Shown one piece after another: positions 1 to 64,000 of a stretch of 64,000 nt of DNA (the stretch's first letter is position 1; every line of letters begins with the position of its first letter). The stretch spans positions 1,674,001 through 1,738,000 of the forward strand of contig NZ_FNSD01000001.1 of the NCBI RefSeq assembly GCF_900105625.1, in the 5' to 3' direction. The notes below the pieces were generated by a model, which ran no database searches, was not told where the DNA came from, and saw nothing but the letters and a program-made list of their open reading frames with translations. The position numbers were made by a program, and so were the translations under genes. Origin of the DNA: Terriglobus roseus. GTDB taxonomy: Bacteria > Acidobacteriota > Terriglobia > Terriglobales > Acidobacteriaceae.

Positions 1-635
1 GTTGGAGCGGCACCGAGGCGGGAGCGCTCGGCGATGCGGGTGCCTTCTCCTTCTACCCCACCAAGAACCTGAGCGCGTGGGGCGATGCAGGCCTGACCAC
101 CTTCCGCGATGCCGCCGCCGGCGAACGAGCCCGCGCGCTGCGTGCCCACGGCATGCGCCGCCGCTACTATCACGACGAGGTCGGCTGGAACTCGCGCCTG
201 GATACCGTTCAGGCGGCCGTGTTGCTGGTGAAGATGAAGTACATCGCACAGTGGAATGAGGACCGCCGCAGCGTCGCCGCACGCTATGCCGCAATGTTTG
301 CCGACACAAATCTGGTGGGGACGGTAGCAGATGGTGGCATCGTCCTGCCCACGGCCGACTCGCGCGGCGTGCACGTCTGGCATCAGTACGTCATCCGCAC
401 GCCACGCCGCGATGAACTACGCGCGCACCTGGCGTCACTCAAGATTGGCAGTGAGATTTACTATCCGGTGCCGCTGCACATGCAGGACGCGCTGCAGAAC
501 CTGGGCTATCGCGCAGGCCAGTTCCCCGAGAGCGAGAAGGCTGCGCGCGAAGTGCTGGCACTGCCGATCTATCCAGAGCTTCGCGAGGGTGAGCAGATCC
601 GCGTGGTTGAAGCGATTCAGGGCTTCCTCCGATAG
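1..635 (+). CDS. DegT/DnrJ/EryC1 family PLP aminotransferase (5' end missing)
   Basis: Only the C-terminal part lies in the window, read in the frame that begins at base 3. Residues around SFYPTKNLSAWGDAG carry the lysine that binds pyridoxal phosphate in this family, and GWNSRLDTVQAAVL and YPVPLHMQ are typical of sugar aminotransferases. These enzymes transfer an amino group to a keto-sugar nucleotide for surface polysaccharides. The Kdo genes follow directly, which fits a role in lipopolysaccharide sugar synthesis, but the exact substrate cannot be read from the sequence. Confidence 0.88.
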   Translation, partial: WSGTEAGALGDAGAFSFYPTKNLSAWGDAGLTTFRDAAAGERARALRAHGMRRRYYHDEVGWNSRLDTVQAAVLLVKMKYIAQWNEDRRSVAARYAAMFADTNLVGTVADGGIVLPTADSRGVHVWHQYVIRTPRRDELRAHLASLKIGSEIYYPVPLHMQDALQNLGYRAGQFPESEKAAREVLALPIYPELREGEQIRVVEAIQGFLR

Positions 636-736
636 CAGGCTTTCCCCAACTCCCAGGTCGTGATCGTGTGCGAGTGCAGCGGAGTCGAAAAGGACAACCC
701 GAAGTGGGCGAGCCTGACGCACTAAGATGGAATGCG

Positions 737-1600
737 ATGAGCTCAACCGTAACCGTCGGCAACGTCACCTTCAGCAATCGATCCCCTCTGGCGTTGATCG
801 CCGGCCCGTGCCAGATGGAGAGCCGAGCCCATGCGCTGGAGACGGCATCTGCGCTGAAGGAGATCACGTCGAAGCTGGGCCTCGGCCTGGTCTATAAAAG
901 CAGCTTCGACAAAGCCAATCGCACCAGCGCCAATGCGCAGCGGGGCATCGGGCTTGAGGCTTCGCTACCGATTTTCGCCGAAATCCGCGAGACGCTCGGC
1001 CTGTCGACACTAACGGATGTGCACGAGAGCTGGCAGTGCGAGCCTGTCGCTGATGCCGTGGATGTCTTGCAGATTCCTGCGTTTCTTTGCCGTCAGACCG
1101 ACCTGCTGCTGGCCGCCGCCGCTACGGGCCGCACGGTGAATGTGAAGAAGGGCCAGTTTCTCTCGCCGCCGGAGATGGCCCATGTCGTCAACAAGTTGAA
1201 AGATGCAGCGGGCGGCGTGCTGGTGACAGAGCGCGGCACGACCTTCGGCTACAACACGCTGGTGACCGACATGCGATCGCTGCCTGTACTGGCACAGACC
1301 GGAGCGCCGGTGATCTTCGACGCGACGCACTCGGTGCAGCAGCCCGGCGGCTTAAACGGCGCCAGCGGCGGCCAGCGCGAATTTGTGCCGGTGCTGGCAC
1401 GCGCGGCCGTCAGCGTTGGTGTGGCGGGCGTCTTCATCGAGACACATCCCGACCCCGATCATGCGCCGAGTGATGGACCGAACATGATCGCGTTGAAAGA
1501 TATGGAAGCGCTGCTGCGCGACCTGATGGCCTTCGACACACTGTCCAAGAGTCTGACGGCGCGTTCGGCCGATCCTGCGAACGCACCTTCTTGCAGCTAA
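737..1600 (+). CDS. kdsA: 3-deoxy-8-phosphooctulonate (Kdo-8-P) synthase
   Basis: KdsA condenses phosphoenolpyruvate with arabinose-5-phosphate to Kdo-8-phosphate, a precursor of the inner core of lipopolysaccharide. The 287-residue product has the normal family length. IAGPCQMES near the N-terminus, VYKSSFDKANRTS, and the C-terminal IETHPDPDHAPSDGPN stretch are family hallmarks. An in-frame GTG exists at 668, but the ATG at 737 gives the conserved N-terminus. The next gene, kdsD, makes its substrate, so the pair is a small Kdo operon. Confidence 0.96.
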   Translation: MSSTVTVGNVTFSNRSPLALIAGPCQMESRAHALETASALKEITSKLGLGLVYKSSFDKANRTSANAQRGIGLEASLPIFAEIRETLGLSTLTDVHESWQCEPVADAVDVLQIPAFLCRQTDLLLAAAATGRTVNVKKGQFLSPPEMAHVVNKLKDAAGGVLVTERGTTFGYNTLVTDMRSLPVLAQTGAPVIFDATHSVQQPGGLNGASGGQREFVPVLARAAVSVGVAGVFIETHPDPDHAPSDGPNMIALKDMEALLRDLMAFDTLSKSLTARSADPANAPSCS

Positions 1601-1627
1601 AGGGTGCTTAAGGCGAGGACAGTCATT

Positions 1628-2596
1628 GTGAGCAACGAAGCCCGGCAGAGCGCAGCAGACACGATCGCGTGTGAGATTCGCGGTCTGGAAGCACTGCGGA
1701 ATGCCTTCGGGGGACCGCTTGGCGCTGCGTTCGAACGCGCTGTCGAAGCCCTGACAAATGCACCCGGCCGCGTCATCGTCACAGGCGTCGGCAAGAGCGG
1801 GCACATTGCTCGCAAGATCGCGGCAACCCTGGCTTCCACCGGTAAGCCCGCGCACTTCGTGCATCCCTCGGACGCGAGCCACGGCGACCTGGGCATGGTG
1901 CGCCCGGACGATGTCGTCATGGCGCTGTCGTGGTCCGGCGAAACTGCAGAGCTATCCGACATTGTTGCCTATACGCGCCGCTTCGGCGTAACGCTGATCG
2001 CCAGCACCGGAAGTGCAGAGAGCACGCTGGCGCGCGCTGCGGACATCGTTCTGGCCATGCCCTCCTGCGACGAGGCGTGCAGTGACCTGCTCGCTCCCAC
2101 GACCAGCACCACGATGCAGCTCGCATTGGGCGATGCGCTGGCCGTTGCGTTGCTCGACCGTGGCAGCTTCAGCGCGGAAGACTTTCGTACACTGCATCCT
2201 GGCGGACGCCTGGGTGCGCGTCTGCTCCGCGTCAGCGCGCTGATGCACACGGGCGACGAACTGCCGTTGGTCACAGAAGATGCCTCGCTTCAAGAGGCGA
2301 TCGTCCGCATGACCGGTGGTCGATTCGGCATGACCGGCGTGGTGAATACCGATGGAACGCTCGTGGGTGTTATCACCGATGGCGATCTGCGACGTGCATT
2401 CACGCGTGGCTTCCAGGATCGACCGGCAACGGAAGTCATGGGCCGCTCGCCACGCACGATCGCACCCGACGAACTTGCTCAGGCCGCGCTCGCACGCATG
2501 AATGCTGAAGGCATCACCAGCCTCTTCGTGCTGGACCACGGTCGTGTAACAGGCGTGCTGCACGTGCACGACCTACTGCGTGCCGGCCTGGTCTGA
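1628..2596 (+). CDS. kdsD: arabinose-5-phosphate isomerase
   Basis: KdsD interconverts ribulose-5-phosphate and arabinose-5-phosphate, the first step of Kdo synthesis. The N-terminal half is a SIS sugar isomerase domain with VTGVGKSGHIARKIAATLAS and the serine-rich SWSGETAEL loop. The C-terminal half has two CBS domains starting near ALMHTGDELPLV. GTG at 1628 is preferred because GAGGA (1615-1619) lies eight bases upstream; a GTG at 1604 is also in frame. No kdsC phosphatase gene follows. Confidence 0.95.
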   Translation: MSNEARQSAADTIACEIRGLEALRNAFGGPLGAAFERAVEALTNAPGRVIVTGVGKSGHIARKIAATLASTGKPAHFVHPSDASHGDLGMVRPDDVVMALSWSGETAELSDIVAYTRRFGVTLIASTGSAESTLARAADIVLAMPSCDEACSDLLAPTTSTTMQLALGDALAVALLDRGSFSAEDFRTLHPGGRLGARLLRVSALMHTGDELPLVTEDASLQEAIVRMTGGRFGMTGVVNTDGTLVGVITDGDLRRAFTRGFQDRPATEVMGRSPRTIAPDELAQAALARMNAEGITSLFVLDHGRVTGVLHVHDLLRAGLV

Positions 2597-2624
2597 AACG
2601 AGAGGAATTCGGATCATTGACGCG

Positions 2625-3677
2625 CTAATGGTTGTCGATCGGATCGGGCAGCGGTGCGGAAGCGGGACGGTGCGGCGTGAGCTTTGGCACCACGAACTCC
2701 TGCATGATGGCGGCAAAGGCGCCGAAGGCTGAACCAAGCGCCGCGTTCGTCAAAGTCAAACCGGCTCCGTTCCGATTCGCGGCCGGGTAGTACAGATTCG
2801 AGATACCGGCAGACGCGAAATTACCGAGGACGCTCGAATAGTTGAATTCGCGTCTCCCATCGTCACCCCGGCAGACGAAGACGCTGGCAATGGCGTGCTT
2901 CGCCCGAGACGTTTTGGTGCCGGTTCCCTGCCAGTAGTACCGCGGATCCTGGTGAAAGATGACTGGCAGGATCGCGCCGCCGAGGAAGGTGCTGACGGCG
3001 CCGTCCGCGAAGTTCGCACCATAACGTTGTGCGTACCCCTTGCCGTCGTAGCCCCAGCCATTGACGCCGCCGGTCGCCTGCTCAATGCCCGCGGCCACGC
3101 CGCTGCCGAGAAACGACACCGGGTCGAGCGTCGATCTCCAGGCAAGATGGAACTTCTGCTTTGTTGTGAGCGGAGCGGGATTCCGAAAGTAGACGACGTA
3201 GAAGTTTGGAATAACGCCGAGTACGCGCTGCTTCTCTTCTGCGGCGAGCTGTGCCACCGCGATGTCATGGGATGAAGCAACCACCGAAACCGAGGTGGCG
3301 ACCGTAGCGGGGAGGGCCAGGGGCTCCAGTTCCTTCTGTTCCGCGGTGGCCAGCGTGCCCTCTTCCACCTCGGCCTCAAAGCCGCTCGCAGCGGCGCGGA
3401 CCGTGTAGTGTCCGGCGGCCAGGCCGTAGACATGGAAGGTGCCGGAACTGTCTGCCAGTTGAGCCGTGGTACGGCCGCTCGCGGTGACCTCGACGTGCGC
3501 GCCGGGGAGCAGCCCACCCTCCTGGTCAGTGATCACACCGGTCAAGGAAGCGTTGCTGTCGGCCTTGGGCCCGTCGGGAAGTGTTGATTCCACCACTGCA
3601 CCGCCCTGCTGGCCTGCGCAGATGCGCACGCAGAGGCAAACCACTAGCGCGGCCACCGGTCCACGGATGCGAAACAT
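2625..3677 (-). CDS. exported protein with carboxypeptidase-regulatory-like domain
   Basis: The 350-residue product starts at the ATG at 3677, which places a hydrophobic signal peptide (VAALVVCLCVRICAG) at the N-terminus. Residues about 45-120 form a CarboxypepD_reg-like beta-sandwich (SLTGVITDQEGGLLPGAHVEV, then a glycine-rich GLAAGHYTVRA turn). The C-terminal 200 residues are rich in glycine and aromatics, with runs such as PRYYWQGTG, which suggests an outer-membrane or surface protein. I recognise the architecture as common in Acidobacteriota but know no function. Confidence 0.75.
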   Translation of the reverse strand: MFRIRGPVAALVVCLCVRICAGQQGGAVVESTLPDGPKADSNASLTGVITDQEGGLLPGAHVEVTASGRTTAQLADSSGTFHVYGLAAGHYTVRAAASGFEAEVEEGTLATAEQKELEPLALPATVATSVSVVASSHDIAVAQLAAEEKQRVLGVIPNFYVVYFRNPAPLTTKQKFHLAWRSTLDPVSFLGSGVAAGIEQATGGVNGWGYDGKGYAQRYGANFADGAVSTFLGGAILPVIFHQDPRYYWQGTGTKTSRAKHAIASVFVCRGDDGRREFNYSSVLGNFASAGISNLYYPAANRNGAGLTLTNAALGSAFGAFAAIMQEFVVPKLTPHRPASAPLPDPIDNH

Positions 3678-3778
3678 GCTCAAGTAGACGCCGCGCAATC
3701 GGAAGAGTTCTCGCCCACAACAAATAAACCGCGCGCTGGCGAGGCTTTCATTCCGCTTTTGGCGCGGGGGACTTCCGG

Positions 3779-4963
3779 TCACTTCTTTTTCTTCTTGTCT
3801 TTCTTTTCGATGGGCGCAAGCTGCGCTTCGGCCGGTGCCGTAGTTCCAGGTGCAAGGACACGTCGAGTAATATTGCCCTCAAGCCGATATGTCTTGGTGA
3901 CTAACTGAGCCTTCGAGGGCCGGATCTGCCCCGTCGCCGGGTCTGGCTGCGGAACGGGCGCACCAGCTGCCAGCACCGTGTACGTGTAGGAAGGGGCAGG
4001 GCCGGTCGCGGGGATGCGGTCGTGTGCCGGTGTGCCGGGATCGATACCAATCTTGACCGGCAGATAGCCCAGGATGTTCCGGTCGCGGTTCGCCGTCTCA
4101 TAGCGATGCTTCTTCAGGTTCCAGGAGAAGACGCGGATCTGGTTGAAGTCGTACGGCAGCCCCGCCTGGTACGGACTGTAGACAGCCACGTATTGCGGCA
4201 CTTCCTGGCTGGCGCCTTCCACCGTCGGGTCGACGACCTTGTTCAGAACGTAAGCGCCGACGATGCGCTGGCCTTCGGAGTAGCGCGTGATGGACTCTGG
4301 CGCGTCGGTATCGAGCATGCGGCTGACCATCCAGCCTGTGCGATTCTTGCTGTCGCGGACCAGCCACCAGTCGTCCATGGCGGGCGGCGGAGGGGGTACC
4401 GGAGCAGCCCCCGGAATGGGCCTCCCAGCCTTGTCTTTCGGTATCTGGGCCGTGGGCGGAGGTGTGCCCGGCGGCAGCGGTTTCAGGGTGCTGGCGCGCT
4501 CCAGCAGCTTCAGCTTTTCACCTTCATCCAGGCGGTACAACTTATCCGTGGCGAGACCCGGTGATGCGTGCAGGTAGACATCGTCACGCACGGTGCCGGT
4601 CGCTACGAATGGCTCGTCCTTGTGGGCCTTGCCCAGGTCTTCGAACTCGGTGGCAACCTTCTCCGTTGCAACGGCGCGCTCATCAATCCAGCCAATCTCG
4701 CCGGCATCGGTCTTCACGCGGTAGAAGCGGCGGTTCTGTTCCAGGATCTCGAGGCGCTGGCCGTTCACTACGTTTCCCGTACGGTTCGACACCGCGGCAA
4801 TACGATCTCGCAGGAACGTCGCCTTCGAGGTGACGTACACATAGTGTGTGAATGGCTTGGGCTTAAGGCTGCTGCAACCGGTCAGCAGCAGCGGCAACAG
4901 CACAGCAGCGGCAACGGAACGCAGGGTCTGGCGACGGAAAATCGATAAAGGCTGAAAAGGCAT
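3779..4963 (-). CDS. SH3-domain lipoprotein
   Basis: A signal peptide ends in the lipobox LLTGC (Cys30), so the protein should be anchored in a membrane as a lipoprotein. Two bacterial SH3-like segments are visible: VTSKATFLRDR...GQRLEILEQNRRFYRVKT, and TVRDDVYLHASPGLATDKLYRL followed by a WWLVRDSKNRTGWM tail. Such domains bind peptidoglycan or peptides. A proline-rich linker splits the second domain, and the C-terminus is a run of lysine and aspartate. The function is unknown; it lies in the same orientation as its exported neighbours. Confidence 0.75.
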   Translation of the reverse strand: MPFQPLSIFRRQTLRSVAAAVLLPLLLTGCSSLKPKPFTHYVYVTSKATFLRDRIAAVSNRTGNVVNGQRLEILEQNRRFYRVKTDAGEIGWIDERAVATEKVATEFEDLGKAHKDEPFVATGTVRDDVYLHASPGLATDKLYRLDEGEKLKLLERASTLKPLPPGTPPPTAQIPKDKAGRPIPGAAPVPPPPPAMDDWWLVRDSKNRTGWMVSRMLDTDAPESITRYSEGQRIVGAYVLNKVVDPTVEGASQEVPQYVAVYSPYQAGLPYDFNQIRVFSWNLKKHRYETANRDRNILGYLPVKIGIDPGTPAHDRIPATGPAPSYTYTVLAAGAPVPQPDPATGQIRPSKAQLVTKTYRLEGNITRRVLAPGTTAPAEAQLAPIEKKDKKKKK

Positions 4964-5000
4964 CCGAGCAGGTTTGAGGATAGCATCGCATTCCGCGTTG

Positions 5001-6107
5001 CTAATGGGATAGCGCCAACACGCTGGCGTTCGTACCAGTCGCGGCCGAACTCACGGAATACAGTCGGCCCAGGTTCGTGGCATCGAAGCCGTACAGCGAC
5101 AGGTCCGGCGAGCCAGAGTAAGAGGCCGCCAGCAACCACTTCCCTGTCGAGTCCGCACCGAGCGACTGCACCGCGACACCCGAAGAGAACGGAGAGCCGG
5201 CAATCGCTGTCAGCGCGGCATTGGTGCCGATGTTGTAGCCGCTGATGGTGCCGTCCGTGCGGTTCGCCACGTAGACGTACTTGTTCGTATTGTCCAGAAC
5301 GACAGAATAGGGCTGCGCTCCTGCCGCGTACGTGGTCGAGGTTGTAGGCGTCAGGTTCCCGTTACTTCCTACCGTGCTGACCACCAGGCCCGGATTACTG
5401 CCGGATCGGGCCTCATAAAGGTAGGTGCTGGTGCTGTCGATTGCGATGCCGTTATCGCTGGTGGTGCCGGGAGGCGTGGTCTGCGTCAGCAGTGCCAGTG
5501 CGCCCGTTGTGGTGTTGAAGCTGAAGACCAGTTCGCCCGCCGTACCCATCGCCGCGACAACGTAGGCGCCACTGGGCGCAATGCGCAACTGCTGCGGGAT
5601 GACGGTGCCGCTGGCGGTAAAGCCAATACCGCTGTTGGGCCCTGGCGTCAGCGTTCCATCCGTGTTGATGGCGAACAAGTCAATCGAATTGCCGCTACCA
5701 TCCAGGACCATCATCCACTTACCGTCAGGCGACACCTGCATGTCCGTGCAGATGGCATTGGCAATTGCGTTGCCGCTGCTCATTGCGGCAAGCGTACCGT
5801 CGGACGCAATGGTGTAGCCGTAGATCGCCGAGACCGTGCCGACCCACAGAAATTTGTTGTCGCGGCTGACGACCAGCGCTGTCGGCGGCAGGCCCAGCGT
5901 AATCGGCGAACCTGACAGGGCCGCCAGAGTACCAGTCGTGGAGATGCCAAGACCGGTGACCGTATTCGATCCGGTGTTGGCTACAAACGCATAGTTGGTG
6001 GCGGAAGTACCAGTGGTAGTGCCGGTCGTGGAGTCCTTCTGAAAAAAGCCGTTGCAACCCGAGATGGGCAGCAGGCAAAGCAACAAAAGCGACGGCTTGA
6101 TCCGCAT
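5001..6107 (-). CDS. lactonase-like seven-bladed beta-propeller lipoprotein
   Basis: The ATG at 6107 gives a short signal peptide with lipobox ISGC (Cys18). The rest is a row of propeller repeats (AFVANTGSNTVTGL, VSPDGKWMMVLD, VVLDNTNKYVYVANRTDGTISGY) resembling the YncE/6-phosphogluconolactonase superfamily. Cell-surface members are abundant in Acidobacteriota and are rarely enzymatic. No catalytic residues can be assigned. An upstream ATG at 6191 would put residues ahead of the signal peptide and is not used here. Confidence 0.78.
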   Translation of the reverse strand: MRIKPSLLLLCLLPISGCNGFFQKDSTTGTTTGTSATNYAFVANTGSNTVTGLGISTTGTLAALSGSPITLGLPPTALVVSRDNKFLWVGTVSAIYGYTIASDGTLAAMSSGNAIANAICTDMQVSPDGKWMMVLDGSGNSIDLFAINTDGTLTPGPNSGIGFTASGTVIPQQLRIAPSGAYVVAAMGTAGELVFSFNTTTGALALLTQTTPPGTTSDNGIAIDSTSTYLYEARSGSNPGLVVSTVGSNGNLTPTTSTTYAAGAQPYSVVLDNTNKYVYVANRTDGTISGYNIGTNAALTAIAGSPFSSGVAVQSLGADSTGKWLLAASYSGSPDLSLYGFDATNLGRLYSVSSAATGTNASVLALSH

Positions 6108-6222
6108 GAACTTGATGGTAATGCTCCGCATCGGGGTAGGGCGGAAGACCGCGCTAACGCATTGGACGAGCCAGCGCCCAAATCGAATCACGCCGCTCTG
6201 TGCTTTTCGCCGCTTTCAGGAA

Positions 6223-6654
6223 CTAGTTGGGCCGCGCCTGGCAGTCCGTGCAAATGCCAATCACATCGACTGAGATGCGTTCCACCAGGAAGCCGCCGGG
6301 CAGCACCGTCTGCGAAGTTTGCAGCGTTAGTTCGTCGTCGGGCAGGTCAGCTACCTTCCTGCAGATGCTGCACACCATGTGGTGATGCGGCACCTTATTC
6401 ATCTCAACGCGCAGAGTGCCGTGATGGATGGAGAGTTCGCGGAAGACGCCGCTCTCAACAAAAAGGTGGATGTTCTTGTACACGGTTGCCAGTGAGATCG
6501 AAGGGATGCGCCGCTTGACCGCTGCGAATACCTCTTCCGGCGATGGGTGGCCGTACATGCCCTGCATCGTCTCGTACAGAACCTGTCGCTGGTGTGTCAC
6601 GGCGATACCGTGCTGCGAGCAGAGTTCCCGGAATGTTCTTAAACCGTCAGGCAT
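6223..6654 (-). CDS. Fur/PerR family metal-dependent repressor
   Basis: The 143-residue protein has the winged helix of the Fur family (THQRQVLYETM, LATVYKNIHLFVESG) and two CxxC zinc motifs (CSIC and CTDC). Aligning by eye with Bacillus PerR, the regulatory-metal ligands are His in GHPSPEE, Glu in LRVEMN (Asp in PerR), His-x-His in PHHHMV, and Asp in KVADLP. The last favours a PerR-type peroxide sensor over Fur. It is divergent from the DUF2203 gene. The long in-frame extension upstream of 6654 is antisense to that gene and is not coding. Confidence 0.88.
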   Translation of the reverse strand: MPDGLRTFRELCSQHGIAVTHQRQVLYETMQGMYGHPSPEEVFAAVKRRIPSISLATVYKNIHLFVESGVFRELSIHHGTLRVEMNKVPHHHMVCSICRKVADLPDDELTLQTSQTVLPGGFLVERISVDVIGICTDCQARPN

Positions 6655-6817
6655 GGCATCTTCAAGTAGAAACGCCGGTCCCCCGGGTGTCAATACACAT
6701 ATGGCGGATGCGTTTCTCGCGCAGGCCAGACGCGGACGACCGGTCCGGCTTTTCCACCGTCCAATGGGCAGTACGCCGGTAGACTGACCGGAACGCACGG
6801 CTTGCGAGGAGGTGCAC

Positions 6818-7246
6818 ATGCGGACATTTACCCTGCCGGAGGCACAAACACTGCTGCCCGTGCTGGATTCGCTGCTGCAGCGCGCGCAGGCCGCGGCAAC
6901 TGTCGCCACGACCCGCGAAAATGCGCTTCGAGGCCTGTCGCAGGCCATCTTCCTCTCCGGTGGTCTGCGGGTGGACCTGCCTGAAGTGGCGCGCATTAAG
7001 GCGGAACACTCCGCCGCCATCACCGAAGCCAAGGACACGCTGGAGGAGATCAGCTCTATCGGTGTTGAAGTGCACGACCTGGCCGGCGGCCTGCTCGAGT
7101 TCCCCTTCCAGCTTGGGGACGAGATCGTCATGCTCTGCTGGCTCCAGGGAGACAAGAACATCACGCAGTGGCACTCGGCAGAGTCTGGTTGGGACGAACG
7201 GCAGCCGCTGGATGACCGCTTCACCCGCGGCGACCGACCCCAGTAA
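6818..7246 (+). CDS. DUF2203 family protein
   Basis: A 142-residue, mostly helical protein beginning MRTFTLPEAQTLLPVLDSLL and containing a C-terminal LCWLQGDKNITQWHS stretch, which I recognise as the DUF2203 family of unknown function. The start at 6818 has a strong ribosome binding site, GAGGAGG at 6806-6812. It is divergent from the Fur-type gene, so the two may share a control region at 6655-6817. No transmembrane segment or catalytic motif is seen. Confidence 0.8.
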   Translation: MRTFTLPEAQTLLPVLDSLLQRAQAAATVATTRENALRGLSQAIFLSGGLRVDLPEVARIKAEHSAAITEAKDTLEEISSIGVEVHDLAGGLLEFPFQLGDEIVMLCWLQGDKNITQWHSAESGWDERQPLDDRFTRGDRPQ

Positions 7247-7355
7247 CGGAGACGATTCAGCAAGTTAGAACGTCAGGGTTTCCGACGTTGCCGACGGCAC
7301 CGGAAACCGCTACCGCCACCACCAATCCCCCCGACTTGCTATTCTTGTTTTCACG

Positions 7356-7862
7356 ATGCCCAGCTTAGGCGATTCCATCTTCATCTTCGTGCTGGCCCTG
7401 ATGCTTGTGGGCCCCAAGAACCTGCCAAAGCTGGCACGCCAGCTCGGCAAGTTGATGGCCGAGTTCCGTCGCGCCTCCAACGAGTTCCGTATGCAGATGG
7501 AAGATGAGCTGCGCGTCGAGGAACAGAAGGAACACCAGGCGAAAGTAGCGGCCATGCCCGGCCCCCCGTCGACTCTTCCGGACCCCGAACATCCGCACCT
7601 GCCGGCGCCCACGCCAAACTTCGACGAGACACCCGCCATCGACACAACCCCCATGCCGATCGCCGAAGCTGGCGAACTGAAAATGATGCCGCCCTCCACC
7701 GGCCTGCCCGTGCAGAGCGGCGCCTACGGCACGGCCCCGCATATCAGTCCGGAGGGTGCAGCGGTCGAGTCCAGCGAAATCCCGGAGCACACCATCCACC
7801 AGACCTCCGCCGGTATCAGCAGCGAAGAGCCAGTAGCGGAAGCGAGCACCAACCATGCCTGA
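7356..7862 (+). CDS. tatB: twin-arginine translocase subunit TatB
   Basis: The short N-terminal membrane helix (IFIFVLALMLVGPKNLP) followed by the amphipathic helix KLARQLGKLMAEFRR is the TatA/TatB fold. The GPKNLP hinge and the long 168-residue length point to TatB. TatB and TatC form the receptor for folded proteins that carry RR signal peptides. The stop overlaps the tatC start by eight bases, so the two are translated together. The C-terminal 100 residues are proline-rich and likely disordered. The Tat-exported protein at 13202-14161 is a plausible client. Confidence 0.9.
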   Translation: MPSLGDSIFIFVLALMLVGPKNLPKLARQLGKLMAEFRRASNEFRMQMEDELRVEEQKEHQAKVAAMPGPPSTLPDPEHPHLPAPTPNFDETPAIDTTPMPIAEAGELKMMPPSTGLPVQSGAYGTAPHISPEGAAVESSEIPEHTIHQTSAGISSEEPVAEASTNHA

Positions 7863-8628
7863 TGTGATCGACAAAGCACGCGAGGCCGTTCAGGAACGCG
7901 CGGAACTGCCGGGCATGAGCCTGATGGAGCATCTGACCGAATTGCGCACGCGCCTCATCCGGTCCTCCATCGCGCTGGTGATCTGCTTCTTCATCGCCTA
8001 CATCTTCCATGAGAAGCTGTTCGCCATCATCACCGCCCCTATCGATGCGCTGCACTACCCGCTGAACTATACGCATCCGACCGATCCGCTGAATCTGTAC
8101 CTCAAGACATCGCTCTACGGCGGCGCCATTATCGCAGCGCCGTTCATCCTCTACCAGATCTGGCTCTTCATCTCGCCCGGCATGTATTCGAACGAGAAGA
8201 AATACGTCATTCCCTTCATGGTGGCGACGGTCACGCTCTTCTTTGGTGGAGCTTACTTCGGCTATCACTGGGTACTGCCGTCTGCGCTGAAGATGCTGAT
8301 CGGCGACTTTGGCCATCGCTTCCACCCGATCATCACCATCGAGGATTACAACAGCTTCTTCCTCTCGATCATCTTTGGCCTGGGCATTACGTTTGAGCTG
8401 CCGATCCTGATCTTCTTCCTGGCGCTCTTCGGCATCGTGGATGGACGCTTCCTGGTGAAGCATATGCGCTACGCGATCCTGATCATCTTCATCATCGCGG
8501 CCATCATCTGCCCACTGCCCGACCCGCTGAGCATGTGCCTTTTTGCCGCACCCATGCTGGTGCTCTACGCCCTGAGCGTAGGCGTGGCCTTCGCCGTAAG
8601 TCCGAAGAAAAAAGAGATTCCTGCATAG
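7855..8628 (+). CDS. tatC: twin-arginine translocase subunit TatC
   Basis: TatC recognises the RR signal peptide. The product has the conserved SLMEHLTELRTRLIRS cytoplasmic N-terminus, six membrane segments, and the FELPILIFFLALFGIV stretch with the family's conserved glutamate. The length of 257 residues is normal. A second ATG occurs at MSLMEHL, but the upstream start overlaps tatB in the usual way. A clear terminator hairpin follows at 8651. Confidence 0.96.
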   Translation: MPDVIDKAREAVQERAELPGMSLMEHLTELRTRLIRSSIALVICFFIAYIFHEKLFAIITAPIDALHYPLNYTHPTDPLNLYLKTSLYGGAIIAAPFILYQIWLFISPGMYSNEKKYVIPFMVATVTLFFGGAYFGYHWVLPSALKMLIGDFGHRFHPIITIEDYNSFFLSIIFGLGITFELPILIFFLALFGIVDGRFLVKHMRYAILIIFIIAAIICPLPDPLSMCLFAAPMLVLYALSVGVAFAVSPKKKEIPA

Positions 8629-8645
8629 TGCGCGCCGGTAACTCC

Positions 8646-8693
8646 GGGTGCCCCACATCTCCCCTCTGAGATGTGGGGTTTCTATTTGCACCC
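8646..8693 (+). terminator. terminator hairpin within a GGGTGC/GCACCC inverted repeat
   Basis: A perfect 10-bp stem (8651-8660 with 8669-8678) is followed by a T-rich tract, so it can terminate tatBC. The outer arms GGGTGC (8646-8651) and GCACCC (8688-8693) extend the symmetry. A related GGGGCACCC motif recurs near 9870, which suggests a small REP-like family rather than a plain terminator. Confidence 0.75.
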
Positions 8694-8723
8694 AATAAGT
8701 GCCACGAAGAGTAGATCAAACTC

Positions 8724-8751
8724 GCCCCCTGTCTCAGAGGTGAGAGGGGGC
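8724..8751. repeat. imperfect inverted repeat upstream of the TerC gene
   Basis: GCCCCC plus TCTCA pairs with TGAGA plus GGGGGC across a four-base loop, with a two-base bulge. It sits in the leader region 60-90 bases before the TerC start. It could be a leader structure or a repeat. I looked for the manganese riboswitch that often precedes this gene family and did not find its conserved core. Confidence 0.5.
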
Positions 8752-8810
8752 TCCCGCTTCGAGCGCGAAGACAATGCGCCAATTCGTGACGCGAGCGCAT
8801 CTGACTCATC

Positions 8811-9728
8811 ATGCCTAACGCCCAGCCTATCGACTGGATCGTCTTCCATGCGCTCCTGTTAGTCCTGTTGGGACTCGAAGTCCTGCTGCTTCACAAGACC
8901 ACGCCAGAGACCGCGCCGCGCCGCTCCTACGCTGCGACCGCGCTCTGGATCCTGGGCGCGATCGCCTTTGGCGGATGGGTCTACGTCCGCATGCACCCAC
9001 AGCTCGGCCAGGAATTCCTCGCGGGCTACGCGCTGGAAGAGTCGCTGTCGATCGATAATCTGTTCGTCTTCCTGCTGCTCTTCAAGAGCTTCCGCGTTGA
9101 GCCTGCGAAGCAGCGCCGCGTGCTCTTCTGGGGCATTCTCGGTGCGGTCATTCTGAGAGCCGGCTTCATCGTCGCGGGCGTGGAACTGCTGGCGAAGTTT
9201 GACTGGGTCACCTACATCTTCGCTGTCGTGCTCTTGATCGCAGCCGTGCGATTGGTTTTACCGGAAGATCACGAACACCCGAAGAAGCCTGGCTGGCAGA
9301 CATGGCTGGAGAAGCGCCAGCCCATCTCTCTTTCGCAGGACGCCTTCACGTCGGTCGAAAACGGCCGCCGCATTCCCACCGTGCTGATGCTGGCTCTAGT
9401 GGGCATCGCGTTTGCGGACTTCGTCTTTGCGCTCGACTCCATTCCCGCCGTCCTCTCGATCACGCGACACACATTCATCGCATACACATCGAACATCCTC
9501 GCGGTCATGGGACTGCGCTCGCTCTTCTTCGTGCTGACCCACGCGCTGGGCAAGCTGGCTTATCTACACTATGGTCTCGCCGCCGTGCTGGCCTTCGCCG
9601 CGGGCAAGATGCTTGCCGCACCATGGATCGACGTCACGCCAATGATCTCGCTCGTGGTGATCTTCGCGATTCTGGCCGTGACGATCGTGGTGTCGTTGCT
9701 GCTCGAACGCAAGCAGAAGACTGCATAG
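8811..9728 (+). CDS. TerC/Alx family integral membrane protein
   Basis: A 305-residue protein with about nine membrane segments. It has the TerC family signatures ALEESLSIDNLFVFLLLF and FADFVFALDSIPAVLSI, whose acidic residues within membrane helices are thought to bind divalent cations; family members export manganese or calcium or are linked to tellurite resistance. It stands alone between hairpin elements. The substrate is not determined by the sequence. Confidence 0.92.
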   Translation: MPNAQPIDWIVFHALLLVLLGLEVLLLHKTTPETAPRRSYAATALWILGAIAFGGWVYVRMHPQLGQEFLAGYALEESLSIDNLFVFLLLFKSFRVEPAKQRRVLFWGILGAVILRAGFIVAGVELLAKFDWVTYIFAVVLLIAAVRLVLPEDHEHPKKPGWQTWLEKRQPISLSQDAFTSVENGRRIPTVLMLALVGIAFADFVFALDSIPAVLSITRHTFIAYTSNILAVMGLRSLFFVLTHALGKLAYLHYGLAAVLAFAAGKMLAAPWIDVTPMISLVVIFAILAVTIVVSLLLERKQKTA

Positions 9729-9735
9729 ACGGGTG

Positions 9736-9772
9736 GCCCATTCTTTCGCGGCGTTATCGCGAATGGGTGGGC
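9736..9772. terminator. inverted repeat after the TerC gene
   Basis: CCCA and TTCGCG on the left pair with CGCGAA and TGGG on the right around a seven-base loop, starting eight bases past the TerC stop. It lacks a long T tract, so it may act as a weak terminator or be a repeat of the GGGTGGCCCATT type. The rest of 9773-9927 has no gene; it contains a GGGGCACCC motif like the one after tatC. Confidence 0.5.
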
Positions 9773-9927
9773 TGTGTATCCGGGAGTGCCATTGTCTTCC
9801 CGTGAATCCAATCCTGGGAACTGAGGGTCGCGCTTTGCACGATATCCACGCTTTGCTTCGCAAAGAACGGGGCACCCGGATTGGTGGGGCACTCTGACCG
9901 AACCCGGCAGGCCTGCGATAATCAGTT

Positions 9928-11052
9928 GTGAGCGAAATTCGCGTCGAAGCCGCATCGGCTAACTACTCCGTACATATTGGGCAAAACCTTTTGCCGTCTT
10001 TGGCCGCGCAATCGGTCGCGCTGGCGAAGAAAGTTTCGCGCGTCTTCATCATCACGTCGCCCGATATCGATAAGCTATGGGGCGAACCTGTCCGCCGCGG
10101 CTTTGACGCGCTTGCTGTGCCCTATAAGACACTTCTGATTCCCGCAGGAGAGCAGCACAAGCGTCTGTCGACCATCGAGCGCCTGCTGGAAGAACTGGCA
10201 GAAAACGGTGCCGACCGGGACGCGCTTCTGGTGGCTCTTGGCGGCGGCGTTCTGGGTGACATGACAGGCTTCCTCGCTGCCATCTACATGCGTGGTGTGG
10301 CATTTGTGCAAGCCCCGACAACACTGCTGTCGCAGGTGGATTCCTCCGTCGGCGGCAAGACCGGAGCGAACCTGAAGGCGGGCAAGAATCTTGTCGGTGC
10401 TTTTTACCATCCACTGGCTGTCTTCGCCGATCTGGACACGCTGAAGACGCTGCCTCCGCGCGAGCTGCACGCTGGTTTGCAGGAGTGTGTGAAGGCTGGC
10501 GTGATCCGCGACAGCGCGCTCTTTGACTACATGGAGAAGAACGTCGATCTGGTACGCAGCGGCGATCTCGCAGCCATCGCACATGTCGTGAATGCCAGTG
10601 TGCAGATGAAGGCAGACGTCGTCGCCGCGGACGAGCGCGAAAGCGGCCTGCGCATGATCCTGAACTTCGGCCACACCGTCGGACATGCGATTGAAGCGGC
10701 CACGCACTACAAGGGTCTGCTGCACGGCGAAGCGATCGGCTGGGGCATGATCGCTGCGGCCCGCCTGAGTGAAGCGCGCGGTGTCCTGAGCGAAGCCGAT
10801 GCGCAACGCATCATCGATCTGGTCTACGCTTATAGCGACCTGCCACGCTTCAACGTGACGGCAGAGCGCCTGGTGATGCTGACCGGCAGCGATAAGAAGA
10901 AGCGCAGCGGTACCCTGTCATTCATCGTGCCGACAGCAATCGGAAAGGTCGACATCGTCACCGACGTGACCGATGTCGAGCTCCAGGAAGCCGTCGAGCA
11001 GATGCTGGTGGAGATGCGCGCCCGTCCCATTCCGCCACCGGTGCTGCCGTGA
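9928..11052 (+). CDS. aroB: 3-dehydroquinate synthase
   Basis: AroB converts DAHP to 3-dehydroquinate in the shikimate pathway using NAD and zinc. The 374-residue product shows the NAD-binding ALGGGVLGDMTGF, the TTLLSQVDSSVGGKTG active-site loop, and zinc ligands in LQECVKAGVI, LNFGHTVGHAIE and LLHGEAIGWGM. It starts with GTG. It overlaps the next gene by four bases (GTGA), so the two are translationally coupled. The partner aroC is in another operon at 20070-21254. Confidence 0.97.
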   Translation: MSEIRVEAASANYSVHIGQNLLPSLAAQSVALAKKVSRVFIITSPDIDKLWGEPVRRGFDALAVPYKTLLIPAGEQHKRLSTIERLLEELAENGADRDALLVALGGGVLGDMTGFLAAIYMRGVAFVQAPTTLLSQVDSSVGGKTGANLKAGKNLVGAFYHPLAVFADLDTLKTLPPRELHAGLQECVKAGVIRDSALFDYMEKNVDLVRSGDLAAIAHVVNASVQMKADVVAADERESGLRMILNFGHTVGHAIEAATHYKGLLHGEAIGWGMIAAARLSEARGVLSEADAQRIIDLVYAYSDLPRFNVTAERLVMLTGSDKKKRSGTLSFIVPTAIGKVDIVTDVTDVELQEAVEQMLVEMRARPIPPPVLP

Positions 11053-11804
11053 GTACGTCAGGACCGACTCTGGGCGCGAGGCCCGAGGGCACCGCGAACA
11101 ACACAGAAGCGGCGGATGCCGTGCAGCGCATGTTCGACGAGATTGCACCGCAATACGACCGTGCAAACCACGTCCTGAGCATGGGGATGGATCGCGTCTG
11201 GTGGAATCGTGCCGCGCGCCGTTTTGACGCGACGCTGAAGCGGCCTGACGCGCGAGTGCTGGACCTTTGCTGCGGTACCGGTGACATGACGGCAGCCCTG
11301 CTGGCGCGGCGTCCTGCTGAGAATGCTCAGCCGCTACTCGCTGTGGACTTCTCGCACGAAATGATCGAACGCGGTCGCGAAAAGATGCGGGGGAAGGCCG
11401 TCGAATTCGTCGAAGACGATGCGCTGAATCTGCACATCGAGGACGGCTCGCTGGACTTGGTGGTCAGTGCCTTTGGCTTCCGCAATCTGGCGGACTACGC
11501 GGCAGGCCTGGCCGAAATACGGCGTGTCCTGAAGCCCGGCGGCGAAATCGGCATCTTGGACTTCAGCATGCCGCCCCCACCGCTGGACAGCGCCTATCGC
11601 CTGTACTTTCGGCATGTCTTGCCGCGCATCGGTGGCATGATCTCCGGCAGCACCTCGTCCTATGAATATCTGCCCGAAAGCGTCGAGCGCTTCCCGAAAC
11701 CGCAGGCCTTCTGCGGCATGATGCGCCAGGCGGGCTTTGCGGATGCGGCATGGAAGCCCTATCTCTTCGGCATCGCGGGACTGTGGAGCGCACGCGCCGT
11801 CTAG
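11049..11804 (+). CDS. menG: demethylmenaquinone methyltransferase (UbiE/MenG)
   Basis: The last step of menaquinone synthesis is C-methylation of demethylmenaquinone with S-adenosylmethionine. The protein has VQRMFDEIAPQYDRANHVLS, the SAM-binding DLCCGTGDMT, DLVVSAFGFRNL, and the YEYLPESVERFP segment characteristic of UbiE/MenG. Acidobacteriota use menaquinone, so menG is the better name. Pairing with aroB makes sense because chorismate feeds menaquinone synthesis. Confidence 0.94.
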   Translation: MSTSGPTLGARPEGTANNTEAADAVQRMFDEIAPQYDRANHVLSMGMDRVWWNRAARRFDATLKRPDARVLDLCCGTGDMTAALLARRPAENAQPLLAVDFSHEMIERGREKMRGKAVEFVEDDALNLHIEDGSLDLVVSAFGFRNLADYAAGLAEIRRVLKPGGEIGILDFSMPPPPLDSAYRLYFRHVLPRIGGMISGSTSSYEYLPESVERFPKPQAFCGMMRQAGFADAAWKPYLFGIAGLWSARAV

Positions 11805-11928
11805 GTGCATCGCGGGGTGTTGGTCGTACATCTAAATGCGGTATAACACCTGACGATGAGTAGTCGGATGGACCCGCCGGCTGTGTAACCGAAACAGCAT
11901 CTGAACGATCCCAACAGGAGTCACCACC

Positions 11929-12975
11929 ATGCCCCAGGCATCCGGATACGCCGCTCAGTCGGCGAAGGCACCGCTCGCGCCCTTTAGCTTTGAACGCCGC
12001 GAACCGCGCGAGCACGACGTCAACATCGAGATCAAATTCTGCGGCATCTGCCACAGCGACATTCACCAGGCACGTGACGAATGGGGCGGCAGCATCTTCC
12101 CCATGGTTCCGGGCCACGAGATCGCCGGCATCGTCACCTCCGTCGGCAGTGGCGTCACCAAGTTCAAGGTAGGCGACAAGGTTGGTGTGGGCTGCTTCGT
12201 CGATAGCTGTCGCCAGTGCGCGGAGTGCGTGAAGGGCGAGGATAACTACTGCCTCGTCGGCATGAATGCCACCTACAACGGTCGCGAGAAGGATGGCACG
12301 CCAACGTACGGCGGTTACTCCGACCACATCGTCGTCGATGAGAATTACGTCCTCAGCATCCCGGACAATCTGCCGCTCGATGCCGCTGCACCGCTGCTGT
12401 GTGCTGGCATCACGCTGTACAGCCCGCTGAAGCACTGGAATGCAGGCCCCGGCAAGAAGGTCGGCATCGTCGGCCTTGGCGGTCTTGGCCACATGGGTGT
12501 GAAGCTCTCGCACGCACTCGGTGCGCAGACGGTCGTTCTGAGCCAGAGCATGAAGAAGGCAGACGACGCCAAGCGCCTGGGCGCGGACGAGTTCTATGCC
12601 ATGAGCGATCCGGAGACGGCGAAAAAGCTCGCAGGTAGCTTCGACCTGATCATCAGCACCGTTGGCGTGGCGATGGACTTCGGTCCTTACCTCGCCATGC
12701 TGAAGAAGGACGGTGCGATGGTCCTGGTGGGCGCTCCGGAAGACAGTTCCACGCTTAACTCCTTCTCGCTGATCGTTGGCCGCAAGTCGCTCGCCGGATC
12801 GATGATCGGTTCCATCAAGGAGACCCAGGAGATGCTGGATTTCTGCGGCGAGAAGAACATCGTCTCGGACATCGAGATCACACCGATCGACAAGGTGAAC
12901 GAAGCCTACGAACGCATGCTGAAGAGCGATGTGCGCTATCGCTTCGTCATCGACCTGTCCACGTTGAAGGCGTAA
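11929..12975 (+). CDS. zinc-dependent NAD(P) alcohol dehydrogenase, YahK/cinnamyl type
   Basis: A 348-residue medium-chain dehydrogenase. Catalytic zinc ligands are in [10 protein letters not shown] and VPGHEIAG; structural zinc cysteines are in [15 protein letters not shown]. The nucleotide-binding loop is [13 protein letters not shown]. Close relatives reduce aldehydes to alcohols with NADPH. CAGGAG at 11914-11919 precedes the ATG. The gene is monocistronic and ends in a strong terminator. Confidence 0.92.
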
Positions 12976-12990
12976 CTCAACTTAGCAACC

Positions 12991-13020
12991 ACAGAGGCCG
13001 CATGCGGCCTCTGTCCTTTT
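12991..13020 (+). terminator. Rho-independent terminator of the alcohol dehydrogenase gene
   Basis: A perfect 24-base palindrome (12991-13014) folds into a GC-rich hairpin and is followed by CCTTTT, 16 bases past the stop codon. Confidence 0.85.
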
Positions 13021-13035
13021 GGAACTTACAAGAGA

Positions 13036-13186
13036 CCTGTCATCCTGAGCGAAACGAAGCAGAGCGTAGTGCAGTCAAAGGACCTGCATTCTGTCAGTGA
13101 CATCGCAAAGGTGCGCTGAAAACGGCCACATTTTCTCATAGCGAGCAATGCAGGACCTTCGACCACACTGCGCTTCAGGATGACAG
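13036..13186. repeat. long imperfect inverted repeat, acidobacterial intergenic type
   Basis: The left end CCTGTCATCCTGAGCG (13036-13051) and the right end CGCTTCAGGATGACAG (13171-13186) are near complements, and GGACCTGCA (13081-13089) recurs inverted as TGCAGGACC (13149-13157). The 150-base element fills the gap between convergent genes. I recall the 'gtcatcctgagcga...ggacctgc' pattern from many intergenic regions of Terriglobia genomes; copy number cannot be tested here. Confidence 0.65.
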
Positions 13187-13201
13187 CAGTGGAGTCTTGC
13201 G

Positions 13202-14161
13202 CTACGAGTTCAAGACCTTCCTTTCATAGTCCAACTCACGCCGCGTTTCAGCGATCACGTCACGGCCATCCGCGCCAACATACTCGAGTTCATAGAACGC
13301 TGGTATGGGCCATTTGTTATCGCGGATCAATTGCAACACTGCTTTGGTCGGTGCAACACCCTCGCCGAAAGGCACGCTGGCGCCTGCGTTTGCCTTGCGA
13401 TCATGCACGTGAATGTTTGTGATATTTGCGTGCTGCTCCTTGAGAAACGCAACGGCATCAAAGCCTGCCGAAGCGAAGTGCGCAACATCAAGATTGATGC
13501 GGTAGTACGGCGAGAGCGCAAGCACGGTCCGGAAACTCTCGGGCGTGGTGATCTGGTCCGGATCCTCTTTGTCCGCGTGGCCATGAAAGGCGATGCGCAT
13601 ACCGTGCTTTGCAGCAAACGGCACCAGTCGCTTCGCGTCGGAGATCCGGCTGGACGCGGTGATCAGGTTCACCTTGAGCGCCTTTGCAGCCGCAAAACCG
13701 TACTCAATCTCCGCATCGTTCATCGTCGGTTCAAAGCTGTAGTTGAAGGCGAACAGGCGAACATTAGCGCTGGCGAAAGCATTGGCAATCTGCTGGAAAT
13801 ATCCCTGCGGCGGGCTGGTACGCCATGCCCGAAGCGCCATTCGCTTGGCAGCAATCTCGTCGTGGGAGGGCTTCGCTGGGGTTCCCTTCTCCACGTTTGG
13901 CAGCCACGCTCTCCAGTAGCCGTCTGCGAGCGGGAATGGCTCGATCTGCGGCGCCCACAACTCGCACAGGTCGACCCCAAGTGTCTTCATGGCGGTTGCC
14001 ATCTCTTCAGCCGCTGCAACACCGCCCGTGCGCAGTTGATGGAAGGTAAAGCTCTGCAGGCCAAGCTGCACGCCGTGCGCCTGGAGTGCCTGCGTGGGTA
14101 AAGCGGTTGAAGCAAGCGCTGCAGCAAGCGCCCCGGTGAACTGTCGCCGATTCAGAACCAT
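13202..14161 (-). CDS. Tat-exported sugar phosphate isomerase/epimerase-like TIM-barrel protein
   Basis: The N-terminus NRRQFTGALAAALASTALP is a twin-arginine signal followed by a hydrophobic segment, predicting export in folded form. The mature part resembles the xylose-isomerase-like TIM barrel: IAFHGHADKED, INLDVAHFASAG and NIHVHDRK supply the histidine and acidic residues that usually bind a divalent metal. Family members isomerise or epimerise sugars; the substrate is unknown. An exported version suggests periplasmic carbohydrate processing. Confidence 0.82.
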   Translation of the reverse strand: MVLNRRQFTGALAAALASTALPTQALQAHGVQLGLQSFTFHQLRTGGVAAAEEMATAMKTLGVDLCELWAPQIEPFPLADGYWRAWLPNVEKGTPAKPSHDEIAAKRMALRAWRTSPPQGYFQQIANAFASANVRLFAFNYSFEPTMNDAEIEYGFAAAKALKVNLITASSRISDAKRLVPFAAKHGMRIAFHGHADKEDPDQITTPESFRTVLALSPYYRINLDVAHFASAGFDAVAFLKEQHANITNIHVHDRKANAGASVPFGEGVAPTKAVLQLIRDNKWPIPAFYELEYVGADGRDVIAETRRELDYERKVLNS

Positions 14162-14264
14162 GGATCTATCCCTCCCTGCGGCGCTGATGCTCCAGCGGCA
14201 ATCGCAGCCATCCTACCGTAGACCGTGTCGCACTGTGCGGGCGCGTGTAGGCTAAGGATTCGGC

Positions 14265-15737
14265 ATGCCAGACCCAATGCAGAACGCGCACCCGCAAAGT
14301 ACCCGCGAGCCAGACGGCGCGATCCACGCGGAGTCGCTGACGAAACAGTCCGCGGCGCTTACCAGCGTACTGGCTGCCAGCGGCATCACGCTGCTTAAGG
14401 TCATCACGGGCCTGTCCACCGGATCGCTCGGCATGCTGAGTGAGGCGGCACATTCCACCATCGATCTGATGGCGTCCGGACTGACGCTCTTCAGCGTGCG
14501 CGTCTCCGATCTGCCACCGGACGACGACCACACCTACGGTCATGGCCGCGTGGAAAGCCTGTCTGCGTTTGTAGAGACTGTGCTGATGCTCGGCTCGTCG
14601 ATCTGGATCATCTTTGAGGCCGTGCGCCGCGTCCTGCGCTTCCATCGCGGCGAGGCCCTGGGCCTGCATGCATCGATCTGGCCCGTGCTAGTGCTGCTGC
14701 TGTCCATCGCCGTGGACTACACGCGATCCCGTCACCTGGCCCGCGTGGCGCACATGGTGCACTCGCAGGCTCTGCAGGCAGAAGCGCTGCACTTCGGCAC
14801 AGACATCTGGTCCAGCGCCGCGGTCCTGATCGGCCTCGCAGCTTCGTTTGCAGGCCAGCGGTTTCACATCCGCGTGCTTGAACTGGCCGATCCTGCAGCG
14901 GCGCTGCTGGTGTCTTGCATCATTCTGAAGGTGACCTATCAGCTCGCGCACGAGACGGTGAACGCGTTGCTGGATGCGACAACCCCGGAGATGCGGCGCG
15001 AGTTGACCGAGGCCATTCGAGGGGTCAACGGCGTGCTGTTTGTCGAAGACCTGCGTATGCGCCGGGCGGGCGCGCGCTACTTTGCGGACGTTGCCATTGG
15101 CATGCAGCGCAACACGACCTTTCAACGCTCCGAACAGATCGTGATGGCAGCCACGGAAGCGGTACAAGGAGTAATGCCGGGAACCGACGTCGTCGTGCGC
15201 ACCGTGCCTGTCGCCAGCAGTGAAGAGAGTGTCTTCGACCGTGTCCGTGCTGTCGCGCAGCGGGCGAACCTGGGCATTCACGACGTGACCGTGCAGCAGA
15301 TGGACGGCGGCCTGGGCGTGGAGCTTCACCTGGAGTTACCAGAGCATATGCCGCTGCGTGAGGCGCACGAGACGGTGACGCATATCGAAGCCGACATGAA
15401 GCGCGAGGTGCCGGAGATTCGCTCGGTCATCACGCACATCGAGGCAGAGGAAAGCACCATTGAACCCGCCGTGCGGCTGCAGAACGACCGCGTGCTGGAG
15501 GATGAGGTACGGCGCGCGGCCGAGGCCTTCCCGGAGATCGAAGACGTCCACAACATCGTCGCCATGCGCACCGGTGAGCATCTCCAGATGAGCTGCCACT
15601 GCAGCATGCCGGATGACCTGCCCATGGGCGCCGTGCACCGCATCATCTCGCAGATGGAGGCAAACTTCCTGCGAGAAAGGCCCGAAGTGGACCGCCTGTT
15701 GATCCATCCGGAGCCAGTAACGGATAACGATCGCTGA
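14265..15737 (+). CDS. cation diffusion facilitator with three tandem C-terminal domains
   Basis: The first 215 residues are the six-helix CDF transporter, with HxxxD metal sites in SEAAHSTIDLM and EALHFGTDIWSS and the DHTYGHGRVE loop. CDF proteins export Zn, Fe, Mn or Co using the proton gradient. The usual cytoplasmic dimerisation domain is about 80 residues. Here the tail is about 275 residues and reads as three such domains in series, beginning near EMRRELTEAIRGV, FDRVRAVAQRANL and EDEVRRAAEAFPEI. Metal specificity cannot be called. Confidence 0.88.
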   Translation: MPDPMQNAHPQSTREPDGAIHAESLTKQSAALTSVLAASGITLLKVITGLSTGSLGMLSEAAHSTIDLMASGLTLFSVRVSDLPPDDDHTYGHGRVESLSAFVETVLMLGSSIWIIFEAVRRVLRFHRGEALGLHASIWPVLVLLLSIAVDYTRSRHLARVAHMVHSQALQAEALHFGTDIWSSAAVLIGLAASFAGQRFHIRVLELADPAAALLVSCIILKVTYQLAHETVNALLDATTPEMRRELTEAIRGVNGVLFVEDLRMRRAGARYFADVAIGMQRNTTFQRSEQIVMAATEAVQGVMPGTDVVVRTVPVASSEESVFDRVRAVAQRANLGIHDVTVQQMDGGLGVELHLELPEHMPLREAHETVTHIEADMKREVPEIRSVITHIEAEESTIEPAVRLQNDRVLEDEVRRAAEAFPEIEDVHNIVAMRTGEHLQMSCHCSMPDDLPMGAVHRIISQMEANFLRERPEVDRLLIHPEPVTDNDR

Positions 15738-15808
15738 TGGAAGTCCGCCAGAATCGACAACCGGCGGTTGCGTGCGCGCGTCCTATGCGGTCGGTAAGAT
15801 AACTCACA

Positions 15809-16759
15809 GTGAAGATCCGCGTTCGCTATCGCAACAACTCCAGCGAGGTAACGGCTGGCGCCGCTCGCGCCTTCCGCATCAGCATGACGCTGCTGGCCAT
15901 GACGGCAGTCGCCCTGCTCTCTGCGCTCATCACAATGCGACTGGCGATCCATACCGGCGAGGTCGAGGTTCCCAGCCTCAGCGGTCTGACGGTGGAAGAG
16001 GCTGCAGACAAGACCTCAAGCGCGCAACTAAATCTGACTGTCGAAAATCGCTTCTACTCCACCACCGTGCCCGCGGGTCGCGTTCTGTCGCAGTCGCCCG
16101 CGGCCGGCGCCAGCGTGCGTAAGGGCTGGCACATGCGCATCACAGAGAGCATGGGACCGCAACGCGTTGCGATCCCGGATACCGTCGGTCTGAACGAGCG
16201 GGATGCGGCCATGGCGATTCGCCGCGCATCGCTGGACCTTGGCGAGATCGCTCACCTTCCCTCGCCCGGCCCCGCCGACATCGTTCTGGCGCAGACACCA
16301 CCCGCAAACGCGGAGGGCGTCGATAAACCCGAGGTGAGCCTGCTGCTGAGCCAACCCGAGAGCGCCTCACCCCGCGCTTACGTGATGCCGAACCTGGTCG
16401 GGATGAGCTATACCGCAGCCAGTGCAAAGATGCGTGAGTTGGACCTGCGTATCTACGCCATCGTTCCGCAGCCGATTCCTGTCGCAGTGGACCCGACCGC
16501 ACCCGCAGGAGCGCCGCCACCACCTCCTGTCGCGACTCTGCCCGCCGGCGTCGTGCTCTCGCAGACGCCGGCCGCCGGCATGCGCGTCAGTGCCGCCGAT
16601 ACCGCCCGAGTGAAGATGAGTGCCGCAGCAGTGGCCAATCCAGCCCCGACCGCGGCTCCCTCGACGATACCCACGGCTCCCGTGAACGGGACCAGCGCTC
16701 CAAAACCGCCAGCGCCCGTCGTAAGGCAAATCGCCCCGATCTCGACACCGTCTCGATAG
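15809..16759 (+). CDS. PASTA-repeat membrane protein
   Basis: A cytoplasmic stub of about 25 residues is followed by one membrane helix (MTLLAMTAVALLSALITM) and three PASTA domains, recognisable by VPSLSGLTVEEA, IPDTVGLNERDA and MPNLVGMSYTAA, each ending in a LSQ/AQ(S/T)P turn. PASTA domains bind peptidoglycan fragments in serine/threonine kinases and penicillin-binding proteins, but no kinase or transpeptidase is attached here. The C-terminus is a proline/alanine-rich tail. GTG start. Confidence 0.85.
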   Translation: MKIRVRYRNNSSEVTAGAARAFRISMTLLAMTAVALLSALITMRLAIHTGEVEVPSLSGLTVEEAADKTSSAQLNLTVENRFYSTTVPAGRVLSQSPAAGASVRKGWHMRITESMGPQRVAIPDTVGLNERDAAMAIRRASLDLGEIAHLPSPGPADIVLAQTPPANAEGVDKPEVSLLLSQPESASPRAYVMPNLVGMSYTAASAKMRELDLRIYAIVPQPIPVAVDPTAPAGAPPPPPVATLPAGVVLSQTPAAGMRVSAADTARVKMSAAAVANPAPTAAPSTIPTAPVNGTSAPKPPAPVVRQIAPISTPSR

Positions 16760-17071
16760 ATCCTCCGCGCCGCGGCTTTCTAAGAAGCAGAAGCAGTCAG
16801 CGAGACGCTACGGATCATGAAGTGAACGGCCCCCGAGGAAGCATGAATCGTGAGGACGCAGTCCCAAAGGACAGCACATGTCGTAACGAAACGGCTTCAA
16901 GGAAATCACGGATCGCAAAGACAGGGCTTCAGCCATATTGCATGTGGCGTGAAGCTTGGCCGGCTTTAGCCGCTGAGGTACGCCTGAGTCAAGTTGTGGG
17001 TCCCAAAGCTAACCTCAGGGACGGAAGCCCAACTTGATGGAAGTCGTGCCATCAAGCGAGTCTTCGACCAC
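16760..17071. other. gene-free region with inverted repeats between convergent genes
   Basis: This 312-base gap separates the PASTA gene and rsmB, which converge. It holds an inverted repeat TCAAGTT...AACTTGA (16989-17037) with GGG/CCC inside it, and a small TGATGG/CCATCA hairpin at 17035-17054. The GGGCTTCAGCC...GGCTTTAGCC stretch at 16925-16976 looks like another intergenic repeat. No credible gene is seen; a 71-residue open frame at 16822-17037 has no family features. Confidence 0.55.
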
Positions 17072-18562
17072 CTACCGTGTGCGCTGCAGCACTGCTGCGT
17101 AGAATCCATCGCAGGCCTGTGTGCCAGGCAGTGTTCTGAGTGCTGCATCCGTGAAGCCTGCAGCCATCAATTGCTTCAAGGCATCCGGTGCCAGATCACC
17201 GATTTTCTCGGCGATTGGCTGCGCGTTCGTCTGCTCAAAGCCCTCGACGTCCTGTAATGCTGCGGCCACTACGGCCTCGTTCTCCTCCGGTTCCAGGGAG
17301 CAGGTGGAGTAGACGAGCACGCCACCCGGTGCCAGCAGGCGTAATGCACTGGCCAGGATGGCGCGCTGACGTTCGGCCTGGCGCGGGAGATCGCTGGGGC
17401 GCAGACGATGACGAATCTCAGGATTGCGCGCGAGCGTTCCCGTGCCGGAACACGGGGCGTCACACAGGATCAGATCAAAGCCCTCGCGCAGCATGTGCGC
17501 TGTCTGGGGCACGGTCATATCCGCGACGACGGTCTTGATCGAGGAGGTTGCAGGATCGCGATCCATACGCTTGCGCATCGCGTCCATGCGCTTCTCGCTA
17601 ATGTCTACGGCGACGATCTCCGCATCGGGATGCCGCACGGCGAGCACGGCGGTCTTGCCGCCGGGAGCCGCACAACAGTCGAGGATGCGCTTCGGTGAAG
17701 TGACTGCGGCCGCAGCCAGTTCTGCGACGAGGCGTGAACCGTCATCGATCTCGGGAAGTGCGGGATCGGCGTTGAACAGGGCGTGCGACGGAGGCTCAGC
17801 CTGATCGTAGTCGGCGATGCGGCGTGACGCAGCGCCGCCAAAGTTTGCGCGCCAGCGGGCGATCAGCCAAGCCGGGTGCGCCTCTTCAGACGGTGTGACA
17901 GCGACCGCGAGTGTGGAACGGTTCGACGTTGCCGCGATCTTCTCGCGCAGTACGCGACGAAGAATGGCGTTGACCATGCCTGCGGCGTGCGCGGCGCCAT
18001 TGGCGCGCGCCAGTTCCACGCTCTCATTCAGCGCAGCGTGTGGCGGCACGCGGTCGAGATGCAGCAGTTGGAAGACACCCAGGCGAAGTGCAAGCAGTGC
18101 GCCGGGATGCAGTTCGGCATCGGGACGCTGCAGCATCGGGCGCATCACAGCGTCCAGGTGCAACTGCCAGCGAAGCACGCCCAGCACCAGCGCCGTGGTC
18201 AGGTTGCGGTCCTCTGCCGACAGTGCATTCACCGCAAGCGAGTGCAGCAGGTCGTCCGAATGCGAAGCGCTGTTCGTCACCTTGCTAAGGATATGAAAGG
18301 CAGCGGCGCGGGCGGGCGAGATCTTCGCAGCAGCGGCGGCACGGATCAGGCTGGCTTCGCTGGGCGGCACCACCTGACGTGCCACAGCCGGCTGCCTCGA
18401 CGAGATCGGAGCAGACGATCGCGAAGCTGGAGTATGGATCGCTGACTTCGTCATTTGCTTCGGGGCACCTGCGGGCCTCGCTGCGATCACTGGCTTTGTA
18501 AAGTCCTGCTTGCCGCTGCTGGACGGCTTGCCAAATGCGGATTTGCGCGGTGGCTGGGTCAT
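17072..18562 (-). CDS. rsmB: 16S rRNA (cytosine-967-C5) methyltransferase
   Basis: RsmB has an N-terminal NusB-like RNA-binding domain (RAAAFHILSKV...LVLGVLRWQLHLD) and a C-terminal SAM methyltransferase domain. The SAM loop is LDCCAAPGGKTAVL, and the two cysteines lie in DAPCSGTGTL and YSTCSLEPEENE. At 496 residues it is longer than the roughly 430 of E. coli because of a basic, low-complexity N-terminal extension of about 75 residues. Its ATG overlaps the fmt stop (ATGA at 18559-18562). Confidence 0.94.
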   Translation of the reverse strand: MTQPPRKSAFGKPSSSGKQDFTKPVIAARPAGAPKQMTKSAIHTPASRSSAPISSRQPAVARQVVPPSEASLIRAAAAAKISPARAAAFHILSKVTNSASHSDDLLHSLAVNALSAEDRNLTTALVLGVLRWQLHLDAVMRPMLQRPDAELHPGALLALRLGVFQLLHLDRVPPHAALNESVELARANGAAHAAGMVNAILRRVLREKIAATSNRSTLAVAVTPSEEAHPAWLIARWRANFGGAASRRIADYDQAEPPSHALFNADPALPEIDDGSRLVAELAAAAVTSPKRILDCCAAPGGKTAVLAVRHPDAEIVAVDISEKRMDAMRKRMDRDPATSSIKTVVADMTVPQTAHMLREGFDLILCDAPCSGTGTLARNPEIRHRLRPSDLPRQAERQRAILASALRLLAPGGVLVYSTCSLEPEENEAVVAAALQDVEGFEQTNAQPIAEKIGDLAPDALKQLMAAGFTDAALRTLPGTQACDGFYAAVLQRTR

Positions 18563-19506
18563 TGCGTTGTTGCCTCACCGAGCGCTTCGCCGCTCTTGAT
18601 CTGGAAGCCGCGAAGAAACTCATCTGCGGGCATGCGCTTCTTGCCTTCGGTCTGCACTTCATCCAGCGCGATGGCCGTACCGTTCGCGCAGATTGCGAAC
18701 ATCACTCCATCGCGCAGCACCAGGGTTCCCGGCGCATCCGTCGTGTAGATCTCCGCGACGTGCATGGCATGCACAATGAGCTTCTTGCCGCGCAGCGTGG
18801 TGAAGGCGCCGGGCCAAGGCTGGAAGCCGCGGAAGCGCTGGTCGATCTCGGTTGCGGTGCGTGTGAAGAGGATGCGCGCATCGTCGCGCGTCAGGATGGG
18901 AGCCAGCGTGGCCTGCGCATCGTCCTGCTCCGTAGGCGTGACCAGTCCGGCTTCAAGACCGGCAAGTGTCTTCACCATCAGGTCTGCACCAATCGTCGAG
19001 AGCGTCTGAAAGAGCTCTGGCGACGTGGTCTGCGGCGTAATGGTGACAGCCCACTTCATCAGCATAGGACCGGTGTCCAGGCCGGCGTTCAGTCGCATGG
19101 TGGTCACACCCGTCTCGGTGTCGCCGCTGGCGATAGCCCATTGAATCGGTGCGGCGCCACGCCAGCGCGGCAGTAAGGAGCCATGCCCGTTGATGCATCC
19201 ATAGCGCGGCAGATCCAGCATCCATTGCGGAATGATGCGGCCATAGGCGACGACGATGATGGCGTCCGGCGCGATCTGCGTCAGCGTCTCGCGCAGCGAC
19301 TCGTTGTGCTTCAGCTTTTCCGGCTGGGTGACGACGATACCGCGTGCCAGCGCAGCACGTTTTACGGGTGTGGGGTTGATCTCACCGCTACGTCCCACGG
19401 GCTTGTCAGGTTGCGAGATCACCAGGGGAATCTCGTGTCCGGCAGCCAGCAACGCCTCAAGGGTTGGGACAGCGAACTGCGGCGTGCCACAGAAGACTAA
19501 GCGCAT
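18559..19506 (-). CDS. fmt: methionyl-tRNA formyltransferase
   Basis: Fmt formylates initiator methionyl-tRNA using 10-formyl-tetrahydrofolate. The 315-residue product begins with FCGTPQFAVPTLEALL and contains INGHGSLLPRWRGAAPIQWAI, the active-site Asn-His-Asp region (cysteine-asparagine-glycine-histidine here). The C-terminal domain follows. It sits between def and rsmB in a minus-strand operon (aroC-def-fmt-rsmB), with 22 bases to def. Confidence 0.96.
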   Translation of the reverse strand: MRLVFCGTPQFAVPTLEALLAAGHEIPLVISQPDKPVGRSGEINPTPVKRAALARGIVVTQPEKLKHNESLRETLTQIAPDAIIVVAYGRIIPQWMLDLPRYGCINGHGSLLPRWRGAAPIQWAIASGDTETGVTTMRLNAGLDTGPMLMKWAVTITPQTTSPELFQTLSTIGADLMVKTLAGLEAGLVTPTEQDDAQATLAPILTRDDARILFTRTATEIDQRFRGFQPWPGAFTTLRGKKLIVHAMHVAEIYTTDAPGTLVLRDGVMFAICANGTAIALDEVQTEGKKRMPADEFLRGFQIKSGEALGEATTQ

Positions 19507-19528
19507 AGGCCACGCCCCGCCACAGGCA

Positions 19529-20038
19529 CTACCACTCGCCGTTCTTCTGCAGCTTACGGATGCGACGAAGGATCAGGTCACGCTTCAACCGCGACAGGCG
19601 ATCAATAAACAGAACGCCATCCAGGTGGTCGAGCTCATGCTGGAACGCGCGAGACAAAAGCTCCTCGCCGTCCATTTCGAACCACTTGCCGTACTCATCC
19701 TGTGCGCGGATGCGGACGGTAAAACTGCGGCTGACCTTGTCACGGATGTCCGGCAGTGAGAGGCATCCCTCTTCCTCCACCTGACGGCCTTCGCGCTGAA
19801 TGATCTCCGGATTGATCAGAACGAGCCGGTCCTTCTTTTCCTTGCCGAACGACAGATCGACGATGAACAGACGTTTTGAGATGCCAATCTGAGGTGCCGC
19901 CAGGCCGATGCCCTCAGCCGCGTACATGCTCTCGAACATGTCGTCCGTCAGCTTCTTCAGCTCGGCGTCGAAGACAGTAACCGGGTCGGCCTTCTGCGCC
20001 AGAACGGGTTCGGGGTACTTCACGATGGGATAGATCAT
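19529..20038 (-). CDS. def: peptide deformylase
   Basis: Removes the N-terminal formyl group from new proteins. All three metal/active-site motifs are present in this 169-residue protein: GIGLAAPQIG, EGCLSLP and QHELDHLDG. The start at 20038 (MIYPIVKYPEPVL) is the usual one; an in-frame extension upstream would overlap aroC. It functions in series with fmt, the next gene. Confidence 0.97.
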   Translation of the reverse strand: MIYPIVKYPEPVLAQKADPVTVFDAELKKLTDDMFESMYAAEGIGLAAPQIGISKRLFIVDLSFGKEKKDRLVLINPEIIQREGRQVEEEGCLSLPDIRDKVSRSFTVRIRAQDEYGKWFEMDGEELLSRAFQHELDHLDGVLFIDRLSRLKRDLILRRIRKLQKNGEW

Positions 20039-20069
20039 TGCTTGAATCGAATCCTGAAACGAAAGGTGC

Positions 20070-21254
20070 TTAGAACTTCTTAATTTGCTCGCGATAACCA
20101 TCGAGATTGCGCTGTGTCTCTGCGAGGCTGTCGCCGCCAAATTTCTCCAGCACCAGCCGTGCAAGTGTGATGGCGACCATCGCCTCGGCGGCTACTCCCG
20201 CAGCAGGTACCACGCAGACATCGCTGCGTTCATAGGCTGCTTTAACGGGTTCGCGTGTCTCGAAGCTGACGGAACCAAGCGGCCGGCGCAGCGTGCTGAT
20301 GGGCTTCAAGTAACCGCGTACCGTAACGTCCTGCCCGTTGGAGATGCCGCCCTCGATACCGCCGGCATTGTTGCCCGCACGCGTGAAGCGTGTATGCGCT
20401 GCCGCAGCCTCTTCATCCGATGCATACGCGATCGCGTCGTGCACAGTCGATCCCATGGATTCCGCCGCAGTGACGCCGCGGCCCAGTTCGACAGCCTTTA
20501 CAGCCTGCAGACTCATGACCGCCTGTGCCAGCAGGCCGTCCAGCCGCTCGTCCCAGTTCACGTGCGTGCCGATACCGGGAGGCACGCCATGCGCCACCAC
20601 TTCAAAGACGCCACCGACGGTATCGCCTGTGCGCAGTGCTCGGTCGACTTCTCCGCGCATGCGCCGCTCGACTTCCGGGTCGATGCAGTTCAACACAACG
20701 GTCTCGCGCGCGTTGCTGGCGACGATCTCGTCCCACTGATAGGGCCGTTCCAGATCCACCGCTCCCACCCGGACGACGTGCGACAACACCTCAATCCCCA
20801 GCGTGCGCAGCAGCATCTTTGCCAGCGCGCCACCGGCGACCCGGGCGGAAGACTCACGCGCGGAAGCACGTTCCAGGATGTAACGGGCGTCGGGAAAGTT
20901 GTACTTAAGTGCTCCGGCCAGATCGGCATGGCCTGGCCGTGGTGACGCGACCGCCTTATGCTTCGAGGCGTCCCCCTCTTCCACCGGCAGGATCTCTTCC
21001 CAGTTCTTCCAGTCACGGTTCGCGATCGTCATGGCGATGGGCGAGCCAATGGTCTTGCCGTGCCGGACGCCGGACAATATATGTGCAGTATCGGTCTCGA
21101 TGCGCATACGGCCGCCGCGACCGAATCCCTGCTGCCTGCGCCACAGTTCGCGAGCCAGAAATGCGCTATCCACCGATACACCCGCGGGCAGCCCGCTCAA
21201 TAGCGCTACCAGCGCCTCGCCATGGCTCTCACCCGCTGTAGAAAAACGAAGCAT
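20070..21254 (-). CDS. aroC: chorismate synthase
   Basis: AroC converts EPSP to chorismate using reduced FMN, the last shikimate step. The N-terminus MLRFSTAGESHGEAL, the RPGHADLAGALKY segment and the ERASARESSARVAGGA signature are all present; 394 residues is normal length. It is the first gene of the aroC-def-fmt-rsmB operon. The region 21255-21457 upstream, between this gene and the divergent diguanylate cyclase gene, must hold promoters for both; I recognise no specific site in it. Confidence 0.97.
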   Translation of the reverse strand: MLRFSTAGESHGEALVALLSGLPAGVSVDSAFLARELWRRQQGFGRGGRMRIETDTAHILSGVRHGKTIGSPIAMTIANRDWKNWEEILPVEEGDASKHKAVASPRPGHADLAGALKYNFPDARYILERASARESSARVAGGALAKMLLRTLGIEVLSHVVRVGAVDLERPYQWDEIVASNARETVVLNCIDPEVERRMRGEVDRALRTGDTVGGVFEVVAHGVPPGIGTHVNWDERLDGLLAQAVMSLQAVKAVELGRGVTAAESMGSTVHDAIAYASDEEAAAAHTRFTRAGNNAGGIEGGISNGQDVTVRGYLKPISTLRRPLGSVSFETREPVKAAYERSDVCVVPAAGVAAEAMVAITLARLVLEKFGGDSLAETQRNLDGYREQIKKF

Positions 21255-21457
21255 TAGTCTCCCTGATCAAAGTTTCATTGTATCAACGCGACCAGCATTC
21301 TAAAGGCGACAACGCGCAATCGAAGCGTGTTTCCACACAACGGGTAGCCTACGATGGTGCTCTTACGTCGTAGCCTCCGTGGCGAATTTGTGGGACTGGC
21401 AGGGACGGGTGTGTCATGGCCCGCACCCATAGTGCCCTCTAGTCTTTTAAGGGCTTT

Positions 21458-22741
21458 ATGAGTACAAAGAATAATTTTGACCCGATCCCCGCGCTCGAGG
21501 ACGAGATCCGGCGATACGAGACGGAGCACATCGCTTCGCTCCGTTTTTCGCCGGAACTTGAGACTCGCTTCCAGCGGGAAACCGGGCGGTCGCGGGCGCG
21601 CATGCTGCTGGTTCAGGGCCTTTTGTCGCTCCTTGCGTATGACTTCTTTATTGTGGGCGACTACTTTATGGCGCCCAGCCATATCGAGCAGGCGGTCATC
21701 GTCCGCTTCGGCATCATCACGCCAATCGTTCTGCTCGTGGCCATGCTGGTCAAGAGCCGGACCAGCGTCTTCCTCCGTGAGTCCGCAACCTCGTTTCTTT
21801 GCGTCCTGGGCGCGCTGAGCATTCTGTACCTGCACCACGACATCAGTTCGAATGTGAGTGTGGATGCGCAGACAGGTCTGATCCTGGTGCTGCTGGTCGC
21901 GAACTGTATGTTGCGCATCGACCTGCCATATGCGGCAGTGACGTCGGTGATCATTGCCCTCCTGGACGCACTCTCTCTTTCAAGAGATGTGCAAATCCCG
22001 CTTTCGAGCAAGATGGTCTCTGGCGGCATGCTGGTGTGGGTTGCCATGCTGACCTTCACGGCCAACTACACCATGGGCCGCGAGCGCCGCTTTTCGTATC
22101 TGCTGCAACTGCGCGGACGGCTGCAGCGTGGTCAGCTTGCGGAGGCGAATGCGGAACTGCTTGCGCTGTCTTCCACCGACCGCCTGACCGGCCTGCCGAA
22201 CCGGCGCGCCTATGACACTCGCCTGCTGGAGCTGTGGCAGCTGACCCTGGAGCGCAAGCACCCCATCAGCGCCGTCATGGTCGATGTGGATCACTTCAAG
22301 AAGTTGAATGACAACCACGGCCATCCCTACGGAGACCGCGTTCTACAACGCGTTGGATCGCTGCTGCAGCAGGCGCTGCGAGCCGAGGACGATTTTGTTG
22401 CCCGGTACGGCGGCGAGGAATTTGTGGTTCTGCTGCCTGACGCAGACCCGGAAAGCGCCCTGAAAGTAGCCGAACGCATCCGCACGCTGGTGCAGGTGGC
22501 AGGATCACCAGCGCTGCAGCGTGACACCGTGACGCCGTCCCAGGAGGTTTGGGCCACGGTGAGCTGCGGCGTTACCACGGCGTGGCCGACGGCCTCTCTG
22601 GACCCGCACCGGCTCATCGCAGACGCCGATGCAGCGATGTATCGCGCCAAGCAGGAAGGGCGCAACCGTGTGTGTACCGCTCCGATCCAACAGGCAGCGG
22701 GCAAGGTCACAGTGTTCCCGGCAGTCGCGGGCCGCGGCTGA
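21458..22741 (+). CDS. membrane-bound GGDEF diguanylate cyclase
   Basis: About 60 cytoplasmic residues are followed by six membrane segments (roughly residues 50-205), a short helical linker, and a C-terminal GGDEF domain (from SSTDRLTGLPNRRAYD) with the active-site motif GGEEF, which makes it a likely active producer of cyclic di-GMP. The product-inhibition site, normally RxxD five residues before GGEEF, is displaced: the residues are RAEDDFVARYGGEEF, so the arginine is one residue too far. The sensory membrane domain is not one I recognise. Confidence 0.9.
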   Translation: MSTKNNFDPIPALEDEIRRYETEHIASLRFSPELETRFQRETGRSRARMLLVQGLLSLLAYDFFIVGDYFMAPSHIEQAVIVRFGIITPIVLLVAMLVKSRTSVFLRESATSFLCVLGALSILYLHHDISSNVSVDAQTGLILVLLVANCMLRIDLPYAAVTSVIIALLDALSLSRDVQIPLSSKMVSGGMLVWVAMLTFTANYTMGRERRFSYLLQLRGRLQRGQLAEANAELLALSSTDRLTGLPNRRAYDTRLLELWQLTLERKHPISAVMVDVDHFKKLNDNHGHPYGDRVLQRVGSLLQQALRAEDDFVARYGGEEFVVLLPDADPESALKVAERIRTLVQVAGSPALQRDTVTPSQEVWATVSCGVTTAWPTASLDPHRLIADADAAMYRAKQEGRNRVCTAPIQQAAGKVTVFPAVAGRG

Positions 22742-22821
22742 TTTCCAGGCTGGCTGCTGTGCGTAAACCGCACAGCAGCCGTGGAACGCAGCGCGACTTA
22801 TAGCCACTGAGTGCTACGCTT

Positions 22822-23796
22822 ATGCCCATGGCGATGACCCTCTTTCAACACGTGCGGCAGCGGCACAATCAGGAACTCGGCGCGCTGATCACAGCGATCG
22901 CAGACGGCGCTGCAGCGATCGAAGCAAGGATCCGAACGGCAGGCCTGTCGGATGACATTCTGGGCGCTGCTGGCAGCGAGAACGTTCAGGGCGAGCAGCA
23001 ACAGAAGCTCGACGTGTTTGCGAATGACACACTGATTGAAGTCATGAAGGCGCTCCCCACCGTGGCCGCCGTTGTGAGTGAAGAAGATGACGAACCGATC
23101 GTCTTCCCTGACCGTCCAAACGCAAAGTTCATTGCGATCTTCGACCCGCTGGATGGCTCTTCCAATATCGACGTGAACGTCAACGTCGGCACCATTGTCT
23201 CCATCCAGGTCGTCAAGCCAGGCAGCGATGTCCGCGCTGCCATCCTGCAGCCGGGCACCGAGCAAGTGGCCGCTCTCTATGTGAACTATGGCCCTTCGAC
23301 CATTCTGGTTTACACCGCAGGCAAGGGCGTGCACGGCTTCACACTGGCCGACGGCGAATTTCTTCTAAGCTCCGGCGATATGCTGATGCCGGAACAGGGA
23401 ACCTACTACTCCATGAACGAGGGCAACATCGGCGAGTCACTGCCGGTTTATGCCAAGGCCATTGGCCGCTTCCGCGATGGATCGATGATGGGCCGCAAGT
23501 ACAGCTCGCGTTACGTGGGATCGTTCATTGCAGACTTTCACCGCACGCTGCTGAAGGGTGGCGTCTTCCTGTACCCGCCGACCGTCAAGGCGCCCAATGG
23601 CAAGCTGCGCCTGTTGTATGAAGCCAATCCGCTGAGCTTTATCGCAGAGCAGGCGGGCGGCGCCGCGAGCAACGGTCGCTACCGCATCCTTGAGATCACA
23701 CCAACTGAGCCGCACATGCGCACGCCACTGATCATCGGCAGCCAGAGTGAAGTGTCCGCGATCGGCGGCATGATCACGATCACACCAAGGGAGTAG
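22822..23796 (+). CDS. fbp: class I fructose-1,6-bisphosphatase
   Basis: Hydrolyses fructose-1,6-bisphosphate in gluconeogenesis. The metal-binding motifs SEEDDEP and FDPLDGSSNIDVNVNVGT are intact, and the C-terminal half has KYSSRYVGSFIADFHRTL and LLYEANPLSFIAEQAGG, both class I signatures. The length of 324 residues is typical. Several in-frame ATGs occur within the first five codons (22822, 22828, 22834), so the exact start is uncertain. The AlaX gene follows after eight bases. Confidence 0.96.
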   Translation: MPMAMTLFQHVRQRHNQELGALITAIADGAAAIEARIRTAGLSDDILGAAGSENVQGEQQQKLDVFANDTLIEVMKALPTVAAVVSEEDDEPIVFPDRPNAKFIAIFDPLDGSSNIDVNVNVGTIVSIQVVKPGSDVRAAILQPGTEQVAALYVNYGPSTILVYTAGKGVHGFTLADGEFLLSSGDMLMPEQGTYYSMNEGNIGESLPVYAKAIGRFRDGSMMGRKYSSRYVGSFIADFHRTLLKGGVFLYPPTVKAPNGKLRLLYEANPLSFIAEQAGGAASNGRYRILEITPTEPHMRTPLIIGSQSEVSAIGGMITITPRE

Positions 23797-23804
23797 CGCT
23801 TTTC

Positions 23805-25076
23805 GTGAGTCATGCAGCCGAACGCATCTACTACGACGAGCCCGCGACGCTGGAGTTTACTGCCGAAGTCACCGCCATCCGTGAGGTGGCGCGTGTCGAC
23901 GGCAGGCAGGTCTGGCAGATCGCACTGGACCGTACCGCCTTCTATCCGACCAGCGGCGGACAGCCCAACGACACCGGCAAACTGACCGCCACGGCACGCT
24001 CCGGCGCCTCACTCGACGCTCCCATCACCGACGTCGAAGAAGACGAAACGGGCGAGGTGTGGCACACAACGTCGAAGCCACTGCAGGAAGGCACGCCTGT
24101 TCGCGGCGTGGTCGATGCCGCTCGCCGGCGTGACCACATGCAGCAGCACAGCGGCCAGCACCTGTTGTCGGCCATCCTGCTGCGCGACTTCAACGCGAAG
24201 ACTGTTTCCTTTCATCTTGGCGAAGGCCTCTCGACGATCGACCTGGACGTGCCGGCGCTGGATGATGCGCAATTGAAGCAGGCAGAGAGGACGGTCCACG
24301 ATGTCATCGCATTGGCGCTCCCGTTCTCCGTCCGTTACGTCGAGCAGCAGGAGGCGCAAGCAATGCTGGCGGACGGCCTGCTGCGTAAGCTACCTCCGCG
24401 CGCCGGCCGCATCCGCATCGTGCAGATTGATGGCGGCATCGACACCAATGCCTGCGGCGGCACACATGTCGCTACTACGGCAGAGATCGGTCCCCTGCTG
24501 CTGCGCGGCACCGAGCGTGTGCGTGGCTCTCTCCGGCTCTCGTTTGTTTGTGGACTCCGCGCCATGCAAGCTGCGGCCGATGACTTCCGCCGCTTGCAGA
24601 CACTCGCACAATCACTGTCGACCGGCACGGACGCAATCCTCGCCAGCGTGAGCCGCATGCAGGCAGACTCGAAGGCCGCCGCGAAGGAGCGCGCAGCGCT
24701 GCTGGCCGAAGTTGCCGCGCGCGAGGCGCAGACGCTGGCATCCAGCGCGACAGGCCCTACCACTGCGATAAGGACGGTACTGGACCCGCAGCAGCCGGGC
24801 CGGGATGCAGTCTATGCAAAGATGCTCGCTTCTTCCCTGGTAAACAGCACATCCGTTGCAGTCGCACTGATCGGCATCCCGGAGTCGGAGCGCATGTCCG
24901 TGGTACTCGCTGCGAAACCAGGCGCCGCCGACTGCGGGACGGTTCTTCGGGTAGCCCTGGATGCTCTCGGAGGGCGCGGCGGCGGCAGTAGGGATTTGGC
25001 ACAGGGGGCGATGCCCATTGACCATTTCGAAGCCCTCGGAGCCGCGATCGCCGAGCAAACCGGCAGGTCAGGCTGA
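23805..25076 (+). CDS. AlaX-type alanyl-tRNA editing protein with DHHA1 domain
   Basis: A free-standing relative of the alanyl-tRNA synthetase editing domain, expected to hydrolyse mischarged Ser- or Gly-tRNA(Ala). Zinc ligands are in HMQQHSGQHLLS and NACGGTHV. The C-terminal part (SRMQADSKAAAKERAALL coiled coil, then GGRGGGSRDLAQGA) is a DHHA1 domain as in long AlaX proteins. GTG start. It happens to be followed by tRNA-Ala, a suggestive but probably coincidental neighbour. Confidence 0.9.
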   Translation: MSHAAERIYYDEPATLEFTAEVTAIREVARVDGRQVWQIALDRTAFYPTSGGQPNDTGKLTATARSGASLDAPITDVEEDETGEVWHTTSKPLQEGTPVRGVVDAARRRDHMQQHSGQHLLSAILLRDFNAKTVSFHLGEGLSTIDLDVPALDDAQLKQAERTVHDVIALALPFSVRYVEQQEAQAMLADGLLRKLPPRAGRIRIVQIDGGIDTNACGGTHVATTAEIGPLLLRGTERVRGSLRLSFVCGLRAMQAAADDFRRLQTLAQSLSTGTDAILASVSRMQADSKAAAKERAALLAEVAAREAQTLASSATGPTTAIRTVLDPQQPGRDAVYAKMLASSLVNSTSVAVALIGIPESERMSVVLAAKPGAADCGTVLRVALDALGGRGGGSRDLAQGAMPIDHFEALGAAIAEQTGRSG

Positions 25077-25173
25077 CGATTCGCAGCGTTGAGCCCCTCT
25101 ACGCTTCCTGATACACTCAGTAAGTTGTTGGAAGCTATAACGCCGCGCGCCCGCGCCGCGAGAGCAACACCAA

Positions 25174-25249
25174 GGGCCTGTAGCTCAGCTGGGAGAGCGC
25201 CTCGTTCGCAACGAGGAGGTCAGCGGTTCGATCCCGCTCAGGTCCACCA
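25174..25249 (+). tRNA. tRNA-Ala (anticodon CGC)
   Basis: The 76-base sequence folds as a standard cloverleaf: acceptor stem GGGCCTG/CAGGTCC, D arm with TAGCTCAGCTGGGAGAGC, anticodon loop TTCGCAA, T arm GGTTCGATCC, and an encoded CCA end. The G3:U70 wobble pair in the acceptor stem is the alanine identity element and agrees with the CGC anticodon. The 3' end is the integration point of the island that follows. Confidence 0.96.
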
Positions 25250-25328
25250 AAAGAATCAACAACATACGCTGCTCAACCGAAGAGGACGGCGACCTCGTGT
25301 CGCTGATTGTGTCGTAACCTTCTCTTCG

Positions 25329-25523
25329 TGTCGAGCAAGATATCGAAGACAAGGCGTCTAGGGCGTCTCGCTTGGCTTCAAGACGAACGTGAGAGTAGTG
25401 CTGCAGCATTTTCCGCGATACGTGCCCGGCAATAGACATGATGGTTTGATCGCTCGCTGAAGACTCTGCCAGTTCAGTGATGGCCTGATGGCGCTTCGCG
25501 CTACAGAGCCGCATCAGCCGCAC
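25329..25523 (-). pseudogene. C-terminal remnant of a tyrosine recombinase (integrase)
   Basis: The stretch HQAITELAESSASDQTIM...AGHVSRKMLQHYSHVRLEAKRDALDAL is the C-terminus of a phage-type tyrosine recombinase, including the conserved GHVS histidine and the presumed nucleophile tyrosine in LQHYSHVR. The arginine-containing HDLR motif and everything N-terminal to it are lost. Its 3' end points at tRNA-Ala 80 bases away, the usual layout of an island integrase, and the frame reads on into the tRNA complement. Confidence 0.8.
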
Positions 25524-26095
25524 CCGGGAGCGCGGGTGAATCAGGGATAAAGGAGAGATTCCGGCTGGCCCGCAAACCGTGTAGGTTCTGTGTCGCGTGT
25601 GCGCGGGGCCGGAAGCCCTACCAATTCGGACAGTCTGCGGCGACGTTCGGCGACCGCTGCGCTATCTGCATCGGGGTGTTGGATATGACAACAACGAACT
25701 TCTAGCCTCGAAATCGGGCGATGAAAGCCCTTGATTGGGCAGGGCGCCGCAGCCGCATTTTTGCTTAAACTTTTGGTGTAGCGGATCTTTCGAAAATTCC
25801 GCTCAAGTCTGTTCAGCGCCAAAGCCTGCCCAGTCGCTTGGCGCCGCTGGCTGGATACCACGCTCGTTCTTGGACGGAATTACAGGTCTGTCGGATTTGA
25901 TTTTCCGAACAATCGTTGGAGTGGCGAATCACTTTGGTTATAGGCGACCTTCACCAGCGGTGGTAGGTGAGATGCTACGCGTATGTGGGAAGTTGATGAC
26001 GGATCTTCCCGTCGTCTTTGGCTGGGTGGCGATTGCTGTGGACATGAAATCACTCCTTGAGCGTGTTGTTCGGAAGAGCTCATCCCAGATCGTGC
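25524..26095. other. gene-free island edge
   Basis: Open frames here (25541-25861 and 25880-26083 minus, 25735-26238 plus) are short, have no recognisable motifs, and look like decayed sequence. Base composition is mixed. I see no second copy of the tRNA-Ala 3' end here or at the far side of the island near 35.8 kb, so an intact att pair is not visible. Confidence 0.5.
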
Positions 26096-26770
26096 TCAGG
26101 GATGAATGGTCAGGTGATTCGCGACCTGGTGGACGCCCGGTGCCTGCCAGGCAGCGCGCTCAGCCCGATCTCGTTCTGACCAGGAATGAACGTTTCCGTA
26201 GAGCGAGACGGTCCCGTCCGTGGTGTAAACGGACATAGACCGGGCATCCAGGTCAGCCATGCTTCGTAGTGCAGCCTCGATCTTTTCGCGGACCTGTTGA
26301 CTGGAGGCCCTCGGGGCGATCTTTAAGAGATTTACGATGCCACGCACGCCGCCTACCGAGTGTGCAGCCAGTTCCGCATTCTCTAGTTCATAGTGCCAAT
26401 CCAGGGTGCCAGCGAGAGTCACAAAGCCACCTGCAACGGTCACCTTGATCTTCGCCTCCGGCACGCTGGCGTGAAGACGCAGAGCCTCTGCCACGTCGCG
26501 CGCAATCTCGGGATCGGTTCGAGTAGTCGCCGGCTTGACCTCAATGTCATCCGCTACCGTGAGGACCCCTTAGACCGACTTGGCAGCTCGCTCTGCCGCC
26601 ATCTTTTCAAGGTAGCCATGCACGAAACCCGTGAGCGTCACATTGCCGTCGATGACTTTCACGCTGATGTCCTTTGAATGGACCTCTGGCTGCCATGCAA
26701 TCTGTCGCGTAACATCCTCCTGCATGCGCAGGTCGTGGACTTTTGTATAAGGAGTATTGCTTTCTGGCAT
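26096..26770 (-). pseudogene. three-BON-domain protein interrupted by an in-frame TAA
   Basis: BON domains bind phospholipid and occur in stress-induced periplasmic proteins such as OsmY. Reading from the ATG at 26770 (preceded by AGAGGA), the first BON domain (DISVKVIDGNVTLTGFVHGY) runs to KSV and meets TAA at 26570-26572 (codon 67). The frame then continues without a shift into GVLTVADDIEVKPATT and two more BON domains (IKVTVAGGFVTLAGTLDWHY; MSVYTTDGTVSLYGNV). One substitution, probably in a Tyr codon, separates this from an intact 224-residue protein. It lies 90 bases downstream of the CBS gene. Confidence 0.8.
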
Positions 26771-26860
26771 AGTATTTTCCTCTTTCTTGGTCTCGATGTT
26801 GTTGAAGTAGAGCCAGTACCATTCGCCTCGCAAGGACGCTTCAGCGATGGAACCCCGAAG

Positions 26861-27328
26861 TCAGGCCGCGCTGACCGACCTGTACTCCGAGGCGTGCTGC
26901 TCGACTCGGCGACGCCTGGAGATTGCGGCTACCGTCTCGGCTAGGTGCTGTGCGGAATCAAGCAGTGCGACATCCGCCTGAGAAACAATGCCAACGCAAG
27001 TGCCGCTGGAATCCACCACCGGGATCCGACGGATTTGATAGAGTTCCATCTGCGACTCGCAGGACGCGAGTGTGTCGTCCGGGTGAGCGCTTACAACCTT
27101 CCTTGTCATCGCTTCCGAAACCTTGGTAAGAGGCGACGTTGCAGCGCCAATAATCTTTAGGCAGATGTCGCGGTCCGTAACGATCCCGATGAGCTTCTTG
27201 TCTTCGCGATGAATCACCACAGGAATTGCGCCGACATCATGTCTCCTCATAAGTTCGGCGGCATATTGAACCGTGTCCGTCTGCATGCAGCAATACGGCA
27301 CCTTCGTCATCACATCCTTTACTTTCAT
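26861..27328 (-). CDS. two-CBS-domain protein
   Basis: A 155-residue protein made almost entirely of two CBS domains (VKDVMTKVPYCCMQTDTVQYAAELM...IGIVTDRDI and VSEAMTRKVVSAHPDDTL...GIVSQADVALL). CBS pairs bind adenine nucleotides and sense energy state. Stand-alone members such as mycobacterial Hrp1 belong to hypoxia/dormancy regulons. The ATG at 27328 has GAGGAG eight bases upstream. A Crp/Fnr-type site lies about 100 bases upstream at 27424-27439. It is cotranscribed with the broken BON gene. Confidence 0.92.
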   Translation of the reverse strand: MKVKDVMTKVPYCCMQTDTVQYAAELMRRHDVGAIPVVIHREDKKLIGIVTDRDICLKIIGAATSPLTKVSEAMTRKVVSAHPDDTLASCESQMELYQIRRIPVVDSSGTCVGIVSQADVALLDSAQHLAETVAAISRRRRVEQHASEYRSVSAA

Positions 27329-27395
27329 GGAGTCTCCTCGTAGCCTTGAACAGGTGCTGGAACCGATCATGAGAACCTCATCCGGATCCGATGTC

Positions 27396-27439
27396 ACAAT
27401 AGGTCGCCCGATCTTTCACTTGCTGTGACCCGCATCACC
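27396..27439 (-). promoter_or_regulatory. Crp/Fnr-type site A and -10 element for the CBS gene
   Basis: TGTGACCCGCATCACC (27424-27439) matches TGTGA-N6-TCACA in nine of ten positions. On the minus strand TATTGT (27401-27396) is a -10-like hexamer with its centre 33 bases from the site centre, close to class II spacing; a start near 27390 would leave a leader of about 60 bases. The surrounding gene-free region 27329-27665 holds nothing else I recognise. Confidence 0.65.
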
Positions 27440-27665
27440 GCAGCATGTGAGTAGAAAAAAATGCACGCAAGGAGAGGGTTATCGAGGCGGTCTGCAGATT
27501 AGCCAGATCAAGTGGTTGAAGCCACGCAGCGTCAATTACAGAGGGTGTTTCGCCGATCACTTCAACCACCCCTAATACGCTTCTCGTGTGCTGAACTCTG
27601 GCTTCTACTGACGGAGTCGAAATTAGAGAATCCTGGGCTGAATGCGAGAACGACGCTTGCTGAAG

Positions 27666-28244
27666 TCAGCTTGAGACACGAGGATTCGGTTCTTGCATGA
27701 AGAGAATTGGAACGAATTGCAATAAGGCGGTGATCGCCGTCAGGCCCAGCATCTTCACGATCAGCCACTCGGAGCTCATGAACAATGTGCCAGCCAGGGC
27801 CAGTGCTGCGGCGAGATCAACGAAACCGCACACGGCGAGAGCAATGCGCTGTACACGATGACGCCGAAGATGTCCAGACATGCGAAGCTGTGCTAACCCC
27901 AGCAGGAGTGCGTGAGGCGCAACGACCAGGCTGATGGTGCGGAGAGATACATCTGGCCGGGTCGCCAAGAAAATGCCTGATGCCAGCGCGACAGAGGCAA
28001 GGGCGGAATAGCCAGCGACCTCACGCCGGTGACTTTGCCCAAGGTCCAGAGCGGCCATTAACTCGACCAGTCCCACGCCCACGAACCCCGCGGAGACCAC
28101 GATCGAGTAAAGAAGGATGACCTCTACAGCAACTTTTGCGTCCGTGTCTTCCACGCCAAGAAGGACCAGCAAAGCGATAAAGATCGCAATCCAGAGACTC
28201 AGGATGGAAAGAACGAAGCGGTGAACCTTCAACTCTGCGCGCAT
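27666..28244 (-). CDS. six-helix membrane protein, HdeD/DUF308-like in outline
   Basis: A 192-residue hydrophobic protein with about six membrane segments (starting near residues 11, 43, 79, 104, 135 and 162) separated by short charged loops, the pattern of HdeD/DUF308 proteins. I see no sequence motif that settles the family. It follows the USP gene by 19 bases and is presumably in its operon, downstream of Crp/Fnr-type site B. A second, clearer HdeD-like protein is encoded at 33373-33936. Confidence 0.65.
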   Translation of the reverse strand: MRAELKVHRFVLSILSLWIAIFIALLVLLGVEDTDAKVAVEVILLYSIVVSAGFVGVGLVELMAALDLGQSHRREVAGYSALASVALASGIFLATRPDVSLRTISLVVAPHALLLGLAQLRMSGHLRRHRVQRIALAVCGFVDLAAALALAGTLFMSSEWLIVKMLGLTAITALLQFVPILFMQEPNPRVSS

Positions 28245-28263
28245 GGAGCACCTTCAAGCATGG

Positions 28264-29121
28264 CTACGAGCAAACGGATAGCACGGCACAGGGCGCACCA
28301 ATGATGATCTGGAATCCCGTCTTCAATGGGAGATGCGCGTTGAGCTCACCGCTCCGATGCATTCCCATGATGAGGAGTTCCGCCTTGTCCTCTGTCGCCG
28401 CTTCAATCAGAGCCTTCGTCACCTCGGAGCTATGGATCACCTTCCACTTCACCTGGTGCTTCATGGCTTGATCCGGGAGGTAGAGCGCCATCCTCGCTCG
28501 CACAGTGTCCATGGCCGCTCTTGCATCCGTCTCCAGAACCGATTCCGTGACATGCACTACCGTGAGATGAGTCGACGGTGTCATCAAAGCCGCAAGCAGC
28601 GGGATCGGTTCGAGCGAACGCTCTGTCAAATCCGTCGCAAACATCAACTGGTCGTTGCCCATTCCAAAACGCCGCTTCACATGCGGCCCGACGGTAATTA
28701 CCGGAAACCGCGTTGTCCGCAGAACCTGTTCGGCTACGGAGCCAAGAAAGAATCTCTCGATGGGATCACGGGCGTGCGTTCCCAGCACGAGGATCGCCCG
28801 CTCAAAGCGAGCAGACTCTTTCAGTAACGAACCAGCGGGGTCCTCACTCTCGATGACCTTCGTGCTCGCGGAACATTGTGAATCTTCTGCACGCTTTTTC
28901 AGTCTGCGGAGTTTGGCGTTGATGTCCCGGCGCACCTCCTCCAGCATCCAGGAGACCGGCATACGGTACCGATGGTGAATGAGGTATTGGAAGACGTGCA
29001 GGATGCACAGCTCGACATCCAGGCGACGAGCAATTTCGATCGCCGTGCCAGCCACAACTCCTGAAGTTGCGGTTAGGTCCGTTCCCAGAACTACGGCCTG
29101 TGGCTTCCATGGATGACTCAT
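28264..29121 (-). CDS. tandem universal stress protein (USP)
   Basis: Two USP domains. The first begins AVVLGTDLTATSG and ends with LGTHARDPIERFFLGSVAEQVL...PVITVGP, where the ATP motif G-2X-G-9X-G(S) has Ala for the second Gly. The second begins QLMFATDLTERS and ends LLIMGMHRSGELNAHLPLKTG, without a clear ATP motif. The ATG at 29121 is chosen over 29157 and 29139 because a class II start from site B would fall near 29131. Divergent from the cation ATPase gene. Confidence 0.88.
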   Translation of the reverse strand: MSHPWKPQAVVLGTDLTATSGVVAGTAIEIARRLDVELCILHVFQYLIHHRYRMPVSWMLEEVRRDINAKLRRLKKRAEDSQCSASTKVIESEDPAGSLLKESARFERAILVLGTHARDPIERFFLGSVAEQVLRTTRFPVITVGPHVKRRFGMGNDQLMFATDLTERSLEPIPLLAALMTPSTHLTVVHVTESVLETDARAAMDTVRARMALYLPDQAMKHQVKWKVIHSSEVTKALIEAATEDKAELLIMGMHRSGELNAHLPLKTGFQIIIGAPCAVLSVCS

Positions 29122-29164
29122 ATCGATGCCCCGAATCATCCTCTGCGACGACGCCATCAGGCTT

Positions 29165-29180
29165 TGTGACTTCCGTCACA
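29165..29180. promoter_or_regulatory. Crp/Fnr-type site B between the USP and ATPase genes
   Basis: TGTGACTTCCGTCACA matches TGTGA-N6-TCACA at all ten positions. On the plus strand TAGTTT (29202-29207) is centred exactly 32 bases away, as expected when the site is at -41.5; the start would be near 29214 and the ATPase ATG is at 29237. On the minus strand GAGGAT (29143-29138) has the same spacing. One site could serve both genes. Confidence 0.75.
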
Positions 29181-29236
29181 GAGCACCGTGCGAAGGATCG
29201 CTAGTTTGGGATCGGAGCAGTCCGCTGAAGGAATCC

Positions 29237-32047
29237 ATGACGAATGACCCGCCGGACCTTCGAAGATTAATGAATTCTCTTTCCCTGCCGGAGGTGGCTT
29301 CCTCGCTCTCCGCCGACGTTGACGGCGGCCTGAACAGTCTTGAGGCACATCAGCGGCTGAGTCGTTATGGTGCGAATACCCTTCGGTCAAAAGAGCAGGT
29401 CTCACTGCTGCGACGGTTTCTTAGCCAGTTTATCGATCCGCAGATGTATCTCCTTCTTGGAGCCACTGTACTCTCGGTCTTCGTGTCTCTCTTCCGTGAC
29501 GGGCGGTCCTTGCCGAAGGAAGCGCTTTTCATTCTGGCCATCGCCGTCACCAATGCAGTCATGGGCTTCGTTCAGGAGCTCCGTGCGGAAAAGGCCCTCG
29601 CTGAACTCAAGGATCTTCAGCCGCTGACCACCCAGGTCAAGCGAGATCGCGCGATCCTATCGATCCCGGTAGCGGAGGTGGTGCCCGGCGACCTGATCCT
29701 GCTGACTGAGGGACATCTGGTACCGGCGGATGCGCGCCTCATCCACAGCAGTCAACTTACGGTCACAGAATCGATCCTGACAGGCGAAAGCGATGCCGCA
29801 AGGAAAGCGCCGGGGCAAACGGCATCCACAGCGTCCCTCGGTGAGAGAACCAACATGCTCTTCTCCGGCACCTCCGTGATCTCCGGAGAAGGCCTTGCGC
29901 TCGTGTGTGCCACGGGCATGCACACTGAGATTGGCCAGATTGCTTCGCTCATCGCGTCGGCGCCGGAAGAAACGACGCAATTCCAACAACGACTGACCAC
30001 GCTCAGCAAACAGCTTGCTCTTGCTGTCATCCTGGTGGGCGCGGTCACTGTTGTCGCCTTCGCGGCTGTCGTGAAACATCCAACGCCAGCGTTGCTGCTG
30101 AACATCCTTCTGTTTGGCGTCTCGCTCGGTGTAGCTGCGGCTCCTGAGGCACTCGGAACCATCATCACGCTGGCTCTTGCTATCGGTGTGCGACGGATGG
30201 CGAAGGCAGGTGTCATCGTTCGCAAGCTCAACGTGATGGACACCCTTGGCGGGGTGGACACGATCCTTTGTGACAAGACCGGAACACTTACCTGCAACTA
30301 GTTATCCGTCGTCACATTGCATGCAGACGGCAGGTCGGGCAGCGCGCCTGCACCGGATCTGGCCGCATCGCCGCAAGACGATATGGTTCTGAACGTTGCA
30401 CTGGCGGCAGCGATGGCAAACGACGCGCACCCGGCTGAGCAGAAGGGTTCCAAGGCATTCACCGGAGATGCCATGGACGTGGCCCTGTGGGAATTCGCCG
30501 CGAACGCAGGAGTTACCCCCGACTCAATTCACCAGCGATTTCGGCTCATCGCGAAACTTCCCTTCACGTCCGAGAGGAAACGGATGACGGCGTTCGTTGA
30601 AGATGGTATCTGGCAGAAGCAAGTGGTGTTCAGCAAGGGCGCACCGGAATATCTGCTGGATCTCTGCACGCAGGAGCAATGGCAGGGCGAGGCGATACCG
30701 CTAACTCCGCACCGGCGAGCGCAGATCCTGCGAGAAGTGGAGCAGCTATCCGATCAAGGGGAGAAGGTTATCGCTCTTGCGACGAAGATCCTTTCCGACG
30801 GTATCGATCAGGAACATACGGAAGACCGTAGCCGCTTGACTGCAGAAGAGCGGGAGCTGACTTTCCTGGCCCTGATTGGAATGATCGATCCACCACGACT
30901 CGAGGTGCGGGCTGCAATCGTCGCAGCACACCGCGCAGGCATCCGCACAATCGTCGTCAGTGGAGATCATCCCCATACGGCCCTCGCCATTGCTCGCCGC
31001 ATCGGCATGACGCAGAATCAGCTTGTCATCTCGGGGAGTGAGTTGCGAAAGCTCACAGATCCTGAATTGTCTCTACGCCTGAGGGACTGTTCCGTGTTTG
31101 CGAGGATCGATCCGGAAGACAAGCTCCGTGTCGCGCGTGTCCTTCAGCAATCGGGACACATCCTTGCCATGACCGGTGATGGTGTGAACGATGCTCCTGC
31201 ACTCAAGACAGCCGACGTGGGAATCGCTATGGGAAGCGGAACGGATATTGCAAAGGAGACTGCCGACATGGTGCTGACGGATGACAACCTCAACACCATC
31301 CTCCAGGCAGTCCGGCAAGGAAGAGTGCTGACCGCGAATGTTGCAAAGGCTGTCACCTTCCTCTTCACCACGAACTTATCCGAAGTCATCACACTCTTTA
31401 TCGTCGCGATCGCTTCCGCCACACATGCGCTCCATTCGGTGGACGAGTTGGTCCTGCCCCTGACCACACCCCAAATCCTGTGGATCAATTTGATTACGGA
31501 CGCTGCCCCTGCCATTGCACTCGCACTCGCACCTGCCTCGCAGAACGTGATGGAGGGCCGGGAAGCGGAGTCTTCTCGGAAGATGCTTACAGCCTCGTCC
31601 CTAGGGCAGCTCGCCGTAGCAACACTACTGATGGTGGCAGTAACTTTGGCCTTGTATGTCCACGCCGTTGACGCCGGGGCAACGGTGGGCTACCAGAGAT
31701 CCGTAACACTGACTGCGCTGATCTTCTCTCAGGCGTTTTATGCCATCGCCGTGCAAACAGGTCGTGAGAGTCTTCTGACCTACTTTCGAACTCTGAGCTG
31801 GCTGCATGGAGCGATCTTGGTCTCCGTGGGACTCCATATCGCGATGCTCTTGATCCCCGCCGCGCGCGGGGGCCTCGGTTTGGCGCCGCTTGACCGCCAG
31901 GGCTGGATCGAATGTTCGCTTGCTCCGGTCATCGTTCTCCTCGGCAGTCAATTGCAGAAGTTCTTCGTCGATCGGAACTGGCGCAATCCTGACTCGCCGC
32001 CGGTCCCCCTCGCCGCAACGGAAGACGCTTTGTGGGGAGCGCGATGA
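29237..32047 (+). pseudogene. P2-type cation-transporting ATPase interrupted by an in-frame TAG
   Basis: Resembles calcium/magnesium-type P2 ATPases, such as mycobacterial CtpF of the DosR regulon. The frame has the actuator motif LTGESD, a PEGL-like membrane motif in the form APEALGTII, the phosphorylation motif DKTGTLT (Asp346), VFSKGAPEYLL in the nucleotide domain, the hinge TGDGVNDAPALK and a C-terminal membrane domain. At codon 355 (30299-30301) TAG replaces the Glu expected in LTCNELSVVT; the reading frame continues unshifted to 32047, 936 residues in all. Other motifs look intact. A separate start at 30317 would make an enzyme half without the phosphorylated Asp. Confidence 0.85.
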
Positions 32048-33102
32048 CACCCGCCAACCGCGACAGGCAGCTGTCGCCACAGACCAACGACAATGCAGCA
32101 CTCCTGCTCGTCACCTGCGGTGGGGTCGTCCTCTCTCTGCTGCTGTTGAAACCGTTAATCGGGGCCATCACCGGCGCACTGCTTCTTTATGCTTTCACTC
32201 GCCGCTTCTATGGATGGTGTCTCCGCCGGATTCCGAACGCCACCGTAACCGCCGCCCTCGTGGTCTGCCTGACAACGCTGAGCTTGGTGATCCCTACCGT
32301 CCTCGCACTGCGAACCGTCGGTATGCGGGCGATCGCAGCGATCGAGATGATCCGACAGCAGATTGCAGTATCCGGATCTCCAAGGCTCTTCGAGCGCATG
32401 TCCGGTGGCAGATTGGTTCTGGCCTCTCTGGGCGGTCGCGATACTCTGAGCCGGATTGCCCAGCAGATCCTGGGATTGACCTCCAATCTGGCCATGTCAT
32501 TTCTTGGTGGAACCGTTGTCGTCCTCACCCAGTCCATCATCATGTTGTTTCTGCTGTACTTTCTTCTTCGCGACGGTGAGAGAGCCCTCGTCCGGTTGCA
32601 TACTTATCTGCCATTTCGTTCTTCCGAGTTCCGCTTCCTGACTGGTCGTGTGACACGCTCCGTTCATGCCACGGTCTTCGGAAGGCTGGTCATTGCTCTC
32701 GTTCAGTCCTTGCTCTCCTGGGTGCTCTTCGGCGCATTACACGTTCCGGGTTCCCTGCTGCTCGCAAATCTCACCTTCGTTTGCGCTCTCATACCCACGT
32801 TTGGAGCTGTCCTTGTCTGGTTCCCAGTCATGCTGTGGCTCCTTTTCCTGCATGCGTGGACGCGGGCCTTGATCTTGCTGGCACTTGGGACACTTCTGGT
32901 CAGCACCGCAGACAACGTCCTTTATCCAATCGTTGTGGGATCGCGTGCACAGATGCATACAGCGCCGATGTTCCTGTCGATTCTTGGAGGCATGTGGATG
33001 TTCGGGATCAGCGGCATCTTCCTGGGCCCTCTGCTCTTCACTGTCACTGACGCTCTCCTTGCCATCATGAGACATCGGGACCCGGTCTCGCCCGGAGGCT
33101 AG
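32044..33102 (+). CDS. AI-2E family membrane permease
   Basis: A 352-residue protein with about eight membrane segments and the family's C-terminal core (LLFLHAWTRALILLALGTLLVSTADNVLYPIVVG, IFLGPLLFTVTDALLAIM) that includes the DN..YP signature. AI-2E proteins are putative transporters: some export autoinducer-2, others exchange sodium for protons. Its ATG overlaps the ATPase stop (ATGA at 32044-32047), so it was translated with the ATPase and is now downstream of the internal TAG. Confidence 0.86.
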   Translation: MTPANRDRQLSPQTNDNAALLLVTCGGVVLSLLLLKPLIGAITGALLLYAFTRRFYGWCLRRIPNATVTAALVVCLTTLSLVIPTVLALRTVGMRAIAAIEMIRQQIAVSGSPRLFERMSGGRLVLASLGGRDTLSRIAQQILGLTSNLAMSFLGGTVVVLTQSIIMLFLLYFLLRDGERALVRLHTYLPFRSSEFRFLTGRVTRSVHATVFGRLVIALVQSLLSWVLFGALHVPGSLLLANLTFVCALIPTFGAVLVWFPVMLWLLFLHAWTRALILLALGTLLVSTADNVLYPIVVGSRAQMHTAPMFLSILGGMWMFGISGIFLGPLLFTVTDALLAIMRHRDPVSPGG

Positions 33103-33372
33103 CAGGTGTTGTCTGCCTTCGCTATGGAGAGCAGAGTCCAGATGCGCTGTCGCAGACCGGCGATTCCGCTCGGCCTCTGCAGGTAGTCGGCTTAGTGAAC
33201 GACATGGTGATGCGCCCAACCTGACAGAGAAAGATCGAAAACACACGCGCCGGTATGGTCTCGACATCAGAACGTGTAACGCTGAATGGGTATATTCGCT
33301 GCGTCCGCGCAGCGTTCATCCTACGAACTTATTCGCCGGAGAACTTAGGGCGAACCGTAGCAAATGCGTCCA
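33103..33372. other. gene-free region between convergent genes
   Basis: 270 bases separate the ends of the permease and HdeD-like genes. A seven-bp GC hairpin (33297-33303 with 33308-33314) is the only clear structure and lacks a T tract. No gene or regulatory site is recognised. Confidence 0.5.
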
Positions 33373-33936
33373 CTAGATGCCATCCGCTAACATCACCGTC
33401 CTGCGCACCGCAGTGGCAAGCGAAAGCCGCGCCAGACCACTCACGATCAGATTCACGCCCACGAGCGTGCCAATTGCCCACGCGGCACTGGATGGCCAGT
33501 TCTCCCAAATCATGAGTCCGAGTAGCAGCGTCACGATTCCGTTAAGAAGTATCCATCCGGACCGCAAAAGCGGTGAACCAACGATGAAAAACAGTATCTC
33601 CACCACTCCCTCGAAGCAGAGAAGAAGCGTGAGCCAAAGCGTAAGGGTTGTGAGCCCGACCGATGGATGCGCCACAAGGTAGACTCCGACAGCCAGGTCG
33701 AGAGCACCAAGTAACGTTCGCCAGAGGAACGATCCGATGCGCCACGCAGCGAACGCATACACAAGGTAGGCGATGCCGCTGAGAGCGATGAGCCAGCCGA
33801 CAACAATCGTGACGCCCAGCCCGGCTGCGCTGGGAAGAGCGATTGCAAGGATCCCGAGCACGATCATCAAGATCGACGAAACGCTCAGCGCTCTGCCAAA
33901 CATCTTGGGTGAAGTCTGTGATGATGCCGCCATCAT
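33373..33936 (-). CDS. HdeD family membrane protein (DUF308)
   Basis: A 187-residue protein with six membrane helices in three pairs (ILMIVLGILAIALPSAAGL, VGWLIALSGIAYLVYAF, LLGALDLAVGVYLVAHP, LTLLLCFEGVVEILFFI, ILLNGIVTLLLGLMIW, GTLVGVNLIVSGLARL). HdeD proteins are linked to acid and high-density stress. The ATG at 33936 has AGGGG upstream. Site C lies about 100 bases upstream, with GACACT 32 bases from its centre on this strand. Confidence 0.88.
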   Translation of the reverse strand: MMAASSQTSPKMFGRALSVSSILMIVLGILAIALPSAAGLGVTIVVGWLIALSGIAYLVYAFAAWRIGSFLWRTLLGALDLAVGVYLVAHPSVGLTTLTLWLTLLLCFEGVVEILFFIVGSPLLRSGWILLNGIVTLLLGLMIWENWPSSAAWAIGTLVGVNLIVSGLARLSLATAVRRTVMLADGI

Positions 33937-34034
33937 GATGCCCCTTTTCGAAAGCTCGGCGCGGCGTTTGGGGTCGTTGAGTTCCACAAAGCGGCAAGCT
34001 CAAGGCCAGTGTCCGATCCGAGATTCTCGTCCGA

Positions 34035-34050
34035 TGTGATCGGGATCACC
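34035..34050. promoter_or_regulatory. Crp/Fnr-type site C between the HdeD and USP genes
   Basis: TGTGATCGGGATCACC matches nine of ten consensus positions and is almost the same sequence as site E. Hexamers with A at position 2 and T at position 6 lie 32 bases from the centre on both sides: CAATCT (34072-34077) toward the USP gene and GACACT (34013-34008) toward the HdeD gene. Confidence 0.7.
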
Positions 34051-34154
34051 ACTTCTCATCGTTATTTCAGTCAATCTTGTGTTCGCCGGATTGGTTTCCA
34101 GGCAGGACGAGACTTGCGGTCTCGACGGCAGACCCATTTGAGATTGGAGAACGC

Positions 34155-35009
34155 ATGTTGATCGAACACTCTCAAGAGACGATTGATACGGCGTCCGTAA
34201 AAGCTCCGCTAAAACTCCAGAAGATTGTGATTGCGTACGATGGGTCGAATTCAGCGAAGCGAGCGCTCCACGATGCGGAGTTGCTTGCCTTCCAACACCA
34301 CGCCGAACTGCTGATTCTTTTCGTCGATGGTGCCGACGCGATCTCAGAGGAAACCGGGCTGTCCAACGCCGCGAACGCGAGTCTCCAGGTGACTGCCCAC
34401 GGTATCCACAACCAGTGGATCCACCGCATCGGAGCGGTTCACGAAGTAATCCATGAAGTTTGCTGCGACTTCGCTGCTGACCTGTTGATGATCGGAGCGT
34501 ACGGGCATGGCAGCCAGGAGCGGCAGACACTGGGATCGAGCACAGAAAAGCTGCTTCGCACCGAATCGTGTCCCGTTCTCACCTACGGTCCCGCAGTGGC
34601 GCAGGATCTGTTTGCGCGCGAACGTGGCGGTCCTGTTCTCTTCACCATTGCTCTGCCATGCATTCCAGCTCAATTACCCAAAGCCCTGAGCCTCATAAAG
34701 CTATTCGACGTAAGCATCGAGGTGTTTCACACGGTTGCTGGTCCTCGGCGCCATGATGCCCACTGGTTTGAGAACGAATGCCTGAGCGTTGCGAAGTCCT
34801 TTCGGGAGCAGGGAGTACACGCGCAATGGAACGTCGTCTACGGAGATCCGGCTCTGTCCATCTGCAACATGAGTGACCAGATTAAGAGCCCTTTCATCCT
34901 GATGCCCTTAAAGAGACGAAACGAGTTGTCAACCACTACGTCGGACAACGTCGCAGCCCGCGTTGTTCGCCGAGCAACTGTTCCAGTTCTGAGCTATCGG
35001 TTCAACTGA
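34155..35009 (+). CDS. tandem universal stress protein (USP)
   Basis: The first USP domain starts IVIAYDGSNSAKRALHDAELL and carries a complete ATP motif, GAYGHGSQERQTLGSST (G-2X-G-9X-G-S), so it probably binds ATP. The second domain (VLFTIALPCIP...PFILMPLKRRNELS) has lost the motif. The start at 34155 has GGAGA eight bases upstream. It is followed after 57 bases by a phosphoribosyltransferase gene in the same direction. Base composition is low for the window: 28 of 60 bases at 34141-34200 are G or C by hand count, against 41 of 60 at 24121-24180. Confidence 0.9.
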   Translation: MLIEHSQETIDTASVKAPLKLQKIVIAYDGSNSAKRALHDAELLAFQHHAELLILFVDGADAISEETGLSNAANASLQVTAHGIHNQWIHRIGAVHEVIHEVCCDFAADLLMIGAYGHGSQERQTLGSSTEKLLRTESCPVLTYGPAVAQDLFARERGGPVLFTIALPCIPAQLPKALSLIKLFDVSIEVFHTVAGPRRHDAHWFENECLSVAKSFREQGVHAQWNVVYGDPALSICNMSDQIKSPFILMPLKRRNELSTTTSDNVAARVVRRATVPVLSYRFN

Positions 35010-35066
35010 AGTTCCAGGTTGGACTGAGCATGAGTCGGGCAGCATGCCGTCACGCTGAGGTTTTCG

Positions 35067-35792
35067 ATGATGCTGGCTGATCGCAAAGCTGCGGGTAAGC
35101 AATTAGCTGCTAGGTTGCTGGACTACGCAGGCCATGACAACGTGCTTGTTCTTGGCATTCCTCGCGGAGGAGTCCCCGTCGCGTTCCAGATTGCGTCGCG
35201 GTTGGATCTGCCACTCGACATCTTTCTCTCGCGCAAGTTAGGAGTACCCGCGCACGAGGAACTCGCATTTGGTGCGATCGCCACGGGCGACGGACGCTAT
35301 CTCGACCAAACGATCGTCCAGAAAGCTGGCCTCTCGCCAGTGCAGGTTGAGGAGGTTACGCAACGCGTCCAAAAGATATTGAGCGAGCGCGCCGCGCTCT
35401 ATCGAAGTGAGCAAGCACGCCTCAATGTGACCGGTAAGACAGTCCTATTGGTCGATGACGGGATTGCTACGGGCGCGAGCGTGTATGCCGCTATCCTGGC
35501 GTTGCGACAGATGAAGCCAGCAAAGATGGTGGTGGCAGCACCCGTTGTGGCTGCATCCACTCGCGCATGGCTGCAGAAGGAAGTCGATGCATTGGTCTAC
35601 CTACTCTCGCCAAAAGATTTTCAGGCCGTAGGGCAGTTCTACACTGATTTCGAACAAACAACAGACCGGGAAGTCATCGCCTTGCTGGCCGAGTCACGTC
35701 AGCATGCAAAATCTGGAATTTCGGCAATGTGCCATCAGAGCCTTTACGCATCGGACATCTGCGAATCTGATGATCGACATGACGTTCGATGA
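35067..35792 (+). CDS. phosphoribosyltransferase family protein
   Basis: The PRPP-binding motif VLLVDDGIATGASVYAA is intact, with the N-terminal VLGIPRGGVPVAFQIASRL and SRKLGVPAHEELAFGAIA segments that mark a stress-associated PRTase group. Related domains occur in the mycobacterial DosR-regulon protein Rv0571c. The nucleobase or other acceptor is unknown. The last 25 residues (MCHQSLYASDICESDD...) look non-conserved. It marks the right end of the first island block; 35793-35922 has no gene. Confidence 0.85.
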   Translation: MMLADRKAAGKQLAARLLDYAGHDNVLVLGIPRGGVPVAFQIASRLDLPLDIFLSRKLGVPAHEELAFGAIATGDGRYLDQTIVQKAGLSPVQVEEVTQRVQKILSERAALYRSEQARLNVTGKTVLLVDDGIATGASVYAAILALRQMKPAKMVVAAPVVAASTRAWLQKEVDALVYLLSPKDFQAVGQFYTDFEQTTDREVIALLAESRQHAKSGISAMCHQSLYASDICESDDRHDVR

Positions 35793-35922
35793 ACCTCCTA
35801 CAAATTGAACCTGCTTGACGCACGGGCCAAGGCAATTGCCTCTTGCTGGGCGCCGTTTGGACTCCGTCCCGCTAGGGTCCAATCGAAAGACGTCCGCTGG
35901 ATGCCTTCAATAGACTGGAAGC

Positions 35923-37317
35923 ATGCTGCGCGTACGTTCGCTTTTTCGTTTGCATCTCCCTTCCCAGCTTTGCTTCGCACTGCTGCTCTTCGCTTGCCAG
36001 ATTTCAGCACAGCAGTGGAACAGTCCGCATGACGGCAATCCGTTTATCCCGGGCTATTACGCCGATGCATCCGTCGTACAGACAGCGGAGGAGACGTACG
36101 TCTTCGCTACAGAAGACCCGTGGGGAGGCGATCACCTGGGGTGCTGGCGCTCCACTGACTTCGCGATGTGGAAGTCGTGCACGCTGAACTGGCCTACGAA
36201 GCAAGCTGCAGTGAGCGCAACGGCGAATGGCAACAAGGTCTGGGCGCCATCGGTCATTCGTGCGAAGAACGGCCGCTACTACATGTATGTCTCGATCGGC
36301 AGCGAGGTGTGGGTGGGCACGGCGGATCGCCCACTTGGTCCGTGGCGTAACGCGCTGGGTTCGCGCCCGCTCATTCCCGCTACCTTCCATCGCGCATACA
36401 ACATGATCGATGCGGAGGTGTTTCAGGATACGGATGGCACCGCGTATCTCTATTGGGGATCTGGGTTGCATTGGGTCAACGGACATTGCTTCGCCGTGCG
36501 TCTCAAGCCCGACATGATCACCTTCGATGGCGAGCCGCAGGATGTGACGCCGCCGAGTTACTTCGAAGGCCCCTTTATGTACAAGCACGCGGGCCTCTAC
36601 TACCTGATGTACTCGCAGGGCAAGGCCACCGATAGCACCTACAATGTGCGTTACTCCATCGGTGATACACCCTTCGGCCCGTTCCGTGAGGGCCGCAACA
36701 GTCCACTGCTGAGTACGGATGAAGCGCAACAGATCCTTGGGCCGGGACATCACGCAATCTTCGATCGCGCGGGCAAGACTTACATCCTCTACCACCGCCA
36801 TAGCCTGCCCTTCGATGCAAAGATAGTTCGGCGACAACTCTGCATTGACGAATTGCAATTCGACGCGGATGGCGAGATAAGACGTATCACGCCGACACAC
36901 ACCGGCCCTACCCTGTTGCGCGTTGCCCGCAAGACCAAAGAAGCACTGGGCGCTGATGTTACTGCGTCATCGTCACTCGATGAGTTACACCATGCGAGCG
37001 CATCGGTGGATGACAACTATGCAACGCGCTGGCTGCCTGCCACGGACGACCACGCACCATGGCTGCAGCTTAACCTGCGCAGGACTACGCAACCTCATCG
37101 GCTTGAGATTCGATTCGAATATCCCGAGAAAACCTATGCCTTCCGTCTGCAATCATCGCTTGACGGCAAGATATGGGCGGATATAACAACAGGCGTCACG
37201 CATCAAAGCGGATCGCCTGTTGTGATGGATCATCTGCCGAAGAGCCGGTATCTGAGAATGTCATTCCCTGAGCCCAGCTCAGAACCGGTCTCAATCTTTG
37301 AGTGGAATGTTTTTTAG
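35923..37317 (+). CDS. secreted GH43 glycosidase with C-terminal discoidin-like domain
   Basis: A signal peptide (cleavage likely after ISA29) precedes a five-bladed propeller of family GH43, enzymes that release arabinose or xylose. Candidate catalytic residues are Asp48 in PGYYADAS (base), Asp in AYNMIDAEVF and Glu in YFEGPFMYK (acid). From about residue 325 the protein becomes an F5/8 discoidin-like carbohydrate-binding domain (VTASSSLDE...DNYATRWLPATDDHAPWLQL). It converges with GH92, their stops overlapping by four bases. Confidence 0.9.
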   Translation: MLRVRSLFRLHLPSQLCFALLLFACQISAQQWNSPHDGNPFIPGYYADASVVQTAEETYVFATEDPWGGDHLGCWRSTDFAMWKSCTLNWPTKQAAVSATANGNKVWAPSVIRAKNGRYYMYVSIGSEVWVGTADRPLGPWRNALGSRPLIPATFHRAYNMIDAEVFQDTDGTAYLYWGSGLHWVNGHCFAVRLKPDMITFDGEPQDVTPPSYFEGPFMYKHAGLYYLMYSQGKATDSTYNVRYSIGDTPFGPFREGRNSPLLSTDEAQQILGPGHHAIFDRAGKTYILYHRHSLPFDAKIVRRQLCIDELQFDADGEIRRITPTHTGPTLLRVARKTKEALGADVTASSSLDELHHASASVDDNYATRWLPATDDHAPWLQLNLRRTTQPHRLEIRFEYPEKTYAFRLQSSLDGKIWADITTGVTHQSGSPVVMDHLPKSRYLRMSFPEPSSEPVSIFEWNVF

Positions 37318-39620
37318 TGCGACGCCGGGGCCGCATCGCTCATGGTGAAGCGGAGTGTGCCACCCTGCATCAGGTTCTTGTGTTGCAATTGCGCATCTGT
37401 GATCGGCTTGCCGTTCCAGGTGACGCGGCTCGCATAAAACTTTCCGCTCTCTGCACCGGGCGCAAGGATTCGTAACTTGCGTCCGGCGGGCAGCATTACG
37501 GTGATGCTGTCGAAACGCGGCGAAGCCAATGTGTACACCGGGCGGCCAGGGCACACCTGGTAGAAGCCAAGCGCGCTCATTACGTACCAGGCGCTCATCT
37601 GCCCGGCGTCGTCATTGCCGGCGAGTCCATCGGCGCCGTCTTTGTATTGCCTATCCAGAATGTTGCGGACTTCCTTCTGCGTCTTCTCAGGATGACCTGC
37701 GGCAGCGTAGAGATATGCGATGTGATGACCGGGCTCGTTGCCGTGATCGTCGTAGCCTTTACTGAAGAACTCATCCAGGCGCGCCGTGAACTTCTCTTTG
37801 CCACCCATGGCTTCCATGAGACCGGGGACATTCTGAGGCACAAAGAAGGTGTACTGCCACGGTGTCCCCTCGGTCACCCACGACACGTGCTTCGTCGGAT
37901 CGAATGGAGTGACCCACGAACCATTCTGGTTGCGGCCACGTGCGAAACCTACCTGCGCGTCATACACCTTCCGCCAGTTCTCTCCACGCTTGTGAAGCAT
38001 TGCCGCATCGTCCGCATGACCAAGCTTCGCGGCGAGATCGCCCGCAATTGCATCGTCGTATGCATACTCCAGAGTGCGCGAAACCTGCTCATCTTTATGG
38101 AAGGCATCGGTCATGTGATCTTCGAGTGGGATGTAGCCATACTTCAGATACGAGTCGAGGCCGCGACGTCCTTTGCCGTCGATGTATTCCGCGCGATCGC
38201 TGGGGACTTCTGTCGCATTCTTACGAATCAGCTTGTATGCACTTTGAATGTCAAAGCCGCGAATGCCTTTGTTGTACGCATCCGCAATCATGCTTGCCGC
38301 GTGGTCCCCAACCATCTCGGAGGTATAGCTATTCCATGCCGGAAAGATCGGCAGATAGCCACCCTGTTCGCCCTTCGTGATGATGGATTGCATCATCGAT
38401 GCTTCCAGCTTCGGATCCAGGATCATCATGAGCGGCGCCTGCGCCCGGAAGATGTCCCACACGGAAAAGTCATCGAACTGCGTGTCGCCGCTCGCGACGT
38501 GTTCGGCTGTGCCGTGATCGTGAAAGCGCGGGTAAGTGCCGCTGACATCGCTGTAAGTTCTTGGCTGCAGCATTGCATGGTAGAGCGCGGTATAGAAAAT
38601 GCTGCGCGCCGGATCATTACCGTCCACCTGAATGGCGGACAGACGCCTGTGCCAGGCGGATCGTGCGGAATGCTTGACGCGTTCGTAGTCCCAGTCGGGG
38701 ATCTCAACGATTAGATTCTTCCGCGCTTCTTCGAGCGACACAAAGGAGCTGCCGACGCGGACCGTGATCACATCGCCACGATGGACCGCGCCGAAGTGCA
38801 GATATGTGCCAAAGCCGGGACGTGTCGCCGATGTTGGAATCGATGCAGCCGCAGCCGATGCGCCACCGGTCGAGGTCATCATCTTCGCGACGGGTATCAC
38901 CTTCGCTGGCATGCCATCGCCTTCCTGCCTGGTGGCCCCGTCTTTCGTCGATGCCCCGACGTAAGTGCCGACGGCATTAGGCAGGCGGTCGAACTGCGCA
39001 ACGAACCATGCGCTGTAACCTGCCTCCTTGCCGGACCCTGCATACTCACGCCGCACCGGGACCTGCGCGGTGACTTCCTGACGCGCGGCATCCACTTGCA
39101 CGAAGCCTTCCCCGGCACGCGCGTTGTTCTCAAGCACGACCCATGCGTCCGGCTGATCCTGCTGAAACTCAAAACGCAAAATACCCGCGCGCGTCGTTCC
39201 CGTGACCGATGCTGTGATCTTCGTATCCTTCAGATCGACGGAGTACGCATACGGGCTTGCCTGTTCGCTGGATCGATCGAACGACGAAGCGCGCTGCACG
39301 GCATCTGTCTTCAGTGCTCCGGTGCCGGGCATCAGCGTGATGGTGCCGTAGTCCGGAACGCAACTGCCACTGAGGAAGTGCGATGCGCGAATACCCTGGA
39401 TGCGCGAGTCCGTGTAGTAGTAAGGGGCGACGCACTTGGTCTCACCCGCACGCGTCTGCGGCGTCCACTGGGTCATCGCAAACGGCACGCCGACAGCCGG
39501 ATAGGTCTGCCCTTCACTCATCGTCCCGTTCCTCGGATGTACCAGATCTTCAGGGGCCTGCTGGCACGACGCGGATGCGCCAACAAAAAGAGCGAGAGAA
39601 AGACAGGCAAGATTTTTCAT
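37314..39620 (-). CDS. GH92 family alpha-mannosidase
   Basis: GH92 enzymes are calcium-dependent exo-alpha-mannosidases. The 768-residue length is normal. Signatures are YDDHGNEPGHHIAYLY and GNDDAGQMSAWYVMSALGFYQV near the C-terminus, with TQFDDFSVWDIFRAQAPLM in the middle. An N-terminal signal peptide (LACLSLALFVGASASC) predicts export; the cysteine could be lipidated, but the lipobox is poor. It lies downstream of the Oar-like receptor in the same direction, separated by a hairpin. Confidence 0.94.
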   Translation of the reverse strand: MKNLACLSLALFVGASASCQQAPEDLVHPRNGTMSEGQTYPAVGVPFAMTQWTPQTRAGETKCVAPYYYTDSRIQGIRASHFLSGSCVPDYGTITLMPGTGALKTDAVQRASSFDRSSEQASPYAYSVDLKDTKITASVTGTTRAGILRFEFQQDQPDAWVVLENNARAGEGFVQVDAARQEVTAQVPVRREYAGSGKEAGYSAWFVAQFDRLPNAVGTYVGASTKDGATRQEGDGMPAKVIPVAKMMTSTGGASAAAASIPTSATRPGFGTYLHFGAVHRGDVITVRVGSSFVSLEEARKNLIVEIPDWDYERVKHSARSAWHRRLSAIQVDGNDPARSIFYTALYHAMLQPRTYSDVSGTYPRFHDHGTAEHVASGDTQFDDFSVWDIFRAQAPLMMILDPKLEASMMQSIITKGEQGGYLPIFPAWNSYTSEMVGDHAASMIADAYNKGIRGFDIQSAYKLIRKNATEVPSDRAEYIDGKGRRGLDSYLKYGYIPLEDHMTDAFHKDEQVSRTLEYAYDDAIAGDLAAKLGHADDAAMLHKRGENWRKVYDAQVGFARGRNQNGSWVTPFDPTKHVSWVTEGTPWQYTFFVPQNVPGLMEAMGGKEKFTARLDEFFSKGYDDHGNEPGHHIAYLYAAAGHPEKTQKEVRNILDRQYKDGADGLAGNDDAGQMSAWYVMSALGFYQVCPGRPVYTLASPRFDSITVMLPAGRKLRILAPGAESGKFYASRVTWNGKPITDAQLQHKNLMQGGTLRFTMSDAAPASH

Positions 39621-39696
39621 AGGAGTCCAGCGCGATCAAGAGTATGGGATGTTGGGTGTTTCAGGCGAGAAAGAAATGCAGGGCGCAAAGTAAATC

Positions 39697-39741
39697 GGGC
39701 TGTGAGCGGCAACCGGTATGCACGGTCGCCGCTCACAGCCC
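39697..39741 (-). terminator. strong hairpin between the receptor and GH92 genes
   Basis: A perfect 14-bp stem (39697-39710 with 39728-39741), with a further ACCG/CGGT pairing inside the loop, starts six bases past the receptor stop codon. Downstream on the minus strand the sequence is only moderately T-rich (GATTTACTTT). It could attenuate transcription into GH92. Confidence 0.75.
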
Positions 39742-39746
39742 ATCTG

Positions 39747-42700
39747 TTAGAACGTCAGTTTCAACCCGGCCTGCTGGATGCGCGGTGCGACAGGACCAAT
39801 CGCCGTGATGCGGCCATAGGTGCTGCTGCCAACCGTGTTGTCCGGCGTCGCGAAGCTGGTGTGATTGAAGGCGTTGAACATCTCCCAACGGAACTGCAGG
39901 TGGTAGTGATCCATCGCGGTCCAGTTCTTCATCAATGCCAGGTCACCGTAGTTCAGGCCCGGCCCCTGCAGCAGGTTGCGACCGGACGTACCGAAGGTGC
40001 CCGCTGCATTCTGCGCAAATGCCGTCGTTGTGAAGTACTGCTGCAACCACTGCGACTTGCCACCCTGATGTGTCTGCAGGTTCACGTTCACGTTCCTGTC
40101 AGCACGATCCTGGTTCTGCAGCGATCCGGAGTTGTTGTTGCCGTTGCCACCGTTGATGCCGAAAGGCAGACCGGAACGCATCGTGTAGATGATGGAACCT
40201 TCCCAATCACCCAGCGCACCGCGCAGGAAGGCATTGTGTCCCTTGAGCGAGGGCGTGGTGTACACCACGTTGGTTACGGAGTTCAGCGGAATGTTCAACG
40301 ACGAGATACCGCGGTTGTAACGGACGTTGTAGGGGTTTGGCAGGTATGCCTTGGCGAACGTCACGTTGCCCGACGAGATGATGTCGATGTTTTTCGACCA
40401 GGTAAAGCTCGACTGGAACTGCAGACCGTGCGACATGCGCTTTTCCAGTTGCAGCTGCAGCGAGTGATAGCTGGCGGTGCCGAAGCTTTCGATATCCACC
40501 AGCTGCCCGATCGCCGTGTTGGGACGAACACCGCGTAAGGCAGCCGTAGCGATCTGGCCGGGGTTGCGGTCGATGCCCGTGGTCTGGTGGTACGACTGGC
40601 TGCCAACGTACGCGAGGTGCGCTGCAAAGTCCTTCCCGAACTGCTGCTCGACGGAAGCATTCCAGCTCTGCGTCATGCCCAGCTTGAAACCCGGTGAGAA
40701 CGCCGCACTGACCGAAGTCTGGCTACCGAAGTTAAAGTTCGATGCCGGCGCGGCGCCGCCGTATACGAAGGGCGGGAAGGGACTGGTGAAGTTGGTCGCG
40801 GCGTAGTTCTTCCAAGGATTGGAGAGCTGAATATCCGGCGTGGTCAGTGTTGCCTGCAGCGTGTACGTCGGGCTGAAGGGGCTGACGTCCACCGTGTGGT
40901 TGTACAGCGAGTACGGCAGCGGTGCGGAGAACACACCGAAGCCGGCGCGGATCGCAGTCTTCGGAGTCCACTGATAGGCGATCGCCATGCGCGGTTCGAA
41001 GTAGCCGTAGGTGGCCTTCACCAGCGACTGCGGCACGCCACTGTCACCCGGGAAGACCAGGCCGCGGGGCGCGCCTGGGAACATCGTGCTCTGCTGTCCC
41101 GGCGAGTACACAACACCACGACCACCCTTTGCGTTGGGCATGAAGTTCGGATCCCAGCGCAGACCTGCGGTAATGGTCAGCTTCGGCGTCGCGCGATACT
41201 GGTCCTGCGCGAAGGCACCGAACAGATTGCCCTGCACCTCTGCCAGTTCGCCGGCGCCCTGCAGGTACGTTCCAACCTTACCCAGCAGATAGTCTGCAAG
41301 GCCAAGGCCCGTGTAGTAACCGCTGAACGTCGGGATCGCGTTGGCCGGGTAGGAGGTCAGCTCACGAGCCCACTGGTGCCACAGGTCGGCACCGGCTGTC
41401 AGGGTGTGGTTGCCCAGCGTCTTGGTGAAGCCTTCGTTGAAGCCGAAGCTGTTGCGGCGCTCACCGGTGAAGCCGGAGTTGCTGGCCGAGAAGGCGCCCG
41501 TGACCGAGAAGGTACCGAGATAGCAGGTGCCGGCTGGATCAGAAATGTTCGCCACCTGCGACAGGCAGAACTGCGAACCGCTGGACGTCAATGTGGGAGC
41601 ACTGGTGCTGACGTTCATCTGGTTCCAGAAGAGCGACAGTTCATTCACGGCCGTCGGCGAAATCGTCCAGGTGTGGTTTAACACCTCGTTGAACAGCTTG
41701 CCCGACTTTGCCGTGACCGCTGCCAGCGCGTTACCAGGCTGCAGTGCCTGCGGACGGTTGTAGTACTGAATGAAGCTGCGCAAAGCCAGCCGCTGGTTCT
41801 GGCTCAGGTTGTAGTCGATGCGGCCCGTTGCCTCGTGAAAAACCTCGACCGTCTTCGGCGTCGTGTAGTAATACAGGCCGGTCGCAGGGTCCGTTCCCAG
41901 CGGGAACACGGTGCGGGCGATCGCCAGTGCAGCCGAGTCATACTGGTTCGGGTTGATTTGATTCTTCTTGCCGTTCACGGTCGTGAAGGGAGCCCGCAGC
42001 GTGCCGCTGTACGAACTGAAGTCGCCGTTCAGCATGGCGGCCGTCGGCAGGTTCACGCTGTTGCCGGTGCTCGCCGACGACTGACGCGTCTGCTGATAGT
42101 TCGCGAAGAAGAAGGCGCGATCCTTGAGGATCGGTCCGCCGAGGAAGCCACCGAACTGGTTGCGCTTGAGCGGATCGACGGCATGTGAGAAGTAGTTGGC
42201 CGAGTTCAGCGCGCTGTTGCGGATGAACTCAAAGACGCCACCGTGGAATGAGTTGGTACCGCTCTTGGTCTCGATGGAGACGACCGCACCCGGCGAGAAG
42301 CCGTAGTGCGCGTCGAAGTTATTGCTGATGACGCGGAACTGTCCGGTCGCGTCAGAGTTAGGCGAAGGCGCCGCCAGCAACATGTAGGTGTCCATGTTGG
42401 GCACACCGTCCAGCAGGTACAGCGTGCTGCCCTGACGGCCGCCCCCGGCGCTGGCGCCTGACTCATTCGGGAAGGTCGTCTGGTTCTGCTGCGTACCGGC
42501 GCTGGTGTTCAGAATGTTGACGATGCCCGGCGAAAGCAGCACCAGGCTGGATGGGTCACGGCCGTTCAGCGGCAATTCCCGCACGGCCTGCTCGCCCACC
42601 GTATTGCTGACCTCGGCGTTGGTGGCGTTCAGCAGCGGTGTATCAGCTGTGACGTCGACCACCTCATCCTGGCTGCCGACGATCAGGGCAATGGGCAGTG

Positions 42701-43007
42701 TCGCCTGCTGGCTGACGGTAAGCTGGATGCCCTTCTGCTGGAACTTCTGGAAGCCCTCGTGCGACACCGTCACGATGTAGTTGCCAGGGGGGACGGTTGG
42801 GAACTGGTAAAGACCGGAATCATTCGACTTCGCGGTCATGGTCAGATTGGTCTCGGTATTCACCAGCGTGATCTGGCTGTCAGGAACGGCGGCACCGGTG
42901 CTGTCATTCACGACACCCGATAAAACTGCTGAGCCACCCTGTGCGTGGGCCATGGCGGCCCCCGTCATCAGAACCGCAATCGTTGGCCTCAAAAACTTGT
43001 GCATCAT
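39747..43007 (-). CDS. Oar-like TonB-dependent receptor with carboxypeptidase-regulatory domain
   Basis: A signal peptide (AVLMTGAAMAHA) leads to a CarboxypepD_reg domain (residues about 27-110: AVLSGVVNDSTGAAVPDSQITLVN...), a plug domain (VRELPLNGRDPSSLVLLSPG, GGGRQGSTLYLLDGVPNMD), and a large beta-barrel ending in QQAGLKLTF with the usual C-terminal aromatic. At 1,086 residues it matches the Acidobacteriota family, which takes up large substrates, probably glycans. No SusD partner is present. The ATG has GAGGA five bases upstream. Divergent from a membrane-anchored regulator gene. Confidence 0.92.
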   Translation of the reverse strand: MMHKFLRPTIAVLMTGAAMAHAQGGSAVLSGVVNDSTGAAVPDSQITLVNTETNLTMTAKSNDSGLYQFPTVPPGNYIVTVSHEGFQKFQQKGIQLTVSQQATLPIALIVGSQDEVVDVTADTPLLNATNAEVSNTVGEQAVRELPLNGRDPSSLVLLSPGIVNILNTSAGTQQNQTTFPNESGASAGGGRQGSTLYLLDGVPNMDTYMLLAAPSPNSDATGQFRVISNNFDAHYGFSPGAVVSIETKSGTNSFHGGVFEFIRNSALNSANYFSHAVDPLKRNQFGGFLGGPILKDRAFFFANYQQTRQSSASTGNSVNLPTAAMLNGDFSSYSGTLRAPFTTVNGKKNQINPNQYDSAALAIARTVFPLGTDPATGLYYYTTPKTVEVFHEATGRIDYNLSQNQRLALRSFIQYYNRPQALQPGNALAAVTAKSGKLFNEVLNHTWTISPTAVNELSLFWNQMNVSTSAPTLTSSGSQFCLSQVANISDPAGTCYLGTFSVTGAFSASNSGFTGERRNSFGFNEGFTKTLGNHTLTAGADLWHQWARELTSYPANAIPTFSGYYTGLGLADYLLGKVGTYLQGAGELAEVQGNLFGAFAQDQYRATPKLTITAGLRWDPNFMPNAKGGRGVVYSPGQQSTMFPGAPRGLVFPGDSGVPQSLVKATYGYFEPRMAIAYQWTPKTAIRAGFGVFSAPLPYSLYNHTVDVSPFSPTYTLQATLTTPDIQLSNPWKNYAATNFTSPFPPFVYGGAAPASNFNFGSQTSVSAAFSPGFKLGMTQSWNASVEQQFGKDFAAHLAYVGSQSYHQTTGIDRNPGQIATAALRGVRPNTAIGQLVDIESFGTASYHSLQLQLEKRMSHGLQFQSSFTWSKNIDIISSGNVTFAKAYLPNPYNVRYNRGISSLNIPLNSVTNVVYTTPSLKGHNAFLRGALGDWEGSIIYTMRSGLPFGINGGNGNNNSGSLQNQDRADRNVNVNLQTHQGGKSQWLQQYFTTTAFAQNAAGTFGTSGRNLLQGPGLNYGDLALMKNWTAMDHYHLQFRWEMFNAFNHTSFATPDNTVGSSTYGRITAIGPVAPRIQQAGLKLTF

Positions 43008-43179
43008 TCAAATCCTCGCGAAATCCGGACTTAGGCAGCGTCATAGCGCGCTTCTCTAAGTGCCCGGCCATCCTTCGCGGCGCGAAATACGACTGGTAAG
43101 TTAATTCACCGTAAAGCTCGACGAACGCCCGGAGACCTCTTGCTTTCAGTGACATAGAGATAACTCTTTACAGTGAGAT

Positions 43180-43197
43180 ACCCTGTATTAGCAGGGT
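43180..43197. promoter_or_regulatory. 6-bp inverted repeat before the regulator gene
   Basis: ACCCTG and CAGGGT are perfectly complementary arms separated by six bases, in the divergent region between the receptor and the regulator. It could be an operator for the regulator or a short leader hairpin; it lies inside the coding sequence if the GTG at 43173 is the true start. Confidence 0.45.
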
Positions 43198-43220
43198 TTT
43201 CAGGAAGAGAGTATTCGAAG

Positions 43221-44606
43221 GTGCAGGCAGAAGAGGGCAAACAGACCGTAGTTTCGGTGACTGACCGGGAACGGCAGGAAGCTCTGGAACGCGTTCTGAT
43301 AAGTCCGCTGCTCAACCGCTCTGTCCGCCTCCGCCGCTTCCTGAGCTTCGTCGTGGAAGAGAGTATGAAGGACGACGCTGCCGCGCTTACCGAGCAGCGA
43401 ATCGGCGTTGCTCTCTTCGACCGCTCCCCCTCCTATGACACCGGGGCGGACAATATTGTTCGCGTGAATGCCACGGAACTGCGCAAGCGGCTGGAGCAGT
43501 TCTATTCGGGAGACGGCATCGCCGAGACGCTGCTCATCGAAATTCCTCGCGGGTCGTACAAGCCGGTCTTCATCCGACGTACGGTTGTGGCCTCTGCTAC
43601 CGAGGAGCAGCCCCCGGCTATCGAACAGCAGGACGAGCTGCTCCCTCCCGTCACCAGCACAGATCCCGCGCTCGCAGAGCGCCGCGCCTCCGCCGTGAAC
43701 AGTGGAAGCCTTCTGACCCGGGCAGCGATCGCCGCGCTCGTTCTAGTCACGGCGCTCCTGGCCATTCAGACTTACCGCGCACATAGTCTGGCGGCGCAGC
43801 TCGAACCATGGCGGGCGCAGCCGGCGCTGCAGGCCCTGTGGAGGAACTTTTTCGACAGCGATACAGAGACGACGATCGTGCTGGCCGACACCTCGTTCGC
43901 CATGGCGCAGGACGTGTCCGGCTATCGTCTGACGCTCGACGACTACCAGCGGCATCGGTTTGGTGAGGTCGCCCAGCAGTATGCCCTTCAGCCGAACGGT
44001 GGAGCGGCGAACTCCTCTGTCCTCTCCCTGCTCTTCAGCCGCTACAGCGGCAGCATCGGCGATTTCTACACGGCCCGCCGCATCCTCGCGTTGCAACCGG
44101 CCTCATCCGCAGTGAAGATCCAGTTCGCTCGCGATTTCACCGGGGAGCTCTTGCGGCACGACTCGACCATCCTGCTCGGCAGCACCCGTTCCAATCCTTG
44201 GGTCGAACCCTTCCAGGCGAAGCTTCTCTATCGCCTGCAGAGTTCGGCAGATGGACACAGTATTGAGGTCCATGTCGAAGCGCCTCAATCCGGGGAGCAG
44301 TCCGTTTATGCCACCTCGTCCGATCCCAACCGGACCGACGGCTTTTGTGTCATCGCGCTGATGCCGAGCCTGGGCGGCTCGGGCAAGACCATGATCATCG
44401 CCGGAACCGACTCCCAGGCGACCGAAGCGGGCGGAGACTTCGTAACGCAGGAAGCCACGCTGAAGCAGTTGCAGGCACGTCTGCCTGCAGCCAGCTTCGA
44501 CAACTTCCAACTGCTGCTGCGCACCTCGCGCACCTCCGGCAGTCCCCTGGCCGCCGAAATCGTCTCGGTACGTGGCAACACCGCACCCCACCCCGCCACT
44601 CGCTGA
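43221..44606 (+). CDS. membrane-anchored ToxR-like regulator
   Basis: N-terminal part: VLISPLLNRSVRLRRFLSFVVEE, EQRIGVALFDRSPSYDTGADNIVRVNATELRKRLEQFY and LIEIPRGSYKPVF, a pattern I know from Acidobacteriota proteins beside TonB-dependent receptors and interpret as a DNA-binding winged helix. One membrane helix follows (AAIAALVLVTALLAIQTY), then a periplasmic domain of about 260 residues without a recognised family. The start is uncertain: GTG at 43173, 43221 or 43257. The layout suggests that it senses a periplasmic signal and controls the divergent receptor. Confidence 0.7.
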   Translation: MQAEEGKQTVVSVTDRERQEALERVLISPLLNRSVRLRRFLSFVVEESMKDDAAALTEQRIGVALFDRSPSYDTGADNIVRVNATELRKRLEQFYSGDGIAETLLIEIPRGSYKPVFIRRTVVASATEEQPPAIEQQDELLPPVTSTDPALAERRASAVNSGSLLTRAAIAALVLVTALLAIQTYRAHSLAAQLEPWRAQPALQALWRNFFDSDTETTIVLADTSFAMAQDVSGYRLTLDDYQRHRFGEVAQQYALQPNGGAANSSVLSLLFSRYSGSIGDFYTARRILALQPASSAVKIQFARDFTGELLRHDSTILLGSTRSNPWVEPFQAKLLYRLQSSADGHSIEVHVEAPQSGEQSVYATSSDPNRTDGFCVIALMPSLGGSGKTMIIAGTDSQATEAGGDFVTQEATLKQLQARLPAASFDNFQLLLRTSRTSGSPLAAEIVSVRGNTAPHPATR

Positions 44607-44994
44607 TTCCGGGATTACTCGATGATCGGGGCCTGATCTCACGCTCAGGATGGAGTGCCTCTCCGCACCAGGCCCCACGCCGAGCCTGGAACTTCGATTG
44701 CAATCGGCAGCAGCAAATTGCTTCAGGCGAGTGGTCTGTCGACGGTGGAACAGCGAAGACTGCTGTGTACCAGAAGGCGTGATCCGTTTCGTGTGATTCA
44801 CATCACAGCGTTTCCGTTCATGGCTCCGCAGACTGATGCAGTCCCCTGATACCTGGAATCGGCCCGCAGAGTTGCGCCGGCATTCGACTTCTGGACCAGG
44901 CTGCGAACCGATCGGAGAACGAGATTCACGAAAGCGCTGAGTCCACCCGCATGGAAGGTAGCACTCCGAATGAGAGCCGCGACGGGATGCGGCC
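44607..44994. other. gene-free region upstream of ackA
   Basis: 388 bases without a credible gene. The notable element is Crp/Fnr-type site D at 44792-44807. Composition and the short open frames show nothing else recognisable. Confidence 0.55.
44792..44807 (+). promoter_or_regulatory. Crp/Fnr-type site D upstream of ackA
   Basis: TGTGATTCACATCACA is a full match to TGTGA-N6-TCACA, and its six-base half-sites are perfectly complementary. CAGACT (44829-44834), centred 32 bases away, is a weak -10 candidate. A start near 44841 would leave a leader of about 150 bases before ackA, longer than at the other sites. Confidence 0.65.
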
Positions 44995-46131
44995 ATGATG
45001 ACGGAGCATTCCGAGTTAATCCTTACCATCAATCACGGCTCTTCCTCGCTGAAGATCGCCTTCTTCGAAGTTCATGGTCATACCGTTCATTGCGTCTTAC
45101 GGGGCGCTGCGGAAGCGCTTGGCAACCCGCCGTCGCGCGCATTCTTGTGCGACAGCATAAGATGCGTCCTCTTCAACACCGAGAAGACGTTCGCTTCGCC
45201 AGAAAAGGCACTCGAAGTCCTGTATGCGGCCGCGATCCGGATCCTGCGGAGACGCCCGACCTGCGTCGGGTACCGCGTGGTTCACGGCGGCCCGCACCTC
45301 CTGAAGCATTGCCGCATCGACGACGAAGTTCTGATGACTCTGAAAGAGTCGATCCACTTCGCGCCGCTCCACATACCGCAGGCTCTCACGATCATGCAGC
45401 ACATGCGGACGGTCTTGCCGTATGCGGTCCACTGCGCATGCTTCGATACGACCTTTCACCGCACCATGCAGGAGGTGGCTACACGGCTACCGCTGCCGCA
45501 GCGTTACTTCGACGCAGGCATTCGCCGCTATGGCTTCCATGGCCTTTCCTATGCGTCGATTGTCGAGCGCCTGGGCAGTGACGTGCCCGAGCGGATGATC
45601 ATTGCGCACCTGGGCAATGGATCCAGCCTCTGCGCGCTTCGTCATGGCAATTCCATCGACACCACTATGTGCTTCACACCCACGGGCGGCATCCCGATGG
45701 CGACACGGTCTGGCGATCTTGATCCCGGAGTCTTGCTCTTCCTGATGAGGACCTACGGACTCGGTGCGGACGAACTGGAGGCCATCGTCAATCGGCAGTC
45801 CGGCCTGGCAGCGTTAACCGGAGGCGGCGGGGACATGCGCGCGATCCTGAAGGGTCGGAACGATGGAAACGCCTGTGCCGAGCTTGCGATCCAGACCTAT
45901 ACGCGGTCGGTCCGAAAGGCGATCGGCGCCTATGCCGCTCTGCTGGGAGGTGTCGATCGACTCATCTTCACTGGCGGCATCGGCGAGCACAGCAACGAAA
46001 TCCGCGACATGGTCTGCGGCGGGCTGGAGTCCCTGGGCATACGACAGGGCGACCGTGGCAAAGGGAACGTCATGGTGATGGCCGCAGGAGAAGAGCAGGA
46101 GATCGCTCACATCTGCCGAACCATTGGATGA
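44995..46131 (+). CDS. ackA: acetate kinase
   Basis: AckA converts acetyl phosphate and ADP to acetate and ATP, giving substrate-level ATP when respiration is limited. The 378-residue product has LTINHGSSSLKIAFF (signature 1, with His where Pro or Ala is common), VGYRVVHGGPHL, CFDTTFHRTM, YGFHGLSYASI, AHLGNGSSLCALRHG and FTGGIGEHSNEIR. No phosphotransacetylase or phosphoketolase gene is in the window. It sits with a USP gene, away from central metabolism genes, which points to a stress or low-oxygen role. Confidence 0.92.
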   Translation: MMTEHSELILTINHGSSSLKIAFFEVHGHTVHCVLRGAAEALGNPPSRAFLCDSIRCVLFNTEKTFASPEKALEVLYAAAIRILRRRPTCVGYRVVHGGPHLLKHCRIDDEVLMTLKESIHFAPLHIPQALTIMQHMRTVLPYAVHCACFDTTFHRTMQEVATRLPLPQRYFDAGIRRYGFHGLSYASIVERLGSDVPERMIIAHLGNGSSLCALRHGNSIDTTMCFTPTGGIPMATRSGDLDPGVLLFLMRTYGLGADELEAIVNRQSGLAALTGGGGDMRAILKGRNDGNACAELAIQTYTRSVRKAIGAYAALLGGVDRLIFTGGIGEHSNEIRDMVCGGLESLGIRQGDRGKGNVMVMAAGEEQEIAHICRTIG

Positions 46132-46166
46132 CTTCCGAGAGTGCGCGGCTACGACGCTTCTCGAAG

Positions 46167-46182
46167 TGTGATCGGTATCACT
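46167..46182 (+). promoter_or_regulatory. Crp/Fnr-type site E upstream of the third USP gene
   Basis: TGTGATCGGTATCACT matches nine of ten positions and differs from site C at only two bases. TACTCT (46204-46209) is centred exactly 32 bases from the site centre. The implied start near 46216 falls downstream of the ATG at 46212 and supports the start codon at 46236. Confidence 0.72.
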
Positions 46183-46235
46183 GCCCGTAAATCTGCTCGT
46201 TTTTACTCTTGATGCAGAGGAAGGGAGCGAAGGCG

Positions 46236-47213
46236 ATGCAAAGTTCGCAGCGCAGTGAAAGCCTCAGCATGCTACCCCGGCCCCACGGCCTGGAGATCGG
46301 CAAGATCCTCGTAGCGCTGGACTTTGATAACCAGGCGCTCAAGGTGCTCGAAGCCGCCTTGTGCATCGCCAGGACGTTCCGGTCCGAGGTTTTCCTGGTG
46401 CATGCCGTCCCGGCCCATTCGAACGACGATACCCTCGTGAAGGAAGATGCCTGTTTTCGGGAATCCTGCATCCAGGCAGCGATCCGAAAGCTGAAGGAGG
46501 CTGTGGCCGCGCGCCCCTCGCTCAACTCTCTGACGCACCATGAGGTCGCCGCCACGGGTTCCCCGTTCAACCTGATTCAGAAGCTTGTCGCATCCGAAAA
46601 GATTGACCTCATCATTGTGGGATCACACGGAGCGATGGGCCTTGAGCGCATTGCGATTGGGTCTTTCGCCGAAGGTCTCGTGAGGCGTGCGAACTGCCCC
46701 ACGCTTGTGGTCGGCCCTCATGCCGTCATCTCCGGCGACCTCTTTCGAAAAGTTCTGCTTGCCACCGATCTCGGGAAGAGCTGCGTTTCGGCGACGGCCT
46801 TTGCCGCAGCCCTCGCAATGCATTCGCAGGGCGAGCTGTATTCCCTGCACGTCATCAGCCGTAAGAACGTGCCGATCCTGGCGCAGTCCCCGGCCACCGA
46901 AGAACAGTTCGCCCGTCATAGTATGCGAACGAGCCTGCCGCCGGATCTCACGTCGCAATGCAGTGTGGGCCTCCTCGCGAAGCACGGCGTCGCCGAAGAA
47001 ATCATCGTAGACACGGCTACGGAATACGCCGCCGGCGTGATCGTCACCGGGGTATCGGAAGGCATGCTGCACGACGAACACGCACCCTGGTCGACCTTCG
47101 GAGCGATTGTTCGGGAAGCCCGGTGCCCCGTGCTCGCGATTCCGAACGGTGCTTACCTACGCACCTCGGATTCCGGAGTAAGCGATACCCTACTTGCTCA
47201 CTCCGGGCACTGA
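46236..47213 (+). CDS. tandem universal stress protein (USP)
   Basis: Two USP domains. The first (KILVALDFDNQALKVLEAALCIA) has a complete ATP motif GSHGAMGLERIAIGSFAE and ends CPTLVVGP. The second (KVLLATDLGKSCVSATAFAAAL) ends GVIVTGVSEGMLHDEHAPWSTFG, with a degenerate motif. The start at 46236 is preferred: GGAAGGGAG lies just upstream and the predicted transcript begins near 46216; ATG at 46212 is the alternative. It follows ackA by about 100 bases and converges with the GH3 gene. Confidence 0.9.
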   Translation: MQSSQRSESLSMLPRPHGLEIGKILVALDFDNQALKVLEAALCIARTFRSEVFLVHAVPAHSNDDTLVKEDACFRESCIQAAIRKLKEAVAARPSLNSLTHHEVAATGSPFNLIQKLVASEKIDLIIVGSHGAMGLERIAIGSFAEGLVRRANCPTLVVGPHAVISGDLFRKVLLATDLGKSCVSATAFAAALAMHSQGELYSLHVISRKNVPILAQSPATEEQFARHSMRTSLPPDLTSQCSVGLLAKHGVAEEIIVDTATEYAAGVIVTGVSEGMLHDEHAPWSTFGAIVREARCPVLAIPNGAYLRTSDSGVSDTLLAHSGH

Positions 47214-47216
47214 TCG

Positions 47217-49532
47217 TCAACGCACCAGCGTGAACGTCGTGTGCAGATCTGCCTTTACGGAGTCACCCGTCCACACATCGTACGTGCCCGGCTCCGTGAC
47301 CCACGAGCGGCTGCTGGCGCTCCAATACGTGAGCTCGTTCGGCTGCAGTGTCAGCGTCACCGTGCGGGACTCATGCGGCTTCAGACTGATGCGCTGGAAG
47401 GCCTTCAACTCCCGAACCGGCCGCGATGCACTGCCGGCACGCTGATGCACGTAGAGCTGCACGACATCATCGCCTGCCGTGTCGGAAGTGTTCTGCACAT
47501 CGACGGAGACCTGCAGCGGCTGGCCCATACGCAACGTCTCTGAAGCGGCATGCACGTTCGACACCGCGAAGCTCGAATAGCTCAGACCAAACCCAAACGG
47601 ATAGAGCGGCGCACTCGAAGAATCCCAGTAGCGCGTATTCGGCTCCGATGCGATCTGCGTCAGGTTATCCGCGTAGTACAGCGGCACCTGGCCTACGCTG
47701 CGAGGCCACGTGATAGGCAGCTTGCCACCGGGATTCGCATCGCCCGAGAGCAGGTCCGCAACCGCGTTGCCACCCTCTGTTCCCGGATACCAGACATCCA
47801 GAATCGCGGGCACATGCTGCGACGCCCAGGTGATGTCGAGCGGACGTCCATTCATCAGCACCAGCACAACAGGCTTGCCCGTCGCAACGGCCGCCTCCAA
47901 CAGCTCCTGCTGCTTCCCGGGCAGTGTGAGCGAAGCGCGAGAGGCACGCTCACCACTCATCGTCTGCGCTTCGCCCAGCACGAGCACAGTCATGTCGGAG
48001 TTACGAACCATTTCGATGGCGCGATCGAACTCGGCTTTCTTCGCTTCCTCGGTCGTCAGCGTTGGCTTTGGATCAGGAAACTGATCGTCGAAGATAGAGC
48101 GCTGATCACGCCAGATCTCAACACCCTTGGTGCTGCGGATCTCGCTTGTCGGGAAGCGCTTCTTCAAGCCTTGGAGCACCGTGATGGTATCTTCCGGATG
48201 CCCCGCAAGACTCCACGATCCCATGGTGTCTGCCTGCGCATCGGCCAATGGTCCAATCACTGCCAGCGTGCGCGGGGCCTGTTTCATGGGCAGCAACTTG
48301 CCCTCGTTACGAAGCAGCACCGCCGTGCGTGTTGCAGCATGACGAGTCGCCGCGCGTTGCTCTTCTGACAGTGTCTCCGCAGCATTGCGCTGCAGATCGG
48401 CATAAGGATTCTTGAAGAGACCGAGGCGATACTTTGCCACGAGGATCTCACGCACTGCACCGTCGATGGTGGCGATGGAAACCTCGCCCTTCTGCACTGC
48501 TGACGGCAGTTGTTCGCGATAGGTATGACTCGTCATCTCCATCGCAACACCTGCATTCACGGCGCGTACTGCCGCGTCGTGATCGTCGGCCGTGAAGCCA
48601 TGCGTGGTCAGGCTCTTCACACTCTCCCAGTCGCTGACGACGAAGCCAGGAAACTTCCACTGGTCTCGCAGTACGTCATGCAGCAGCCACTTGTTACCCG
48701 TTGCCGGCACCGAGTTCAGATCCATGTACGCGCTCATCAGTGAACCGGCACCAGCGTTGACCGCTGCCTGATAGGGCTTCAGGTAGACGTTGTAGAGCTG
48801 GTCGTCGGAGAGATTTGCCGAGTCATAGTCGCGGCCCCCCACGGCACCGCCGTAACCTGCGAAGTGCTTCACACAGGCGAGCAGGGTATCGGGATCGCTC
48901 AGATCCTTGCCCTGGAATCCACGCACCTGCGCTTCGGCCATGCGAGCGCCGAGATACGGATCTTCGCCTGCGCCCTCCATGATGCGTCCCCAGCGCGGAT
49001 CGCGCGCGATGTCCACCATAGGCGCAAAGGCCCAGCGAATGCCGAAGGAACTTGCCTCACGTGCGGCCATGCGCTGTGCCTTCTCCGCTGTCTCCGGCTC
49101 CCACGATGCAGCCATGGCAAGCGGCACGGGATAGATCGTGCGATAGCCATGGATGACATCGAAGCCGATCAACAGGGGGATGTGAAGACGCGACTCTTCC
49201 ATCGCGATCTTCTGCATGCGGTTGATCTCGTTCGGATCCTTGATGAAGAGCAACGACCCAACCAGCCCCTTGCGGATGCGGTCTTCCACGCCGGGGCCGT
49301 CGGGCGAGTTCAACGCAACTTGCGTCATCTGCCCGACCTTCTCTTCCAGCGTCATCTGCTTCAACAGCTTGTCAGCAAAGCGGTAAGCCGCAGGATCAAT
49401 GGGAGCGGGCGCCGTGGGCGGAGCGGCCTGTTGCGCACCCATCGTCGGAGTCATACAGCAGGAGAGCGCGAGCGAGCCAACGACCGCAGCGGCAGAGACA
49501 GAGCGAAGAACACGAATTACCAAGAAACACAT
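47217..49532 (-). CDS. secreted GH3 beta-glucosidase, BglX type
   Basis: The 771-residue product has a signal peptide (IRVLRSVSAAAVVGSLALS), the GH3 N-terminal domain (LTLEEKVGQM-like QMTLEEKVGQMTQ; LIGFDVIHGYRTIYPVPL), the nucleophile Asp in GFVVSDWES, the second alpha/beta domain (RTAVLLRNEGKLLPM, LGEAQTMSGERASR), and a C-terminal fibronectin-III-like domain (VSVDVQNTSDTAGDDVVQLYV). It cleaves terminal beta-glucosides or xylosides in the periplasm. The ATG at 49532 is used; the in-frame extension overlaps GH30. It is last in the receptor-GH30-GH3 operon. Confidence 0.93.
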   Translation of the reverse strand: MCFLVIRVLRSVSAAAVVGSLALSCCMTPTMGAQQAAPPTAPAPIDPAAYRFADKLLKQMTLEEKVGQMTQVALNSPDGPGVEDRIRKGLVGSLLFIKDPNEINRMQKIAMEESRLHIPLLIGFDVIHGYRTIYPVPLAMAASWEPETAEKAQRMAAREASSFGIRWAFAPMVDIARDPRWGRIMEGAGEDPYLGARMAEAQVRGFQGKDLSDPDTLLACVKHFAGYGGAVGGRDYDSANLSDDQLYNVYLKPYQAAVNAGAGSLMSAYMDLNSVPATGNKWLLHDVLRDQWKFPGFVVSDWESVKSLTTHGFTADDHDAAVRAVNAGVAMEMTSHTYREQLPSAVQKGEVSIATIDGAVREILVAKYRLGLFKNPYADLQRNAAETLSEEQRAATRHAATRTAVLLRNEGKLLPMKQAPRTLAVIGPLADAQADTMGSWSLAGHPEDTITVLQGLKKRFPTSEIRSTKGVEIWRDQRSIFDDQFPDPKPTLTTEEAKKAEFDRAIEMVRNSDMTVLVLGEAQTMSGERASRASLTLPGKQQELLEAAVATGKPVVLVLMNGRPLDITWASQHVPAILDVWYPGTEGGNAVADLLSGDANPGGKLPITWPRSVGQVPLYYADNLTQIASEPNTRYWDSSSAPLYPFGFGLSYSSFAVSNVHAASETLRMGQPLQVSVDVQNTSDTAGDDVVQLYVHQRAGSASRPVRELKAFQRISLKPHESRTVTLTLQPNELTYWSASSRSWVTEPGTYDVWTGDSVKADLHTTFTLVR

Positions 49533-49554
49533 CCTAAGTGCAAAGCAATCAAGC

Positions 49555-50961
49555 TTAGCGGCCGTTCCACGTGTAAGTGACGAGAGAATGCGCGGGCAGT
49601 GCGATGGTTGCAGTGCGCTGATGCCAGGTAAGTGCGACCGTCTGGTCTTCTTCGCCGGTGTTGAAGGCAAGCAGCACAAAGCTGCCGTCGAGGTTACGGA
49701 AGGCAACCTGCTCAATGCCCGCGCCCGTCATCACCGAGGCGATGTGGACAGCGCCGGGGTGAACAAACTTACTGGCATGCGCCAACGCGTAGAAGTCGCC
49801 ATTCCACGTGATCGTCGCAGGCCTCTGCGCAGAGTCGATGGTCAGCAGGCCGCGGCACGTGCCGCATCCGCCGGCGTGCGGATTCCCTTTGGGATCGAGC
49901 GCGATGCCCCAGAGTGAAACACTCTTCGACCAATGTTGTGTCGACGAGATGATAAGCATCGCGGTGCTGGCAAGCGGCGGTTCCTTCTGCCATGTGCCAC
50001 CCGAACACTCCGTCATCCAGATGCCCATGCCGGGGTCCTTCTCATGCATGCCATCCTGCACGTCGGCACGGCCGCCATAGCAGTGCATGGCTGAGCCCGC
50101 CATGAAGGGACGTGCCGCAGCATCGGCGATCACGCTCAATGGATATTCCGGATGATCCCAGTTGTGGTCGTACGCGAGAACCTGTGTCTTCAGGCCTGCG
50201 GCGCGCAGTGCCGGGCCAAGATCTTTACCGATAAAGCGCGTCTGCTGATCCGCCAACATCTTTGTCGTCGGGAAGTCTTTGCGCTCGTTCAGCGGCTCGT
50301 TCTGTACGGTCAGGTACTGTGGCACAATGCCTTCCTGCTGGAAGGCTCGCAGGGAGCGGACAAGGTACTTCGCATAAGAGGCCTCGGCATCTTCCCGCAG
50401 CGCGCCTCCACCCAAAGCATTGCCCGTCTTCATCCACGCAGGCATACTCCACGGCGAGGCGATTAAGGTCATCTTCGGATTCAGCTTCAGCGCTTCGCGC
50501 ACCGTCGGAAAAACGTCTGCGCGATCCTTCTCCACGGAGAAATGCTCCATCGCAGGATCCTGCTGGCCCGCGGGCATGTCGTCGTAGCTGTAGTGTGTGC
50601 GAGACAGATCGGTGGAAGCAATGGGCAGGCGCATTGCGCTGAGACCGATACCGCTGGTCGGCGAAAACAACTTCGTCATCACCTCGGCACGCTGCGCAGC
50701 GGATAGCTCGTGCTGCAACAGGTAAGCCGATCCTTCCACGAAGGCCGCACCAAAGCCATCGATGGTCTGGAAGCGTTTTGTGTCATCGACTGCGATGGCG
50801 ATGGGGGAAGCAGATAGCTTCTTCTGAAACGTAACGGCGGGCAGCGGTGCCATGGTCTTCGAGAGATCCACCGTGGTCTGCACGGCCTGCACGGTCTGTG
50901 CCGTCAATGGGGTTGCCAGCACTACGGCCGAGGCGAGGAACAACAATCGGGAACAGGTCAC
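49555..50961 (-). CDS. secreted GH30 glycosidase (glucosylceramidase-like)
   Basis: A 468-residue protein with a signal peptide (LLFLASAVVLATPLTAQ). GH30 hallmarks are QTIDGFGAAFVEGSAYLL, the acid/base Glu in YLTVQNEPLN, and the nucleophile Glu in IWMTECSGGTW. A beta-sandwich at the C-terminus ends with HSLVTYTWNG. GH30 members cleave beta-glucosides, beta-1,6-glucan or xylan, so the exact substrate is open. GTG start with AAGGA six bases upstream. GH3 follows 22 bases later. Confidence 0.93.
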   Translation of the reverse strand: MTCSRLLFLASAVVLATPLTAQTVQAVQTTVDLSKTMAPLPAVTFQKKLSASPIAIAVDDTKRFQTIDGFGAAFVEGSAYLLQHELSAAQRAEVMTKLFSPTSGIGLSAMRLPIASTDLSRTHYSYDDMPAGQQDPAMEHFSVEKDRADVFPTVREALKLNPKMTLIASPWSMPAWMKTGNALGGGALREDAEASYAKYLVRSLRAFQQEGIVPQYLTVQNEPLNERKDFPTTKMLADQQTRFIGKDLGPALRAAGLKTQVLAYDHNWDHPEYPLSVIADAAARPFMAGSAMHCYGGRADVQDGMHEKDPGMGIWMTECSGGTWQKEPPLASTAMLIISSTQHWSKSVSLWGIALDPKGNPHAGGCGTCRGLLTIDSAQRPATITWNGDFYALAHASKFVHPGAVHIASVMTGAGIEQVAFRNLDGSFVLLAFNTGEEDQTVALTWHQRTATIALPAHSLVTYTWNGR

Positions 50962-51000
50962 GCAAATCCTTGAGGGGAGAATCAGTAAGTGAGAAAAGGC

Positions 51001-51026
51001 TGGGCTGACCGAATCCGGTCAGCCCA
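51001..51026 (-). terminator. hairpin between the second receptor and GH30 genes
   Basis: A perfect 10-bp stem (51001-51010 with 51017-51026) with a six-base loop lies 22 bases beyond the receptor stop. On the minus strand it is followed by GCCTTTTCTC, a short T run, so it may be a partial terminator. Its position matches the hairpin after the first receptor gene. Confidence 0.75.
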
Positions 51027-51048
51027 GGGTTTAGGGAGAGTGCGCCGC

Positions 51049-54000
51049 TTAGAAGTAGATCTTCGCTGCGAGCTGGACCACACGCGGGCCACCGGGACCG
51101 CTTGGGCTGCGAACGCCGGTGGGCGTTCCCCATGCGGAATCCTTCGTGATCGACAGCGGCGTGTAGGTGTTGCTGGCCGAGTTATAGCTGGGCAGCGTCA
51201 CGTTTGCGCCGTAGTCACGCGAGGAGAAGTTGGTGTGGTTCAGGATGTTGAAGAACTCACCGCGCAACTGGATGTAACGACCGCCATCAGACTTTCCGAA
51301 TGCGAAGTTTTTGAAGATGGAGCTGTCCCAGGTGACGAGAGCATCGTTGCGGATGCTGCCCGGTGCACCCTGGGTGGGAGCGCCGATCGTGGGGAGGATC
51401 AGGTTGCCCTGATGATCCACACCGACGTAGGCGGGTGGCGTCTTGCTGTACTGGCGTCCGCCGGTGAGCTGGTTGGCAGGCGAGTACAGCGTGTTGCGAA
51501 CAGGATTGCCGCTCTGGAAGTTTGCAAGACCAGAGAGCTGGTAGCCGTCCGTGATGTACGCGATGAAGTGCGATGCGCTTCCGAAGTGCTGCGCAATCTT
51601 CGGCAGGTCATACACGTAGTTGATCGAGCCGATGTTACGCCGATCAAATCCGGCGGGACCGTAGCTGTACAGCTTAGGGTTGAACTTGTCGACAAAGCTC
51701 TCGTCAGCCGTGGAGGTAGTCATCGCCTTCGACCAGGTGTACACGCCGCCAAAGGTCAGGCCACGCGAGAACCGGCGCTGCACGGAAAGCTGTAGCGAGT
51801 GATAGTTCGAAGTACCGTCGAACTTGTAGTACTCCATCTGGTCGTAACCCTTGTAAGGCGCCAGGTAGTTTGTCTGGTAGGCCTTCGCACCGCTGAAGCT
51901 GAGGCCAGCGGCACGATACTCCGGCGGCAGGTTCGGCTCGACCGTGGGAACAACGCCACCCGCGTACTGCGACGGATCCTGCGCGGCGCGAGTGAAGGTA
52001 GTGCCGTACGGAATCTGGTTTAGATCGCGCGCGGTTACCTGGTGACGGGAGAGCGTTCCAACATAGGCCACATCCAGCGTGGTGCCGGGTGCAACTTCGC
52101 GCTGAATACCCAGCGAGTAGCTATACGTTGTGGGTACCTGGCCGTTGATGTCTGCACCGTAGATACCAGACAGAACACCAGGGGCCGACTGCGCCGCCGT
52201 TGCAATGCCGGTAATGTTGCCGGTCGTCAGAGACGGAGTCTGCACCAGTGCCGGGTTACCGAAGACGGTGTTGAAGACCAGGTTGCCCTGCGAACGGTCA
52301 TGCGAGATGCCGAAGCCGCCACGCAGCACGCCCTTGCGGTCGCCAATCGTATCCCACGAGAAACCAATACGCGGCTCATACATGATGCCGCGACCATTCC
52401 AGCCGCCCTTGGGCAGGGTTCCGTTCGAGGCATAGGTCATGCCGTTCAGACGATTGCCTGTCCCGGCCACGATAGCACCGCTTGTCGGGTTGATGGTGAC
52501 GGCTGCTGCCGGGTCATACGCAGACGGTGTGAACAGCGCGATCTGGTTCTTCGCGTCATACTGCGGCGGGATCCATGCGAAACGGACGCCGTAGTCCAGC
52601 GTGAAGCGCGGCGAAAGCTGCCACGTGTCCTGCGCGTAGAACTCGAACTGGTTGTAACGGAAGAAGCCCGTCGGACGTGCGCTGGACTGCGAGAAGCTGT
52701 TGAAGGCGCCTACCAATGCCGAAGCAAAGGGCGAACCCTGGCTGCTCGAGGTCGATCCGGCGAGACAGCCGCCGGCACTGGTGCAGGCGTTGCTGAAGCT
52801 GAACTGACCGTTGCTGTTGCCGTAGCTGATCTGGTCCTTGCGCGCACGCTGGTAGAACGCACCGAACTTCATGGTGTGGCTCTTGTAGCTCCAGCTCAGG
52901 TTGTCGTTCGCGTTGATGGTGGTGGTGGCCTGGTGCCAGGGTGTGGAGCCGAGGTAGCTGCTGGGATAGGTCTGTCCGTTGCCGCTGAACGAGAAGTCCG
53001 GGATGGACGTGTCCGACGTGACCGGGTACAGCAGCGGCAGGTTAATGTTGTTGGCGCCAACGCTGATGTTGCCGTTCACACCCGCAATGCGTGAGTGGTA
53101 GACGCTGGGTCCGACGCTGACCTCATTCACGATGGTGGGTGTGATGGTGCTGGTCAGGTCAAGCGAAGCATTCCAGCCGGGCTGCGAGTTCGTGCAACCA
53201 CCGGCGAATTGCAGGTTGGAGGAGCACTGCAGGCCGAAGTTGCCGAAGGGGCCTGTCTGCGTGTCCTGGTTATTGATGTAACGGCCGAAGAGGCGCTCCG
53301 TCGGGCTGATCTGGTAGTCCACACGGGTGATGTACTCCGTACGCGGATGATCGAACGACAAAGGATCCTGGCGGTTGTAGGTGGCGTTGCTGGTGACGTT
53401 GGGCTGCGGATACAGGTTCAGGATGCGCTGAATCTGCGCGTAGTTCGCCGCCTGAGCTGTTGTAAGCTGCGCTGCCGTGACCTGGTTGTTGGCAAATGGC
53501 CGACCGGTGTTCGGGTTGTAGATGGTCAGCGCGTTGCCGCTGCTGTCCTTGCTCTGGCTGAAGTCGCCCGTGCGCTCCAACGCCGTGGGCACGCGGTACT
53601 GGTTGACCGCGCCGGGCTGTAGCTGGCGATAGAACTCCGTCGAGAAGAAGAAGAAGAGCTTGTCCTTCACGATGGGTCCGCCAATCTGTGCGCCGGCGGT
53701 GTTCAGGCGGTACAGCTGCTGCGCGGTCTTGTTGTGGTTCTCAAGCCAGCTGCGTGCGTCCATGCCTTCGTTGCGATGAAAAAAGTGCACGTTGCCGTGG
53801 AAGTCATTGGTGCCGCCGCGGGTCGTCACAATGATGGACCCGCCGCCAGCCTTGCCGAACTCAGCCTGGTAGTTGCTGGTGAGCACCTTCACTTCGGAGA
53901 TGGCGTCAGTGTTGATCGTCACCTGCGTGCCGCCGTTGTTCCCGGTGTCGACGTTCGAGGCGCCGTCGATGGTGAACTCGTGCTGGTTGGCGCGGGTGCC

Positions 54001-54627
54001 GTTGACGCTGTAGCTGTCGAGACCGCCTGTGCCGGAGACGCCGAAGCTGCCGGACCCCGAGACGCCGGGGATGACGCGGACGATGTCGAGGACGTTCCGG
54101 CCGTTCAGAGCAATGTCATTCAGCTGCTTGCCGGTGATGAGATCCGAACGCTCGCCGGAGTTTGCCTGGATCTGCAACTGGCCTTGATCGGCGGTGACGC
54201 TAACGGTCTGGGCCTCCGTGCCGATCTGGAGCTGGAAGTTGCCGGCATTCAGACGGTCCGCCGAGCTGAGAACGATGCCGTCCTTCTTGAGCTGCTGGAA
54301 GCCGTTCATGGAGACGGTCACGGTATACGTGCCACCCGGCAGGTTCGGGAGCGAGAAGGTGCCGTTCGCGCCGGACGTGACGGTGCGCGTAATGCCAAGG
54401 GCCGGCGCAGTTGCGGTTACGGTTGCGCCGGGGACCAGTGCTCCGGATGTATCCTGAACAGAGCCGAGAATGGTGCCGGACGTGACCTGCGCACCCGCAA
54501 AGGCGGCTGAACTCAACGCCAGAATGCAGGCGATCGGGAGTGGTCGCAGGGCGAGTGATGGGGCCGTCCGGGGAAGAATGACGCTGCTCCAGCTGGCCAA
54601 GCGGAGTTTGGAACGGGAAGATAGCAC
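51049..54627 (-). CDS. Oar-like TonB-dependent receptor with carboxypeptidase-regulatory domain
   Basis: At 1,192 residues it is the larger of the two receptors. Order: signal peptide (ACILALSSAAFAGA), CarboxypepD_reg domain (GTILGSVQDTSGALVPGATVT), plug (GKQLNDIALNGRNVLDIVRVIPG; VNGTRANQHEFTIDGASNVD), then a barrel ending VVQLAAKIYF. It probably imports the glycan acted on by GH30 and GH3 just downstream. GTG start with AGGA six bases upstream. Divergent from a CadC-like regulator gene with about 105 bases between them. Confidence 0.93.
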   Translation of the reverse strand: MLSSRSKLRLASWSSVILPRTAPSLALRPLPIACILALSSAAFAGAQVTSGTILGSVQDTSGALVPGATVTATAPALGITRTVTSGANGTFSLPNLPGGTYTVTVSMNGFQQLKKDGIVLSSADRLNAGNFQLQIGTEAQTVSVTADQGQLQIQANSGERSDLITGKQLNDIALNGRNVLDIVRVIPGVSGSGSFGVSGTGGLDSYSVNGTRANQHEFTIDGASNVDTGNNGGTQVTINTDAISEVKVLTSNYQAEFGKAGGGSIIVTTRGGTNDFHGNVHFFHRNEGMDARSWLENHNKTAQQLYRLNTAGAQIGGPIVKDKLFFFFSTEFYRQLQPGAVNQYRVPTALERTGDFSQSKDSSGNALTIYNPNTGRPFANNQVTAAQLTTAQAANYAQIQRILNLYPQPNVTSNATYNRQDPLSFDHPRTEYITRVDYQISPTERLFGRYINNQDTQTGPFGNFGLQCSSNLQFAGGCTNSQPGWNASLDLTSTITPTIVNEVSVGPSVYHSRIAGVNGNISVGANNINLPLLYPVTSDTSIPDFSFSGNGQTYPSSYLGSTPWHQATTTINANDNLSWSYKSHTMKFGAFYQRARKDQISYGNSNGQFSFSNACTSAGGCLAGSTSSSQGSPFASALVGAFNSFSQSSARPTGFFRYNQFEFYAQDTWQLSPRFTLDYGVRFAWIPPQYDAKNQIALFTPSAYDPAAAVTINPTSGAIVAGTGNRLNGMTYASNGTLPKGGWNGRGIMYEPRIGFSWDTIGDRKGVLRGGFGISHDRSQGNLVFNTVFGNPALVQTPSLTTGNITGIATAAQSAPGVLSGIYGADINGQVPTTYSYSLGIQREVAPGTTLDVAYVGTLSRHQVTARDLNQIPYGTTFTRAAQDPSQYAGGVVPTVEPNLPPEYRAAGLSFSGAKAYQTNYLAPYKGYDQMEYYKFDGTSNYHSLQLSVQRRFSRGLTFGGVYTWSKAMTTSTADESFVDKFNPKLYSYGPAGFDRRNIGSINYVYDLPKIAQHFGSASHFIAYITDGYQLSGLANFQSGNPVRNTLYSPANQLTGGRQYSKTPPAYVGVDHQGNLILPTIGAPTQGAPGSIRNDALVTWDSSIFKNFAFGKSDGGRYIQLRGEFFNILNHTNFSSRDYGANVTLPSYNSASNTYTPLSITKDSAWGTPTGVRSPSGPGGPRVVQLAAKIYF

Positions 54628-54732
54628 TTTTTTCCTACCTGCTTTCGACTGCTTTTCGAACGACCTGAACCCTAGGGATCGGCGTTAACAATTGTCATGA
54701 GAACCCTCCGAAGGTTCCCTGAGGTTTTCCTG

Positions 54733-56997
54733 ATGGACGTTAAGTCTCACGGCAACAACGAGATAGCAGAGCCTCGGGAAGCCACAAAGAAGCCACCAAG
54801 CCCCTTTATGGCAGGCAGTTGGCTTGTTGAGCCGGAGCTGAATAGTCTTCGAAGAGGAGATATAGAGCGCCACCTGGAACCAAAGGTGATGAAGGTTCTG
54901 CTAGCGCTTGCAGAGCATCCGAACCACGTCGTCTCCAAGGATGACCTGATTACCGCAGTATGGCCCGGGACGTTTGTCAGCGATGACGTGCTCACCCGGT
55001 GCATCTCCATGCTGCGACGCGCGACGCGAGATGACCCGGCAACGCCGCATTTCATCCAGACAATCCCGAAGGTCGGGTACCGCCTCGTCGCAGAGATCCA
55101 GGAGGCTCCGCCAGAGCCGGCACCGGCCCAGCCCAAACCGCTCCCTGCGCCTGTCACCAGTAACGTCGAAGACTTGCCGGGAATCGTAGCCGCGACGAAG
55201 AAGACGGAGACTGAGACGTCTCATCGCAATGACGAGAAGCCTCAAAGCATTCATAATAAATCACTTAACAGAAAACTACTTGTACCAGTTTTTGCAGCGC
55301 TTTTCGTCGCCGCGGTCATCACAGTTGTGCTCCTGAGGGGTGCCGCCGCCAGGCAGCACGAAGTCGTACTGCGGACGCTTCCCTTTACCAGCCAGGCCGG
55401 CGAGCAGCTGCAACCGGCCTTTTCGCCCGATGGCAGCGCGCTCGCCTACGTTGGAGTCTCCAGTGACGGGCGCTCACAGCACCTGTTCCTGCAGAAGGTC
55501 GGCTCTGAGGTCATGCAACAGATCACAGACGGGCCCGGACAGGACTTCAGCCCAACCTGGGCGCCTGACGGACGTCAGATCGCCTATCTCTCGGACACAC
55601 CAGAAGGGCTGGGCATTTTTCTGCTGGATCTCGCGTCACAAACGGCACGCAGGGTCTTCGTCCCGCAGGAGTTAACGCACTGGGATGAGGGCGCGCTCTC
55701 TTGGTCTCCGGATGGCCGCAGCCTGGTCTTTCCCGATCATGCTGGCTCCAGCCCCAGCTCCTCAATCTTCCTTCTGGACCTCGCCACGCTGCAGGCACAT
55801 GCGCTGACGCATCCGCCGGACGGCTGGGAGGGCGACCTGACGCCAGCTTTCTCGCCTGATGGCAAGCGCATCGCCTTCACCCGCGCCAGCGAGACGGCGG
55901 TGCGCGATTTGTTCTGGGTTCCGGCCGCGGGCGGCGAGGCACGTCCCCTGACCCATGACCGCACCTACGTCGACAGCCTTGCCTGGGCAGCCGATGGCCG
56001 CTCGGTCGTGTTCTCCTCCAGCCGCGGCGGCAAGTCAGCCCTCTGGCGGGTCGCGGCGAAGGGTGGCGATCCGGAACGCATGCCGATGGGAACGGAGGAT
56101 GCCGCACAGCCGGCGATCAGCCGCATGGGCGACGTCACACGCGTCGCCTACACACAGGGCTCCGCGGTGTGGAGCATCGTTGAAGTGGCCGCGGGATCCG
56201 ACGCTGAGCCAAAGGCAATCGTCTCCTCCACACAGCAGGACTCGGCTCCGGCCCTGTCTCCCGATGGGAAGCGCTTCGCATTCCAATCGCAGCGCTCCGG
56301 CTTTCAGGAAATCTGGACAGCCAGCATCGACGGCTCAGACCTGCAGCAGATCACGCACCAGGGAGGCCCGTTGACCGGCAGCCCGGCCTGGGCACATACG
56401 CAAGACGAGATCCTCTTCGACTCGCGCGTCGGTGGGCACTCGCATATCTTCTCCCTCACGGCTGAGGGAAAGACTGTTCAGCTCACTTCGGGCGAGTTCA
56501 ACGACATCACGCCCCGCTGGTCCAATGATGACAAGACCATCTTCTTCCGTTCGAATCGAGGCGGCCGCTGGCAGTTATGGCGCATGGACACGCGCGATCA
56601 CCAGCCCACGCCCCTGACGTCTGAGGACGGCATCGTGCCCCAACCTTCCGCCGATGGAAAGTGGGTCTACTACACGCGGGGCAGCGAAGACGGGCTGTGG
56701 CGTGTGCCCGTGGAGGGCGGCCCAGAGACGCAGGTCCTGCCGCAGCCCGCCGCCGGATACTGGGGATTCTGGCAGGTCACGCCGCACGGCATCGTCTACC
56801 TCGACCTGCGGGACAAGGCTCTTCACATCTTCGAAGCCGCGACGGGCACCAACAGCCTCTTCGCCCGGCTGCGCCGCATGCCTCCAAAGTTCGCGGGTCT
56901 AAGCGTGACCTTGGATGGCCACCGCGCCCTGCTCACAGACGAAGCGCAGGCTGGTCGACACATCACCCTGACAGAGACAGGGCCATCCAGTCGATGA
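54733..56997 (+). CDS. CadC-like membrane regulator with TolB-type propeller
   Basis: A winged-helix DNA-binding domain of OmpR/ToxR type (HLEPKVMKVLLALAEHPN...FIQTIPKVGYRLVAEI, about residues 30-125) is joined by a proline-rich linker to one membrane helix (LLVPVFAALFVAAVITVVLL). The periplasmic part is a TolB/PD40 beta-propeller with many 'SPDG' turns (FSPDGSALAYVG, WAPDGRQIAYLS, WSPDGRSLVFPD). The start at 54733 has GAGG eight bases upstream. It likely senses a periplasmic ligand and controls the divergent receptor operon. Confidence 0.9.
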   Translation: MDVKSHGNNEIAEPREATKKPPSPFMAGSWLVEPELNSLRRGDIERHLEPKVMKVLLALAEHPNHVVSKDDLITAVWPGTFVSDDVLTRCISMLRRATRDDPATPHFIQTIPKVGYRLVAEIQEAPPEPAPAQPKPLPAPVTSNVEDLPGIVAATKKTETETSHRNDEKPQSIHNKSLNRKLLVPVFAALFVAAVITVVLLRGAAARQHEVVLRTLPFTSQAGEQLQPAFSPDGSALAYVGVSSDGRSQHLFLQKVGSEVMQQITDGPGQDFSPTWAPDGRQIAYLSDTPEGLGIFLLDLASQTARRVFVPQELTHWDEGALSWSPDGRSLVFPDHAGSSPSSSIFLLDLATLQAHALTHPPDGWEGDLTPAFSPDGKRIAFTRASETAVRDLFWVPAAGGEARPLTHDRTYVDSLAWAADGRSVVFSSSRGGKSALWRVAAKGGDPERMPMGTEDAAQPAISRMGDVTRVAYTQGSAVWSIVEVAAGSDAEPKAIVSSTQQDSAPALSPDGKRFAFQSQRSGFQEIWTASIDGSDLQQITHQGGPLTGSPAWAHTQDEILFDSRVGGHSHIFSLTAEGKTVQLTSGEFNDITPRWSNDDKTIFFRSNRGGRWQLWRMDTRDHQPTPLTSEDGIVPQPSADGKWVYYTRGSEDGLWRVPVEGGPETQVLPQPAAGYWGFWQVTPHGIVYLDLRDKALHIFEAATGTNSLFARLRRMPPKFAGLSVTLDGHRALLTDEAQAGRHITLTETGPSSR

Positions 56998-57081
56998 CTA
57001 CCATGGCTCTGAGCAGTGCGCCTTCAGAGGAGCGCTTCGAAGCCCGATAGAATCCATGCAGCACAGGAGCTAAGGGTAATC

Positions 57082-58443
57082 GTGGAGCGACAAGATCAAG
57101 CGGTCACTGAAGAATTCTGTACTGGCGTAGCAGACGTCACATCGACTCGGACTCGGCTGCTCGCCTGGCTGGGGCTTTTGGTACCCCTCGCTTCCTTCTG
57201 GGCGATGTGCGTGCGTTTCTTGTCACCGCTCCCTGTCTCGGACGACTACGACGCAGTGCTTCTGTTCTTGGCGCGCGCGCGGGAGAGCCACACATCTTGG
57301 CTCAGCGCGGTCCTATTTCATCAGCACAATGAGTACAAACCGATCTGGGCGAACGCTTTGATCGCGCTGCAGTACGGACTGGCTGGCCATGTCAACTTCA
57401 TCGTGCTGTCGCTGCTCGGCGATCTGCAGGTCATGCTGCTGGGCTGGCTGCTCTGGAAGACCTTCGCGCCCGACACGACTACTCGGATGTGCCGGCTGAT
57501 TCTATTTGTGCCAGTCGCGCTTCTCGTATTCCAGACCAACTACGCTGAGACGCTCAACTGGCCGATGCCAGGCATTCAAAACCTGGGAGTCGTGACTTTT
57601 GCTCTCTTGTCTCTGTGGCTGCTGAACCGCGAAGGAGCCTTAAACCTGGTGGGCGCGTGCGTCGGCTTTGCGCTCGCAATCGCCGCATCGGGCAATGGCC
57701 TCTTTCTGTTCCCGGTTGGCTTCTGGCTGCTTTGGCATCAGCGACGACGCGCGCACCTTTTCCCGTGGACATTCACCCTGCTGGCGTGCGTGGCTGTTTA
57801 TTTCACGCACTACACCCGCTATTCGGCGGGCGCCGGTGCTCCCCACGCAGGTATTCACCCCATTTTCTTCCTGTCGTTTTTGGGATCCTTTGCGGGCGTC
57901 AAGCTGCCGATCATCCGGTACTTCTCGATCCCGATCGGCATCTGTGTTCTCGGGGGAATGGCTTTCGCAGCGAAGCGCGGTTTCTATCGCAGAAATCCTG
58001 CAATGGCGGGCCTGCTTGTGTTCCTTCTGATCACCGCAATCGGTGTGTCCACCACAAGAGGTGGCTTTGGCTACGCAGGCAGCCTTTCGGGGCGCTATAA
58101 AATCTACGCCGACTTGATGTTGATCGGGCTCTACGCCTTCGGTCTCGATATGGTGGCGAAACAACCGGCCAGGGTACGTCTGCGGGCGTACCGTTGGTCG
58201 CTTGTGATGGCGTCCCTCTTATTTCTGTTCGGGACTGCATTTGGTTTTCGAGCGATGAAGACGCGACTTACAGAGCTGAATAGAGGGATGGCGCTCTACC
58301 GCGTAACCGGCGGCACCGAAGGCCCGATCCCTACGCAGGCTCCGGGAAAATCTGCAGAAAGTATCGACCCTACGGCGTTCAACGTTCATTTTCGCGAGGC
58401 ACTGCAGGAAGCTGCCACATCCGACGTTTACCACCTGCCATAG
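57082..58443 (+). CDS. multi-pass membrane protein, glycosyltransferase-like
   Basis: A 453-residue hydrophobic protein with about ten membrane segments. The DDYDAVLLF motif just after the first helix resembles the Asp pair in the first external loop of GT-C glycosyltransferases, and HNEYKPIWANAL and NYAETLNWPMPG are further polar stretches between helices. The GTG at 57082 follows AAGGG and is preferred. It converges with genes for GtrA, an oxidoreductase and an epimerase, all plausible in surface glycan assembly. The assignment is by topology only. Confidence 0.6.
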   Translation: MERQDQAVTEEFCTGVADVTSTRTRLLAWLGLLVPLASFWAMCVRFLSPLPVSDDYDAVLLFLARARESHTSWLSAVLFHQHNEYKPIWANALIALQYGLAGHVNFIVLSLLGDLQVMLLGWLLWKTFAPDTTTRMCRLILFVPVALLVFQTNYAETLNWPMPGIQNLGVVTFALLSLWLLNREGALNLVGACVGFALAIAASGNGLFLFPVGFWLLWHQRRRAHLFPWTFTLLACVAVYFTHYTRYSAGAGAPHAGIHPIFFLSFLGSFAGVKLPIIRYFSIPIGICVLGGMAFAAKRGFYRRNPAMAGLLVFLLITAIGVSTTRGGFGYAGSLSGRYKIYADLMLIGLYAFGLDMVAKQPARVRLRAYRWSLVMASLLFLFGTAFGFRAMKTRLTELNRGMALYRVTGGTEGPIPTQAPGKSAESIDPTAFNVHFREALQEAATSDVYHLP

Positions 58444-58457
58444 AGAAGAGGTAATTA

Positions 58458-58895
58458 TTAGCCGCGAAACGAAAAGTGCTTGTGGCCAAAATAGCTGCTG
58501 ACGATTGGGCTACCTACGCCCACAAGGTGCGCGACGCTCTCGGTGTGCCAGTGAAAGTTCATTTTTGGTAGAAGCCACGAAGCGAGCAGCAGGCTGACCA
58601 GTTCCACCTGGATGAAAGCAACTGCATTCACGATGGCGAAGCGAACCAGTTCTTTCTGCCACGGATTCTCCGTTTCGTCGAAGACGAACATCCGGGTAAG
58701 CGTGAAGGCTACCGCCATCCCCACCAAGTAGGCAGCGGCGACCGCAAGGGAGTATCGCATGACGTGCGAGAAGGCCATCCGGCTAAGGACGTTCGCAATG
58801 GCCGCGACGATCCCGGCGCCCGTAAAGCGGATGAATCGCTTGAGTTCGCCGTGGCGCGACTCGTTCCGTGTGTCGAGAGCCTCTTCGATATGCAC
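58458..58895 (-). CDS. GtrA family membrane protein
   Basis: A 145-residue protein with four membrane helices and the GtrA features: RFIRFTGAGIVAAIANVL at the start and GVGSPIVSSYFGHKHFSF at the end. GtrA proteins are thought to flip lipid-linked sugars. GTG start, placed immediately after the TAA of the oxidoreductase gene with no intervening base, which suggests coupled translation. Confidence 0.9.
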   Translation of the reverse strand: MHIEEALDTRNESRHGELKRFIRFTGAGIVAAIANVLSRMAFSHVMRYSLAVAAAYLVGMAVAFTLTRMFVFDETENPWQKELVRFAIVNAVAFIQVELVSLLLASWLLPKMNFHWHTESVAHLVGVGSPIVSSYFGHKHFSFRG

Positions 58896-60182
58896 TTACG
58901 CAGTCACTCGCGCGGCCATTTCTTTGCCAAAGCGCAAACTCTCTGAGATACCGCGATCTTCCGGATAGTAGAAGCAGGTATCGGCGATCTGAAGGCCGGC
59001 GATCGGTGTCTGCACAGGAGGGATCTTCGCAGCAAACCCCGGTTCGCAGATGGGCTGCGCGTACTTCAGTCGTGCGACGGACCCCGCGATAACATCGTCG
59101 TCCGTTAGAGACCGGTTGATGCGCTTGAGATATCCCAGAGCCTCGCTCAGCAGCTGATCATCAGACCAGGAAAACTTCGGATGCGTGATCGGCATGTAAT
59201 ACGGCACGTAAACCACGTGGTCGTCGCCAACCTTCCGCAGGTTTGAGAACTCGACAACGCCCGGAATCTCGATATCCGGCTCACTGATGTTGACCCAGAA
59301 GTGCGGTGTTACGGCCTTCTTCAACTTGAAGACAAGGCAGCAGATACCGATGTTTTCGATGGCGTCGTATCGCGCCCGCCACTCTGCGGGAAGATCCGGA
59401 ATCATGTTGCCCAGCAGTGGTGTCGGGACGGTGCAGATGACAAAGTCCGCAGGCACAAAGCCGTTCGGCGTCTCAACGCCCGTGACCCGGCCATTCTCTG
59501 AAGTCACCTTGATCGCGAGCGAGCTAAGACGGATCTTGCCGCCCAGCCGCTCGATCGCGGACGTCAGGGTATCCACCAGCGTCTGGCTGCCACCTTCGAT
59601 ATAGCCGAGCTTCTCTCGCATCATGGAGTAGCGCGATCGGCCGATGCGGCGGATGCGCGTCCAGATCCACGCGGCAGAGATGTTGTCCTGATAGCTGAAA
59701 AATTTCAGGCGGAAGAGCGGTTCCCACAGCTTGTCATACGCTTCCTGGCCGCACCAGCGCAGAATCCAGTTCTTGGCCGACTCTGTTTCGATGCTGTCCC
59801 ACCGGTCGCGCTTCACGGACACAAAGGCAAACAGGGCGTAGCGCAGCCGGGCGATGAGGCTGAGGTGAGGATAGGTGAGTAGCGCAATCGGATTGCCCCA
59901 CGGAAACAGCTTGTTATTGCTGAAGACACCCATGGTCGTAACATGCCAGCGCATCTTGTCCCAGATGCCCAGCTCCTTCATAAGGTCGAAGGTGGCGAAG
60001 TCGGTGTTGCACACGAAGTGATAGAAGCGTTCCGTGGAAAGACCTGCAAGGTCAAAGTGGGCCGCCATGCCGCCTGGCTCTGGCGAGCCTTCGACCAACT
60101 CGACGGTATGACCCGCCTTGACCGCGTGGTACGCGGCGGAAAGCCCCATGGCTCCGGAACCGATAACAACAACGCGTGCGAT
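58896..60182 (-). CDS. NAD(P)/FAD-dependent oxidoreductase with apparent ATC start
   Basis: The protein begins with the FAD-binding Rossmann motif VVVIGSGAMGLSAAYHAVKAGHTV, followed by EGSPEPGGMAAHF, and has a C-terminal FAD motif region (GLQIADTCFYYPEDRGISESL). It resembles amine-oxidase/protoporphyrinogen-oxidase-like enzymes found in surface-lipid clusters. The first ATG (60149) cuts through the GxGxxG motif. Upstream to the in-frame stop at 60198-60200 there is no ATG, GTG or TTG, only ATC codons at 60182 and 60185. ATC at 60182 gives the expected N-terminus (x-ARVVVIGSG), with AGG seven bases before it. Substrate unknown. Confidence 0.8.
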   Translation of the reverse strand: MARVVVIGSGAMGLSAAYHAVKAGHTVELVEGSPEPGGMAAHFDLAGLSTERFYHFVCNTDFATFDLMKELGIWDKMRWHVTTMGVFSNNKLFPWGNPIALLTYPHLSLIARLRYALFAFVSVKRDRWDSIETESAKNWILRWCGQEAYDKLWEPLFRLKFFSYQDNISAAWIWTRIRRIGRSRYSMMREKLGYIEGGSQTLVDTLTSAIERLGGKIRLSSLAIKVTSENGRVTGVETPNGFVPADFVICTVPTPLLGNMIPDLPAEWRARYDAIENIGICCLVFKLKKAVTPHFWVNISEPDIEIPGVVEFSNLRKVGDDHVVYVPYYMPITHPKFSWSDDQLLSEALGYLKRINRSLTDDDVIAGSVARLKYAQPICEPGFAAKIPPVQTPIAGLQIADTCFYYPEDRGISESLRFGKEMAARVTA

Positions 60183-60237
60183 GATCTTGCCTGCTTTCTA
60201 GGGGGAATGGATTGCAAACAATGAGAATTGCGGATGC

Positions 60238-61173
60238 CTAAAAGTCCAGTACGACACTAGAATACTTCGGATCGCGGAAGGTAATTTCCAGGGCTTCCTG
60301 CAACGGTGTGGCGCGCACACCAAAGATGCCGGGCCAGTCGATGACTTCGAAGACATCGGGTGTCGTCAGTGCCTCAAGCTGCTTCGGAGTGAACGCGGGA
60401 TTTTTGTCAAAGATCCCGGCAATCTTCAACATTGCATAGAAGGCGTTGTAGGGAATCTTGACGATTCTCGCCTTTGCTCCAACGGCATTCCGCACCATCG
60501 TCATCAGGTCGATGTAGTCAACGCGCTCCTGGCCCGTGATGTTGTAGGCACCGGTGATCTCCCGCTCGACCGATGCAATGATCACATCGCAGAAGTCACC
60601 CGCGAAGAGCGGCTGGCGAAGATACTTGCCGTTGCCGGGAATAGGGAAGACCGGGATCTTCTTCATGAGGCGTGCCAACCAGCCCACATGCTTACGATCG
60701 AACCATCCGAACATCAAGGTGGGGCGCAGGATCACCTGCTTGATGCCCGCTTCCAGCACCAGCTTCTCCTGGGCCTTCTTGGTCTCTGTGTAGTTATCCA
60801 CGGCCATGGAATTGACCACAGACGACGAGATATTCACTACATACGGAACGCCGTGTAGCTTCGCGGCTTCCATCAGCCGTTCGGAGGCGGTGACGTTGTT
60901 CCGGACGTACTCTTCCTTAAACAGTCCGCCGATCTGCGCGTTTCCTGAGACTAGCGCGGTGCAGCCCGCGAGTGAATCCTGCCAGTCATTTCCGCTTGCA
61001 AGATCTGTCTGAATGACTTGAATGTCGGGGTGGAACTGACGAAGCACGTTGCAGTTCGTGGGGTGCTTGTCTATGGCGACAATATTGGTCCGGCCACGCG
61101 CCTTCAGGCGGGCGATCAGGTTCTGGCCGACCAGGCCTGCCGCTCCAGTAATGACGATCTTGCGGTTTTGCAT
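60238..61173 (-). CDS. NAD-dependent epimerase/dehydratase family protein
   Basis: An extended short-chain dehydrogenase with the NAD-binding ITGAAGLVGQNLI at the N-terminus and the later VNISSSVVNS and YTETKKAQEKLV, where a YxxxK-like pair is YTETK. Members change nucleotide sugars or related surface precursors. It is first in the minus-strand set epimerase-oxidoreductase-GtrA, 55 bases before the oxidoreductase. The substrate is not evident. Confidence 0.88.
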   Translation of the reverse strand: MQNRKIVITGAAGLVGQNLIARLKARGRTNIVAIDKHPTNCNVLRQFHPDIQVIQTDLASGNDWQDSLAGCTALVSGNAQIGGLFKEEYVRNNVTASERLMEAAKLHGVPYVVNISSSVVNSMAVDNYTETKKAQEKLVLEAGIKQVILRPTLMFGWFDRKHVGWLARLMKKIPVFPIPGNGKYLRQPLFAGDFCDVIIASVEREITGAYNITGQERVDYIDLMTMVRNAVGAKARIVKIPYNAFYAMLKIAGIFDKNPAFTPKQLEALTTPDVFEVIDWPGIFGVRATPLQEALEITFRDPKYSSVVLDF

Positions 61174-61214
61174 GAGGGTTACTTAAGCGTACACGAGACG
61201 AGCATTTTGGGCTG

Positions 61215-61243
61215 TTCGCAGGGTGCTCGTCCCGGCTTATAAT
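61215..61243 (+). promoter_or_regulatory. sigma-70-type promoter of tRNA-Gly
   Basis: TATAAT (61238-61243) is a perfect -10 box ten bases before the tRNA gene, with TTCGCA (61215-61220) as a -35 candidate at 17-base spacing. Confidence 0.8.
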
Positions 61244-61253
61244 CACCGCACGA

Positions 61254-61328
61254 GCGGGAGTAGTTCAGTGGCAGAACGTCAGCTTCCCAAGCTGAATGTC
61301 GCCGGTTCGATCCCGGTCTCCCGCTCCA
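61254..61328 (+). tRNA. tRNA-Gly (anticodon CCC)
   Basis: The 75-base gene folds as a cloverleaf: acceptor stem GCGGGAG/CTCCCGC, D arm TAGTTCAGTGGCAGAA, anticodon stem TCAGC/GCTGA with loop TTCCCAA, T arm CCGGTTCGATCCCGG, discriminator T and encoded CCA. Anticodon CCC reads GGG. No integrase remnant lies beside it. Confidence 0.95.
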
Positions 61329-61346
61329 AGGTTTCGGGCAGGCACA

Positions 61347-61388
61347 CAAAGAAGAGCGGCACTCCTTTTGGAGTGCCGCTCTTCTTTG
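61347..61388. terminator. bidirectional terminator between tRNA-Gly and the protease gene
   Basis: A perfect 19-bp stem (61347-61365 with 61370-61388) with a TTTT loop. The arm ends AAAG/CTTTG give T-rich exits in both directions. It can end tRNA-Gly transcripts on the plus strand and protease transcripts on the minus strand. Confidence 0.88.
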
Positions 61389-61400
61389 CCTCAACCCTGT

Positions 61401-63044
61401 TTACTGAATGCTGGCAGTCGTCTTTTCCTTGCTCTTGTCGCTGCGCTCTTCCAGTGCAAGCGCTTCCGGCATGAACGTAAGTGCCTTGGCGATCTGCGGA
61501 TCGTCGTCCTTCGCAGCACGGAACCCTTCGTTAGCGCCGAACTGCGAGATGAACAACTGGCTGCGGATATTCATCTTGACCCATGCAAGATTGGCGTTGA
61601 AGTCGGCGTCTGTATAGTCCACCTTCTTCTCCGTCTTCAGGAATGTCTTGAAGTCGGTCAGGACAGCGTCATCTACCTGGAAGTCCTTGCTGATATTGCG
61701 ATGGGCCAGATAGTGCTTCATGAAGTCAAAGAATGCGCCGTGTACCAGCAGGGCGTTCTCAAAGGCATTGGAACGCGGTGACTCGATTTTCTCGTCCGGC
61801 GTGATGCCGCCACCACCGTAGACGGTACGGCCGCTGTCGGTCTGCTTCACCTCGAGATTGCTCTTGTCGGCGGGCTTAGCGTCATTGCGGACGTAGTAAT
61901 AGTCGTACAGCGACACACCGTTGTAGTCGCGCTGGATCAGGCGACCACTGGGCGTGTAGTAGTGATAGGTCGTCAGGGCGAGACCGGTGTTTTCAGCGAT
62001 CTGAAACACTGTCTGCACAAGGCCCTTGCCGAAGGTGGTTTCACCGACGATCAGCGCGCGGTCGTGATCCTGCAACGCGCCGCTTACGATCTCTGCAGCA
62101 GAGGCTGTATTGCGGTTCACGAGGACGATGATGGGATACTTCTTGCCCTGCTCACCATGGTTCGCCTTATAGACCACGTCCTGGAAGCTGCGGCCCTTCT
62201 GGCTGACGACGATGTCGCCGCGGCTCAGGAACTTGTCGCTCATCGCGACAGCCTCATTCAGGAGGCCGCCCGGATTGCCACGAAGATCAATGATCAGGCC
62301 CGTCATCTCGGGGCCAAACTTCGTCAGGGCGTCTCCGACTTCATGGGAGGTCGTCTCCATGAATTGGGTGACGTGGATGTAGCCAATTCCTGGCTTGATA
62401 AAGTAGGCCAGGTCGACGGAGGGGCGCGGAATCTCATCACGCGTGAGGTCAAAGGTCAGCGGCTTGTCGGCACCTTCACGCTGCATCTGCACGGAAATGT
62501 GGGTGCCCTTCGGGCCCTTCAGCAGATTGCTGACAGCGAGCGAGTCCATGCCATCGGCGCTCTTGCCTTCAATGAAGAGGATGGCGTCGCCAGGCTTGAT
62601 GCCGGACTTGTATGCGGGCGACCCATCGAAAGTATCGATGACGACGACGCGCTGAACGCCATCCTTACCCATCTGCGGCTGGATATGCATGCCGACGCCG
62701 TAATAACGTCCGTGCTGATCCTCGCGCATCTGCGCGTATGCCTTCGGATCGTAGAAGTTACTATGCGGATCCAGCACATGCAGCATGCTCGGGATCGCGC
62801 CGTCGTAAATAACCTTATCGACCTTGTCCGTATCCAGCTTGTCCGCGTAGTTGCCTTCGACGACCGAATACACGTCCGTGAACTGGTGCAGGCTGTCCCG
62901 GACAGTGCTCTCGTCCGTGGCGCTTTGGGCATTCACGCGGCCATTCAGCATGGAACCAGCCAGCGCGCAGGTGCCGAAGAACAGCGAAAGGGAGACAAGT
63001 GCGCGGCGTGTACGTGTCGGCATGCGGTACCTGAACCTCAGCAT
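61401..63044 (-). CDS. S41 family C-terminal processing peptidase
   Basis: A membrane anchor or signal (LVSLSLFFGTCALAGSML) is followed by a helical region, a PDZ domain (VIDTFDGSPAYKSGIKPGDAILFIEGKS) and the S41 protease core. The catalytic Ser is in RNTASAAEIVSGAL and the Lys in GETTFGKGLVQTVF. CtpA-type enzymes trim periplasmic proteins. The ATG at 63044 gives 547 residues; ATG 63023 is an alternative. The C-terminal 130 residues after the core are charged and may be regulatory. Divergent from the SurA-like gene. Confidence 0.93.
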   Translation of the reverse strand: MLRFRYRMPTRTRRALVSLSLFFGTCALAGSMLNGRVNAQSATDESTVRDSLHQFTDVYSVVEGNYADKLDTDKVDKVIYDGAIPSMLHVLDPHSNFYDPKAYAQMREDQHGRYYGVGMHIQPQMGKDGVQRVVVIDTFDGSPAYKSGIKPGDAILFIEGKSADGMDSLAVSNLLKGPKGTHISVQMQREGADKPLTFDLTRDEIPRPSVDLAYFIKPGIGYIHVTQFMETTSHEVGDALTKFGPEMTGLIIDLRGNPGGLLNEAVAMSDKFLSRGDIVVSQKGRSFQDVVYKANHGEQGKKYPIIVLVNRNTASAAEIVSGALQDHDRALIVGETTFGKGLVQTVFQIAENTGLALTTYHYYTPSGRLIQRDYNGVSLYDYYYVRNDAKPADKSNLEVKQTDSGRTVYGGGGITPDEKIESPRSNAFENALLVHGAFFDFMKHYLAHRNISKDFQVDDAVLTDFKTFLKTEKKVDYTDADFNANLAWVKMNIRSQLFISQFGANEGFRAAKDDDPQIAKALTFMPEALALEERSDKSKEKTTASIQ

Positions 63045-63311
63045 GGTGCGTTGGCCATCTGCCTGTAAGAGGCAGGGCGCTCCAGAGTAAGACGGAGTAT
63101 AGCACCGGACTGTCACCCGGAAATCAGTCTGCGGCTTCGGAATTGTGGCGCAATCGCCCGCTTTGGCATCGCCCCACGCGCGCGGACAAGCATCTCGCAC
63201 GCGTAGAATACGAGTTGTCTACCCAGCGCGCTTCATCGCCCGTCCAACACCCTGTGGGCACGGTGCGGCACGCGCGGTGTGGCACGCTCCGAGTCTCCTT
63301 TGCAGGTACGC

Positions 63312-64000
63312 ATGACCGAATCGACCAGGCTGTTCCGCGCCGGCATCTTTGCCGGTCTGCTTCTCTCCACCGCGGCTGTATCCGTGGCCCAGCAGGCTCC
63401 CGCAGCCGCACCATCGAGTCTTCCGGTGCCGCGGTATCAAAGCCCCGGCGTGCCGCAGGCCCCGGCGCCCGCGCCCGTTCCGGAGTTCAACCTGCCGCAG
63501 ACGCCTGCCATTACTCCCAACGCGACCGTCGTTGAGGATGTGATCGTGCGTGTGAACGATGGCATCATCTCGCGGTCTGACCTGGAGCGCGCGGAAGCCA
63601 GCCTGCAGCAGGAGCTGGCGCAGAATCCCGGAGCCGCGGGCGACGCCACGGAACGCCAGAAGAACCTGCTCCGCGACCTGATCGACCAGCAGCTTCTTCT
63701 GTCAAAAGGCAAGGAACTCGGCATCAATCCGGACGCCGAGGTGATCCGTCGTCTCGACGAGATCCGTAAGCAGAACAACCTGCCCAGCATGGAAGCGCTT
63801 GAGGCGGCTGCCCGCTCGCAGGGCGTGTCCTTTGAAGACTTCAAGGCCAACATTCGCAACAGCATTATCACCGGTCAGGTTGTGCGTGACGAGGTCGGTC
63901 GCAGCATCCGCATGAACCGCGCAGACGAGCAGAAGTATTACGACGCGCACAAACAAGATTTCGTCCAGCCCGAGCAGGTTCGCCTGTCCGAGATCCTGGT
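63312..64000 (+). CDS. SurA-like periplasmic peptidylprolyl isomerase/chaperone (3' end missing)
   Basis: The frame opens with a signal peptide (FRAGIFAGLLLSTAAVSVAQQ), then a proline-rich linker, then a SurA N-terminal domain (DVIVRVNDGIISRSDLERAEASL; LLRDLIDQQLLLSKGKELGI; FEDFKANIRNSIITGQVVRDEV). The sequence runs off the window at SEIL, which normally begins the first parvulin domain. SurA helps outer-membrane proteins fold, useful in an organism with large TonB receptors. No ribosome binding site is strong; GCAGGTACGC precedes the ATG. Confidence 0.85.
   Translation, partial: MTESTRLFRAGIFAGLLLSTAAVSVAQQAPAAAPSSLPVPRYQSPGVPQAPAPAPVPEFNLPQTPAITPNATVVEDVIVRVNDGIISRSDLERAEASLQQELAQNPGAAGDATERQKNLLRDLIDQQLLLSKGKELGINPDAEVIRRLDEIRKQNNLPSMEALEAAARSQGVSFEDFKANIRNSIITGQVVRDEVGRSIRMNRADEQKYYDAHKQDFVQPEQVRLSEIL

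Follow-up and report, generated by a model that had tools for sequence, protein, structure and literature searches.

The window analysed here is a stretch of 64,000 nucleotides carrying five CRP-type palindromes beside genes for stress-related proteins. The features, with positions in the window and strand, are as follows.

25174..25249, +, tRNA-Ala(cgc), left border of a segment absent from T. roseus
25185..25523, -, integrase C-terminal remnant beside the tRNA (24.4 bits, under the Pfam cut-off of 27.1)
26861..27328, -, CBS-domain protein (Pfam PF00571), likely start 27328
27396..27401, -, -10-like hexamer TATTGT, centre 33 bases from site 1
27424..27439, no strand, CRP-type site 1 TGTGACCCGCATCACC, exact match, 5' of the CBS gene
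27666..28244, -, HdeD-like membrane protein, 3' of the Usp gene in the same direction (weak DUF308 match, 24.4 bits, cut-off 25)
28264..29121, -, universal stress protein (Usp) with two Usp domains
29138..29143, -, -10-like hexamer GAGGAT, centre 32 from site 2
29165..29180, no strand, CRP-type site 2 TGTGACTTCCGTCACA, perfect, divergent promoter
29202..29207, +, -10-like hexamer TAGTTT, centre 32 from site 2
29238..32047, +, P-type cation ATPase frame, read as two unjoined halves
32032..33102, +, AI-2E-type permease, 3' of the ATPase
33373..33939, -, HdeD-like protein (DUF308)
34008..34013, -, -10-like hexamer GACACT, centre 32 from site 3
34035..34050, no strand, CRP-type site 3 TGTGATCGGGATCACC, exact match, divergent promoter
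34072..34077, +, -10-like hexamer CAATCT, centre 32 from site 3
34155..35009, +, universal stress protein
35067..35792, +, phosphoribosyltransferase-domain protein, 3' of the Usp gene
44792..44807, no strand, CRP-type site 4 TGTGATTCACATCACA, perfect
44829..44834, +, -10-like hexamer CAGACT, centre 32 from site 4
44995..46131, +, acetate/propionate kinase family protein
46167..46182, no strand, CRP-type site 5 TGTGATCGGTATCACT, exact match
46204..46209, +, -10-like hexamer TACTCT, centre 32 from site 5
46236..47213, +, universal stress protein, likely start 46236

All five palindromes lie where the initial annotation had placed them, with 0 mismatches to TGTGA-N6-TCAC, and the two at 29165 and 44792 are indeed perfect over ten positions. 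The genes assigned to their flanks (CBS, three Usp, P-type ATPase, acetate kinase and two HdeD-like DUF308 proteins) were confirmed, as was the GH43/GH92 module between the two blocks. The proposed hexamers, with A in the second and T in the sixth position, are centred 32 bases from the site centre at six of the seven window promoters and 33 bases at the CBS gene. One detail of the earlier reading was corrected: the ATPase frame contains a single in-frame TAG stop, at 30300-30302. The order of ATPase and permease, with a site upstream, recurs in G047 (L295), a genome taken as Acidobacterium capsulatum.

Places with at most one mismatch to the motif number 22 in the window versus 14.8 expected, and 5 of 100 shuffles reach 22. 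Because this excess is unclear, weight was placed on exact sites, on their position and on the whole genome. Genome-wide, exact TGTGA-N6-TCAC is found at 49 places (60 strand matches, 11 places matching both strands) and the reversed-pattern control at 17 (19 strand matches, two on both strands); the motif is thus clearly commoner than the reversed pattern rather than equally frequent. According to our own codon-score gene caller, 10 of the 11 perfect palindromes are intergenic. Two clusters, together about 35 kb of 4.8 Mb, hold 12 of the 49 exact places; the second, a stress-gene cluster at 0.50-0.52 Mb, has seven of them and a Crp/Fnr gene, so that the regulator-gene cluster of the regulon lies there and not in the window. 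The loci outside the window were chosen by exact TGTGAN6TCAC, and weaker sites elsewhere in this genome are therefore unseen. Across 150 genomes of the family, the number of sites tracks the presence of the type of regulator encoded in that cluster (regulator A, see below), with a median of 9 versus 2.

The fixed spacing claimed for the window also holds outside it, where a hexamer with A2 and T6 is centred exactly 32 bases from the site at 8 of 19 promoters, compared with a mean of 0.79 at other offsets (P about 4e-7). Among 54 flanks of intragenic sites, used as a control, two have a hexamer at 32 (mean 2.0). For all promoters of this genome the count is 14/26, with a mean of 1.03 at other offsets. 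Gene starts came from the simple codon-score caller, and three of the 26 promoters (the two flanking the regulator A site and that of the CBS gene) were added by hand to the 23 automatic ones because the caller had overlooked the CBS gene and put the start of regulator A in the wrong place; none of these three has a hexamer at 32. In the fetched stretches of two relatives, which cover part of the sites of either genome, the counts are 8/19 at 32 in the T. roseus comparison genome, and 5/29 at 32 and 8/29 at 33 in G047. The -10 counts across the relatives are uncorrected for shared ancestry. A peak at offset 54/55 in the relatives was considered as a rival promoter class and is best explained by tandem sites 22 bases apart. 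The spacing would put the site centre at about -41.5, as in a class II activator promoter, a placement judged from the -10 hexamer.

That the palindromes are chance matches picked by eye has, in our judgement, a negligible probability. The mild rise of the window counts with up to one mismatch would fit it, but the motif is in excess both genome-wide and family-wide, the -10 spacing recurs at promoters outside the window and in two further genomes, and the sites co-occur with one type of regulator. The five palindromes are real switch sites within a genome-wide set. The proposal that the two stress-gene blocks belong to one regulon is accordingly supported, with the amendment that the regulon exceeds these two blocks.

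The same upstream regions were compared in related genomes. The Usp gene at 46.2 kb and its site are common to T. roseus: site 5 and its -10 hexamer are retained there (L313), and the counterpart of the 46236..47213 protein is 73% identical over 304 residues with the same start. Block 1, by contrast, sits on a 21-kb segment at tRNA-Ala that is absent from the T. roseus comparison genome; a search for a second copy of the tRNA end as the far border of an island found none. Conservation of the acetate kinase site was rejected, as no site with up to two mismatches is present at the ackA loci of the eight nearest relatives (L177-L184, 44-53% identical). Among seven more distant ackA loci, a set that leaves out one further weak match (L193), two contain a place with two mismatches, and at one of these the reversed pattern matches equally well; the second ackA of the genome itself has a two-mismatch site. 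At Usp loci outside this genome, with T. roseus duplicates counted once, a site is present with up to one mismatch in 12 of 20 and with up to two in 19 of 20. This set comprises 23 of the 25 matches outside the genome (L199, at a contig edge, and one match without a locus were left out), and in three pairs among the 23 both members come from a duplication in T. roseus.

Searches of the genome with PF13545 and PF00027 gave no match in the range of the window, in agreement with the initial statement that it holds no Crp/Fnr gene. Of the 12 Crp/Fnr HTH genes over the cut-off in the genome, two have the recognition helix RETVTR, and the same two carry a CxxC-x8-C motif together with a VCSG cysteine. 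Regulator A (C1:508427-509107) lies in the Usp cluster at 0.50-0.52 Mb; regulator B, the second member, lies at about 3124 kb. The search for a Crp/Fnr gene with a helix fitting TGTGA was thus successful, and a site stands 5' of regulator A's own gene. An alignment of 50 sequences shows as invariant four cysteines (C4, C7, C16 and C55), the residues R190-E191-T192-x-T194-R195, and a Glu at position 94, one past the residues aligned with the MtbCRP contacts. The two-domain Crp/Fnr fold is present in the regulator, and holo-FNR is its closest structure by a small margin. Eleven NCBIfam families match it, every one far under its cut-off. Placing RedB in the same subgroup was unsupported; the word cysteine is absent from the available text on that protein (PMC9603854).

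Both elements of CRP-type recognition, the helix R-E-x3-R and the site TGTGA-N6-TCACA, are present, and in the form R-E-T-V-x-R the helix is that of CRP, GlxR and MtbCRP. In CRP and MtbCRP, cAMP is contacted by a Glu and an Arg of the beta-roll. A true CRP, that is, a cyclic-nucleotide-controlled activator of a carbon- and energy-starvation regulon in which the cysteines are structural or metal-binding, would share this DNA reading; we consider it improbable, as Met and Tyr stand where MtbCRP has its contacting Glu and Arg, the four cysteines are invariant throughout the alignment, the closest structures are, by a small margin, those of holo-FNR, and published transcriptomes show an oxygen response of the corresponding genes. 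Relative to CRP, GlxR and MtbCRP, the regulator lacks the cAMP-contact residues and has an added cysteine cluster.

FNR is an oxygen-sensing [4Fe-4S] activator that depends on four cysteines, three of them N-terminal and one central, and whose recognition helix E..SR reads TTGAT. The regulator resembles E. coli-type FNR in its overall fold and N-terminal cysteine cluster, in the class II position of the sites and in that it is predicted to activate oxidase and fermentation genes at low oxygen. It differs from FNR in that the sites are TGTGA and not TTGAT, the recognition helix is unlike E..SR, the C-x2-C-x8-C spacing is another, and the fourth invariant cysteine stands in strand 50-56 (VCSG), whereas the equivalent of FNR C122 would fall in strand 103-109. 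Bacillus Fnr and ArcR-type regulators are FNR-type proteins reading a CRP-like TGTGA-N6-TCACA box; the cluster of Bacillus Fnr is held by C-terminal cysteines, in contrast to the N-terminal ones found here. The comparison suggests a combination of FNR-like sensing and CRP-like DNA reading with one cysteine relocated. We tentatively suggest, at slightly less than even odds, that this is a separate class of oxygen sensor in the Crp/Fnr family, in which C-x2-C-x8-C and a VCSG cysteine on another beta-roll strand hold an Fe-S cluster and a CRP-type helix reads the DNA.

In G047, sites precede cydAB, usp, pta and adhP; poxB was also considered as a target, and no site was found there. The same four, usp, cydAB, pta and adhP, were raised in A. 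capsulatum at 0.1 umol/l oxygen, and a histidine kinase was induced 84-fold (PMC11636273). The available text of that paper has 0 occurrences of an FNR or CRP regulator; the gene types are the same, and the present result offers a candidate regulator.

We therefore propose, with a probability of roughly 0.7, that the palindromes act as operators in a regulon for low oxygen (energy shortage) of a Terriglobus-like acidobacterium, with class II promoters served by an FNR-like activator with CRP-like DNA reading. The observed bases are the sites, the spacing, the recognition helix, the invariant cysteines, the co-occurrence and the self-site, and published induction of corresponding gene types in two relatives adds support; binding of the sites by A or B, the Fe-S cluster and the transcription start are what we infer within it. 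The activator (A, with B as second member) would read TGTGAY-N4-RTCACA, its dimer sitting at about -41.5 beside RNA polymerase on the -10 element. In its FNR-like sensor half, the N-terminal C4, C7 and C16 and the beta-roll C55 may hold an Fe-S cluster stable at low oxygen only. Oxygen shortage would then activate universal stress, CBS and HdeD-like proteins, cation ATPases, acetate and ethanol metabolism, terminal oxidases and the activator's own gene. Very probably the sites are turned on by an oxygen-sensing regulator under oxygen shortage in the soil bacteria of this family, and the regulon points to low oxygen and not to stress in general.

It is possible, though rather unlikely, that the window sites are worked mainly by B, or by A and B jointly, so that two sensors would overlap in the regulon. 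B shares its recognition helix and cysteine signature with A and adjoins ctaD, a gene with a site, and G031 and G095, with a distant A match only and no Usp match, yet have 5 and 8 palindromes. Control by A is favoured by its place within the Usp cluster, by the site before its own gene and by six genomes of the genus, in which all four with an A orthologue (this genome, G128, G148 and, via L096, G151) have Usp matches and neither of the two lacking A has any.

How the Acidobacteriaceae, which are abundant in soil, respond to nanomolar oxygen has been measured, and the available text of the publications cited names no regulator for it; the present result offers a control element for this so far unexplained response. 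Regulator, DNA site, promoter geometry and target list form a testable set for cultured strains (T. roseus DSM 18391, A. capsulatum), and the suggested combination of FNR and CRP traits is relevant to the evolution of new sensors in the Crp/Fnr family. A parallel is offered by Burkholderia cenocepacia, of another phylum and compared here by gene content. According to the available parts of PMC9104464 and PMC3759415, its lxa locus encodes six universal stress proteins induced by low oxygen, uspA adjoins the Crp-Fnr gene anr2 away from lxa, and a CBS protein is among the products raised in micro-oxia. A Usp cluster with a Crp/Fnr gene is likewise present here, with induction taken from papers on two relatives.

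All five palindromes placed in the window by the initial annotation (27424, 29165, 34035, 44792 and 46167) fit TGTGA-N6-TCAC exactly, and two are perfect over ten positions. The neighbouring gene types were likewise confirmed: a CBS-domain protein, universal stress proteins (Usp), a P-type cation ATPase, an HdeD-like (DUF308) protein and a member of the acetate kinase family. The motif is commoner than expected by chance, as the exact pattern occupies 49 places in the 4.81 Mb genome, 11 of them matching on both strands (60 strand matches in all), versus 17 for the reversed control pattern, 2 of them matching on both strands (19 in all). According to a purpose-made gene caller, 10 of the 11 perfect palindromes lie between genes. 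Of the 49 places, 12 are grouped in two clusters. The window holds five, and the remaining seven lie at C1:499.8-515.9 kb among genes for four Usp, a PAS histidine kinase, response regulators, a VIT-family protein, a nitroreductase, a P-type ATPase and a Crp/Fnr protein. Additional intergenic sites were seen at loci L014, L024 15361 and L035, and the genes next to them may be further regulon members.

The proposed fixed distance to a -10-like hexamer (A2 and T6, counted centre to centre) extends beyond the window. The hexamer lies at exactly 32 in 14 of 26 promoters of this genome (23 chosen automatically and 3 admitted by hand), whereas other offsets average 1.03; outside the window this holds for 8/19 versus 0.79 elsewhere (binomial P ~4e-7). 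No excess was found in 54 flanks of 27 intragenic sites (2 at 32, mean 2.0). The peak recurs in the retrieved stretches of T. roseus DSM 18391 (8/19, mean 1.05) and of G047, a family genome (5/29 at 32 and 8/29 at 33, mean 1.62). In 80 loci of relatives, an additional and taller peak appeared at 54/55. A further site lay exactly 22 bases downstream in 22 of the 45 flanks with a hexamer at 54 when up to two mismatches were allowed, and in 38 with up to three, while the same scan at control offsets 17 and 27 gave 0; the hexamer is again 32 bases from the downstream member of such tandems. Tandems with this 22-base spacing precede Usp-like genes of relatives in L111, L124, L125, L126, L134 and L135, and consist of a TGTGATTTAAATCACA-like site followed by (A/G)GTGA-N6-TCACT.

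The search for a Crp/Fnr gene with a recognition helix fitting TGTGA yielded two candidates. The HTH_Crp_2 profile gave 15 matches in this genome, 12 of them above the cut-off, and two of these 12 Crp/Fnr proteins carry the CRP-type helix RET[VI]xR together with C-x2-C-x8-C and VCSG. One of the two, regulator A (C1:508427-509107), is encoded within the second site cluster, with AGTGATTGATATCACA 68 bases upstream of its start. Among the loci compared, the closest named relative of this genome is T. roseus DSM 18391, whose regulator is 87% identical. In relatives, 8 of 79 regulator genes are preceded by an exact site, 23 by one with up to one mismatch and 41 by one with up to two, the reversed pattern giving 0, 2 and 10. 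Across 150 family genomes, 129 of which encode an A-like protein (E <= 1e-25), TGTGAN6TCACA occurs 1607 times versus 111 for the reversed pattern. Its median number is 9 in genomes with the regulator and 2 in those without (P = 1.2e-7; control pattern P = 0.73), and genomes with more A-like proteins have more sites (Spearman 0.68; control 0.11). The cluster of regulator, Usp genes and sites is present twice in T. roseus DSM 18391 (C1:2597312-2616058 and 3057831-3076577); the matched sites are identical and always 460,519 bases apart. Near the second candidate, regulator B, a perfect palindrome at C1:3121394 lies between a glmS-like gene and the stand-alone ctaD adjoining the regulator gene; it is kept in T. 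roseus, yet without a hexamer at 32.

Published expression data allow the sites to be compared with the response to oxygen. PMC11636273 and PMC8407424 report higher expression at lowered oxygen for ctaD in T. roseus and, in Acidobacterium capsulatum, for cydAB, pta, adhP and usp genes. G047 is very probably A. capsulatum; its single ctaD match plus cydAB agree with the description of that species in PMC8407424. Its cydA is preceded by TGTGACTCCTGTCACA with TAGGTT at 32, three of its seven Usp genes have an upstream site with up to one mismatch (four with up to two), and sites also lie upstream of pta and adhP, both matched to the published genes by type among several homologues of each. A stand-alone ctaD of T. 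roseus, 96% identical to that of the genome studied here, has a perfect upstream site, and its counterpart has a site as well. Against a low-oxygen regulon stand the pta, adhP and ctaD sites, which have no hexamer at 32, and poxB of G047, upstream of which no site was found although a 45-fold change is reported for A. capsulatum. Two other G047 sites were noted: L299 2857, with TAACGT at 32, upstream of genes for protoporphyrinogen oxidase and a radical SAM protein (TIGR04053 family, related to heme b synthase), which would fit regulation of haem supply, and L292 3352, which is perfect, has TACACT at 32 and lies upstream of an L-glutamate gamma-semialdehyde dehydrogenase gene.

Already known are FNR, CRP and low-oxygen Usp clusters, one example of the last being lxa of Burkholderia cenocepacia. 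The regulator is predicted to work like FNR, but is filed outside the canonical FNR group, which reads TTGAT; judged by its residues, it is predicted not to be a cAMP receptor. Titles and abstract openings of the papers listed revealed no acidobacterial regulator of such a kind in the literature searched, which excluded most subscription journals, and the terms 'FNR' and 'CRP' are absent from the main text of three acidobacterial papers, among them PMC11636273 and PMC8407424.

Comparison of upstream regions in relatives upheld the Usp sites and not the acetate kinase site. Elsewhere in the genus, 14 of 23 Usp loci have a site with up to one mismatch and 22 with up to two (reversed pattern, 1/23 with up to two), whereas the acetate kinase genes of the 8 nearest relatives have not kept it. 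This genome has nine Usp genes of its own; six have a site with no more than one mismatch, and another has AGTGATGCCAATCACC. The order of site, P-type ATPase and AI-2E permease is the same in G047.

The order in T. roseus DSM 18391 is AlaX-like gene, tRNA-Ala(cgc), site, Usp and GH30. Its Usp is 73% identical over 304 residues to the 46.2-kb Usp of the window and its GH30 protein 78% over 432 residues; site and -10 are conserved (TATTCT there, TACTCT in the window). Missing at the corresponding place are the ~21 kb that separate tRNA-Ala(cgc) from this Usp in the window (25174-46131) and comprise the first stress block, GH43, GH92, an outer-membrane beta-barrel (TonB-receptor-like) protein and acetate kinase. 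Since this segment lies between tRNA and Usp, is absent from T. roseus and is accompanied by an integrase remnant directly adjoining tRNA-Ala, the first block looks like an acquired island that added genes to a pre-existing regulon; from the integrase remnant, we infer gain here rather than loss in T. roseus. The ATPase frame of the block is interrupted, either by a genuine disruption or by a sequencing error:

29238-32047, plus strand, P-type ATPase frame with one in-frame TAG (30300-30302) directly after the DKTGTLT motif
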